NCBI GenBank assembly: GCA_964036295.1 | Contig: OZ038464.1 | Location: 26,144,508-26,208,507 of the forward strand | Direction: 5' to 3' | Length of the DNA: 64,000 nucleotides | Origin: Plumapathes pennacea | Lineage: Eukaryota > Cnidaria > Anthozoa > Antipatharia > Myriopathidae | Shown here: piece after piece, positions 1 to 64,000 of the stretch | Position numbering within the stretch: the stretch's first letter is position 1 | Layout of the letters: each line of letters begins with the position of its first letter | Notes under the pieces: model-generated | What the model was told of the DNA's origin: nothing | Database searches by the model: none | The model's input: the letters and a program-made list of their open reading frames with translations, nothing else | Made by a program: the position numbers and the translations under genes

Positions 1-1679
1 GAACAGTCAACAGAGAATGATTATCATAAAACTAGAGCTAACTTTTGCAAGGATTAATATTGTTGCACTGTCTGGATCCTGACTCGTAAATCTCCATGGC
101 AAAAACTAAAGGGATTGCAGAGGCAAGTCTGAATACTCAACATGGAGAAACACTGAAAATTACCAACTTCAAAATGTCCTTCACTTGAAAATGGATTATT
201 TTGTGCAACTCATATCTGCTCAGCCTTGTCTTTCTCGAAAGTGTTGACAGACACCTTTATCTGGGTTGTATATTTTTGCTACAAGACTGAGATATTTATT
301 ATCACATCTTCACAGCTGGAGAAAATTCCAATCAGATATTGGTTAATTGTAGTTTAGCAGTTGTAGCTGATATCACACTTGGAGATGTAAATTAAATATT
401 CACAACACAATAAGCCAGACTGCAAGGATGTGGCACTTTTTGGGCTTCAACTAATACTCTTGTTTGGCTGAAATCTTTCCATGTAAGCTGTCATTTTAAA
501 ATTTTCTGAATCCACTTACATTAATCCAGCCTGGTAGCAGGGTATTTCAATTACTTTTTTGGCCTTTTGGCCCAGGGGTGGTGACCACCAGAAAATTTAA
601 AAGTTCAAATGTTTAAGTGTGGGCCACCCCCTCAGAAGTTGGAGTTCGATTTGATAAGTATAATTATTACTGTATTTTGGCGGTTGAAATGTCACCAAAC
701 AGTCTTTCTGAAGACTACTCTGACCAGGACAGCCTGTCCAGGCAAAACATGTTTCCAGTAAACCACACATCAGCAGTAACCCACTAAAGCTGGTTCTTGA
801 CTACTGCACATGAACTAGTTCAAATTTGTACATTATTTTTGTAGCCTCATGTACTACTTTGGCTGGAAAAATCCCATGGGAATATAAGTGGTTCGAGAGG
901 TCACATGCAAATTTGCGAATCTCGCAGTCACCCAAAGTGAAGTCGTGTAGTGAAGAACAAGTTTAAGAGCAGGTTTAACCGCTGGTGTGATGGTAAGAAA
1001 GTAATCTGAAGGACATACTTGCTCGCACGTCAATGTAACCATGGCTTTTTACAATGGAGGACTTAGGGGTGGGGGGTGGGAAGCTTCCATCCCCCCTCCC
1101 CTCCCTGCCGCCTGTCTGGCAAATTAGCATATCTTGTTTCATTGTTTCTCAAATTACCACTTTTTGTTTCGTTGTTTCATTGTTTCCTTGTTTCCTTGTT
1201 TCGTTGTTTCGCTGTTTCGTTTCGTTTGTTTCATTTCGCAAATTACCAAAGCCGAACCAGGCTTAAAAGGCGAACCAAATCAATCCAGTGTCCCATTCTT
1301 GCAAAAAGCCTGGAGCAAGAGTGCAATACTTTTTTTCGCTCCAGCATGGTAATGGCTTAATTGTGTGATGCTGTAAAAAAGTCTTCATCTTTTCTTGCTC
1401 TTTTGTGAGTGATAAGCCATGTGAACACAAGGGTATCGTGAAATAAGGAAGTCCGGGAATTTTCGGCATTCAAACAAGTCATGACCAAATAAACTGAGTG
1501 CAGTTGGAATCTCGTTACACAACAAGGACCAAACCAGACAGTGCGAAGATCCCAAGAAACGTCGACGATGGACAATGGGTCGACAATAATGTTAGCGTGA
1601 CATGTGAGCATGCTACCAGAACGCTACAAGAGTCATAAACCATTAAACCATGCAGTTCCTCCGGAAGAAATCAACTTAC
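1..1679. other. no recognised gene; low-complexity stretch
   Basis: I recognise no gene here. Around 1130-1240 a run of repeated GTTTCNTTGTTTC-like units makes overlapping open frames that are low-complexity artefacts. Exons belonging to the possible minus-strand gene starting at 1740 could lie here or beyond the window edge, but none could be joined in phase with confidence. Confidence 0.4.
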
Positions 1680-1740
1680 CTCGGAATAAGGTCGAGCAAA
1701 CCACCACAGCCAGCCAAATACCAAAGCCTGATGCCTCCAT
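1680..1740 (-). CDS. possible first exon encoding a signal peptide
   Basis: A minus-strand ATG at 1740 opens a 20-codon stretch beginning MEASGFGIWLAVVVCSTLF, a short polar start followed by a hydrophobic core as in a secretory signal peptide. It ends at a good donor, G|GTAAGT, leaving phase 1. No downstream exon could be joined with confidence: the nearest in-phase acceptor, near 1597, leads to a stop after about 30 codons. It may be the start of a secreted or membrane protein that continues toward or past the left window edge. A chance ORF is equally possible. Confidence 0.25.
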
Positions 1741-2627
1741 ATTCGACGCGTCTCTGAAAACATGAAACGACAAGAAGAGTCTTTCGCACGCAAACGTAAT
1801 ATGGTTGACAAACACTCGGTCTAAACACTACTTGGCTGCTCCGACAGGTATGGTTTTCACATAAGGTTTTATTGTGATTAACTACTGTACATGCATGTTG
1901 GGCCGAATCGACAACACAAAGAACATATTTAATAGAGTCGGGATTCAATCAGCGTACCACTAGCTTACACAGTTTTCACCGCCTCACCACAATTAACTAC
2001 TGGCAAATGACAGCTAACATATCCCTACCCATAAGGTAAACTCTAGAAAGAAAAATATCATCGCCAAATATCATAAAAATAACGCGGACGCGGCATGGAC
2101 ATGAAAGAAAACCTATACAATCGCTTTAATCTTATGGCGCCGCCATGTCTTAGACTTTGTTGCGCGCTTCTTGCAACGCCTCTTTGTCTAAAACCATGCA
2201 AGCAACTGTACTTTGCATTCCTACCTCTTTTGCTGAATCACCCGATGATTACATGCTGAAGTAAAGCCAAGCTCCACCACAAGAACTAACCTGAACTCAC
2301 TTCGAAAGAACTAGCTCCAGTACAATAACAAGCACACTCTTCTTTAGAGCACACGAGCCAATCACAGAACTGCGAGAGCCTGGAGAGAGACACTGATATC
2401 CGGCTCAGTGGGGATAGTTTTGTCTTGATAAGACGCAGCTGTCCAGATAAGATAAATTTATAGCTACTGGTCTTTTCATTTCAAAGTGCCCCGGTTGTTC
2501 TGCATTTGCACTAAACAATTGACTTGAAGCATATAGCAATAAACGGCACTAGAAAGTGTTGACTAGCGAGAAACAAGCGGGCAGGAAGAACAAGTGAACC
2601 ACTCAGGAGAGAGAAAGACGAAGAAAA

Positions 2628-2716
2628 ATGAAACGGAAGCTATTTCCTATGTTTTTCGTTCTTTGTTGTTTTATTCAGTTTCAAAGACCAAATGCGAAAC
2701 CTTTTGCCGATAATAA
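2628..2716 (+). CDS. possible first exon encoding a signal peptide
   Basis: A plus-strand ATG preceded by GAAAA opens a frame reading MKRKLFPMFFVLCCFIQFQ, then polar residues ending at ADN. This is a basic start with a hydrophobic core, typical of a signal peptide. A usable donor AA|GTCAGT follows at 2716-2717 (phase 2). Without splicing the frame runs on to 2846. No second exon was found before CDK2, which lies on the other strand. The gene family is unknown. Confidence 0.25.
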
Positions 2717-2888
2717 GTCAGTGACTTATACAAACAGTGCACAGGTTTCGCACCGTCCTCACCAGCGCACTGGAAACAGGCGTGTTCTTTTTTTAAACAT
2801 TTTAATCGACGGATTACCGATCGGCATTTTGCACAGTCAAAATTAGAAAACAAAAGGACCTATCCTGTTTCCGGAATGAGCGGAATAC

Positions 2889-2930
2889 TATTCCGTCCAT
2901 TCTGCTCCCGATAGCAGAATGGACGGAATA
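2889..2930. repeat. perfect 18-bp inverted repeat
   Basis: TATTCCGTCCATTCTGCT at 2889-2906 is followed by a 6-base loop and by its exact reverse complement at 2913-2930. Related GGAATAGACGGAATAG words continue to about 3085, so this is probably the core of a small decayed repeat. Confidence 0.7.
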
Positions 2931-5486
2931 GACGGAATAGCGGTTTATTCGGAATGGATAGAATAGCCAGTAAATCGTGTTTTTTGGTATCTTTTTGTCG
3001 TATTCTGTCACGTCAGCTATTCTTTCCCTTTGGGAACTTACTTGTATTCTGTTATTCCTATTCCGGAATAGGAATAGACGGAATCTAGTCCCGTTTGTAC
3101 GCAAATTCAGGGTTTTTCTCGTATTCTTGAGGGGCGTAGCTGATCCATGTTCTGACTTATCGGTGCCGCCAATACGGTCACTGTGCTTACTTCTGCTCTT
3201 ACTTTTTTTTGGGACTCTGAGTTTGTCAAGGCTTTTCCGAGTTGCCATCACGAACGTGATGGAACTACTACTCAGGCCGACGTCTTAATTTAAAGTGACT
3301 GATTTGCTGAATCTCTTGAATATATGTAATCACCTGATGAGAGAGTAGTGGGTATTGTTTCGAGAAAGCACTGAATATATATATATTTTTACTTTTTTTG
3401 GCAATCGCGAAGTCGCCACGCGGCCGTAACTTTGCGACTGCAAAAATGACCACACAGCACATTAGATCATCCGGTTGCAGCCACGCTGTAGTCATTCGTG
3501 ACAGTGACGGGTAAAGCGGGACAACAATCGAGAAGATTGGATATTGATCATTGTATTTTTTGCATACTTGATGTTCCTGATTGGATCGCGAGCCTGATTC
3601 GAAACCGGGTTCTAAACATGCACGGACAAAATTAACCACTAAGTGAATCAGGGTGTCAAGCAAAGTAATTATTTCAATTGGTCCTCCAAAAATAATACTG
3701 TATATGCGAAGATTCATGAGTGCAGTATTGATTCGGAGCCAGGCATACCTGATCAGAGACCAAAGTACAGATAAGAGAATATTGAAATAATTTAAAGACC
3801 TGTACACATGTATGCGTGAAGGCTGGTCACTCGGGTTTAGTTTTCGTGTTTTTTATTTTTTTAACTTTCAATTTTCACTTTATTTCTATTTATTTTTATT
3901 TTTCATATATATTTTTATTTTATTGCAGTCAATGTTAACGCTGTAAAGTCACATTGGTTTTGGCTTTCGGAAAAGAAATTGCCCACAACGATAATTTACT
4001 TCTCGGTGTGGACTGGCAGTGCCGCATCACACAGGTTACTTTTCACAAAAAAGGTTCGCATTTGGCTTCACCTCGAAGCAGAGGCAACAGGCATCTCCAA
4101 AATAGCCCATTTTCGAGGTGCCTCATTCCACTCAAAGTCTAGCAAAACTATCAATCTCTCGGAGGGGGTATAGAAAAATGAAGCTTTTTGGTATATGAAA
4201 GGGTCGGTAAGGAGGCTGGCTAAAGGAAAATCGTGTTGGCATTTTACAGAAGGTTTAAAACTCGTCCCTCGATTGAGAAAAAGTCGCATTTCCGAGCGAG
4301 TTTCCTGCGGTTTTTCTGTTTAAAGGCTTTCTGTTTAAAGGCATAAAAAGGTGCATTTTTTTTCTGGACTAAATGTAAATAAAAGGATCACCATTTCGAC
4401 CCATAATGGTGGGGGAAGGGGTTGAAAGCCTGGACGGAGCCCTGAATCAAATTTTGCCCCAAGGAGGGAACTGGATTGTTAGCAACAACAAAAACATAAA
4501 TAAACTACAACACATGTCAAATTCACTGTAATACGTAATATAATTTTAATTAATTCACTCTGCAAGTGGAGAGACAAATTTATAAATATCAATCTCAAGT
4601 ATTGCACAATGCATTTCCTTTGTGTTTTCAAAATATAAGCAGTCAACTGCTTTACGATAAAGTTTGCTTTCGTAGAAAAATATATTATATTTACACACAA
4701 CTTGAAAAATACTACCATGAAAAAAGAGGCAAACCATTTAATCTTGAGCGGGTGATTGTAGGGCATTGTACCAGTAATTGCCAAAAAGGCAACAACTTTA
4801 CAGCTTGTAAAAACGTCAGATGTCTGAACTTTTTCCCCAAAAAATCAAATTGTTTGCCTCAAAGTAAAGTTGTTCTAAAATGTGCTGTGCACTGCTAAGG
4901 ATGCAGCATGTCAAATTCATGGAACTAACATAACTCTAGCCCCAACTCAGGGGTAGGATTAGGGTTCAGTCGGTTCTGTTGTTTGCATGGATTAGATATA
5001 CCAAAGCTGATGATGAAATGACACATGCCGTTTGTAATAATAAAGTTGTTGTGAAGTATGAAAGATACAGCAATTAGCTTTGAGTAAAACTGCTTTGTTT
5101 GGTAAGATGTCCAAACTTCACAACAGCTATCATTTATGCAGAGCACAGCACAAGAAAAAAATTCTCACTTCAGATAATATACCCTGTTAACTCTCAACAC
5201 TCAAGGCTCTAACCTGCAGGAACCTGAGCCTGAACTCCTAAATTTAACTCAAAATGACAGGTGGAATGTGTGAATCATTTTAAAATAATGACACACACAG
5301 CTGAGAGTTTAGTCTACATACAATACATTACCCAATATGTTATGTACCCTGCTAGACAGATTCTGAGGAGAGAGAGGAACACCTCTGCATGCAACCATTT
5401 GGTTTTCTGCTGAACATGCACAAGATCACAACACTCATTTAACTTTGCAGACCCACATTGACCAACTGATGTGATCAGATGACTTA

Positions 5487-5674
5487 TAACCCTTTCACTC
5501 CCAAGAGTGATCAAGTTCAATTTTCTCCTTCAGCAGTTAGGAGAACTTGGCTTTTGGTACCTTGCTCAGATAATAGATGATTAAACTATCAATTCTCACT
5601 ACATTGCTTGTACAATTTTCTCTTAAAGGGTTAGGAGAGAATCTGCATTTTGAACTTGGGAAAGAAAGGGATAA
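5487..5674. repeat. copy of an interspersed repeat with AACCCTTTCACTCC ends
   Basis: It begins AACCCTTTCACTCCCAAGAG and runs through AATTTTCTCCTTCAGCAG to an inverted, decayed end near GAAAGAAAGGGATAAA. The same body recurs at 8708-8916 and 62900-63107, with a more diverged relative at 30003-30211. The inverted ends and small size fit a non-autonomous DNA transposon. Confidence 0.6.
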
Positions 5675-7141
5675 ACAACCAGGTATGAACTGTTGATGTA
5701 AAAACTGATTTCTTCAAATTAATTAACCCATGGCTCCTCAAAGAATTGAGCGGTTGTGTGCAGAGTATGTCGTGTATCTACAGTAATATACGAGGTGATG
5801 AATAGGCCATTTCCAAGTTGCAATTTCTTCTGCTACAAAACAAGTCCCAGTTCAAAGCCTTAATTTCATGTGTAAAATTGGTTTTGCTTGCATGTCCATC
5901 TTTATCAGACTAACTCACTTTCTTGGAAGTTTTTCACTTGGCATTATTTTGAAAAAGAGGCAAAAGGTAATTTGGAAATTCTTCAAAAGATATTATATGC
6001 TCAAGATGAATTATTGGCTTTGAAACTGATTTTTCCCCTTGGTTGTGGGTGATCTTATTGTTCACACATGAATGGACCTGACAATCTATTGGATGTGACC
6101 TGAAAAGGTTGCACTAATGTTGTTTAAAACACTAATCTTCTCTGTCTAATAAATATATTAAGTTATCAAGCCCCAATTATCCAAACCTACCCTGAATAAA
6201 ATGAGTACTACAAGGAAAGTTTACAGTCTAACCAGCTTGAACCCAAGCAGTATATCACCTGCCATTTCTCCATGTAAAATTATGTAAAGCTGACTGTGTG
6301 GTGAAAGGAAATGTTTTCCTACTGTGCTGAAAGGTCCTGTTTTTTTCTACCCCTCCCTCCTTATCTTAATAATATAGCGTTTCGATGAACTGATTAGTCT
6401 TGTATGTCTTTTAAAGTGGTACAGTCTCTCACTAACTTGTAGAAGTACCACTTTAACATTACTTCATGCTGAGGTACCAGTGTAGAAATACATTTCAAGT
6501 CATTTCTTCTTAAGAATAAACACAAAAATACACACATTTATCGTTAGATGCCATCAAGTTGAGATAGCTACATGCATGACAGGTCTTTTATATAACAGTA
6601 GAGTTCCAAAGTGTGACATCATAACTTTGCAACTTTAAACCACATCATACAATATACACAGCTGCTGCAAGAACATGTGCAAAATTTCAAATCGCTAGTC
6701 CTCTGAAAGTGAAGCCGCAGAAGTTTAAAGTTCCAGATACTCCCATACTAAGTTCAGTTCTAAATCAAAGAAACTAACACCAAATAAGAGGTTTTAGTAT
6801 GAAGCAATTGACCTTCAAAAGCCAATATCTCAGCTGTTCAATGCTGTAATGAGCTAAACTTTTGTGTGTGAACTTTTTTAAGATAGGGCAGTCCAAAAAT
6901 TTGGACAAATTCCATTATTTCTCAAAAATAATTTTGTGACACCATCACTTTGGCACTCTATGGATACACAAAACACTTCCTTTTTTAAGAATTTGTAGTT
7001 GTCTAACTCTCAGCAAGAGAGGTATTTAATTCAAAAGATGCATAATATTTTGTTTCACTGCCATGCAAGCTTTTATAGAGTGACTTATTTCTTCACCTGG
7101 ACACAATGTAAGTGAGGTTAGTTCTAATCTATACCTTGTGT

Positions 7142-10100
7142 TTAGGATGGTATGCTCCTTTTTACATCAATGAAGAATCGATGGGACAAGGCATTTCTGG
7201 CTGACACACGACAATTTGGTTCATATGTCAGCATTTGCTGAAATATAAAGAATGAGCAGTGAACATCAAGTCATGTTTAAAACTAAATTTGCCAATACTA
7301 TGATTCAGTCAATGTATGAGATCAAACCCAGAATTATTATAGCTTCACATTTGGATAATTCTTGTCTGTACACAATATATAAGGAAAGTGGAAGTTTCAG
7401 AGCATACTTTCATACCTGCATTAAATCTGCCCCCTGTTCATCAAGTGCTGGTATCACATTGCCCAGTTGTTGGACTGGCCATTTCGGAAATGAACTCTTG
7501 TAGTCTGGTAAATCAGAAACTCCTGGCCAAAGATTCTCATCTGGTGTACCAAGGGTTCTAATTTTGAAAGCAAATGAAACTCAAAAAAGATACTGTAAGG
7601 CTAACAGGAATATCATCAGAATACAATGTAACCACAGTTCATTCAGGCAATTTGATCCACTCACCGAAATATCCTAAACAGCTGGTCAATTTCACTGTCT
7701 CCAGGGAATAGGGCCCTTCTTGTAATCTGTAAAAAGGTAAGTGTCCATTAGAAGATGATAAATTATGCCAGCAGCTTGCATCAGCTAATCCATGCAAACA
7801 ACAGCTTGCATTATACATATAGAAACTTGTTTAACCCTTTCTAATCCTGGACATTTACACCCCCAGTTTTTAAGGTTTCCACATAAAGCATAATTATTTA
7901 TGAGCTACTAAAGTACAGATAAGGAGGTCTTTTGGTGTAAGGGTTTAATTATAAATACAGCCAAGTAGATGACATGATGTCTGAGCTCACCATTTCAGCA
8001 AATATGCAACCAATACTCCACACATCTACTGGAGTTGAGTAATATCGACATCCCAGCAGGATTTCAGGTGCTCTGTACCACAGGGTGACTACCTCATGAG
8101 TGTACGACCTGACAGGGACACCAAATGCTCTGGCCAAACCAAAGTCTGCAAGCTTTATTGCTCCAGATGAATCAATCAGAAGATTCTGTGGTTTCAGATC
8201 TCGATGCAGGACTCGATGAGAGTGACAGTACGCTACTCCACTAAGCAGTTGGTAGAGGTAACTCTGCAGACAAAAATCATCAATAATCAAGATTTACCAC
8301 AACTTTGACCATTCCAGCTCTTGCAAAAAGGGTAAAGGCTAATATTGCCCTAATTCACTAAAACATTGAACATTGTAGACCTTCTCTACTCCTGTTGATA
8401 AGTATATGGATGTCAGGCCAGTGAAAAAGAGCATGAATAATAAACTAAACATACTGCTTTGATCTCTTAGTTCATACAAATTTGTAAAGGCTGTTTTTCA
8501 CCAGCAACATAAGTATTAGCATTATGCACTTGCAGAAGGAAATGCTCCCACTTTCTTATGCCTGTCATGTGTGTATCAGGTGCTTATAATCATGTTGCTA
8601 GCAGAAACCAGCCTTACAGGGTTTTGAGAAGGCTTACAACTGGGATAAAAAGAAAAATGTTCAGAAGTGCATCAAGAGAAAACTACTTTACTTTTCTTTG
8701 GTGGGCCTTAAACCTTTCACTCCTGAGAGTGATCAACTTCAATTTTCTCCTTCAGTCTCTCACCAGAGATGTATGATACAGTAAGGAGAATTTGCTACTT
8801 GATAGTTTGCTTAGATAAAAGTTGATTGGCCTATCAATTCTCACTACATTGCTCATACATTTTCTTCTTGAATGGTTGGGAGAATTTGTATTTGAGCTCA
8901 GGAGTGAAAGGGTTAAAGATCAGGATTTTACAGTATTATAGCTCCCATATTCCTAGTCACCTTTATTAAAGCCATTGGGATCCCTGAAGCAGGCGTAGAG
9001 TCCATGTACTTTTTGAGGTCTTGGTTCAGGAATTCAAACACAAGGTAAAGCTTTTTTTCACTGTGCACTACATCCAGTAGTCTGTTGGAGCAACAAGGAA
9101 GGAGTTTAAATACAGTATTAGCTTCCCAAGGTCAACAGAATTATATATGGTATTACAAAGGAAATATATAACATTCTGTCCTTTAAAAGAATATTGATTT
9201 GACAGGAACTTTTCTTTCATTCAGAAAAATTCACTTAAAAATAATGCTAATGCTAAAATAATGCTAGTTAATCCTTTTGGCAATTTAGAACATGCATGTA
9301 TGAAGGGGTACAAATATGATAATCTTTTGATGAAAAACATGTGAATGAAACAAAGTCACTCAATTCCAAGCATGGAACAAACATAACATAACATAATTAT
9401 TTTTCAGCAATAGATGCATGATATAGTAAGTTTATACTTGTGTTTGGCCAGCATGACTATTCTGACATTTTAATAAAATTACTAGCAGGAAACAGTTCAC
9501 ATATCCTTGACATACTAATAACAATATTACTGTACCTTGGTGTACTTTGCTAAAGTACTTAAAAAATCTTAGGACACTTTTCACTCATCTCATCCTAATA
9601 ATACGTTTTAATCCAAGTACAAAAAAAAAAAAAAAAAAACACGTCTGATTATCTTTTCATTGCTCACCTATTTAGCATATTATCGTGTCTAAAAGACTTA
9701 AAAAAGCATAAAGGATCACGAGGATATACCTCCAGAATATGAACAAATGCTTCAGAAGGGATTGAAGAGGCCACTGCCACTTCCAAAGCCGGAGTCAACT
9801 CCCCCAGGCTAAAAGGTTTGGCGAGAAGCCACACATTTTGGTATGCGAAAGTCTTGTGACAACAGAAATATGCAGAAGATCCAAAAGTACTATTTGAACT
9901 TCTAGTTAATTAAATTTCGCAAGTTCGCAAATAATACTACTGAGTGTCAGGACATCTTTACAGCGAAACCTATGCACAGTGTTAAATTCTTTGTGTGTTA
10001 TAAGAAAGCACTTTCCCTGAAACAACAGCTCCTCGGTCGCAAAATGTTAACGCATCGCGAAGCTACACACATCACAACACTTTGTGCTTTTTCTGTGGCA

Positions 10101-10714
10101 ATATATATAATAAGCGTTATATTCATTCATTTAGTGCTGTGTCCGATTGAACTTAAGCTTGTATGTCTCGAATGAGCATTGCAATATTATCCAATGTCGA
10201 CCATGCGACAAATTGTTGTGAAACAAAAGCGAGCCAACACTCACCTCACAACATTCGGGTGGTTTAGCTCCTTTAGAAGTGAAATTTCCCGTATTGCTGT
10301 ACTGGGAACTCCTTCTGACTCCCTAAAGAATAAAAACCAAAGTTTTAAGAGCTTTAAAGCAGGCGCATTCGAACAAAGCACCGTCGAGATGCACAATAAG
10401 GGCTGCCGTAACAAGCAAGGCCGGCCTCTGCAGTTTGCAGGCTTAAAAAGTCAAATTAATCTCGACGGCAAGCGCTAAGTCTAACTGAGCATTGGGAAGC
10501 TCTAGGAAGTTACGTAAGTTACTTTTCTCCAGCTTCGTATTGTCCCAACACACAAGAAAGGCAGAGTATCATGCTTTTGAGTTCAAATAAAGACATACGT
10601 GTCAAGCCGGATCTTTTTCAGCGCAACCATTCGCCCAGTTGCTTTGTTCTTGGCCTTGTACACGACTCCATAGGTACCCTCTCCAATCTTCTCAATTTTC
10701 TGAAAACTGTCCAT
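7142..10714 (-). CDS. CDK2: cyclin-dependent kinase 2
   Basis: Ser/Thr kinase that, bound to cyclin E or A, drives G1/S and S phase in the nucleus. Seven GT-AG exons (high to low): 10714-10599, 10322-10245, 9081-8961, 8263-7991, 7726-7665, 7557-7416, 7237-7142, joining in frame to 295 aa, close to human CDK2 (298). Visible features: Gly loop GEGTYG (11-16) with inhibitory-site Thr14/Tyr15, catalytic Lys33, PSTAIRE (45-51), HRDLKPQN around Asp127, DFG at 145 and T-loop Thr160 in [18 protein letters not shown] and the [17 protein letters not shown] region favour CDK2 over CDK1. The start at 10714 matches the family. An in-frame ATG at 10855 would add 47 residues, but that stretch carries E2F and CCAAT promoter motifs and is probably not coding. 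The C-terminus ([13 protein letters not shown]) is slightly diverged. Intron 3 carries an interspersed repeat. Confidence 0.97.
8708..8916. repeat. AACCCTTTCACTCC repeat inside CDK2 intron 3
   Basis: It starts TTAAACCTTTCACTCCTGAG and ends GGAGTGAAAGGGTTAA, so the ends form an inverted repeat of about 15 bp. The body resembles the copies at 5487 and 62900. It lies wholly in the intron between exons 3 and 4. Confidence 0.7.
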
Positions 10715-10802
10715 GGAGGAGACCGGAGGAAGGCTCTTCTTTATTTCATTTCTCCTCTCTTCGCCGCGCCAACCTCCGCGTTCCCGCGCAAGTGCATTTT
10801 CT

Positions 10803-10851
10803 GATTGGTTGATTTTTGGCGCGCTGCCCAGATCTGCACCCTGATTGGCTG
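10803..10851 (-). promoter_or_regulatory. CDK2 promoter: E2F-like site flanked by two CCAAT boxes
   Basis: TTTGGCGC at 10815-10822 matches the E2F consensus TTTSGCGC. It lies between two ATTGG (CCAAT on the minus strand) motifs at about 10804 and 10844, roughly 90-140 bp upstream of the CDK2 start codon. Paired CCAAT and E2F elements are typical of cell-cycle-regulated animal promoters. The motifs are seen; the regulation is inferred. Confidence 0.55.
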
Positions 10852-12195
10852 ACATTATGCTGGTTCTTTATACTGATTTGCTAAGCAATCGTGCGCCGAC
10901 GGAACGTGGGCAGCGGGGTCACAAAACAAAATGGCGGACAAAGTGATCTTCCTGTGTTCTTTTCAGTTCTTCGACCAATGTTACGTGATATGTCTCCCTT
11001 GCCTCCAGTCGAATGTTTATTAAGGATGAGAGCAAAGAAAAGGTAACTCGAAAGATTACATCACTCATTTCTGAGAACATCTTTTTAGGTTCCTCTCCGG
11101 TAATACAAACAGCTAAAACTATTGCTTTAGCTTAATAAAATGTTGCGCGATATTTCCCACTGGTACGTTCTGGTAATGTTACCACAAGTTAGGAGTTTGG
11201 GAGATTTTGTACAGCTTGTTCTTTGATATTGCTCCCGTGACGCTTGTTTGGTTTATGTGTTTACTTGAAATGCACGCAACATAGGAAACAGACATTATGT
11301 CCCTGGGCACAAATACAAGTATATGAAATTAAATATATATATTAAACGTGGGTACATCAAGCAAATAATTATTTTATTCAGCAATTTTTTTTGAGAACAT
11401 CTCCATAATACTACTACTACACCAAGAAATAGTTTATCATGAATCTCATGTTATGCATGCTCACAGAAAAACTGAAACTTTAACATTGTACTGTGTTATA
11501 GTGATTACCAATTTGGCATATAATCCTCTGCAAATGTTCCCCTCTGTAGACATATCACCCACACTGCAGTTTGGAAGGCTTTTCAATGTGGTGATTCTTT
11601 AAAGAACTGTTACTGTGAATTTTTGTTTAAAATGAAGGCTGGTTCACACTAGTAAATCAAGCGCAAGGGCAAACACAAGCTACACATGTCAAAACAATGC
11701 AATTTGATTGTGCTAGGGGCAAGGTTCAATGGCACTGCATAAGTTTTTCTTTTCAAAGGAAAAGAAGGCATATAATCAACTTAGGAATATAAGAATGTGC
11801 TGCACGATTTGCATGTATGCATAATAATCATTTTGTTTCACAATCTCAACCCAAATACCAACATGCACAGTTAGAGGTCAGACAAAACCACATGTTACTG
11901 GTTACAGTGGATTACGGCAGTTCCTGTGAGAACTAGTGCATCAGCATAGAGATGAATGGTAATGTAAGATTTTTGTGGATATACTGTTTAAGGAATGAGT
12001 TGGCTGACATTTCAAGCATTAGTCTTTCATCAGTGCAAAAACATAGGACTGCAATATCTTTTTAGAAGGCTCCAGCTTAGGTTTTGCTGCTAGTGTGAGC
12101 CCAAGTAATAAATTAGTAATGTATTTACTGTCACCTTGCATCCCTGTAGAATGTCAGGCTGAACCAGATCAACCTTTGATAGTTAGATGGTAGAG
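10852..12195. other. CDK2 upstream region and ORC4 downstream region
   Basis: No coding sequence recognised. CDK2 upstream sequence is at the left and the ORC4 3' UTR, on the same strand, at the right. A stretch at about 12121-12190 resembles one inside ORC4 intron 12 (about 12600-12672), sharing ATCCCTGTANAATGTCAGGC. Confidence 0.5.
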
Positions 12196-15100
12196 TCAAA
12201 CAATAGCTATACTTGTTGCCCAATGTTTGACCTCCGTAGGGCAGTCAGGGTACTGCTGGAGTGCGTCCATGACTTGACTTGGGTCCACCAAGAGTGTCAC
12301 CAACTGAAACTCCTTAGGGGTGTGACGTACTGAACCATCTAAAGGTTTCACAAACTCCAATGATACCAAATGTTCAAAGGCCTGAAGATGGGTATCAAGG
12401 ACATGGAATCAAGTAAGTAAGTAAAGTCTTTATTTACTGAGGGTAGCACACAATATAGCAGAACTAATAAACTTGTGGTCCTTGAATCAAGCTGAATAAA
12501 GTTTACAGTTTAACTGTTACATAGCCCTGTTTGATCTACAATAAAGTTAGCTAATGAAACATCTCTGTTTTAGTCAAAGTGTGCAGGTCTTTCCTAATAT
12601 ATTATGTGTTAACTGTCACCTCATACTGTATCCCTGTAAAATGTCAGGCTGAGCCACATCAACCACTGATAGTTTTAACACTGCACATGTGTGTGACATG
12701 CAGAGTTTAGGAAATGATAAAAAGGGCATTGAATAATGCCCAAAGACATAATAAGGTTTGGTTCAAAGCACCAGAAAGAATGACAGTTTTTCTGAGAGAA
12801 GTCATCGATATTGTGATGCATAGAAGCTCTGCCTGGGCAGCGGAAAGACAGTATGCAACCTCTTTTGTAGTATGTGCACCAATGCCTCTGTACAAAATGT
12901 GCACTTCTTCAACCCACAGAACTCCATGCAGTCATCCCAGTATTTGACATAGTCATGAGCAAAGAAGCATGGTCACTGTGGCAATGACTTGGTGTAGTGG
13001 CACAAAATGTCCTGACCCAAACACTAACTCTAACCCCAAGGGTGCTGTCAAGTACCACCCTTTTAACCTTAAAACATTATGAGGTTGCACCTGACAGACA
13101 TAACTGAAACATGCAAAAATATAGGTAGAGTCTTACTTTCAAGACAACTGGCTTCTCAAAGGACTGAGCTGCATGGCCTTTCCCTTGAGTGAACTTTTGA
13201 TATTCTACAGTATCAAAGAAAATATAAGAAAACCACTGCTGAATACAATGCAGTTACATGGTGTATAACTTTTGTTGTTGTTGCTTCTTTACTGCAGCAT
13301 GAATTTTGTTTCACTGGTTTCAAGAGCTGTTGCAGTCAGTCAATATCATTTCTCTATATACAAATTTTCTTACCTCTGTATACCATCTCAAAATTAAACG
13401 AGTCCTCATAAACTCTCACTAAATGCTTCATAGCAATGATAAGACAGAGCTCTAAAATTGATAAACCTGCAAAGGAAGAGGGAAATAAAACATTTTGGTA
13501 GAAATAACATTCATAAAAATAGGGATATTTGGGAAAGAATGTAGGGCATGAAGATACTGCATTCCCCTCCTGGTTTGTTTCCTTTACTGTGCTTACCATG
13601 TAACATTGCTGCCTTGCAATCCAACTTCTTCTGTGAGTCTGCTTGTATTAAGTCTGCGCTTTGAATGAAGGGGTGTGTACCGGAAATATTACACACTGGC
13701 ATTGTCTGGGGAAGTAAAATGTGAGGAGAAATTGTCACAAGCTGTCAGATGTTATAAAGTGGGCATATATAACACTGCAATTTACGGAAGGAAACTCCTC
13801 AGTTATTTCAAATAGTGATTATATGTCAACCAAGACAAACAGTATGAGACAGTCTGGACATCACATCTTAAAATTTAACTTATTTATATCTTTCAGTGCA
13901 TAGTTTGTTGACTTACTGCAAATAGCCTCACCTCTGTCCCCCCCCTCCACCTCTCAATGAAGTTTGTGTGACGTATAGATATGATAAAGAAGGGTAGAGT
14001 GCATGGGGAGGGGATTGCGTTAGAAATATGTAGTGTGACCCTTGATCTTTATTTGGCCACTTGGCCCTTGCTTTATTCACTCATGTCCAATACACCTCAT
14101 ATGAGTCTGAGGGACAAGTAGGGAATTCAGTTTAGCCAATAGTCCATTGGTCACTGTCAGTCCATCGGTCAACACTTTGGGGGACTATATGGGCACTTAT
14201 AAGACATATGTTGCTTTGTTTTACAAAGAATGTCTGATTGATGTCAGTTTGTCCATCAGACACTGTCGGTCAGTGTTTTGGAGGCCTGTAGGCATGACAC
14301 TTATTTTCAGCCACTATATCTCCAATGGTCTATCTGTCACCATTGGGCCATCAACTAAAGCATGATTGTCTTCTTATAAGCTTTCTTTCTTAGACATTAT
14401 ACTAATGTGAAATTGATAACATGACTCTTACCAGAAGATTGTGAAGGCTTGCAATGTCTTTACTAATGCTGTATTGTCTCTTCAATATATCTAGAACAGT
14501 GCCATCCTGCAGCAGGTCCTACACATGCCAAACCACAGCAGATTACACCCAAAAACATGAAAAAAATGGGAGCTAATAAATAATCAAAGGACTGAGCACT
14601 TATTTGGGAAAGGCTGCTAAAATATATCTTTCAGATTTAGTGCAAAAGGGCACATTTAATCAAAGGAGGGTGCCTGTTACTTTTTTAATACTCCTGCTTA
14701 CCTTGATGTTTTTTTGCCAAGCTTGGCTAAAACTCTTATCATGGAAAGATGAGGGCAAAGAAACAACTGACCTGAAAATAATATGAGTTCATAAGGTCAA
14801 GTAGACAACACTCGGTAATTGATAGTTGTTATTATTTTCAATAACCTCTTTATTTCTTTGAAAAGAATAACAATCTTCGGTGCATTACAATGCAGACTGA
14901 GACTCTTGACAGACACCAAAACAATAATATTACATACTAGAATTATATATTTTTGTTTGTTTAACATATAAAATTCAAATAATTTTATCAAAATTATTAC
15001 ATACCTGAATATTTCTAGGTAGTCTTCAAATTTCTGAGAATTAAATATGTGAATCTGTCGATGTGAGAATCTGGACTTCACTCTCTTCTCTAAAAGTTCA

Positions 15101-18100
15101 ACAACATCCTGTGAGAAAATATATTACTTTTGTTAAAACTGGTACAAATTTATGCTGGGAGTGGGAATGCGGGCAAGTAAAAAGTAAAGGGGGCTTAACC
15201 CATTCCCTCGCCACATTTTTATTTGCCCCATTCCTATTATGCAACAAATAACAATGAAATAAAAAGTAATTCGTGCATGCCAGCCATCTATCAGTGGGGT
15301 GCACTAACTATTAAGGTCATGTCAACTGAAAGAAATGAATAAAGATAATGGCAAAAGTTTCTATAATTTATTGTACCTAGAAAATGTCTTGGAAGGTGAG
15401 TTCAGTCAAGCACCACTGCTAGTAAATAAATCTACCTGTACAAGAGGACAAAACTGCATTCCTATATTTGGCAAAGGAATGTATCCCTAGAAACAGAACA
15501 GCAGGTTACTGACCAGTCTACATGTCAAGCCAATGACACAGATGGGAGCCTGTGCAGATTGTGATACATCAAACAGGTTGTACAACAAGGTTTGGTTCTT
15601 GTGATGAGCAAACAAGTCAAACTCATCCAGGACAAACAGGACTGACTGACTTTGTTCACTGCCTGGTGAGAGAAGAGACAGAAAGCACACCACTAAATAT
15701 TGTGCACTTGTCATGAGGAAATTATACAACTGGTGCACTACTATTAAGCTTACCACTCTTGAGAGCATCCAATAGAAAAGCTAGGTTTTCTGCAAATGAA
15801 CCCTGATCAGAAAAGAGATAAAGGAAACAATATTGATGGTACAAAATAAATATACAAACTGTTAGAACACCAGGTCAAATGCCTCTGTATCAAGCAAGTG
15901 TCAAGGACCAAAGGTTAAGTACACTTTGACAAGCCTTTAGTCCCTTTGATAATAGAAATGTACATATCAACTGACATGCCCTTCTGTCTTGTAGTCCCTA
16001 ACTAACATGAAATGGCCTCAACTAACAGGCTTGTGTCTGCATGACAGTCCATTGATAATAATAGTATTGACACAATATTATTGTAGAAACGTTTGCCTTA
16101 ACTGACATGCTCTTTTATCATGTAGTAAGTAAGACCCTTTCAAAGTATTCATTGTTACTTACAAAAACTTTATCTCCCACTGTATTTTCTAGTTGCAGTT
16201 GCCTGGTTATTTCAAGTAATGCAGATCGGTCATCAGTTTGAACCAAACCTGGTTTACAAAAGAAGACACAATGAAAAAGACCACTATATTATTGTGTTTC
16301 TACAATAACATTATAACAAAAAACATTAGAAATAAACATTGCTCTCAAGCTAGTGTTCTATTGGTTTGTAATCCTTCCATTTTGAACCAGGCTCCTACAC
16401 CAAATTTCTGAGTAGGAAAACTTGTATGTACTAACAAATGAATCCAAAATTGCATATCCCATTTATGAGCGGCAATCAAGCAACCAAAGATCTACGACCA
16501 TTTGGATGAGCCAGGAATATCTTAGTCTTTCTATTCTTTAGAATTTCTAGTCTTTTTCAGTTTGGCTCACAGCTACATACTAGAGAATGCTCTATAGATT
16601 ATGGTTGCAGGAAATATGAAAGATTGTATGTGGCACTTCAAATAATATTGAATTTCAGAAATTTCAAAAGGGTTTTTGGGAATGTTGTTGAAGAGCGGGG
16701 GGCTCACTAGCCTTGCTATCACATTACGATGATCATTTGACATAAAAATAACAGGGACACAATGAACAAGACAAAGAAAATTGATACAAACCACTCAAAT
16801 GAACTTCTAACAGATTTTGCTTCACAGATCTAGTTTTGTGAAGATTCTCCAAGGCGCTATTTAGTACCTGGCAATGTAGTAAAAACATAATTGTGTTTTA
16901 TTGAATCTGGAAAAATAACTTCTCTTTTTATAGTAGAACGTGGACACCAGTGTTTTTCATGCGGTCCCAGGTAGAAATCTTAATAAGATCTTATAAGATC
17001 TTGTAAGATTCTTATAAGATGCTTAATAAGCCCCCAAAATCTTAATAAGATTTGATATCTTATTAAGATCTTACATCTTAATAAGATCATACTGGAATCT
17101 TAATAAGATCTTAAAAGATTTATGTATGAATCTTAATAAAACCAATCATATTAAGATCTTAATAAGTTATCTCAAAATCTTACAAGATTCAGGTATTAAG
17201 ATCTTATTGCAGATTTTAACTAAGATCTTACCTTAGTGTTAGTAAGATTTTACAAGATTTTTGTCAAGATCTTACCAAGTTTTATTAAGATCTTATCACA
17301 GATTTTTTACTAAGATCTTACAAAGTTTTATTACAATCTCACAAGATTTTTCCAACATCTACCAAGTAATATCATAAGATCTTATCACAGTTTTTGCTAA
17401 GATCTTTCTAGGTTTTTATTAAAATTTTATAAAACAATGATACTCAGTTTATTTAAAAAGTAAAAAGTTCCATCAGTAATAATAATAATATATGTATTGG
17501 TACAGTACCTCAATAATTGAGGTAATGATTAATGATTAATCATGCTCATATGTTGTGTCCAACATGGTCAGAAAACCCTTCACATTCTTGCTTGCCACAT
17601 ACAAGCACCTGTTTTCAATCATTGTACAGTTGACCAAAACTGTGCCCTCTGCTTGGACAACCTCAACAAAGTGTTTTCCAAGGAGCATCTGGTCCACAAT
17701 TCCTCTGAGAACAGCCCTTGCGAAATGGATTCCCAGCTTTTTGGGAATTCCTAGGAATTCTCAGCTCTTCCCAGCTATGCAAATTGATGTTTGCAGAGCA
17801 GGCTTGGAAGTTTGGGAATTCCTGGGAATTCCCAACTCTTCTCAACTATACAAATCATATTTTTTGTGGAAGCTTGGAAGTCTTAGGAATTCCTAGGAAT
17901 TCCCAAAGGTTCCCAGTCATACAAATCAATCTTAGCAAAATGAAGCAATGGAATACCTGGGATTTCCTGAGAATCCTAATAAGACATAATATAAATAGCT
18001 CGCAAATAGCTGGAAATGCGAATAAAGGGATTCATTGCTGTAGTTTCATCCATACTCATTTTCAGATGTGACCAATACAAATTATTTCAGTGTCGCAGTG

Positions 18101-21100
18101 ACTTTAATCTAAGCCATGAAAAAAATAACACTCTTGTCGTAAAACCACCACACATTTAACTCACAAAACTGGTCAAGTAAGACACCATAAGTGTATTCAC
18201 CTCATCTCTATTTATTCGTTTTCACCTATTGTACCAGTCAATTTTTCCCACAATTTATTACAACACTTAAAATTTTGCGATTGGGATTAGAAGACACGAC
18301 TCACGATCAATGGCACTCTCGAATAAGTTATTCTTATCACTAAGTCGCGGTCAGTTCGACATCATACAGAAAACCGCTAATGTTTCAACCGTTTGAATTA
18401 AAAGAAACAAGAAATGGGAAACCTTCGTGTTGATCGAGTGTTGATCGGTCACCAAACCTGAACATGCTCGCGCTGGCTCTGACTTCAACAACCACTCAAC
18501 GATCAACTGCATCCGAGTACGCTGTTAAGTACTGCTTGCCACAGCCACACAAATGTATCCATTTTCAGAATCAAAGCACTCCTTCTCGGCGAAATTAACC
18601 ACGGCGAACATTTAATTCCTCCATGTGATGAACTCGCAAACAAAACTCGTTCTGAGTGCCTGGGTACTAGTTTGTCAATCAAAAATTGTCACGTGCAAAC
18701 CAATCAAGACCTCACGCTGTCGTTTGGCGCTCGGGTTAACGGACTTTTGAACAGCGATCATTGCGTGTACATCGCGCCCCGTTTTTCACAGGATTTGTGC
18801 CTTTTATTTGAGGACTGTTCCCTGTTCTTCGCTTCGAGTGCAATTCTTTACCTTGTGTGTTGCTTGGAGGATAACAAAATAGGCATAACGTTCTCAAGAA
18901 TCATGTTGATTGCTAGCTTGGAATTCGAAGTTCATTTACATTGTGTGGAGAGGTGGCTGGGACATCAGATTTGGATGATCAGTTGTTCTCTATACGCATC
19001 ATATCCCGAAGACTTGTAGCAAGGTGAGATGAATGACGTGTTATTCTTTGTTTCAATCCGTTGTGATTCACGTGTTGGCCGTCACTTTTGTGTTTCTAAA
19101 TTAAATTGCCTGAATGTTCTCCCGTGTGCGCTTGAATTGGCCGGTTTGATGCGACTTTTAAAATATATTTAACTGACTCAGTGCAGTTCAGTGTAGCAAA
19201 TATCTTCCCTTCGTACGTATAACCCTTTCACTCCAAAGTTTAAAGTGCGGATTCTCCCAATAATTCAAGAAGAAAATGTGAGAGATGTGGAGAGAATTAA
19301 TACTCCAATCAGCTACCCATACAGCAAGCTATCTTATTATCCCAGGTAAAGGTAAAGCAGTCAAGTCCAGAAGATAGAGCAGTATCTGATAGCCTGGTGC
19401 CATCCACAAGTTCTCCTTCACTGGTATGTAAACTGTAATAAAGTTAATAGCTACCAGTATACATAGGTTTTAAAAAATAATTCAAAAAGAAATCACTGTA
19501 ATATTGTTGAACATTGATGAAATTCACAGGTTTTAATAATTATTTTTTTCAAAATTTTAGATTTATAACGAGACCAACCTATTGGCACTGTCCTCTGGGG
19601 GAGATTCCAAAAAATATGCCTTTAAGGTTTTCAAGGTGCTATTTTCGGACTCTGAGATGGCTGGTGGCATGGTTGGCCCACTACACCGGGTAAAAACAAT
19701 TGGCAAAGTTGTGCTGGATGAGGAGAGAGTGGGGCTTCTCAAACGTGAGTACAACATTTTAATTGCTAATCCTTCAAAAGACACAAGTTACTGTGTGCCT
19801 TCTGTGGTTAATGACTTTTGTAAGCCACATGTCAATCTGGCCTTTTGTACATTATTGCAGAGGCTATCAAGGAGAAGTTTGGTGATGGGGTACTTGAAAA
19901 GAAGTGGCCAAGCATTCGCCAGAGCTTGAATCAAAAGTGTCTGGACGAGAAAAGAAAGATGTTAAAACTGGACACCAGTGCATCCAATTCAGATTTGCCT
20001 GCAGCTGATGATTCATAATAATATTGTTACCAGATGACATGAAGGCTAATATGAAACAAATATTGTGTCTTTCCCTGTTTATTTTGTGTGAGCAAATTAC
20101 TGACAGATTACATTTTCATAATTTTGATAGGGATTAGGTACACCGAGTTTTCAGTTTATAGAATATTGGGCATTTTAGTTTAAGTCCAATAAGTTAAATT
20201 ATGTTTCAGATTTAGTGGTTTAACTGTGTGAAATGATTATTTCTAATATTTGTTTTCAAACACTGCCAATGATAAGTTTCAACAGTTTGTTGCAGTAGTG
20301 TGAGAGTAGTTTAAAACTCATTTAACAGTGTTTTCTTTTGTTTCATAAGAGTTTAGTCAGAAAGATTATGTGAGATTAAAAGACTACCAAAGTACTAAGT
20401 TTTACAATTTATTTTACTTGTTAAAATCCACAACTGTACTGTGGGATAATTCTTCTGATTATAGCCATTAAAAGATTCATCAATGGAATTTGTTACAATT
20501 CTCATAAGAAATATTGATTTAAATATTAATTTAAATTTACCACAGGATATTGATTCTTATCAAGAATCTTACAAGAATCTTATAAGATTCTTTATAAGAT
20601 TCTTATAAGATTCTTATCAAGATTCTTGTAAGATTCTTACAAGATTCTTATAAGAATCTTACAAGATTTTATAATATTCTTAATAAGATGTGTGTTCATC
20701 TTATAAGATTTTATCAAGAATCTTACAAGATCTTACAAGATTCTTGATAAGAATCTTACAAGATCTTATAAGATTCTTATCAAGATTCTTATAAGATTCT
20801 TACAAGATTCTTACAAGATTCTTATAAGATTCTTATAAGAATCTTGTAAGAATCTTGTAAGAATCTTATAAGAATCTTATTAAGATATTTGCTAAGATTC
20901 TTATAAGAATCTTAATAAGATTCTTACAAGAATCTTATTAAGATTTCTACCTGGGGTTCAGTATGGTGACCTGTCAGGATACTTTCCTGCAAGTTTTGGC
21001 AATGTGTTTGTCGAACTTCAACTTATTGTCAACAGTGAGCCCCAGCAGATGAAGCTCTTCTTCTTTGACACTCTTGACACTAGACAGAACTATAGTATGA

Positions 21101-21717
21101 AGGCTTCCCTTGTTTTAAACTTGAACAAAGAATACTAGTTGAGCTTTTGTGTTTGAGTTTGACAATATTTAATACAATATGTAGCAGAAGGTGGTTTCTT
21201 TGGTTTTTTGTTTTGTTTGCTTGTTTCTTTCAGGCAAGAGAAGGAAGTAAATTTACTCTGCAAAGTCACGCTTAATACGTACTAAAGTCTTGCCACTTCC
21301 TCTTGGACCAATCAGCAACACTGAGTTACTTTCTCCAGCTTCTGCACATCGCTTTATCAGGTCAAGCACTTGTCTACACACAAAAAAAATGACATTGGAT
21401 ATACATACCTCTCACTTGCAGACATATTTCAAGGCATACTGCAGATATCTAGTAAGTATCTGTTTTAGCTCGTAAAATCTATTTTGGTCCCAATTAGTGT
21501 TGAATTTTGATATGCTTAGGGATCTGACGGGTCTCAATTGACAGAGAAGTAAGCAGGAATAGTGAATATACCTTTTCTGATCTTCCAAATGATGCAAACT
21601 CAACGGCATGTCTCCATGAAATATTCGACCTCGGAGGATTTTCTGCACTTCATTTATGGTCCTTTCTGTATACAGAACACAAGACGTGTCCTTGTTCTTG
21701 AGTCTGCTACTCCTCAT
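12196..21717 (-). CDS. ORC4: origin recognition complex subunit 4
   Basis: AAA+ subunit of the origin recognition complex, which loads MCM helicase at replication origins in the nucleus. Thirteen GT-AG exons (high to low): 21717-21572, 21373-21283, 16867-16792, 16248-16163, 15802-15754, 15662-15514, 15108-15005, 14771-14702, 14518-14432, 13705-13597, 13466-13374, 13204-13137, 12381-12196 (the 21283 boundary could be off by a base). Phases match and give 437 aa (human 436). Seen: [16 protein letters not shown] with Walker A at 71-78; [20 protein letters not shown] with Walker B DEFD at 162-165; [33 protein letters not shown] of the winged-helix region; C-terminal [14 protein letters not shown]. 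The start was chosen by family length; an in-frame ATG at 21861 would add 48 residues. Intron 2 (about 4.4 kb) contains a whole inverted-repeat element. The gene is divergent from PIP4K2. Confidence 0.97.
12600..12672. repeat. repeat in ORC4 intron 12 matching the ORC4 3' flank
   Basis: The words TGTCACCT, ATCCCTGTAAAATGTCAGGC and CACATCAACCACTGATAGTT here recur with few changes at about 12130-12190, just past the ORC4 stop codon. The two are in direct orientation about 475 bp apart. Confidence 0.5.
14141..14345. repeat. imperfect tandem duplication in ORC4 intron 9
   Basis: Two diverged units share CACTGTCAGTCCATCGGTCA / CACTGTCGGTCAGTGTTTTG and GGGCACTTATAA / ATGACACTTATTTT words about 110 bp apart. 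There is no coding potential. Confidence 0.35.
16966..17450. repeat. left subterminal AAGATCTTAT repeat array
   Basis: There are more than a dozen degenerate copies of TAAGATCTTA-type words in both orientations, spaced about 20-40 bp apart and decaying inward. The reverse complement partly matches the right-hand array, so the two could pair over hundreds of bases. Confidence 0.75.
17735..17915. repeat. tandem array of units with GGGAATTCC palindromes
   Basis: Three units of about 80-90 bp each carry a GGAATTCC(T/G)(A/G)GGAATTCC-type palindrome, then CAGCT, an ATACAAATC(A/T)-like stretch and GCTTGGAAGT. The open frames across this array on both strands arise from the repeat itself. Confidence 0.65.
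19346..20018 (+). CDS. BEN-domain protein, 3' exons of a gene inside the inverted-repeat element
   Basis: Three plus-strand exons joined by GT-AG introns: 19346-19423, 19561-19744, 19861-20018 (TAA). They encode at least 139 residues: a Ser/Pro-rich lead ([19 protein letters not shown]), then [60 protein letters not shown] and a Ser/Asp tail. The Leu-Phe-Ser-Glu start, the LDEERV core and the W...I.QSLNQKC ending fit the BEN domain, an alpha-helical DNA/protein-binding module of chromatin regulators and some viral and mobile-element proteins. The 5' part is unresolved; a possible upstream exon ends at the GTGAGA donor near 19022 but did not join in phase cleanly. The frame is intact, so the gene may be expressed. 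BEN assignment is by pattern, not search. Confidence 0.6.
20540..20955. repeat. right subterminal AAGATTCTTAT repeat array
   Basis: Near-continuous copies of AAGAATCTTATAAGATTCTT-type palindromes run for about 400 bp up to the element end TTTCTACCTGGG. The array is less degenerate than the left one and differs in using TTCTT where the left uses TCTT. Confidence 0.75.
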
Positions 21718-23267
21718 CTTCTCTCCCTCCAGGATTTTTAAAGAAACTCGAGCTTCGGCTCGTTTTACTTCGAATCGGCCGCCATGATTTTCCAATGCCC
21801 TCTCGTCTGTATCACGTGGTATACCTCCGAACCCAGACCCCCGGCCTGAATCTCCCGCCAAGATGCCAGTAACATCTCACTTCTTTGATGCACTGCCAAC
21901 TTTTTGTGTGTACGAATTGTTTTTTTCGGATTGGCAATCCCGAAAATAATCCGTGGCGTCATCAAAGTACCCTGTATAAATTCGCCATTGAGTCTCAAAA
22001 GCCAGATGGCTACCTTACTTTAGTTTAGCTTGTTTTATCTTCTTGTTTTATCTTGTTTTATTAATCTTCGAATTTGTGTAGCCCACAGTTTGATCTGACC
22101 TGCGATACTATCACGTACATGACTATTACAATCTCTGTTGCCAAAGTCCAGTCTCAGCCCGACTAAGGTCTCAGGGACCGCTCACGCTCAATGAAGGCCC
22201 AGAAACAGAAAGTGTCAGAAAAGAAAGTGGTTTTTCGTCTGAACGCTATTAAATTATACGATCACGATCTGGTGATCTCAGCCTTCCGATCTACGGATCG
22301 ACCCCACATCAGTAGCGGTCCAAGGTGTACACTTGTGCATCGAAAAACCACATTCTCAGTTAAACTGCAACACCTTGCAGACGCACTCCCATGTGCCATG
22401 ATTTTAAACGGCAGTAGTGAAAGTTGACGGCTACTGACAATATGTCAGTAGAGGCATCCAAAAATTAGTTTTTTGATGCAAATTGTTTGTTAATCTACAG
22501 AATTTGTAAAGCTTTTAAGTAGAACTCTTTTTACGTTTTGAGCCGACTATGACTTGCTGTGGAGATTATAAAATTAAATTAAAAAAATAAATAAACATTA
22601 ATACGATGTTATGGGATCCTTTTCTTAGTTTTCAACAATTAAACTGATTCATCAGTTACAGATCAGCCCACGTGTCACCTAAATACAGAGAAATGAGTGG
22701 GGCGGTGCTGCCGAGTTGCATGTGTTTACGCGACTTCGACCAAGTTTCATAGTTGTACTGTAATGGGTTTCCAGAGCCTTTGAGGTTGAAGGCATTAACT
22801 GACGAAACCGAAAGCTTTCGGTTTTTGATCACGGCTCGACGTCGTGCGTTTCACTAGATATGACGTGCACCTCTGGCTCATGGATGACATGAGATCATCC
22901 GCGTGTAAATCAGGAATAAAAAATGGCAGTGACTCAAACACGAAAATGTTACAAGTAAGCATTTTTTTTTTTTTTTTTTTTTTTTTTTTGATTACCGCAT
23001 ATGATAAAAACCGAATTCTCAGTTGCAAGAAAGGCCAAGAATGCTATCTTGTGGCAAATAATTTATGCCACGGCAGTGCCGGCAGTGCTATATTTAGCCG
23101 CCAGACACCAGTGCCCAGTTCTCCAGGGCCTGACAAGGCGCGCAAGGGACTCCGGGGGAATAACTCGTCGCTGACTGAACCAGGACTGAAAATCCCGCAA
23201 GTTTCCACTTGACAGCAATGTTTTGACTCAAACAGAGACCTCGTCAGCTCACCTGCGTAACGCTATA
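21718..23267. promoter_or_regulatory. shared upstream region between divergent ORC4 and PIP4K genes
   Basis: About 1.55 kb separates the two start codons, which point away from each other. No coding sequence is recognised. A poly-T tract of about 28 bases sits at 22962. Whether the region is one bidirectional promoter or two separate promoters cannot be told from sequence. Confidence 0.4.
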
Positions 23268-26200
23268 ATGATGGCAACCGCGGCTAAGACCAAAACCAAG
23301 AAGAAGTTCAGAGCCGTGAGCCAAAAAGTGAAGCTGTTTCGTTCGAAAGACCCATTGCTGAGCGTCTTCATGTGGGGTGTCAGTCACACGGTATTTACTG
23401 CAACTGTTGGTAGTCTCACGCATAACCGCAGTTTTTTAATGACATCTCCTTTTTATTCCAGATAAACGAGTTATCGGGTGTGAATGTGCCGGTGATGCTG
23501 ATGCATGACGACTTTAAAGCCTTCAGCAAAGTCAGGGTCGATAATCATCTATTCAACAAGTAAGACTCTGAGAATGTGATTAAAAAAATACGTGTTTCGG
23601 TGTTGTCGACGAAACTATAAGCAGCCGTTTACTGTGAAGCATGTGAAGGCGGATGGGAAGGCGCCTTGTGTTTTTCATAGTTGTGTTTGGACGTGTCTGT
23701 ATTAATGCTGTAAGTAAAGACCCTTTCAGTCATGGTGTTTCAAAGTATTCGATGTACTTATCCACCATTTCCTGCGAACCGGCAGAGTGTTTTGTCTGTT
23801 GGAACATTATCATGAATTGCATCATATAAGACGAGCAGATCTTGAGTTTGCATGCAGAATTATTCTGTGCTTTTTCTTCATAACACACAAATAGGATTTG
23901 TCACCTGCTTTTCTTTCATCGAGGCCATTTCGGTTAATGGAAACTACATTTGTGAAGTATTTAATAACCCGAAAAGTCAACTCAAGCAAATAGATAGATT
24001 TGCTTTATCTGTTATATCCTGGGTCTACAAAAATCTGGATCAGATGGTTGAGTTTTTTTTTATTATTATTATTCACTATCCCTTCAGTTCATTCGAATTT
24101 TAAATTATTCATTTCCTGAAACAAAACATTTCTTTGTGGGAAAATCTCACTTTGGTCTAATTTGTACATAAAGCACGTAGAAGCCTTTCTGTATGTTATC
24201 TCTAAGTTTGTCGACGGGAAATTCGGTTCCGACCCATTAAACACAGTTTTCAATCACGAAGAATCGTACAGTCCCCGACATGGCGCTGTGACAGAACCCG
24301 CTGTTTTGCCAAATTGGCTTCTAATGTCGTCATTTTTCTTTCATCTCAGCTGTGATAGGCTTTAAATTTAAAACTGGTATTTGTTTTTGCTGTGTTTATA
24401 GTGTTCCCACGAACAATGTTTTCGCACTGTTATTGGATAATGTACTGTTCGTATTTCTGGAAACATTTAGTAAAATTTGCATGATGTTTGGGCCTAAAAG
24501 TATAAGCCACAGGTTGCAAATACCTGTGCACTGGCTCGTGTCATTTAGAAACTGTTAAATGTTTTATGCCTTTATGGTGCTCCATAAATACCAAAGTTGG
24601 AAAGATTCTTTGTTTGTATAAAATTACACACTTGACTGATTATTGACCTATCTTCATAGTCAAAAGTTTGTTTGTTCTTTTGTCCTTCCTCATTTGCATT
24701 TGTAAGATGTATAATTCAGTTTTACGCCGTGGAAGTTTATTCACAGTTTTGGGGCATAAGTTATCTCCCGATTATGCCAATTTACACGGCTGTAAGAGAA
24801 TGGATCTATTATAGCATTTTTCATTCAAGAGTTGGCTCACAGGAGCCTTTGATTTACTTTATGCTCATTGTGTTTTGTGCTTTCATTATCTTTGTTCTTA
24901 TTATACTGGAAAGTTTCATATTTGGCGTATGGGTTTTGGTCTCATTCGGGGAACAGTATAAAACAACGTACACACACATTTACAAACATGGAATCACTTA
25001 ATATTTTCATCCAGGAACCACAAGAAAAGTGCTTGATTTGTCTCAAACCTCTCTTCATTACTGGATTGTGAACAGTGATGTGGGATGATTCTTCTACCTT
25101 GACAAATATTTCTTTTTTCTTTGGTACTTCAGGGAGAAATTTCCAAGCCATTTCAAGTTCAAAGAATATTGCCCTTTGGTTTTCCGTCACTTGAGAGAAC
25201 GATTTAATGTCGATGATCAGGAATTTGCTGTAAGTATGGTGTTAGTAACAGTGTATATTGTTTATATTTATTACATGCCACTCTTTGGACCTCTTCCTGG
25301 GAATCCTGGGGGATATGGGGTGTGCTCATCGTAATTTCAGACCATATAGTATAATTGTTTTTGACCCTATTTTAGACCTGTATCCCAAAATGTGCACCCA
25401 AGTTTAGACAAGACCAAAGACACAAAATCGATACTCTATTTCAGACTATGGATGCTTGAAAACAATACCCTTTGGGGCAGCACATACCTACTGTATATGG
25501 CTTATATATTAGAGTTTCCCCTTGCTCTCCCTGGGCTGATAATGCTGGACTCGCCATTCATTCACTTTGGATAATATTTCTTGGCTCTTTCTTTTCCTCC
25601 CTTTTTTTTTTTTTTTTTTTTTTTTGCTTCATATATAATAGTGAAAAAATGCAATATCTCATTAATACTTACAGTACATAGTTAGATTCTTAAAGACTCT
25701 CACCATAGATGCCTTGTGCACCCAGTGACTGACAGCGGCCATTTTTTTATCATATAAAAATGACAGATTCTCGTTTTTTTTTTTTGTATGTTTTATTGCA
25801 AAATATATCAGCACAAAGTCAGAAAGTGTATTGAATATGGCAAGCAACGACAGTCAGATCGATCAGTTATAATGTGGGTGCCTCAGGAAAGTTGAGCTCC
25901 GGATGTAAATATAAACATGGGTGTGCAAAGCATCTATGGTGAGAGGGTCTCTTTAAAATATCAACTGTTGTACAGTCATGCATGCAGGACCTGATTTTGT
26001 TCACTTGTTTGATATCATCAACATTACTATCTTATTATAAAATAATATCTGTCAACTAGCAGATGGCATATTGGCTTACAGTCTTATTGCTTCTCTTCTT
26101 TGTCCAGGCCACCTTTCAGGTTCCTCCCAACAAGTTTGCATCTCCGGGCCGTAGTGGAGCCAAATTTTTTCTGTCTCAAAACAAAGAATATTATGTGAAG

Positions 26201-28463
26201 ACTATGGAGAGTGAAGAGGTGGAAAGAATGCACAACATCCTGCCACAGTACCATCATGTAAGTCTAAATCCTACTGTTTGCAGTATTTTATGCATGCACC
26301 TGTATATAATCTACTTTAATTAATTTGTTCTTACTCTGCTCTCCTTTCTTTTAAAAGTATGTTGTGGAGAAACATGGAAAGACACTGCTGCCACAGTATT
26401 TAGCCATGTACAGGACCACTGTTGATAGTAAAGAGACATACTTGCTGGTGATGAGAAGTGTGTTCAGCAAGAGACTAAAGATTCACAAGAGATATGACCT
26501 CAAGGGCTCAACTGTGGACAGACAAGCAAGTAACAAGGAAAAGGTGAGAAACATTACATGCTGCAAATGCTCTGACCAGGGCTACAGTCTTGCCAAAAAG
26601 AGAGCTACATCTGTCTCATAATTTTCAGAACTTGTGTGTCTTATACATTAGTCTTGCCAAAAAGAGAGCTTACTGTATCTGTCTCATAATTTTCAGAACT
26701 TGTCTTGTATATTAGTCTGTACAGTATTGACATGCAGGTATTATTCTGTCCTGAGAAAGATTAAGTTTTATCACTCATTCTGTCTCATTCTGCAGTAATT
26801 TGCATAGTACATTTTGCTGTGCGGTGATAATGGATGGTTCTATCTATAGTGTATGGTTTCCAATGTATTCTACATTTGACATGTATTAATCTCTCATGAT
26901 TTAGAAATTTAAAGGTGATCACTGCTTTTTGTTGTAATGTTGAATACAGAACAAACTGAATCCAACCTTCAAAGACAATGACTTTACCAAGGACATTATC
27001 AAACTTGTTGTTGGAGAAGAAGCAAAAAAGAACTTGTTGGAAATCCTAAAGGCAGATGTAGAGGTAAGAAACAAGGAGCCCATAATATGGTCCCCAGGGC
27101 TAGTGTAGTTTTTATAGTTGTGTAGTAGTATTCATTTATTATATAGACATGAGTGTTTTACTGGAAAATATACCGTGCGTAAAATCCATGCGAAACTACA
27201 TCCAGGACCCGAGTGGCGTATTTTCGTTGGCATCATTTCTCGCTTTTGCACGGTTGTTTGTGCAATTTCTCGTAAAACACTCGAGGTAAAACTCTCGTAG
27301 TAAAAACAATATTTTACTCACTCGCGAAGCGCTTGTTCGTAAAATATTGTTTTTACCACTCGAAAATAAAATTCATATCTTTGCGCCGCCGTGTAATATC
27401 CTCTATCTCCCACTTATACTCATTTTTGTTTCTATCTGAATTAGTTCTTGACAAGTCTGAACTTCATGGACTACAGCCTGCTGGTTGGTATTCATAACTG
27501 TGACCTAGCAGGGACAGAAGATGATGTTGACTATTCATCTGATGCTAGAGTTGACAGTAACGACGACAGCGATCCTGAATCACCCAGAGACTCAGATTCA
27601 CCGACAGAAGGCGAGCAAATGTGTGACACACCCCCCATTACCCCACCAGCCAATGCTGACAGGGAGAGAGCCACTAGTTTTGGCAGTAATGAGTTTGATG
27701 AGGATGTCGTCCAGAGCTGGAGCAGTCAGGATGGTGAGTGCTTTCTTAATTTTATATTCTGTTGTATTTGATTTTGTTACAGTAGCACCAATACTGCTTT
27801 TGCTTTGTTGTATTAGCCTGTAATCCTCCTTTTGGTATCTTAAAGAGAGTTCACGAATGTAAAATTTCCCTGTAACTTCTCAACGAAAACATAGTTTTCG
27901 ACAGAATCTTCGGAAATCGAAAGAGTGCAATGAATCACTTTTTAATTAGTTTTTTTGAAAAAACTAAAATGACTGAAGAAAGGGCAGGGACCACTCCTGT
28001 TAAGTGGTCGTCTTGGAGGGTTGTTTGTTAAGAGGGAGTTGACTGGGATACATTGATGTACGGTGGTGGCTCTGGATTTTGTTGCAGGCAGTAGAAATGA
28101 GATATATTATCTTGGCATCATTGATGTTTTGACATACTATGGACCTGGCAAGAAAGCTGCACATGCAGCAAAAACAGTCAAACATGGGGTGAGTAGTAAT
28201 ATACTGGAGTTGACAGTCTGGCTTCAAGATATGTACAGTGGGGCTTGAAACTTGACCTGAAAGGGTCTGAGCTTTGACACTTTAAAGAGGCATTAATGTA
28301 TGCTACATTATAATAGAAAATGAGCTCATACAGTGTAGTTATAGCACATAAATAGTTTGTGGCATCCTGTCAGTTTTGCAAGCCACCTTTAAAAACCTTT
28401 TTACGGTACAGTCCTTGAAGAGCCTTGCATTCTTGGGGCAAATGCTCAAATGTGTTTAAATAA

Positions 28464-28512
<49 letters not shown>

Positions 28513-29273
28513 TGATAATAAACCTTGCTTATGAATATATAGAGGATAGTACATGGTGGCACGAAATATGAATTTTACTGTGCAAGTTATGTACTACACA
28601 TCTCATTCAAGCAGGATGCATACCTTATAGAATAACATTACTGCCACAAGTACCATAATTAAAACATTAGTTTTAATAATATTAAAATGAACTAATACTA
28701 ATGTCATCACTGTACATATTCACATGTAAGTTTTAAAATTAAAACTAACTAGTAATAATTATTAATTTAATAACTATTTGAGTTGTAATTCTTATTAACA
28801 ATTTAATGTATCAGAGGAAACAAGCTAAATTACTAATATTAGGAAAGCATTTTGAGTTTCCTTTTGCTAACCTGTAATTCAGATTACTATGGTCCATTGG
28901 CGAGTGTCCCTGTGGCGTCAGGTCTTAATGCCACACAGACATGGAACCCAGCGCCAGCGCTCTGACATATGGGTAACTTGTCTGCATTTGAAACACTATT
29001 CACACAATATTGCACATGGGCTCTATAAATTAGGACAGAGTCACCCCGCGGATAGGCACCCTATTTAAAATTTTGATTTTAAGGGTACTGATAGGAAAAT
29101 AAATAAATAAATAATAAAATCTAATGATATATAATTATTTATCTTGATTTTCATGAGAGATAGCAATAAATTGCTTTGTTTATGTTTTTCAGGCTGGTGC
29201 TGAAATCTCAACTGTGAAACCAGAAAACTATGCAAAAAGATTTTTGGAATTTATTGGAGGAATTTTAGAGTAG
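23268..29273 (+). CDS. PIP4K2: phosphatidylinositol 5-phosphate 4-kinase type 2
   Basis: Lipid kinase converting PI5P to PI(4,5)P2; animal members act at endomembranes and in the nucleus. Nine GT-AG exons: 23268-23390, 23462-23559, 25133-25229, 26108-26257, 26358-26543, 26950-27063, 27445-27733, 28088-28188, 29193-29273; phases match and give 412 aa (human PIP4K2A 406). Seen: [56 protein letters not shown] phosphate-loop region, [29 protein letters not shown], an acidic, Pro-rich insert, IIDVLTYY, then [17 protein letters not shown], the activation-loop type of PIP4K rather than PIP5K (Ala where PIP5K has Glu). The first codons are ATG ATG at 23268/23271. The single gene cannot be assigned to the vertebrate A, B or C subtype. 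Introns 5 and 6 carry small repeats. Confidence 0.96.
26583..26712. repeat. tandem duplication in PIP4K2 intron 5
   Basis: Two adjacent units of about 60-65 bp share GCCAAAAAGAGAGCT, ATCTGTCTCATAATTTTCAG and AACTTGT with few differences. Confidence 0.65.
27300..27356. repeat. perfect 18-bp inverted repeat in PIP4K2 intron 6
   Basis: GTAAAAACAATATTTTAC at 27300-27317 and its exact reverse complement at 27339-27356 flank a 21-base loop. The surroundings have repeated CTCG and GTAAAA words, suggesting a small decayed inverted-repeat element. Confidence 0.65.
28463..28512. repeat. (ATA)n microsatellite in PIP4K2 intron 8
   Basis: About sixteen consecutive AAT/ATA units. Confidence 0.9.
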
Positions 29274-30002
29274 GATTATGCATACCATACTTCGAATAAA
29301 CGACATATGTATCAGTTAATATTATCATCTTGAGGCAACACTGAATCATACAGCAAACTGAAGAATCATATGTTGTTTCCAGTAGAAATGTTTGGGCCCC
29401 TTGAGTTTTTTTAAAAGTATAATTATAATAATTATTGAAAAAAAAGGATAGACCATCTCCAGGTGGTATTATAAGAATGTCAATCAATCAACAGGCCTTC
29501 ATTTGATGTTGTCCACATTGGTATCTTTATTGTCTCTGTGAGGCCCTGACGTCTCTTATTTCCAAAATTTTTCAAAACAAGCTTCATTGAGACACTTCAA
29601 ACACTGGAATAGTAAACTGATATAGCAGGCAACAGCAGACTTACTTGCACAAGGAGCATATGGAAACTTCATCAACCCCGGAAAATTCAACATCAAATTT
29701 TAACAAAAACACATTTTGGAGTGCTCAACTGACAGGCTACTGTTAATATTGAAGTACTGTAGGACATTTCTACATTGCCCTCTACCTTTGTTTCAAAATG
29801 AGGCCTAGTGCAAAGCCATTCATCTTTCAAAGTTTTTTCACATGTTCATTATTTGAAGCTAATTTTCATATGAGAATGGGCATACGCTTTTTAACAGAAG
29901 TGAAAAGCAACCTGGACATTATCCAAGAGTTTCTTGCACAAAATAACAGCAAATATTAATATTAATTACTACAAATCTCATGATTATAATTATAAAATAT
30001 AA

Positions 30003-30211
30003 TTAACTTTCACTCCTGAGCTCACAAATATACAAAATTCTCTCAATCAGTCAAGAAGAAAGTGTATGCAGAATACAATGAAGAATAAAATTTCACCAGA
30101 GCAAGCTATCGGATTGATGCAAAGTTCTCTATATAGTTCCTTATAGTTGTATTTCTGGTGAGGTACTGAAAGAGATATTTAAAGTGGACCACTCCAGGAG
30201 TTAAAGGTTAA
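30003..30211. repeat. diverged AACCCTTTCACTCC-family copy
   Basis: It starts TTAACTTTCACTCCTGAG and ends CAGGAGTTAAAGGTTAA in inverted arrangement. Inside, words such as AAGAAGAAAGTGTATGCAG match the reverse orientation of the bodies at 5487 and 62900. Confidence 0.5.
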
Positions 30212-32555
30212 TAATTGTCATTTTTTTTCTTTGTGCATAAGTTAAGTACAGTAATTTAGAAATTTCTTACAGCAGAGATTCATTAAAATCTTTCTATTGG
30301 AGAAGTGCAAACATAGTCATGATAAATTCTGGTATTAAAACATCTGAACCAAATGGGGGCTATATTGAGCTGGGACAGAGACTTGTAAGTGGGATTTTAT
30401 CACATCTGTACAATGTATAGCTTCATAAAACTATTATGGCAAATAAAGAGCACGTTTGCACTTGAATAATTACTGGTATGTTATTTATCCACATACACTG
30501 AAATACCCCTAAATTGCAGTTTGGGATCTTACAAGTTACTTGAATCTCTCAACAGCCAGTGGCAATATTAACAAGAACATCCTGTAGACGTGTGACTGTT
30601 ATCATGAGAATAATGATATTTGCAGTGTTCATTTCATTAGTTATAAACAGTAAGCTCTGGGAGATTTACAATAATTATTTATAAATAAGGAGGAGAAAAA
30701 AAAAAGCAATGGGAAAACTTCTGCAAAAAAAAAAAAAAAAAAAAAAATGGCATCCTATACACACATGACATGTTGACCTATTCTTGGGATTAAATTTGTG
30801 GTAAATTGTGCAAACAGAAACCTAAACAATGAACTTCAGTTTTGCTGTGCACAGGAAGAGGTTAGTTGTAGATGGCTGGCTCACAGACCAGAAAAATTAG
30901 TTATCAAGTACAAAAGTAGGTTCTGAAAACTGCTTTGCTGTCAATAATTTATTTTCCAAGTTTTCTATCGAAAGCTCCTAATTGTGGTTGATAGCTTTTG
31001 ATGATTAACAACTATTAGCTGTCATCAACTAAGTGTAAATGAGCCAAGTGGCTGAAATTAATTTAAAGTCAAAGTTGTGTCAATAAAACAAACAGCTTCA
31101 AGTTTCCAATATTTCACTTTAATCAGGCAGAATGCATGTATTTTTTCAAATGTTTTTAAACTCCATGGATTATTTACATGGTTATATATTTATGGCCTAC
31201 AGCATGCATTTCTTGAAAACCTGTTACACAAGTCATCTTAGCCAACAAAAATATTCAACAAAATCAGATAGAACTTGTACCAAAATTACTATTCTGATAA
31301 AGAGTTGTGTTCTAGAAAGAACTAACAATAATATAGGAAAAACACAACAAAAAAGGGAATATACAACATAAAACAAAACAAAGACTGCAAGTGCATCAAA
31401 CAATGTGTTCATTAACTATGTTATTTCCCCAATCTACATAAAGTATGATTATGTCTGCATTTTCACTGTGTTTGGAAAAGTCCTATTATTTTGTACCGCA
31501 CATGGCAATATTTTTCTGCATGCAGGGTCTTCATTTTGTATAAACCATATATATTTTTCTGAAACAACTATATATATAATATATTATGCAGATAAATTGT
31601 ACATATCAACCAACAATTTTGTTAAATATTGTTCAATATTATTGAACCATCACCAAGTTTAAGGGATAAATTGGTTAGACTCAAAATTGAGGAGAAGTGT
31701 CCACCCCACCTACAATACAACCAAAAAAGCTTTTACATTCTTTGTCTGCTTTCCCACCAGGAGAATTCAGATTGATCCAGATAAGCCTGCTCATCTAAAT
31801 GACCAAAATCTTATTAGACAAAAATTGGGTGGTCTTCACCCTATCACAGCTTTCCCTTTGGTACATTTTAGTATACTTGCCAACTCCCCCATATTATTAT
31901 CTTGCATCAGAGCAAATATCGAAATCTACAACCTAAAGAGTATTTCTCCTGTATGGAGATTGGTCTGAATTGAGCTAACAATATTGGCCAAAACTCAGAT
32001 GTAAAAGGCGAGTCAGGTGGCATGCATCTATACTCCTGCAGTAAAGCATGCGCAGTTCATAATTATATTTTTCATTGCTTCAGACTGGGCATAGCAAAAA
32101 TTTATAAATCTCTTTCTCCCACTTCTACCAAATTGCACCAGTATACTCCCAACAAGCCTACCAAAAATTGTATGGAAATGTGAAGTTCCTGTTCAAAATC
32201 AAGAAGATTGGAAAATAGACTTATAAGTACTACTCCAGTCCTCACTTGACTCTGTGAATTTTGGTCTATATAATTTATCTTTTACCAGATGGATGTTATA
32301 CTATTACATCTTTCACCTCTAAAACTTATTAAATATTCATAATTATATTGTTCTTCTCAGTCTGCATGCTCCTTAGCTTTTCCAAAATTACTGTACTCAA
32401 TCTGAAAGCAAAAACAAAAACAAAAAATTGTTACAACACAGCTGTATTTATATTATTAGATCATTATTATAGTACATTGATAAACAGGAGACTTCAATTA
32501 ATTATGTCACAATTTATTATTATTTTACTGTTATGATTAGTTCTTGTACTAATAA

Positions 32556-32952
32556 CATGCATACAATAATTTCTGCATTCTGATTGACTGAGCGCACGTC
32601 AATCACAAACAGTACAAAAATGTGAAATTAACAGTGCAGAAATTTGAAATTAAAAATAATTGCCAACAGCTGGCATGCATATTTGTGAAGCCAAACAAAA
32701 CAAAAGGGCATGTTTTCATTCCTCAGGACGATTCCGATTCTGCGTGCAAGAAAGCAAAGTTCTTGAGACACTTGTGAATTGTAACAAAATTGAAAAAATT
32801 GTGCAACATAAATATTATTGTATGCATGTTATTAACAAGTAATCACATGATTTCTCATGCAATTGTGGAATAAATAAGCACTCGTAAATTTTTCACAGAC
32901 CACAAAATTGCACTCGTGCATTCCAAATTGCACTCGAAATCATGCGATTACC
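32556..32952. repeat. about 400-bp interspersed repeat, copy 1
   Basis: It begins ATGCATACAATAATTTCTGC, continues through ATTCTGATTGACTGAGCGCA and ends with ATTTCTCATGCAATTGTGGA and CACAAAATTGCACTCGTGCA. Related copies lie at 53431-53835 (reverse orientation) and 54424-54700 (same orientation, shorter). Confidence 0.6.
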
Positions 32953-33148
32953 TATACATATTGTAACAGAATCAAAAAATGTGAACACACAATGTACATG
33001 TAGTTTACATTATTTTGTTTCTATCTGCTACAATCATAATTCATGCATCTTGAACAATATTGTCATCATCCAAAACATCTTGAACAATAAGTGAAGAATC
33101 GACACCATACAGTATGCAAAATCATAGTGTTGCTGATTAGGTTGATGA

Positions 33149-35347
33149 TTATGTGATTAGGGTGATGATGATGTGTTGCTGATTCTAAAAGGGAAAGAAG
33201 AATTTTAGGTGATTATAGTATGGAATGTTAATTTTTCAGTAATGTTGTCATGGCAGTACTGTGCTTCTAAATATGGACTTACCATAGCAAGTTGTCTTCC
33301 AATGGTACCAAATGTTACTACACCGGAGAAAAAGAGCCATGGAATCCACAACCTGGTGGAAACCAGGAAATCTGGTGCAACAGGTCTGAAAATAATCAGG
33401 TTTAAAATCAGGTTTATCAATTAAGCTGCATAGGGGTTGGCTGAAAAGGACACTAGTTTGAGTATCTGGAACTTTAGCTATGCATCAAAATTCTCCAAAC
33501 TATCCAAAAAATTGCAAGTTTGCCAACCTTGATTAATTTTCAGGTTGGAAGATCTCAGACCAGGGCCCTGGCTGAGCTTCCGTGGGGTATCAGGGTAAAT
33601 TAGTATTTGAAAAGCTCACATCTTAGAGCTGAAAACCTAACATACAAGCTTAAATCATTTTACCTTTTTCTAGCTATTTTATGTCTCATAAGCAGGAGGG
33701 ACAACATGAGTGTCTGTCCTTTTTCCACGTCAGTTTCAGAATGTTGCCGTAGTCTTATAGTGTAGCATTTTAGTGAGCAATCATTTATTTTCCGAAGAGG
33801 CCACTTACTATTTGAAGTTCGGCAAAAATAATGAAACCAAATACAAAACAATTAGGGAAAATATGTACGTCTTAGAATTAGGAACTAAGTCAAAACATCT
33901 AAGGTGCTTCCTGACTGTCATCATCAATTAAGTTCTCTGATAAATTACATGCCATATGACCTTATAATCTTGGCAAGGGTACAGATTGAATTTGGCACTG
34001 TATAAATCTGGCTTACCTGTAGACCCCAACATTAATCAGGGACTGTAAAACAGCAGAGAAGCTCAGTGCAACCAACACTGCCAGTCCAAATCCATTTTTT
34101 GAGCGATCAAAGAGCCACCAGAGTAAGACAGACGACAGAGCCATGAACATCCACAAGTGTGTCGGACTGTTGAAAGAAATTTTCTGCCATCATGTTAAGG
34201 GATCATCAAATTAGTCACACAAAAAAAGAAAAGAAACATAAGATGTAAAGGCACCATCTAAATTCGTATATGTAAATTCATGCATCAAAGGATAAGTCTT
34301 GAAGACAACAAATGCAGTGTTTTGGATTACCTTATGAGAACTTATGGGTGGTGGGAGAGAAGTTGAAACATAGATGTATGTAAAATTTAAACTGTATGTT
34401 CTAAGAAATATGCAGTTCAATCATGCAGGCTTCCAGCAGCTGCCTTTGTTTTTTCCCTTGGAGGCCTGATTATGATAATCGTGGTGGATTGGGGCCAAAA
34501 CAAAATATTTGTGAGTACAAAGTCTAACAAAAAATTCACTTAAATATTTAGGTGAATGGTGCCTGTTATTTCACTATTATTTTGCTGGATTTTTAAACAG
34601 TTCACGACGCGATCACTAACATCAAAATTATGGGAGTATTTCAGAATCAAAAGCGAGAAAAAAAAATCAAAACGCACGAGATTTTGTCGTTTATTATAAA
34701 CCTTTCCCTGTGATGCACAAATAATAGGACAAAAAAGTTCCTAATTTGATAAGGAGACCCATTTGCGAAGAACTAAAGCCTTTAGATCTCCTTCGACGAA
34801 AAAACCGGAAATATAAACGATCAGGTGCCACTCAAGTTACAACTCACGCTATATTTCTCGCACGCTACAAATAAAAAACATCAACTTCAGCCTTCACACA
34901 AGTTACCACATTAAACAGAAATTTATAACCTCCCATGTACATAAGAAAGGATACTGCGCAAGCATGGCTAATTCCCACGAACATGGCCACACAGCGAGTT
35001 ACACTCGACCATTCCCTTTGAAAAACATGAGGTTTGCCAAGCCTGGAGTCGGAGCAAGGATAGATAAGACCAACCAAAGCTGCAGCAGTGCCACATGATG
35101 GAGGGATCCACCAAGCCGTCGAGTAGATCTGGGCAAAAACTTCAATGGGTAAGATCTGCCAACGTCTTTTCTGTGCTTCCGGAAGAACGGAAAGCATAAA
35201 CAGCACCATCGCAAGAAAGCCTCCGATTATGAACAAGACAGTTCCCCGAACGAAAAGGTTCACGGCAGCCGGAGCGACTTTCCGAAACATGTCCTTAACG
35301 AATTGGCCACTAGAGGCAGAGCGACGTCTACAGGGAAGGCTTTGCAT
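33149..35347 (-). CDS. INSIG: INSIG, insulin-induced gene protein
   Basis: ER membrane protein that binds oxysterol and holds SCAP/SREBP and HMG-CoA reductase in the ER for sterol feedback. Four GT-AG exons (high to low): 35347-34955, 34183-34017, 33385-33283, 33184-33149; in-frame total 232 aa (human INSIG2 225). Seen: VNLFVRGTVLFIIGGFLAMV (TM1), STAWWIPPSCGTAAALVGLI, YPCSDSRLGKPHVFQREWSS, MFVGISHACAK, LLWWLFDRSKNGFGLA, LWIPWLFFSGVVTFGTIGRQ ending LAM. The last exon, giving NQQHIIITLIT, is tentative but phased and has a good acceptor. Start 35347 fits INSIG2 length; an upstream in-frame ATG lies at 35446. Odd: the KFK of human INSIG1 (GEPHKFKREW), where its degradative ubiquitin is attached, is VFQ here. 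Vertebrate INSIG1 and INSIG2 are both equally plausible relatives. Confidence 0.95.
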
Positions 35348-37341
35348 GAGGACTGTTCTCAGATCTTTACACACGAGCAAAAATATATTCACGAACTGCT
35401 GTGAGTGAAAGTCACAACATTTTGTGGCCTGATACAAACCAGCCAATCACAGCGCTCGGAGCATCTGGTGGTCAGACATGCCAGATCAGATGACTGCTCC
35501 GTCAGGCATGCGCTATCTCTCCACCAATCACAGCCGCACTTCAAACTGCGCGTTCAACGTAGCCTGTTCACCTCGAACATCCAAGTTTACTTCGAAATAT
35601 TGTCTGTGAGTTATACCTCAGAACACTTTTATAACTGCATTAATCGTTTGGTATAAGCGTGTCAATTTTGAAAGTGTTTAAAGTGTGGCAACTCGCCTGC
35701 CATCATTCTGCCTTGTCTCCGATCTTGATCCATTATCGACAAACTAGGATAGAAGCTGAGACAGTTTACTACTTTCACAAAAGCTTGCAAAACTGATTTG
35801 TGTAACTGTATTATTTGCTAAGCTCTTTTCATAAACCGAGTGAAATTTGCATGGGCGCATGACGTCAGTTGGATGCGTGAAGAAAATTTTAATGAATCTC
35901 AAAGTAGGAATACGTACTATAAATACAGGTTCAAGCACTATCCGAAAGCTAGTACACAGTCCCTTATTTTGGAATTTGTTTTGGAATACAGTTATTCGCT
36001 CTCTCTCTCTCTCTCTCTAAGCGGAAATCTTCTCAGTCGCTATAGCGGACAGCATGCAGATTTTCACTTGTTTGGCTCTGTAACTAAATTCTCAGTCTAA
36101 ACACGGACGCTAAATCCCGTCCCAAGGGTGTCCGCCTTAGAGAGAGCTCACTGTATAGTAAAATCAAGCGAAAGACAGGCGCATAAACAAGTCCAGTGAG
36201 CCTTGAAATTTTGTATCCCTGTCGATAGCATCTATCAGCTTGTATTTGTGACGCACTATGTAAGAAAACGGCCTTTGTGCAACCAGAGTATGACGCAAAA
36301 CGCCCTGTGTATATCTAATCTGAAACGGCAGCTGAGTCGGAATATTTTCTATTGAGCATTCGTCACTGACGCGATCGCGATTTTTTAGTATACTGTAAGT
36401 TGTGTCAGTTTTTAGTGAATACTAAACCCCTGGACTGCCGTATGTGGCACGCACACTGGACAAGGCGAGCGCTGGCTCAGCCGCGACAAGTTCTGATGTA
36501 CTTTTACTTTTATCGTCCCGTCGTGTATAAATTTGCCGGGGGGAGGGGGGGAGGGGGGGAGGGGGGGGGGGGGGGAGCATCATGAGGAGCCGCAGCAGGG
36601 TTGAGCCCTAACTACCCGTTGCTAACCAAGCTGTTTTAGGTCAATGCAGCGAACAACGCGGTAAATAAAACAGCGCGGCATTCGCCTCACTTCTGGCTTG
36701 GGAATGTTTCCCAAGAGGACTAATGAATATTGAGATACAGAGAAATCCTTCTTACTAGGGGGTAAAATGTTTCGTAAAAATTGGCCATTTTTATGAAGAA
36801 AGCTCTAGCAGATTTTTCGGGAAAGATAATTTTTTTGGCCTGATATCAGAAACGTATAAATCTTTCAGGAAATCATTAGGGATTATAACAGCTGTGTGTA
36901 TGCAATTTTTTGTATTTTAGACAGCCGGCGGGACTGAGAAAAATAACAGAACAGTCATCGCCCAACACGCTTTAATTTTAAATAAAAGAGGTTCAATCTA
37001 TGCAAAGTTTTCTTGCTATAACTCCATAAATCCAAATCGATAATTTATTGCAATAATCATAAATGCATGTTTACCATACACAGTGATTTTCGGGCCAAAC
37101 TTATGAATATTTCCAGATAAATCCTTGGTACTAGTTGGTAAAAAGATTCGTCAAAATCTTACAACATAAGAAATGCTAACGGACTCTGTTCGTGGTCGCC
37201 GCCAGGGTCTGACGAATCCGTTCAGTTTGTACAGTGGGTCATTGGTGCCAACATTAAAAATCTTTAAACACTATCTAAGTCAGTATGCAAGTAAATTAGA
37301 AAAAAAGCATTAGCTTCAGCGAGCTAATGTTCCAGCTATGA
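35348..37341. other. intergenic between INSIG 5' end and the first CARD-DD gene 3' end
   Basis: No coding sequence recognised. There is a (CT)n run at about 35998-36018 and a G-rich run of about 40 bases at 36538-36576, which could form a G-quadruplex. The INSIG promoter should lie at the left. Confidence 0.5.
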
Positions 37342-40300
37342 TTACGCAAAAAAAAGATTGCTATGAATTCGATGCTCTTTATCTGAAGCCTTGGCGAGGA
37401 TTCCCCTCATAGAACGCCCCGGATTGGATCCAATCAGTTGTGCCAGACGAAGAGTGTATTCCGAAGGCCTGGGGAGAAAAGAGTGGGCATATCAGTCAAT
37501 CTTTACGTTTATTCATTCATTACGGCCTTCTTCTTGTGTATACACTTACTTAAATCAATCACTCACTTTTTAAAGTGTACTCAATACATATTATTAGTCG
37601 TATTCTGTTATCCGATATTTATTTCATACAGAGATTTTCTATATACTGGCTTTGCAATACCTAGCCCCTTGCGTCATGTAGTTAAGTACAGCTAACTCAA
37701 CTCGACTCATCTTCTTTTCTGTCTCACTACCCCTCGGTTAATTACTCAAGCTTGTATTTCAAAATTCCACTGACCGATCACTGTCTCTGGCGCATGGCAG
37801 ACTTAGCAGACACTCCTGCGGAGCGATCATGTCAGCAAGACCTCGCTCACAGCTGGTTTGAAGGTCATCATCCACCACCAAGAGTTTGGGCTGCAGGGAA
37901 AAAACACTCTTAAAGAACTGACAGAAGTTGACAGGCCGTTAACTGGGGATGTGTTGTGCTTGTTTTCAACGAAAACCCTAACAATTTCTCGTATAGCTCG
38001 ACACGGCAACACCTGGTATCATGGCACGAAACATAAAAGGGCAAGGAACATCCTGGTATCCAATAAGTCAGTTATGACCGACGGCAGATATAGAAATCGC
38101 CTATAATGGCGGTCAGGATACTTACCCCATTTACGAGCTCGCACATCAGGTCCACTATCCACTGCACTGTGAGGTTGTTAGCTGGCAAGTCATCAACACC
38201 AGCAAGGACATTTTCTCCATTATTCGTCTGCAGAAGAAAACAAAACAAAACAAACAAACAAACAAACAAACAAGACAGTTGTGATATGCAGAGCAGATGT
38301 CACTGCGGCTTACTGATGGATGCTTTTTTCGTTATTATGTCTTACGACAAGTTACAGAACATTCTTTGTAACGTTATTTGCTGTACCTCTGAACATATAT
38401 ATATTTTCTGGTGGCGAGCTACGAGTTAGTTCTTCTAAACAAATCTCTGGAAATAGCTTTGCTATGTTTTGCTTTTATGAAATGTGTATGAGCTATAACA
38501 GTTGATGGTTTGCAAAAAAGACGTCACTGCCATGTTGGAGTTGCTACTCAGTTACAAAAGAAGCTAATGCCCTCCATGACGTCACATGGAACAAATTGTT
38601 CTTTCCAAGCGCCTTATAAGGTATGTGACGCACTCGTGACGCACCTGAAAGGCCGCACCAATGAAATAAACCATGACCACTTTCATATCGGGACCAGACA
38701 ATTCCTTGAGTCTGTCACGCAGTACTGTCTTCATACCTTCGCCTGAAAGGTTTTCGTGGTTTTCTGCAAAATAAAATTATGGACAACCACACGGGATAAA
38801 TTCCACTGCATTCATTCCGAACCTCGATCGGCTGAATATAACACCGATTGTGTTTGTATAGCGTTTTAAAATTGCATGCCGACCCCTTTCTTTACTGACT
38901 CAACCTGGTCAATGTCAGTCGTTTCCTCGTGCTGACATTTCTACTGACTGAATCTCACGACAAGTTGATTCAGCTGACACCTTGTGGACGTTTTTGCGTA
39001 GTTTTAAAGGAGTGCTGACTAGCCGTGAGTGCTCCGAGGCTGTAGAGGAATAGTTTGAGTAACTGTGAAAATCGTCTGGTTATAAAACAGCACATCAAAG
39101 AATTTCAGAGAAATATAGTTTTTGAAAAGCAAGGATCGCTCAACGGCTGAAGCTATATCGACAAGCAAACTCTCATTTAAAAACCTTTCCTACAAAATTG
39201 TAACCTCAGCCCTCAAATTGTTATGCATCGCTTAATATCGTTCTTAGTAGCATCCTTGAGAAGATACCTGCAGTCCAGTGAGCATTCTCCAAGGAAGCTG
39301 TCAGATGGTCTGCGTGAGGTGTCTGCGGGCCACCCCGGGAAATGGCCAAGATTATTGCGTGGCGTGGAGTGCTATGGTCAGGAGCCCGTATTCCAGAACC
39401 TGAAACAAATAAATGTTCAGAAAGTATGCCAACAAGGAGAAAATGTAGCCGGTAACTCTAAGCGAAACTAGCTCATGCATCCAGGTTTGGTGCGCCACAG
39501 TTTACCCTCAAAAGAAGAGTAGTTTGGAAGTCTGTCTAAGCAACTACTCTGAACATAACACTGGCCGGCCTACCTTCCTCTGATGAGTTGAAGCAAAATG
39601 GCAGACCGTTGCGGACAAGGGAATATTCTACTGGTGGACTGGACGCTCCTAAATTGTTCATATCTTCCCTTATTCGTTTGAATAAGTCTTCCACCGACAG
39701 GTTCTCAGTTTCCAAATGCTCGGTCAGGCTGTTGATGTAGCGGCTGCAGCAAAATGAAAGCACGTTAAGTAGGGCGCCCATTTCCCTTGCCCCTTGACTC
39801 TAAAATCAAGATGCATTTAGTTCAACTGTGCCGTTTGCAACGACGTTGTGCAATGTCGAAGAGTGGACAAAATAAAAACTTACAGTCGTTCTTCAGCAGT
39901 GCGGATAGTGCCAGGCCTGCATGAATAAGCCACGACCATGTTTGGCGGCGGAGACACTGGTGCAAGGCCTTTCAACACGGCTCTGCACTGGAAATCCTGT
40001 ACGCACTCGTGTGCTCCATCCAAGAACACCACAGAAAGCTGAAAAAACAAACAAAAAACAACAAAAAACAAAATATTTAAAACTTCTTGCAAGACGATTC
40101 GACAGGCAGATTTATATCGAGAATAGTGCGACATACTTTTTTATTTGTTTTTATTTATTTATTTTGACACAAGTCTATTTTTGCAGATACAGTTTGTAAT
40201 AATGTATACTAAATATCAGATCATACAAAATCAGTGTAAAAAGCTAATAAAACAAATTAGGGTGGCGAGGAAGCCTAAAAGAAACATAAAGCTTATGAAT

Positions 40301-43300
40301 TTTAGGCTTGCTGATCAAGCTATAATATTACATTTAAATCTAAGGAATAATTGTACAGAAATGGAAAGCTATTGGGGACACGCTCATTGTTCAGCTATGA
40401 CTGTACAGCACTGTGTTATTAATCACTTATTTTGTCTTCAGAATGAAGCAAAATAATTATTAGAAGTCAGTGTACCAAAGCAGTGAACACCACATTTTTA
40501 AAATCTAAACTTGGAATATCCCACACGCTATCCAATGGTTTTTGTGCGGCTTGCCTCCGTCGACGCTCGCGAAATAAAAATATGTGTTTGTTGCCGATGT
40601 TGTTGAACAGCTCTAACAAAGACCTCAGGCTTGAACCGTCAGGCAACATATTCACGGTGTCTAGTATATTACGTCTGTAGATACTATCATAGACCCCCGG
40701 TACTTACACGGGAAGTCCTCAGACTGGAGATGAGTTGATTGACGTTCACAGAACACGCCACTAGGTCTGCCTTTGTCATATCTGGGTTGACGTCCGTTGG
40801 CAGTAAGAAATTTACTCCATTCATCTGCGAATATAGAGGCAGTGTTAGTTTATATCAGGGCGAATAATAATGCTGCACGCGCTTTTAGGATAGTCTGGGG
40901 TACAGACCCTTGTAGCAGCCTTTTTTCAACAAGATTTGTAAGTAATAGTCACTATTATTGACTGACATGCTGAACAAGAATGCAATAGCTCTCTACACAA
41001 AAGGTGATAGTAAAGAGCCGGCGAAATCATGAGCATGAGACATTGAGATCCAAATATAGACTAATTCTGCGGTCATTTAGTTGGCAGTAGTTCTTGTACA
41101 TCTCCCGCCGGCTCTTTCATGGTCTCAAAAGTTGAGGATTTATGAATCAAATCCCGAATGTTCGATTTTGATCTTGAGTTTCGAGAACAAAAACCTAAAC
41201 ATGTTAAGTTAAACCGTCTACTTTCTTTACTGAGAAAAGCATCCTTACATGGACTGTATGCCCAACCAAGTATACGAGGCAAATATTCCCTTCGCTGCTA
41301 TCCACAAAACTCTGAATCTCATTATTTAGTACCACAGAGGAACATTCTTGCCTGCCCATCCTTCTTGTGACTACAGAGAAGAAAAGAAGAGAAACTTATC
41401 CATGGTCAGTGTCTAATAATACGACAAGACGTAATCTTCTAACTTCTTCTGCCAACTTCTCTGACTAGTACACAGTAATCACTTTATACCTCTCCAGTCA
41501 TCCATGTCTAGTGCATGATGCAGCCTTTTGATGCTCCTGGTAAAATTCTCCAAACTGTCAAGGTTCTCATATCTGAGACAACCAATGATAAGGGCCATTT
41601 TGGAAACGCCTTCTGTATCCGAAAAACAACGCAGGCATTATACGGTTACTATTTCATAGATAGATGCGGAGTACGCGCAACTGTTGACGCCATTCGAACA
41701 CAAGTTGACGCATTGAAGTTTGCACATCACTGATGTACCTGTCAGTGCACTGCTTGCCGTACATTTGCGCAGCGCCAGTGCTGTTAGCATGTGCGTGGCA
41801 CCTACACTGCGGGGCACTTTTGAACTCATGCATTTGAACATTCATTTTGTAGGCGAACAAGTAACTGGGTATGAAATGTTCTTACAAACCGAGATCATGA
41901 TTCAATCAGATAAAAGAGTTCTGAAAGGCACGTGCATGCACAAACTAATCTAATTTAAGTAACTAAATTACTACAAATAATAGACGTATGCTGCCATGGG
42001 CCGTTAGAAGTTCACGTTATTTGTATGTGTGATTTACCATCAGCCTTACCCCCATGGATATCACCATCGTTATCTGAAACTTGCAAGTCTTCCAACCGTT
42101 CACTAGTCATGCTTTCACTGTCATCCACACTCTCTTGAACGGGGTTTTGAGCGCCAGATTCGTTTCCCTGAAACTTTGGGTCTGTTTCCTGCTGCGGTGT
42201 CGACGGAGGCTTGGCTCCCGTACCATGTGGCGACGAGTTGTGAAAACCTACAAATGGAGATTTATGGTTTATGGTCCTACGCGGTCGTGCACGCCTATAC
42301 GATCTTCCACGCGATTATGGCATGGCAAATTGCACCCGGCTTAGAACCTCGGCCAGAGTATATACGCGTCATAAAAAGAAGCAAACAGAAATGTACTAAA
42401 AATAACTGGCCACCATCGACTTGATAATTTCACGTTGAGCGTAAAAATCGTTTGACGATCGTTGATGTTTGATCGTTGGTGAATAGTGATCCCATTTAGC
42501 ACTGACATAATTAGCATTACGAACAAATATGGGTAATGCCAAACCGATTGGCATAGTAAAGTTGCAAGACAACATTTTTACCTTTATCTGGACTGGATGT
42601 CTGGACTGGATGGCGAGCTGTATCATCTCTTGCACATTTTGAGGTTTGATTCTGATGCGGTGACAACAGCTGTGGCTCTGATTCTGCAGCTTCCAATTCT
42701 GAAACGGTCTGTGTCACAACTGGTGAAGGACGAAAAATAACGAAGAAAAATACAACTACGACTAAGATTACTGTTGTACTCAGCCAACCATCCCTCTTCC
42801 CAACTAAAACATCCTTGAAGAATACAAAAATACTATAGTTTTGGGAGTGTGTGTACGTAGTGTAAATAGAAATGTGTTGTGCTGTCAGGCGGGTGATCGC
42901 TACACTGGTATTTACTTTTTCACATTTAGCATAGTTACCAGAGATTTCTTCAGTGATGTCACCATCATTACATTCCTCATCTGTGAAAGAAGAAAGGTCT
43001 GAATCGCTGACCAGGTTAGCTTTCTTGAGCTCATCAATCACGTCTCTTCGATCAACCTCTTTACTGGCGAGGAATTCCACAAGATCTCTGACGTGCATGT
43101 GTTTATGGATCATGGTTTCAAACAGACCATCCATCTTTTTGTCCTGCTTTAAAGTATTTGTATCCTCCACACTTAGTTTCATACAGCCAGCGATTGCGCG
43201 CCAATCTTTTCTCAAAGCATCTTCCACATTCAGAAGTTTAACAATGCTTTGGTGAACGTGTGTGGGAATATCCTTCAGCAGCGTATCTGATGGTAGACAA

Positions 43301-45286
43301 ACAAAGGACAACACAATAAAATCTCGGAAACAAACTCAAGCTTAGTTGCACTTGCACCGGCAAATTTGAACGTCTTTTTAATTTAAACCGTAGAACCACC
43401 TCAGCTTCAAAATTACGATGCTATAATTTATGCAGATATAATAGTATATACAGTGGACTATCATCAAAGTGCGACAAAAAATTTATTACCTAAAGGGCCG
43501 GATCCGTACTAGACTGTTAAATTAAAAGCACTGACTAAGCATTCAGAAACTAAAATTTGACGGCTTCTTCGTAGTTTGGTAGCAAATCATCGACACATTT
43601 GACCGCTATTGCCGTTATTAAAGACAAACGTGCGCAAGTTGAAATTTACTGTGAGGTTAGGTTCATGCTCTCCATAAATAGTTGACGTAACCCTCACGCC
43701 ATAAACTAAACTGGCAAACTTATTTTTGTTACATAAAATGATCGTAACTATAAGAGTCGATCTTTTTCTTTAATTTAGCAATATTTTTTACTTGATGTAC
43801 TCACTTATCCCTGGAGCTTCATAGCCATCATTGGGTGGTTGCTGATATTCTTGGTGTTGATACATTGTGTTGCTCTGTTCACCCGTTAAACCTGTGGATC
43901 CTCTTGCCACAAACTGGTTGCGATCATGTGGAGGGCAACTTACAGACCGTCCAACAGCACTGGGATGCAAATCTGAAATATTGAATAGTATAATTTTACC
44001 CACCTAAACTTTACAGATCTCCAGTTCATCCCTTCAACCACCCTTGCACGGCCATCCAGTATGCAGTTATTTTAGTATCCATCAGCTTTTCTATCTGATG
44101 TTTCCTTGCGTAAATTGGGAACTTTGTTTAGAAGTAAATATTTTCAGAGACATGTTTCAAATTCCACTGTGATGTACAGTAACACGAAAATTTACATTTG
44201 TATACAGTTTGCAAAAATGTTTATATCCCTGATATTGTCAGTCATGACATAAATGCGATAGGACTAAAAGTTAAAAGCACTTTGTGGCCATTTGGGTTTA
44301 ACTAAAAAATTTACAAACCAAATATTGTTAATCATACCTCCATCGGAATATTATCTGTAGTAAAGGTTTGCTCCAAATATTTGGTCAGGAAACTATCTAC
44401 AGTACAGTCAACGGACAGATATACTGTGCAATCAGAAACCCGCGGAACATTCCGTTGTAATCATAGAAAACTCAAGTGAGACTAAAACAAAAACTAATTT
44501 CTCCGTGGCCATTTTTTTTATATACCTACAAGTTTCTTTCTTCACAACACTATTCAATAATTGAAAGGAGTCATATTGATATAACAAGAGTCCACAAATT
44601 AATTTTACTTGTCAATCATCAAACAAAGGTGGGCTAATTCCTGGAAAATCGAGTGTGTGCGTCCATATTCGTGCCAAAAATGAAATAAAGCGTAACATGA
44701 AACTAAAATATAAAGTTGCAATTGCGTAATTGCTGCGGGATTCGTCGCACTAGGAACTGTTAGTCGATAATAACTCAGCATCGAGAGCAATACGACGGTT
44801 TCTTTAATATTTGGTAGCAATTTGCTCGCATATATTTCTGGTGACACTTCAAAGGTGCATATTAATGTTGTTAAAGTTTCAATTGCAACAGGAGCCTAAA
44901 ATGAAGTTACTTCTAGATTAAGTGTACGAGAAACGGTAAATACCTTGTTCCACCGTTAATTCTGACTGTTGTCTGATGGGATGCCCTCTCAATCTGGCTT
45001 CTTCTTGTTCCATTTCGGTAGCGAGGTCGTCGAGTTTGTGCTGCGAACTTCGCAAGGCTTTTACAAACTCCTTGTATACTTTCGGTCCTCTTTTCTCCAA
45101 TAACTGAACGAGCACTTGTGATGCTCTAGCGGGGCCATGGCGGTCTTTTTCCCGTTCAATCAATTGCCGGTCTGAATCGGGGAAAAATTTTACTAGGGAA
45201 ACCCCGACCATTACTTCTGGGTTGGTCAAACTTTCGACGATGTTTTTCGTCTTGTTGGTCAGCACTTGGCGATGAATCCCTTCCAT
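37342..45286 (-). CDS. CARD / death-domain / tandem caspase-like pseudoprotease, paralogue B
   Basis: No described gene recognised. Fifteen GT-AG exons (high to low): 45286-44944, 43972-43805, 43286-42939, 42719-42582, 42247-42050, 41612-41490, 41370-41249, 40824-40708, 40038-39884, 39743-39574, 39399-39268, 38763-38645, 38227-38126, 37890-37775, 37468-37342; in-phase total 825 aa. Order: CARD-like (about 1-100), death domain (about 172-265, with KDWRAIAGCMKLS), linker with STPQQETDPK, caspase-like domain 1 (about 395-625) and domain 2 (about 640-825). Domain 1 has MALIIGCLRYENLDSLENF, LVYLVGHTVH (His477), NFLLPTDVNPD, VVFLDGAHEC (Ala528 where Cys is expected) and VVAYSCRPGT, best matched to MALT1-type paracaspases. 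Domain 2 has HAIILAISR, VYFIGAAFQ and LLVVDDDLQT, lacking both His and Cys. No signal peptide or membrane segment. Likely a cytoplasmic signalling scaffold; function inferred. ATG at 45292 is an alternative start. Confidence 0.85.
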
Positions 45287-45399
45287 TTTCACTCGTGCGG
45301 AGAACGCGAAATGCTAGGGCAGGTGTTTGGTGTTTGACAGAATAAAAATCTTGTAACTTTCAAACAGATAAAAACGTACGCGATCGAAGCACTTCTACT

Positions 45400-45600
45400 T
45401 GCAGGTTGACAGTCAGATATCTCCCTTGTTGTGATGCTATCGCCCCCGCGTTCTCTCTTCTATAGCCGCAAATGACATCAAACTCGCCTCTAAAATTAGT
45501 AGGGCAAATCCCGGGGTAAAAGCGTTTCGTGACTCGTTCTGTTTACTGAACCGTAAACTTCCGGTTTTCCGGGAAACGGCGGTAAAATCACCTTGTCCCC
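45400..45600 (-). promoter_or_regulatory. conserved upstream region of paralogue B, with a Rel-like palindrome
   Basis: Blocks shared with the paralogue A upstream region in the same order: CTTGTTGTGATGCT, ATCGCCCCCGC, ATGACATCAAA, TCGCCTCTAA, GTTTCGTGACTCGTTC and ACTTCCGG (ETS-like). GGGCAAATCCC at 45502-45512 corresponds to GGGTAATTCCC in A; both are GGGN5CCC, as in some Rel/NF-kB sites. The conservation is seen; factor binding is inferred. Confidence 0.5.
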
Positions 45601-46619
45601 AGGGCCTTACGCGCGAGAAAAAATATTATGAAGCAAAATTATTCAATTCACATAGAGACAGAGTCCGTTTGTAGATTCACAAGATTTTATTTAGCAGGAG
45701 AAAAACTATAGTATCCGTTCTTGTGTGTCCATCATATTATGTGCGTACTATTAGTGTCCCTTCTATGTTACTTTAACCTATGAATTAACCTGCATAAAGT
45801 CTTCCGCGGGTGCACTGGATGGGCCCCACCTGAGTCATTTTCAATGTATGTTCCACATAGGTTGTTCTGTTTTGGTCGAAATAGGGCATCGTATGTTTTA
45901 AGACACTAAACCCACTGAATGAGCAGTGGCTATATCGTTTGAAATACGGGAAATATCAGTCATGTCTGGCCGCATGCAACTACGCTTGAGAAAACAACGT
46001 GTGACTTTCAAAGGCATCGGAGCTGCTTATTTAAAGAAATAACCCTGACCAAACGGATTCGATAGTCAACTCAAGTCAATCCAAGGTTTCATTTTGCCAG
46101 TCAGTTTGACAGTCACCACATATCCGGACGTAAATATAATTTGGTCGACTCACCGCAAGGGCGGTTGGTTCAAACAACAATGTTTTGAATATCATTGAAC
46201 CATGGAAAGCTGTCGCAATTGATGACGTAAATAAGAGGAGTATTTTCCTTTTTCTCTTTCGTTCTATGCTGGACGCACCTTCTGCCGCTCCAGTGGCTTT
46301 TTCACTTTTGTTGGCGATAATTTGCCCACTTTTCTTGGCTCAATGCTCCAGGACTGTGATGGAATTCTGTTCTGCTACTAAACATTTTGACCAGTGAGAG
46401 TAACCAACTCCTTGATTCTCTTATTGTTTCACGAGAGAGATATGTCATATAGCTAAGAAAAGAAGACCTTTGTTATCTCACTTAGATAATATGAAAACTC
46501 AGTGGACTATCAACTCTCACTGCAACAACTGCCATTCATGTTCTCAAAATGTTGGGAGAATTTATACTTCTATAAGTTCGCGAGTAGTAGGGTTAAATCT
46601 TTGCACAACGTAATGCACT

Positions 46620-46860
46620 GGGCCCGGTTTTTCAAAGCACGATTAGGCTAATCCTGGATTAGGTGTAAACTTTCTTGTCATTTATAAGCCTGAAAATGTG
46701 AAGATTTTGTCCTGCAACGATTTCCTTAATACGTACTCAGCTAAAACAAGCTTTTTAATCCATATTTGAACAAAACCCTGCATTTTATCGGCAGAGAGGT
46801 CGTCAGAAAGAATTTCGTTAATCCTGGATTAGTTTAATCGGCTTTCGAAAAACCGGGCCC
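46620..46860. mobile_element. 241-bp inverted-end element (MITE-like)
   Basis: The left end GGGCCCGGTTTTTC is repeated inverted at the right end (GAAAAACCGGGCCC). Subterminal CTAATCCTGGATTAG palindromes occur on both sides. No coding capacity. A related half-copy (AGCCTAATCGTGCATGCTTT) sits near 55845 in a paralogue A intron. Confidence 0.7.
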
Positions 46861-47280
46861 TGATGTATACTTAAACGCGAAGATTTGTCTAGTGCATGTC
46901 ATGAAACTTAGTTCTGATGCATACGTGTTTTGGGGGTGTTGCTTGCCACATCTGCAAATTATGTATGCCCCGGCTTGATTCCGTGTGTTCCTTTTTTTTT
47001 CGACGAGGTTCCGTACATATGCGATTTATTCAATCTGAAGTAGCATGTCCTAGGTTGTGACGTATAACTATGGTCTGATCAATTGTTCAAAATGCGTGGT
47101 GGGGGGACCTTTATTCAATGTGAAACACTAAGCCTACTATTTTAAGTAATCTTTGCATTAAGTGGCAGCAGTAGTGAGTGCAGCCGTATTTTTACTCGGA
47201 TAACGATTAATCTAAATAACAGACTAAATGCAACCAAATTGGATCAAGACACTTTACAGGGGAAGTGTCATGAGATGCAC

Positions 47281-47461
47281 ATGCGCGCGCGTTGGTCGAA
47301 TCTTTAAACATTCGCCGAATGTTTTTAAGTTTGAAATCCAAGACGGCGTCCACAACGGCGGTGGATCTGCCGCTCGACCGCTCGCGGCCGTTGTGGACAC
47401 CGTCTTGGATTTCAAAGATTTGGCAAACTTTTTCAAGATTCGATCAAACGCGGGCGCATGC
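47281..47461. repeat. large imperfect hairpin
   Basis: The left arm contains GAAATCCAAGACGGCGTCCA and CAACGGC; the right arm contains GCCGTTGTGGACACCGTCTT followed by GGATTTC. Outer CATGCGCGCGCG / GCGGGCGCATG words also pair. This looks like a folded inverted-repeat element of about 180 bp. Confidence 0.6.
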
Positions 47462-48326
47462 GCTTTGTAACGCCGATTTGCTCCAAGTTCACGCAGCAGT
47501 GTTGCAAGTTTATGAATCGCTTTCAAAAACTCGCAACGCGTTGCAGCACTGCAAACATCGCGAAAAATCGTTCGCAATGGGGTGTTACACCTTAACAATT
47601 TTTAGCGCAACATCGTATCGTTGCAAATCGACCAGTGTAACACCACCTTTAAACGCCGTCCCGTTTTACGAACGACATGGAGTGACGTCCCTATAATAAT
47701 TAACGATAATAGTAATATTTTACGAGCTTCCTGCAATACACAGGCACGAACCACATTTAGATCTGATAGAGAACTATGCAATTAATATAGTTAATTAGAT
47801 TAATCATAAATATATTTTTGTACCGGCACGAGGAAATACCAATTAAAAGGGACTAACTCTGAGACTTAGAGTCACTCATAACTTATATTATAGAACTATT
47901 CCATATAACCCAAAAACCATAAATTAAAAGTGCGTACACACAATATTCTCACACATGCTAAGTATTAAATAGAGCCTTAATTTTGTTTTACGACAGTAAC
48001 ACAGTGTTGATTATTTGGTTCAGTCTGTTCTCAGTTTGGAGTCGTCTTTTAAAAAGCTCTCCTATAGAAACAGCAGGTACTTTAATCTATATTAAAAAAA
48101 TCATATTCACTGCAGTTAAATTTTCAATAGTGTGTGCTACAAATTTGTTACTAACCAGCGCCTGAGTGGCACGAATCTCTAGCGATAAGTCAATTGATCA
48201 GTGCAGTGCAAAGCCGCCGACCAAAGCCTGGCTAACAGGGTTTAACCCTTTTACGTCTTTCACTCCTAAAGGTGAAATCGTCTCAACCTAGGTTATTACA
48301 GTGTTGGAACTGTCGAATAAAATTCA

Positions 48327-48327
48327 T

Positions 48328-48366
<39 letters not shown>
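48327..48366. repeat. (AAC)n microsatellite
   Basis: About thirteen AAC units, with more interrupted copies to about 48400. It lies just downstream of the paralogue A stop codon. Confidence 0.9.
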
Positions 48367-48367
<1 letters not shown>

Positions 48368-48533
48368 CAATAACAACAACAGAAATGCAACAACAACAAT
48401 AACTTTAGGTACATTCTAATGCTATCTAACTATTCACGTGGATTAAACGGCACTAGCTCGAGTGTAAAACTAATGATAGTAGTTGTAATATGCCAGGACT
48501 GTCCAAGGCCGGAGGAAGGGCCTCACTTCAGGT

Positions 48534-50026
48534 TCATGCAAAGAAGAGATTTCTGTAAATTTGGTGCTCTTTACCCGAGGCGAAGGTGAGAATTTGACTT
48601 ATTGAACGGCCTTGATTAATTCCAATGATTTCTGCCAGACGGCGTGTATAGTCTGGAGACCTGGGGAAAAAAACAAGACATATGCTGTGAAACAGATCCT
48701 TTATGCGAAGTATCCCCCATTCATAAACGGTCCGAGATCTCCTCATCTCCTCAGCTGCATGGGGGGTGAGGGGGGTGCTCTAGTACCACTACACTATATT
48801 GCATGGAGGATGTATCAAATGCTGAATGCCACGAATGCGTTGACTGGCGTTAATTCTCAAAACAATGTAAATAACATTTCTCCTAGTAAATAAAATGTGT
48901 GTGCATTCACTACAGCAAATTTCCATGAGCTCAGCTTCGTCACTCAGAAACCTTTAGTCGGTCATCAATAATTATACTCACTTATTAATTCAGTATCTCA
49001 ACGAATACAGTCACTCGTTTAGCCAGTTACTCTCTCACGCATACACACTGTACATACATCACACTCATGTATTGACGCACTCGCTCAATCTCTCGCCCAT
49101 ACTGACCGATCACTGCAGTCACTGGCACGTGGTAGACTTATTAGACACTCCTGTGGGGCGATCATGTCAGCAAGACCTCGCTCACGGCTGGTTTGAACGT
49201 CATCCACTACCAAAAGTTTGGGCTGCAAAAAAACAAACAAACAAACAAACAAACAAACAAACAAACAAAAACAAAAACAAAAAAAACATGCACTCTTAAA
49301 GAACTGACAGAAATTCCCATCTTTCCCATTTTGTGATCAAAATCGAAATGACCTTAGAGGCGTCCATAGGGTGCAAGGGAGTTCGCTTGCTTGCCATTAT
49401 GAAACAAGTATGTATTTGCGCGCCCGCGATGTAATCGTTCTGCGGTATCGTTCATGTAAGTCAATATATAGGGTTTTACACAATGGAAAGCAAGCGAACG
49501 TCAGCTTACCCCGTTGATGAGCTCGCACATCAGGTCCACAATCCACTGCACGCGCACATGCGAACCGTCAACGCCACTAGCAAGGACGTTTTCTCCACTC
49601 TCAGTCTGGGGAAAAAATGGTACACGATTTTGGCCAGTGAAATGAGATGAAGTGTGTTCGGATATGAAGTTGCTTGCTTTGAGACAAGCGATTGCGTTGT
49701 ATAACAGCTATAAAATACTGCAATGCATGCATGACCTAGCATGACCCACCTGAAAGGCCGCGCCAATGAAGTAAATCATGACCACCTTCAGTCTGTGATC
49801 GGACAATTCCCTGAGTCTGCGACGCAACTTCGTCTTTATTTCTTCGGATTTTAAATTTTCATGCTTTTCAACTGCAAAAGAGTAACTATATGTTAGGTAT
49901 ATCCAACATTTACCAATAACATGCTAGTGAATTGCATGTAATATATAGGAAATACATAAGGGCTGAGTGGTTTCCCTGCGCTACTCTCGCAGAATTGCTG
50001 ACATAACCCGGACCTTCCTCCCCTCC

Positions 50027-50060
<34 letters not shown>

Positions 50061-53000
50061 GCCTGGGCTGCCTGTCAGTTTGACTAAGACAGAATATTGC
50101 AACAATAGCCTATTACTGTATCAACTATGGAGGTTGTACCAAAAAAGAACTTCGAACAAGCACTTTGGAAAACAAGTCACTTTCAACAGTGCCGAAAAGC
50201 TGATTTTGACCCTGTGGTTGTCTCGACAAGGGTGGTAGTTACCTTGAAACCAGTCGTTTAGGCCTAATGACGTCCTAAGATCCTCTGCAGAAGTCTCGCT
50301 CCCGCGCTGGGAATTAGCAAATATTATTGCATGTCGTGACGTTTCAACGTCCGGACGTTGAAGTCCATCGGAACCTGAAAACAATTAGTATAGGTAATCG
50401 CATGATTTCAAGTGTAATTTGGAATAAACAAGACAGGCCCGTGGCCAGTGCGCTTGTGACGTCATTAGTACAATGAATAGAGACACGCGGGGTCCCGGGA
50501 GAGGAACTTTTGTCGTGCGTTTATATGCAAAAGATATTATAGCCGAGTCAGTTTTTGCAAATGACGGATCCAAGAGCTCCCTTTATTTTTCTTGCCCTCT
50601 TTTCTTCTAATTTTGGTCAAACAGATATTCACGAAAAAGTGTATTATAATAATTGAGAGAAAACAATTATCGAAGGCCCCGTAGGAATATTCTTCGTTTG
50701 CAACAACCCAGTTTTCATTGCTTTCCGATGCACGTGACAGTACTTGTATGACGCTTTCTATACAACCTGGCAACCTTGTTGAGTGAATTTTCAAGCTGAC
50801 ATGTTTTGTGGAGGAACTGTGTTGTCATTTTGTAATGGGATTGACTGGGGAATACCCGACATCTTAAGTAGCTGTAAGACAGCGTAATAGCCTTATCTCA
50901 TCTTCCCAGCGTGTGCATCATGTTCAAGTAGCTGTAGCACATTAAGGCCCCGTCCACACTACGCCGGATAAATTTGAAAACGCAACTTTCACTCTGAAAA
51001 CGCAAGAAATGTTTTTCGTCCACACTGGAAAACGGATAAAATGTTTCCGGGCCCAAATGTATTCTTATTGCTCTACAAACGTCCCTGACAATCTTTGAAA
51101 CCACTTGACGTGACCACGTGAGTCAGGGTTTTCGAAAAGTTCCGTTTTCAAAATGTTTTTCGTCCACACCAAAACGCAAAGCCGGCGCTTTCAAATTTAT
51201 CCACTTTGAAGAGCGTTTTCCTAACCGTAAGAATAAAGTTGCGTTTTCAAATTTATCCGGCGTAGTGTGGACGGGGCCTAAAAAATGACACTTCCCATGA
51301 TGAAATTACTTCGTATGAAAAAGCCATCTCAGACGTTACGCATCCTACATGTACAAGTCTGATCACTAATATGTTCAAGACTGCTATGCATTAAGCTTTA
51401 ACGCAAAATTCTGGGTCGATACGAAATTAATCTCTATCGGAAGCTGCAGACGTTTGAATACCGTGACAACAAAGGCGTGCATCACGGGCTTGTGGAGCGA
51501 ACATTACGGCTCGGATAGTCGGATATCAACCTTGAAGACTTCGAGGTATTCAGTGACAAATATTCTCGATGTAATCGCCTGCCGGTCTTTCCTGCTTTTG
51601 TTAAAGCGGCGTGAGTGAAAGCTAAGTAGCTGATGATTCGGGATTCCCCGTTCTATGATATTATGCTCGTGACATTTCATTGACAGATCTTGTATCTTAA
51701 TCTCGCGTGATATTTGCCTCAATCCTATTAGTAATTCAATATCCTCAGACAATAAACAAAGAACCTTTACTGCACGCAAAACGAAGTTAAACGCCGACTG
51801 TTCGTATACGCCGCGCGTTACACAAAGCCGCAGAGTTTCCGACAAAGGGAGACGCTCTGCCCGCAGGGAAAAGTTCAAGTTCTATCAAGTTTCGACACGT
51901 CTTCTACTACTTATTCGATGTTCTTTTACACAAATATTGCTCAGAACACAGATACATTGGTTGAAGCGGTATCTATAATCGAGCATTTGCAAAACACAAC
52001 CCTTCGTACTTTACGGGGGTCCCGCTGGTTTGGGTACGGCTATTTTCAAGTCTTCCGACGCTTAAAAACAATGCAAGCCAAAATCGCTCCTAAAGTATGG
52101 CTTCCGTGCATCCAGAAAGCCAACCGATGATCGTTTTGTTTGGATCAACAACTGAAGGACCGGAATTTTTTTCTATATCCCTTGACAGAGAAAACCCATT
52201 GTACTTGGTTCTGTGATTTTGATCTCTGAATACGTCTGATCTTGCAATGCCTGTGTTTTAACACATTTTAAAATACAAACGTATCTTAGCACCTCGGTTA
52301 CTTTTGGCAATCTTCTTTTTGAGCTTCTAGCTTTCTCGCAGCGATGGTTTATTGATCCTAATTTTCTCTTTCCATTTCCATCTGTGGCTTTTTATTGTTT
52401 CCATGTTGTTTACATGCACGTTCACGGAACGCATTAGCATTGTGAAGTACGTAAGCTCGGGTATAATCATGAACTTTTGACGACTTTGGGACATTCTTTG
52501 AAATGTATTCTTGTATTAGTCGCCTGCTTTTTCTACTCTTGTTCAAAATGCGTGAAAGGTAATTCAATGGTACGTGGCTTGGCTCACGACTTCGTCTTGG
52601 AGGACTTCGGTTTTCTTTCACATAAACATTTATGGGAATACAATAAAACTGAGCGAAGCAAGATCTACCAACGGTCACTTTTTCCTCAGCCATTTCCTAA
52701 TTTTCAAATAATAACGCCATCTGTTCCACTGATTGTTTGACCTTCATGGCACCGAGCCAAAATCTCGCAACAACAACATAAATGCACGCAGAGTGAAATT
52801 TTGATTCCAAACAAAAGTCAGATTTTCTGACGCTTTACTTGTATCAGCAAGAATAATACAAAGTAAAAGAATACAAAGTACCTTCAAGTTCACCCTCATA
52901 CTAAACAGTTCCATATAATCCGCTATCAAGCGCTTGTCAAGAATCGCCGTCTTTACACAGGTTCTCGTCTTTGTATCTCGAGCGCCTTCGTTCAGCTTGT

Positions 53001-56000
53001 TCCTTCAAGTTCTCAAGGTTCTGGATATTAGGTTCTTCGTACATTTCTGTACAGTTGTGCATAGTTATGCAGTTCATTGATAAATTCATTGCATTTGCTT
53101 TCATGGCTTTCAATGTGGCTTTTGAGGCTGAACGGACCGACCCAAGCCAAAACCGCTCAATGAAATTTAGTATGGGTCTACCGCAGCCGGCGTATGCGTT
53201 TGTAAGTAAGATGAGCGGTCCATAAAATAATCCACACAGCCAACTAAGGCAAGCAACTTGCTGTCTTCAAAATGGCGAAACTGCTTGCTCGACAAGTCAC
53301 GTGATCACAACGTCATCACAAATCACATGATAATATCAACCAATCATCGCATGCAGATCTCTAACCCAGAAAAATAAAAAAAAATAAAAAATCGCTGCAT
53401 TTTATAGCTTGTGACGTCACAAGCAATTAGCACGAGTAAATTTTTCAAAGACCACAAAATTGCACGAGCGCCGCGCAAGTGCAATTTGTGGGTCTTTGAA
53501 AAAAATTACGAGTGTTTATTTATTCCAAAATTGCACGAGAAATCATGTGATTACTTGTTATTAACATGCATTCATGCAATAATTTACGTTGCGCAAAATT
53601 TTTTTCAATTTCGTTACAATTCACAAGCGACGCTCAAGAACTTTGTTTTCTCGCAAACAGAATCGGAATCGTCCTGAGGAATAAAAACACGCCCTTTTGT
53701 TTTGTTTGGCTTCGCCAGCAGTCAGCAATTTTAATTTCACATTTCTGCACTGTTAATTTCACATTTTTGCACTGTTTGGGATAAATTGACGTGCGCTCAG
53801 CCAATCAGAATGCAGAAATTATTGTATGCATGTTATTATTTTGATAACAGGTCTTCCAACAGGGTGGGTCCTTATAACACACCACATCCTGATACACAAC
53901 AAACACACCATAGCACAACACATGCTGATCAAATTTGTGGTAAAGGACAAAATAGTGAAATATAAAGTACAACACAGTGTACAGCTCACAGCACAGAACA
54001 AAACAAAACACATAAAAACTGACACAATTCAAAATAGCACAAATATGGTAGTAATACCTTCCTCTGGTGGGTTCAAGCAAAAAGGCAGACCGGAACGAGT
54101 TAGCGAGTACTCCAGTGGAGGACTGCACACCTGCGTCTTTAGTTCTTCCCTTATCTTTGAAAACAAGTCTTCCAGGGACAGGCCCTTGGATTTTAATTGC
54201 TCGACAAGGCTTGTGATATAGTGCCTGCAGGAAGAAAGGTGTACAACTAGACTACATGCAATTTTGCAATGGACAAAATTGTTGGCTGTAGGTTAGTGCA
54301 CCGTTTCCAGAGCACGACGTGATATCATCGTTTTGCTATAGTGTGTGATGTGGAAGATACCACGTTCAGGGCAGAGATAAATAGTGGTAATAGGACTGAG
54401 TGGAGTCCGATTTGGTTTGTAATATTATGCATACAATAATTTCTGCATTCTGATTGACTGAGAGCAGGTCAGTTTATCCCAGACAGTGCAAAAATGTAAA
54501 ATTTAACAGTGCAGAATTTTGAAATTGAAAATGATTGACAGCTGAACCACACGAAACAAAATGGCTGACAGATTTGACGGAACTTATTGTAAGCATGTTA
54601 CTCGCGCTTGTGCAATTTTGTGGCCTTTGAAAAATGTACTTGTGCTCATTTATTCCAAAATTGCATGAGAAATCATGTGACTATGCCTGCAATAACAAGT
54701 GAATTGCATGTACTAACATATTAACTCGTTTACAGTGGGTGATTTTGTGGTGTGGCTGGGAATAGAACGGAAGCGTTTGGCTGCAGCCCAGTCAAAAAAA
54801 AAAAAACGAAGCCTCAGCTAGTACTTACAGTCTTTCTGTTTCTGGACGAACGGTTCCAGGTCTACATGGGAATGCCACAACAATGTTTGGCAAAGGAATA
54901 ACAGCAGAGAAGCCCTCCAGAACACCAGCAGACTGGAACTGTTGCGAACATTGGTGTGCACCGTCCACGAACACAAGTGAAAGCTAAAAAGAAAAAAATT
55001 CACCTGCATTGTCGCATTGTTTTTTCTACGGTTTTTCTTATGAAGATTTGTGTTTTCTATCACAAAGGAAACTTAAGTTACTTTTAACGTCATCCTTCCC
55101 AGAGAAATTGCCCGGGGTTAGTGGTTGCGTGCCGAAAATCGGAAACAACAAGCGAATATGAAGTGAACGTCTGCCAAGCTCGACTTTATCAATTATTCTG
55201 ATGGACTTATGCGTCGGCTGTGGTATATATACCGTGAAGGAATTTACACTAGGTTTTGTACAGCTGTTTTGGCTTGAGTCAACTGATTTGGTGTACATCT
55301 CTACACAGACCTACACCTGCATCCCTGTGCACAGGTGAGATTCAGAAACTCGTAAGAACTTGAAGCCACAGGAAGCTGTGCACTGAAAAGTCGTAAACGA
55401 CTTAAGTTTGAACGCGATGGTAAAGTGACCCAAACCACGTGTCATCTGCCCGAACAGTAACAGCACTGGACGCAGTACAGATACTTTTCACGCGGTGTTC
55501 TTAGTGATCTGCTATCATCTGTCTTTATGATTCGGATGTATTACAAGTAACACATTGGTAAACTAGCTATTTAGTACTTACACGGGACTGCCTGCTCAGG
55601 CTGGAGATAAGTTTGTTGATATTCACAGAAGCCTCCACGACGTCTGCTTGGGGCATATCAGTCTGGATGTCAGTTGGAAGGAGGTACGTTTCTCCATTTA
55701 TCTGGAAACGCAAAGAAGTACGACCAAAGATTGATTGATGTTTGATTTAGCATAATGTATCAATAAGTTCTTTTGCATGCAAAAACCCCTCATTATAGGC
55801 TATAAGTGTCAAGAAGAGTTAAGACCCGCCCCAGCCCAGGATTTAGCCTAATCGTGCATGCTTTGAACAACTGGCCCTGAGATACAGCTCTTGATCGGCT
55901 TCGATTATTTAAAGTTTTTTTAAGAAAACACGGTGCTACACTTTTGCTCTCTTACCTGGACAGTGTGTCCAGCCAAGTACACCAGGCAAGCCTCGTCCTT

Positions 56001-59000
56001 GCTGTCGTCTATAAATTCCTGAATTACACGTCGTAGTGCTGTAGAGGAACAGCCATCCTTTCCACTTATTTTTCTAATGACTGCAAAAAAGGTAGCAAAA
56101 CAAAGTTGTTTAGAGGTGGAGTAAAGCTGAGATTCAGCCAATGTAGGGGCGGTTTGAAACGGGCCCAAGTTACGATTAGCTTTAACGGCCTGCTCCAGGA
56201 CGCCAATATTTCACATATCCTACCAGCGGTATTTTCTCTTCCATACTATATGTGGTGGTGAGTTCACGAGTTAATTGTAATTCTTCATCTACTAGTACTT
56301 CTAATCCAAACCTGGTTCCCACTCGGCATCATCCAGAACATGATGCAAGTCGCTTTTGATGATTGGTTTCAAATTTTCCAGGTCGTCAAGCTTGTCATAT
56401 TTGAGACATCCAATCAAAAGGGCTCTTTTGGAAACGTTCTCTATCAAATAAGCAGCAGCAACAACAACAACAACAACAACAACAAAACAGTCAGTGAGAT
56501 GGCTTTCTATGCGCGACTAGTTTTAATATAATGTGAACAGAAGAACAGAGAGTTCCGATTAGTGCACTACAAATGCGACTGCTTGGGAAAGTCAGTATTT
56601 CTTGTTAGCAATTGTTGATTAGATCTCCTCGCCATAAGTAAACCACTCTTGACCAACCAAAAGCCAACTGGAGGTTCACTTACGAGAAGAGACCACAGCG
56701 GTTTTCGGTTAATTTTTGTAAAACTAAAACCAAGCTAATTTACAAGAAGGCATCGTGGCCAATCACACAGGAAGTAAGAACTAAGCAGAAGGCACAGTCA
56801 TTTGCGATTGGTTTACTTTTGAGCCTGTGTACAGTGCGGCGAGAAATGCCATTGGCACCCGGTATTTTTTTTGTTCCAGATTGGCCAATAAATGTCAAAA
56901 GCGCAACAAACGCAAACACTAAAGCTTTTCACATTCATCTGAAAACGGCTCTAAACGCTATTTGTACTTGCTCCCCAAGATCTGATTTACGCTTGCAGTC
57001 CTGATTTTATTACTTTGGATAGTCAGGGCCCTGGATCGAGAGGTCAAGAGTTGGACCCAAGCCTCCCTCCAACCTTTCGCCCGCCATTGCTCAAAAATGC
57101 TTCTTGAGAATCGATCCCTGACACTTTATTGAGTGTGCTTCACGGGACAAAGGAATTGATAACTTCAAGGAAGCCCTTGGGACAGTGTGCAAAGCGTCCG
57201 CTAATATATGTATGAATGCATAGTGTCCAATGGTAAACTAAAGGTGAGGTATACATCATAAATATATACTCTAGCAGATGCCTATGGTACAAACGGGGTC
57301 CAGTGCGAAACTATGGGGCATGCACCATATATACCAACTCACAATGGCTCATCACTGGTGACATTACAAAGCAAAATCCTCTACATTATGATGTAAAGTT
57401 GCATTGTAATGTAAATGATTCCTTTGTGATGTCATTTATATATTTGCCTTAGTTTATATATGCCTGCTTCGAAACCGTTGCAATGAAAGTGAATTTGGTT
57501 TGCATGAAAATAAACTTGACAGCTAGTAAGAAACAAAAAATACTAATTTCATACAGTATATGAAGAAAAGCACTGACTGAGGCAACAGCTGATACAGACA
57601 ATTTATCGCAATATTTTGCGAAACTCAATCAGTTGAAGTTAACATATTTTCGACCAGCAGAGTTGTTTTTTTGCAGACAAAAAGACACACAAATTGTCGT
57701 AACTTTTCTATGTGAGGGCTCTGCATTGAATCTTAAATCAACATGTAAACTAGACGACAGAAAGATGACGGAAAAAAGAGATGATCACCAAAGGAAATTC
57801 CCTCACAATATCTCTCTTCCAGAGGCTTAATCTTTGTCTCTCTGTGTCCAGTGTCTTTAACACTCACTCTGAAGTTTACTCATTCTTTCACTCACTTGCT
57901 TAATGGTCTGAATCGACTTGGCAGAATATATATGCTTGACTTTGTTTTAATTGGTGCTATCTACAATAATTTAAATCTGTACTGAAAAGCTGATGACATG
58001 ATTGGAAGATGAGTCATTTTTTTAAAGAGCTGAGTGAAATCAAAACCAATGTTGGTTGATCCTTACCTTTGTCCTCATCAGATTCCTCTGGAATCTTCAA
58101 GTCGTTCAGACACAGTTCACCACTATCTTCATCATCCTTGGGATTGTCTGTTTGGACAGGATGAGTTTCAGAAACCCCACAGTTTTTAGCTGGGTTTGTG
58201 TCCTGTTGTGGTACTGAAGGAGGCTTATCTCCTGCACTTCCTGGAGACAATACATTTGCTTTATCCTTGGGATTGTCTGTTTGAACAGGATGAGTTTCAG
58301 CAACTCCACAGTTTTTAGCTGGGTTTGTGTCCTGTTGTGGTATTGAAGGAGGCTTATCTCCTGCACTTCCTGGAGACATGACATTTGCTAGAAAGTGAAT
58401 AATAATTGCCTAGGTTCAGACATATATTCTGGGAAATCCATGTGTATATACAGTGAACTCCCTCTGGACCAGCTCTAACTGTCCACCTTGGAGAGCTGGC
58501 ATCTGATATTTATCCATAAACTTTACAACTGAACAAGAATGTTAACAGCCAGGGCAAGGATGATTAAATATTTATGACTCAACAATCTCCTTTCATTCTG
58601 AACACACAGTCCCTGTAAGATTTTTATCTGATCTGTCTGCTGATGCACGCATGCATGATGCTAAAGCAATAATATTATTTTGAAAAAGTGTACATTCTTA
58701 GTATCTGCTCTGGGGGTATTTTTATCCAAACTTTTGCCAGTTGGCACTGGAATTCTGCATGAACCACGTAGAAAAAAAGTCATCTCATAATAATTTTCAC
58801 AGCTAGCCTCTAAACATGAACAAGTTTATACATTTTACACTGGTTTTGCATACAGTGTTACCTTTATCTGAACTATCCTGTTCGACTGGATGGCGTGCAG
58901 TGTCATCATATTTCCCAAACTCTGGATTAATTTGTTCTTGCTGTGGTGATGATAACGTAGATTCTGCAGCATCTTCAGATGGGGACACCATGTTCAGTGA

Positions 59001-62000
59001 AGAGGCTCCTGTTTCATGATTTAATGCATGGTCATTTAGTTCATAAATGTTTGACAGTGGAGATAAACCACTTCCATTGTAAGAAAACAAAATAATGATA
59101 ATGATTATTGACCTGTATGATGGTAAACTCTAAGGTGATGATGACAATATTATCAGGGGGGGTTTGTTTGGGCAGCTATTAAATAAATGGAAATAAAGTA
59201 ATACTTGGGTTGAATCCCTCTATTTATGGCTGCCATTATTTGACTGATACAAAATTATAAAATCTAAAATTTTTAATCCAGAAAATTCACAGAGGAATTA
59301 TATAATAATATATTATTATTCATATTATAATGTTATTTAATATGTTCAAATTTTTTTGGTTACTGCTCATTTGAATCTGAACATCATCAGCTTAATAATA
59401 TTGAGACCAGATACAGTATATATACCTATGAATTTTTTTAACTCACTGAGTGATGGACCACCAAGGTTAATATATAGCTACACTGATTAATCACAATGTT
59501 GTCAAGTATTTAGAAAATATATAAACTAGAGACCTGACTTAAGCAGTGCTACATGATGTACATTAAGCCACTGCAGTTCCTCACCTGTTAAAGAGTCTAT
59601 GTCAGAATTCGTCACAAGGCCAGCTGTCTTTAGCTCTTCAATAATATCCAACCTCACAACGTTTTCATCAACTAGAAATCCAACTAGATCTTCGACGCGC
59701 ATGTTTTTATGGATCATTTCTTCAAACAAACCTTTCATCTTATCTTGGCTTAAAGTTTTGATGTCACTAGCACTTAGCTCCATGCATCCAGCAATTGCCC
59801 TCCAGTCTTTTCCCAGAGAGTCTTCTGCACTCAGTGATCGAATGATGGTTTGGTAAACAGATCCAGGAATGTCCTTTAAAAGCATATCTGGTGACAAACA
59901 ATAGCTGTTATTGCAGAGCTAGGTCATTGGTTTGACATACAAACGAGACAAATGGGTCACTTCAGCATTGTATTGATCCAAAAGACTTGTTTGCATCCTT
60001 CAAAAAACAAAAGAATATTGGACTGCAGGCTCAACTGCAATATAACAGCTATTAAACATAGGAGAAGTATTGATATTCTGGTACATGTATTTTAAAAAAG
60101 CAAAATAATAACTGCCTGGAAAAATTGTCTTGAATAATTCTAGAAACTGACATCAGTAACATTCCAAACACTCCATACATTTAGTATAATCTGGGTGAGC
60201 CTACTTAATGACTCTAATATGTAAAAAAAAAAAAAAAAAAAGTGTAGTGTAGTGTAAAACAATTAAATATTAGAAATCCTATTTTATATGGGTTAGTTTG
60301 GTTTCATCATTAGATTTGAATAATAATAATAAACTGATTTCAAACAAGTGATATATACCATAAAATCCAGGCTATAAGCCCTGTAAGCTTGTGAGATTCT
60401 ATATGGGGTATTCAGGGTGCTTTCATATGTGGGTTAAAGTGTTGCTTTAATATTCTTATCTAGGCTGGGGCCATTTCAGCCACTAGTAGGGGGAATGAGC
60501 AGGACAAATCTGGTTGAAATGGCTCCAAAAAATCCACCTAGATAAGCAAGAGACAGACAAACCATGTCAGTGTGTTCAAGTTTTATTTATTTTTTTTGTA
60601 AAAATCTTGTTGTGTGATGGAGTGAAATCCCCATACATTCTCTTATAAATCCTAATTGCCATTAAGTTGCACCTGCGGACTTGAATCATTCTCAAAGATT
60701 GGGCTACTTGTGTTTTTTGAACCAGTGACACTCACTCTAGTGTAGCACTCTAGTGTATCATGTGTACTCACTTATTCCTGGGGCTTCTGCTTGTTTTGTG
60801 GAGTTCACTCCTCTGTTTCTGTCAGTTTCAGTTTGCCGCTGACTTTCCTGTGGTCGTTGAGTTTTAGACTGTTGATTGGTTGGAGCACCTCTTGCCACAA
60901 TCAGGTCAGGTCGAGCAAAATTATTTCTTGAAACTACAATGGGAGGCAAATGTCACAAAACCAACGACTTAATTGTGTTCTGACACTGATGTTCCACTCT
61001 TTGTGATAGTTTGACCATGCAGTATTGTAATCTTTTCCTTGGTCAAATTAGTGTGATTACTGGGCATATTTTATTGCACCAGGGACTCAGAATTCTGTTT
61101 ATAAATATACATAACTGAGGTCTTAAAATGTTTAACTAATAGGAGTAACTAAACAATAGAAGATTAGCAAATACTGGATGCATATTTCCCTGGTGATTTT
61201 TCTGGATAACTGTATTATCTATCAGGGATGGTTGTAGAATTAGATGTGATTGAAGTAAATTGAGCATTTGGAAAAACTGTATTAATAATCATGATAATAA
61301 TAACCCACATGTAAAAGTTTGGGTGAGATTGTGTTTTTATTTTGTTTTCCTAATATTTATTGATTTATTTTTTCTCTCTATAGTCCATTTTGAGCATTTT
61401 GGATGTAGTTTGCAGTGTCAAAGTGCAAACTAATCTGTAAGTAATACATTCATAATAACAATAATCTTTATTGTTAGCTTCAAGCCTGTTCTTGTTTTTT
61501 TTTCTTATATTAAAGCAGGAAATTTCAGGAAGCTCAAGTAGGTATCTCAAATCTTGGCCGAGCAAAATTTGGGATAAAAAAATATCAATATAAAACTGCT
61601 GAAACTTAGCGCGGCTGCAGTATTAAACAAACAACAAAACAAACCAGAAACAAATTACGACTAACGTTGAATGGTGCATGCACCTGTCAATCATGGGCGT
61701 CGGAGTTCCGGGAAAAGCGACCTTCGCGTGGTTTGCATGTCCGAAAAGTAGGGAACAGCTAGAGCTTTATAATATTATGAATTGTTCGATTGAAACATTA
61801 GGAGCTGATGAAAGTGCCTCCCGAGTAGATCCATGCATATCACGTTTGATTTAAACTCTAAATTGAAGGACCGTGTATATAAATGACTTTGACTTCGCTT
61901 TCTTTAAATTTCTTTAATCTAAATTCTTAAATTGTATTGATCTTCTCACCCTTCAACATACTTCCATCAACTTAAAAGCGGGAAATACCTGATTCCGTTT

Positions 62001-62340
62001 CCGCAGTGTGTAAATGAGAAGCTTCCGATCGGTGCACTCCGCTCAGTCTCGCCTCCTCTTCTTCTATCTCCTTAGCTAAGTCCTGCCTCTTGTGTGTTTG
62101 GCTCCGCAGAGCCTCCACGAACGCCTCAAAAATACGTGGCCCTCTCTTCTCCAACTTGCCAACGAGTACTTGGTTTGCCCTAGTAACTCCAAAGCGATCA
62201 GCCTCACAGCTAACTGCTTCCTTGTCTGAATCCGTCAAGTATTCGGCCAGAGATACTCTAGCCATCACAACCGGCTCGCTTAAATTCTCCACTATTTGTT
62301 TTGTCATATTTATCAGCACTCGACGATGAATGTCTTCCAT
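48534..62340 (-). CDS. CARD / death-domain / tandem caspase-like pseudoprotease, paralogue A
   Basis: Same architecture as the gene 3.2 kb downstream, in the same orientation. Fifteen GT-AG exons (high to low): 62340-61989, 60933-60772, 59887-59585, 59008-58862, 58387-58067, 56440-56312, 56080-55956, 55701-55582, 54983-54829, 54224-54058, 50374-50243, 49871-49750, 49605-49510, 49222-49107, 48660-48534; in-phase total 857 aa. CARD-like MEDIHRRVLINMTKQIVENL on (about 1-100); death domain about 173-262 (KDWRAIAGCMELS); linker with a duplicated unit; caspase-like domain 1 about 430-660: KRALLIGCLKYDKLDDLENL, LVYLAGHTVQ (His510), ETYLLPTDIQTD, LVFVDGAHQC (Ala562 at the Cys position), VVAFPCRPGT; domain 2 about 661-857: RHAIIFANSQ, IYFIGAAFQ (Ala742 at the His position), KLLVVDDVQT. 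Much longer introns than paralogue B because of inserted repeats. The exon 4 acceptor (CATGAAACAG) is weak. Probably a catalytically dead signalling adaptor; function inferred. Confidence 0.85.
49227..49290. repeat. (AAAC)n microsatellite in paralogue A intron 13
   Basis: About ten CAAA units directly precede the exon 14 acceptor on the minus strand. Paralogue B has a similar short (AAAC)n run at about 38239-38272, but in intron 12. Confidence 0.85.
50029..50058. repeat. poly-C run in paralogue A intron 11
   Basis: About 30 consecutive C, flanked by CCTCC words. Confidence 0.9.
50945..51279. mobile_element. 335-bp inverted-end element (MITE-like) in paralogue A intron 10
   Basis: The left end AGGCCCCGTCCACACTACGC continues through CGGATAAATTTGAAAACGCA. 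The right end is its inverse over roughly 45 bp (TGCGTTTTCAAATTTATCCG then GCGTAGTGTGGACGGGGCCT). The interior again uses GTTTTCGTCCACACT-like words. No coding capacity. Confidence 0.8.
51504..52693 (-). other. two unassigned open frames inside paralogue A intron 10
   Basis: Minus-strand open frames at 52693-52358 (111 codons) and 51878-51504 (124 codons) share an Asn-Lys-Ser-Arg-Lys motif (SRILNKSRKSRR and SRRFNKSRKDRQ). I recognise no family. They could be remnants of one inserted gene or retroelement, or chance frames. They lie in a 3.7-kb intron whose counterpart in paralogue B is only 174 bp. Confidence 0.2.
53431..53835. repeat. about 400-bp interspersed repeat, copy 2 (reverse)
   Basis: The reverse complement of the 32556 repeat: it ends CAATCAGAATGCAGAAATTA then TTGTATGCATG. 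It begins with a hairpin whose arms are TTCAAAGACCACAAAATTGC and GCAATTTGTGGGTCTTTGAA. It lies in paralogue A intron 10. Confidence 0.6.
54424..54700. repeat. about 400-bp interspersed repeat, copy 3 (shortened)
   Basis: It starts ATGCATACAATAATTTCTGC ATTCTGATTG, as at 32556, and ends near GCATGAGAAATCATGTGACT. It sits about 600 bp from copy 2 in opposite orientation, within paralogue A intron 9. Confidence 0.55.
56454..56485. repeat. (AAC)n microsatellite next to paralogue A exon 6
   Basis: About ten AAC units sit 13 bp upstream of the exon 6 acceptor on the coding strand. Confidence 0.85.
58138..58387 (-). repeat. in-frame tandem duplication inside paralogue A exon 5
   Basis: Two adjacent units of about 129 bp, nearly identical, each encode a 43-residue linker with MSPGSAGDKPPS or LSPGSAGDKPPS, PQQDTNPAKNCG and ETHPVQTDNPKD. 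Paralogue B exon 5 has one unit (AKPPSTPQQETDPK). The second copy therefore arose in A, recently judging by the few differences. Confidence 0.85.
60222..60241. repeat. poly-A run in paralogue A intron 2
   Basis: About 20 A followed by GTGTAGTGTAGTGTA. Confidence 0.9.
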
Positions 62341-62439
62341 TTTTTTCTCGTGTGGAGGACGATAGCGGTGAACAGATCGTGGATGTTAAGCAGCAGGAGT
62401 CTCTGCTTGCTTTTTTCAGTACTGCCACAGGTTGGTACG

Positions 62440-62660
62440 CGAAGCGTCTGCAGTTGTTGTTGATTCACTGTCGCGTATTACTATCTTGTTGTGATGCTTT
62501 TATCGCCCCCGCTTTCTTTCTTGTGATTCAGATGACATCAAATTCGCCTCTAAGATTAGCAGGGTAATTCCCGTTATAAAAGTGTTTCGTGACTCGTTCC
62601 GTTTATAGAAACACTTCCGGCTTTCCGAGAAAGAAAGGCGCGCGGTGAGAAAAAGCTCCG
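62440..62660 (-). promoter_or_regulatory. conserved upstream region of paralogue A, with a Rel-like palindrome
   Basis: The same ordered blocks as upstream of paralogue B. GGGTAATTCCC lies at 62562-62572, ACTTCCGG (ETS-like) near 62613 and a minus-strand TATAAA at 62602-62607. Conservation beyond the coding exons shows that the duplication included the promoter. The binding factors are inferred. Confidence 0.5.
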
Positions 62661-64000
62661 GTTGGGAGAGGGGAGGGTGAGTCAATCCAGTCCCCACCGG
62701 CCAAGTGCCGAGGTGTCTGACGTCACGAGCGTTAAGCGAATGTGAAGTAATCGATAGGCTTCCAGTACAAATTTCCTCATAGAATTGTAACCAACATGTC
62801 TATTATAACCCGAGCTTCGTGTGCCACGTCAAAGCCTCGTGAATATTCAAATCTAATTAGAAACAGCCATCATATTGGCGAAGGAAGGTTCAGATATGAT
62901 TAACCTTTCACTTCCAAGAGTGATCAACTTCAATTTTCTCCTTCAGTTACTCACCAGAAATATATCATATGGTATGGGGAACTTGACTTTTGATACCTTG
63001 CTCAGATGAAAGGTGATAAAAGTATCCGTTCTCATAACATTATTCACACATTTTCTTCTTAAAAGGTTGGGAGAATCTGCATTTTGAGCTTGGGAGTGAA
63101 AGGGTTAAAATAGCCCATCCATCAGCACAAAAAACTGCGTGTTGATCTGGGTTTGTCTCGTCCATAAATGCAAAATTGACAGCAGGTTTTGAGAGACAAG
63201 GCGTCTGTCCATCTTTTATGTATATGCTAAAAATATTAATTCGCTCCTGAGAGGAAAGGACACAGAGCATGCGTTCTCTTATCCAATAGGAGTCTAGCAA
63301 GTGAATTATAATAACGTCCAGGGTATTGGTTTTTAATACACCTGGACCAACTCGCAACTCATGCTTTGCCGCATTGCAGATGTTCACGCAGTTACGTCGA
63401 CTTCGCTTTTCCTACTAAAGAAGGCTAAGATTGCTTTTGAAAAGTGGTCGCTAGAAGGTGGCGTATGATTACACCGCCGTGGACAAAGAATGCCGATGAC
63501 GCACATTGGAGAACAGAGAAGAAGCCATGGCAACATCTTGGAGTCTCGAAACAAAGGATAGAACTGCAACAGAGACGTTGAAGTTTGTATGTTGTTCACA
63601 TGAATTTCGCCGCGCGCCATCGGGACACAAGGAATTCAGCATAATAGGGAAACGCAGCGGTTAAGACACAACATTTCATCAAACGACAAGAGAACTCAAA
63701 CCGACGTGCCAGCCATGGTTGGAGTGAAACGAGAGAAGATGTCCAATTAAGGAGAGCATTTTTATCAGGTGAGCTTGACGAGACTCTATATATAATATTT
63801 TTAAAAGACTCACATATTTTAGCTTTTCCCGCGTGGGTGTGTGTTCTTTTTTTCAAGTCGAACCAGAGTTTAGCAATGAACGTCAGTTTTAGTTTGGTTA
63901 CCATGCGCGGAGAGCGTTTGTTTGCCGACCTTTCAACAATGAGTGTTCATGGTTCTGCTATATTGTCTTGTATTAAAACTTCACTCTTCTTGAACTGATG
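62661..64000. other. right end of window; no gene recognised
   Basis: Upstream DNA of paralogue A with one interspersed repeat. Minus-strand open frames at 63040-63387 and 63384-63904 have no recognised family and are not called as genes. Confidence 0.4.
62900..63107. repeat. AACCCTTTCACTCC-family repeat, best-preserved copy
   Basis: It starts TTAACCTTTCACTTCCAAGA and ends TTGGGAGTGAAAGGGTTAA, with inverted ends of about 15 bp. The body includes GTGATCAACTTCAATTTTCT and CATTTTCTTCTTAAAAGGTT, shared with copies at 5487 and 8708. Confidence 0.7.

Follow-up and report, generated by a model that had tools for sequence, protein, structure and literature searches.

Tandem Plumapathes pennacea genes predicted to join a CARD and a death domain to two protease-type folds without a normal catalytic dyad

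Two neighbouring genes, A and B, in a 64,000-nucleotide stretch of the Plumapathes pennacea genome (here called the window) appear to encode proteins with a RAIDD-like front of CARD and death domain (DD), a long linker and two copies of a caspase-type fold, the first of which resembles the paracaspase MALT1. Judging from their sequence, we put the odds at slightly better than even (roughly 55%) that they act as pseudo-paracaspase signalling scaffolds or regulators assembled through CARD and DD, and not as proteases.

Gene models and selection

Both genes were rebuilt as predicted models by following the conservation of reading frame and splice sites. They lie head to tail on the minus strand (gene B 62340..48534, gene A 45286..37342), separated by a spacer of 3.2 kb.

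48534..62340, minus strand: gene B, 15 coding exons, 857 aa, predicted order CARD, linker, DD, linker, pseudo-paracaspase 1, pseudo-caspase fold 2 (exon models, GT-AG sites, phases)
37342..45286, minus strand: gene A, 15 coding exons, 825 aa, predicted domain order as in gene B (exon models, GT-AG sites, phases)

The rebuilt models agree with the initial annotation, which had claimed two intact head-to-tail genes of 15 exons encoding 825 and 857 aa: the frame used is free of stops in all 30 exons, another frame in only 3. Its further statement that all exons are joined by GT-AG sites with matching phases also holds, GT-AG being found at 28/28 introns and the phase being identical between the two genes at 14/14 positions. 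The proteins are 49% identical in a full-length alignment (BLASTP, 892 columns) and 55% identical over 796 gap-free codons.

Between A and B, dN/dS, taken as arithmetic on NG86 values, is 0.22 in the DD, 0.29 in protease domain 1 and 0.31 in protease domain 2, against 0.63 and 0.47 in the linkers, with dS between 0.84 and 1.39 across these regions; for the CARD, dN is 0.34 and synonymous change is saturated. The DD and both protease folds are thus under tighter constraint than the linkers, which speaks for a function that would not need a normal catalytic dyad. That the two genes are decaying duplicates whose dead active sites mark them as pseudogenes would fit the loss of catalytic residues described below, and C1:9846715 does hold a partial copy that is degenerate and contains a stop. 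We nevertheless consider decay highly improbable, since all exons are open and all introns keep GT-AG, and since ratios of about 0.2-0.3 in the DD and protease folds, compared with 0.5-0.6 in the linkers, argue against it.

The CARD and death domain and their paralog

The first five exons of each gene comprise the two predicted death-fold domains and the linkers.

61989..62340, minus strand: gene B exon 1, predicted CARD-type death fold (aa 1-118)
44944..45286, minus strand: gene A exon 1, predicted CARD-type death fold (aa 1-115); CARD_2 E 1.2e-4, below cut-off; 53% identical to B
60772..60933, minus strand: gene B exon 2, linker (exon model)
43805..43972, minus strand: gene A exon 2, linker (exon model)
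59585..59887, minus strand: gene B exon 3, predicted death domain (aa 172-273)
42939..43286, minus strand: gene A exon 3, predicted death domain, donor uncertain (42938 used)
58862..59008, minus strand: gene B exon 4, linker (exon model)
42582..42719, minus strand: gene A exon 4, linker (exon model)
58067..58387, minus strand: gene B exon 5, linker (exon model)
42050..42247, minus strand: gene A exon 5, linker (exon model)

The Pfam profile CARD_2 scores 22.5 bits in A and 25 in B, both under its curated cut-off of 28.2, and Death scores 13.8 and 16 bits, both under 22.6. Fold models of exons 1 and 3 are of middling confidence, with CARDs and death domains at the top of the match lists; Foldseek gave no match for them at E<=0.001. 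The weak profile matches include the CARD of RAIDD (E 0.11); AMPK gamma and XRCC4, which appeared among the DD profile matches, were judged to be chance. The MALT1 DD is not among the matches listed for the death domain of A and B, in which a CARD stands ahead of the DD-like fold; in the VIA-align results for exons 1 and 3, the absence of a family from the listing is not counted as exclusion.

A search of the 290-Mb genome with exons 1 and 3 led to a third gene, C, on the same contig about 80 kb past the end of the window and on the strand opposite to A and B (C3:26288450-26289830). Its CARD exon is 30% and its DD exon 47% identical to those of B; on our reading, the CARD exon joins the DD exon via a phase-1 intron and the DD exon closes with a stop. 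Here both Pfam profiles exceed their cut-offs (CARD_2 34.9 bits, Death 30.1 bits), and tblastn of A and B against the three surrounding 10-kb pieces gave no caspase-like match at E<=1. Gene C is therefore predicted to be a CARD-DD-only paralog of RAIDD-like order near the fused genes. A second copy of gene B exon 1 elsewhere also passes the CARD_2 cut-off (32.2 bits).

The existence of a short CARD-DD gene with a stop in its DD exon lends some weight to the idea that each of our models wrongly joins two adjacent units, one for a CARD-DD adaptor, covering exons 1-3, and one for a double pseudo-enzyme, covering exons 4-15. In gene A the junction between exons 3 and 4 is the weakest and is uncertain: the donor site used by B reads AT, not GT, in A, our model takes a donor at 42938, 42 bases further on than B's equivalent, and the 219-bp intron 3 of A is stop-free in frame and could be retained. 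The phase of this junction is, however, conserved in A and B, and B has a strong donor there (score 6.9). The open intron 3 of A, moreover, continues in frame into exon 4, so that retention too would join both halves. We regard a false junction as rather unlikely.

The first protease fold

The protease part of each protein falls into two stretches of five exons, of which the first is made up as follows.

54058..56440, minus strand: gene B exons 6-10 (56440-56312, 56080-55956, 55701-55582, 54983-54829, 54224-54058), predicted pseudo-paracaspase 1; H510, A562, C565
39574..41612, minus strand: gene A exons 6-10 (41612-41490, 41370-41249, 40824-40708, 40038-39884, 39743-39574), predicted pseudo-paracaspase 1; H477, A528, C531

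Pfam Peptidase_C14 matches two stretches per protein with 67.8 bits in A and 67.7 bits in B (cut-off 21.4). A paracaspase profile built from four MALT1-like sequences of the same genome and a MALT1 fragment gives domain 1 27.5 bits in A and 27.5 in B, whereas a caspase profile (L001, L002, L004, L006 and L008 of eight caspase loci, with L003, L005 and L007 left out) gives only 0.5 and 0.4 bits in the two genes. We also ran a profile of domain 1 on the MALT1 fragment together with four caspases, two more C14 proteins from this genome and 700 shuffled sequences; the MALT1 fragment came first at 14.5 bits, the next entry reached 3.6 and the best caspase 3.2. MALT1 (3v4o) is also the sole PDB match of this profile at E<=1, a weak one with E 0.13. 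On these profile scores domain 1 is paracaspase-like, not caspase-like.

Active-site residue numbers in both domains were obtained by counting. Of the MALT1 GHG motif, domain 1 retains the His, which is H477 in A and H510 in B, with the following Gly changed to Thr, and has Ala at the position of the catalytic Cys in the gap-free profile alignment (A528, A562). MAFFT, using a gap, instead places C531 of A and C565 of B at the catalytic Cys, three residues past the gap-free position, and this is the chief result against calling domain 1 dead. Domain 1 might accordingly still be a protease with a shifted nucleophile and its kept His, domain 2 being a dead regulatory half, in the reverse of the order in caspase-X (see below); both the His and the nearby Cys are retained in the two paralogs. 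But that Cys is reached only via a three-residue insertion directly after the strand, the gap-free alignment has Ala at the position, and Thr replaces the Gly after the His, and we think an active domain 1 quite unlikely.

The second protease fold

The remaining five exons of each gene encode domain 2.

48534..50374, minus strand: gene B exons 11-15 (50374-50243, 49871-49750, 49605-49510, 49222-49107, 48660-48534), predicted second caspase fold; A742; V786 or S789
37342..39399, minus strand: gene A exons 11-15 (39399-39268, 38763-38645, 38227-38126, 37890-37775, 37468-37342), predicted second caspase fold; A708; D754 or S758; C759

Taken alone, domain 2 matches Peptidase_C14 with 27.6 bits in B and an E of 1.2e-6 in A. 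It scores 11.6 (A) and 6.6 bits (B) with the paracaspase profile and 5.8 (A) and 11.7 bits (B) with the profile of five caspases from the same genome, and its own profile has zero PDB matches at E<=1. The His position is occupied by Ala (A708 in A, A742 in B). Counted from the conserved Asp, the Cys position holds D754 in A and V786 in B; MAFFT puts S758 and S789 there, and in A this position adjoins C759, where B has Arg. A normal His-Cys dyad is thus, as read from these alignments, absent from both protease folds of A and B.

Origin of the double fold

Sequence likeness between domains 1 and 2 is weak (hhalign probability 3.3%, best BLASTP E 0.015), and their exon-intron layout is far more telling. 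Both begin after a phase-1 intron, domain 1 with exon 6 and domain 2 with exon 11, and both have internal introns of phases 1, 0, 0 and 2, so that four of four phases are equal between them; residue positions are equal for three of the four in B, and in A two are exact and one is off by one residue. The first internal intron lies, counted from a Trp, at +2 residues in both B domains and at +1 and +2 in A; the second lies exactly four residues past the Gly of the His motif in 4/4 domains of A and B; the third places the conserved Asp at residue 7 of the next exon, again in 4/4 domains; the fourth agrees in phase only. In the matching stretch of about 125 residues, the one holding the first three cassette introns, the MALT1-like loci L055 and L056 have no intron, L057 has one and L058 has two, and the first such intron of L057 and of L058 is of phase 0. 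The shared phases and positions point to duplication of a five-exon cassette, and internal duplication of this kind would be the simplest cause of the two folds. Exons 2, 3, 4 and 5 singly and exons 6-10 as a block form phase 1-1 units, as would be expected of shuffled modules.

Distribution

A search of the whole genome for the double domain scored 25 candidates and gave 19 matches at E<=1, all 19 in A and B, the depth of this search being limited by the shortness of the exons. None of the 30 matches listed when the genome was searched with Pfam C14 falls in A or B, so family searches there overlook genes with short exons. Four loci of the genome are MALT1-like, with 43-51% identity to the human MALT1 fragment. 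One of these, L058, was dropped as a candidate further double paracaspase: compared with a stretch of MALT1, its additional segment seems to be the C-terminal portion of one and the same domain. The same genome also carries many caspases (Pfam C14 matches). The GFP family, looked for as a hint to the host, was absent here (0 of 1 genome) and also from all controls (0 of 14), and so gives no information.

In a protein database search with the full B protein, none of 7,995 sequences scored had a match at E<=0.001, and a search with four CARD exons likewise gave none at E<=0.001 among 943 scored. As the set searched possibly includes few spliced animal genes, these results have little bearing on distribution. 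TT0907 and cofilin, which appeared in the full-length search where MALT1 was absent, were judged to be chance.

Comparison with known architectures

RAIDD (CRADD) has a CARD followed by a DD, an order common to gene C and the front half of A and B. The latter are longer by about 550 residues with two pseudo-enzyme folds, on to exon 15, and the likeness described here is one of domain order.

Type 1 paracaspases are described as having a DD-Ig-paracaspase architecture conserved since Cnidaria, with typically several paracaspase paralogs in cnidarians and typically one type 1 copy in bilaterians, and MALT1 as having a scaffold role as well (PMC5978004); by this contrast the host of A and B would be a cnidarian. 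A and B resemble MALT1 in having a predicted DD ahead of a paracaspase fold, to which domain 1 is similar, but differ by the extra N-terminal CARD, two protease folds without a normal dyad and no Ig found: a Pfam scan of the full A and B proteins at E<=10 gave no Ig domain between DD and protease. The order proposed in the initial annotation, a CARD-like domain, a DD and two caspase-like folds, is supported, as is its distinction from MALT1. The Pfam check was mixed, Peptidase_C14 passing in A and B while CARD_2 and Death miss their cut-offs there and pass in gene C. What that reading missed are the absence of normal dyads, the paracaspase-like character of domain 1, the apparent cassette duplication and the nearby CARD-DD paralog.

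A partial precedent for the double fold is Acropora caspase-X, reported to have tandem caspase folds of which the first lacks His and Cys and the second has active-site residues; two relatives in A. digitifera bear a glycosyltransferase domain (PMC4715348). Caspase-X thus keeps one live domain, whereas both folds of A and B lack a normal dyad, the first of them resembles a paracaspase and a CARD-DD stands in front. According to the same source, nr includes predicted but unverified proteins in which several caspase domains occur, frequently alongside a CARD or DD, and the architecture of A and B may therefore already sit unnoticed in databases. New death-fold combinations are reported among amphioxus caspases (PMC3196919), and TRADD-N proteins show lineage-specific architectures in largely sessile marine animals (PMC8195603). 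Among the titles and abstract openings listed, we found no description of a CARD-DD protein with two inactive paracaspase folds.

Possible function

CARDs and death domains assemble through like-with-like contacts, and the MALT1 paracaspase acts as a dimer. The CARD and DD of A and B could thus mediate the homotypic assembly of A and B with other proteins of death-fold type, and two pseudo-enzyme folds in one chain might offer a dimer-like binding platform that recruits partners without cutting them. The proteins might alternatively compete with the genome's own MALT1-like paracaspases.

Such competition is close to a possible, if doubtful, reading in which A and B are decoys like c-FLIP, the pseudo-enzyme pair heterodimerising with an active paracaspase or caspase and inhibiting or retuning it. 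Neither domain has a normal dyad, MALT1-like paracaspases and many caspases are present in the genome, and a death-fold region combined with a dead caspase fold is the feature shared with c-FLIP. But the partner is so far hypothetical, and the two dead domains, being part of one chain, might pair between themselves, leaving none free. In addition, c-FLIP (CFLAR) has tandem DEDs and one pseudocaspase, as opposed to CARD-DD and two C14 stretches in A and B; a Pfam scan at E<=10 found no DED family in A or B, matching CARD_2 and the two C14 stretches instead. As a model pseudocaspase with a single caspase-8-type fold, c-FLIP still offers the decoy a described example (PMC11121540).

For the scaffold that we favour, it is tempting, though distinctly tentative, to suggest a new class of death-fold proteins: a CARD/DD-nucleated scaffold bearing a linked pseudo-dimer of dead MALT1-type folds as docking platform or decoy, kept by selection as tandem paralogs. 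If so, the dimer of MALT1 would have been made a permanent docking platform or decoy, and A and B would show pseudo-paracaspases parallel to pseudocaspases such as c-FLIP. A protease fold kept twice without a normal dyad, under selection and together with CARD and DD, would separate the protease and scaffold roles of MALT1. Candidate partners are at hand in the same genome, namely the nearby CARD-DD gene C and the MALT1-like genes.

Linker composition

The region between DD and protease looks like a linker rich in Pro, Gln and Asp. In the linkers the motif PxQE has two occurrences in A (shuffle P 0.004) and one in B (P 0.09). A wider TRAF2/3 motif likewise has two in A (P 0.16) and one in B (P 0.46), and a TRAF6 motif is absent from A and occurs once in B (P 0.25); since three motifs were tried on two linkers, we make no claim of TRAF binding. 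Exon 5 of gene B contains an in-frame tandem repeat with a 129-bp (43-aa) unit (58134-58389, 2.0 copies, 95% matches).

Partial copies of gene B and related exons elsewhere in the genome

The CARD exon of gene B, one of the two tandem CARD-DD-caspase genes, has a further copy on the same contig as the window, at 6.24 Mb (G000:C3), where a 791-bp block (positions 5416-6206 of the extracted piece L027) is 94% identical to window positions 61891-62676 and contains the gene B upstream region, exon 1 and the beginning of intron 1. The exon in this block exceeds the Pfam cut-off for CARD_2 (32.2 bits against 28.2), and no further convincing exon matches were found around it in two 10-kb pieces (L027 and L028), a single 25-residue match having an E-value of 0.49. 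On another contig, a partial and degenerate copy of the same exon, containing a stop, is located at G000:C1:9846715-9847054 (L029, L030). About 2.5 kb from it, a stretch of 154 bases matches intron 2 of gene B and may be a repeat.

Within gene B itself, the linker is longer by 43 aa through the second unit of the following repeat:

58134-58389, gene B exon 5: in-frame tandem repeat, 129-bp unit, 2.0 copies, 95%

An additional DD exon, related to those of genes A and B and of the CARD-DD-only paralog C, was identified at G000:C3:24806778-24807047 (L031; 38.7 bits to Pfam Death). Next to it is what inspection by eye suggests to be a gene for a proteasome subunit.

Caspases and paracaspases of the genome

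Four MALT1-like paracaspase loci (L055, L056, L057 and L058) with 43-51% identity to the human fragment are present in the genome. L055 and L056, which appear closely alike and are sited on different contigs, are intron-free over about 125 aa. At least four caspase genes are arranged in tandem at G000:C6:3277127-3288719, each split into two matches (model positions ~4-60 and ~66-233).

Other genes within the window

7952-10867, minus strand: protein kinase exons, putatively CDK-like
26355-26618, plus strand: phosphatidylinositol-phosphate kinase exon (PIP5K, 65.9 bits)
34868-35446, minus strand: INSIG exon (51.3 bits)

The protein kinase exon at 7952-8293 matches Pfam Pkinase (131 bits), and a PSTAIRE-type stretch at 10244-10450 suggests by eye that the kinase is CDK-like. 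The ORFs at 25089-25331, for which there was no Pfam match, and at 27445-27768 look by eye like parts of the phosphatidylinositol-phosphate kinase gene.
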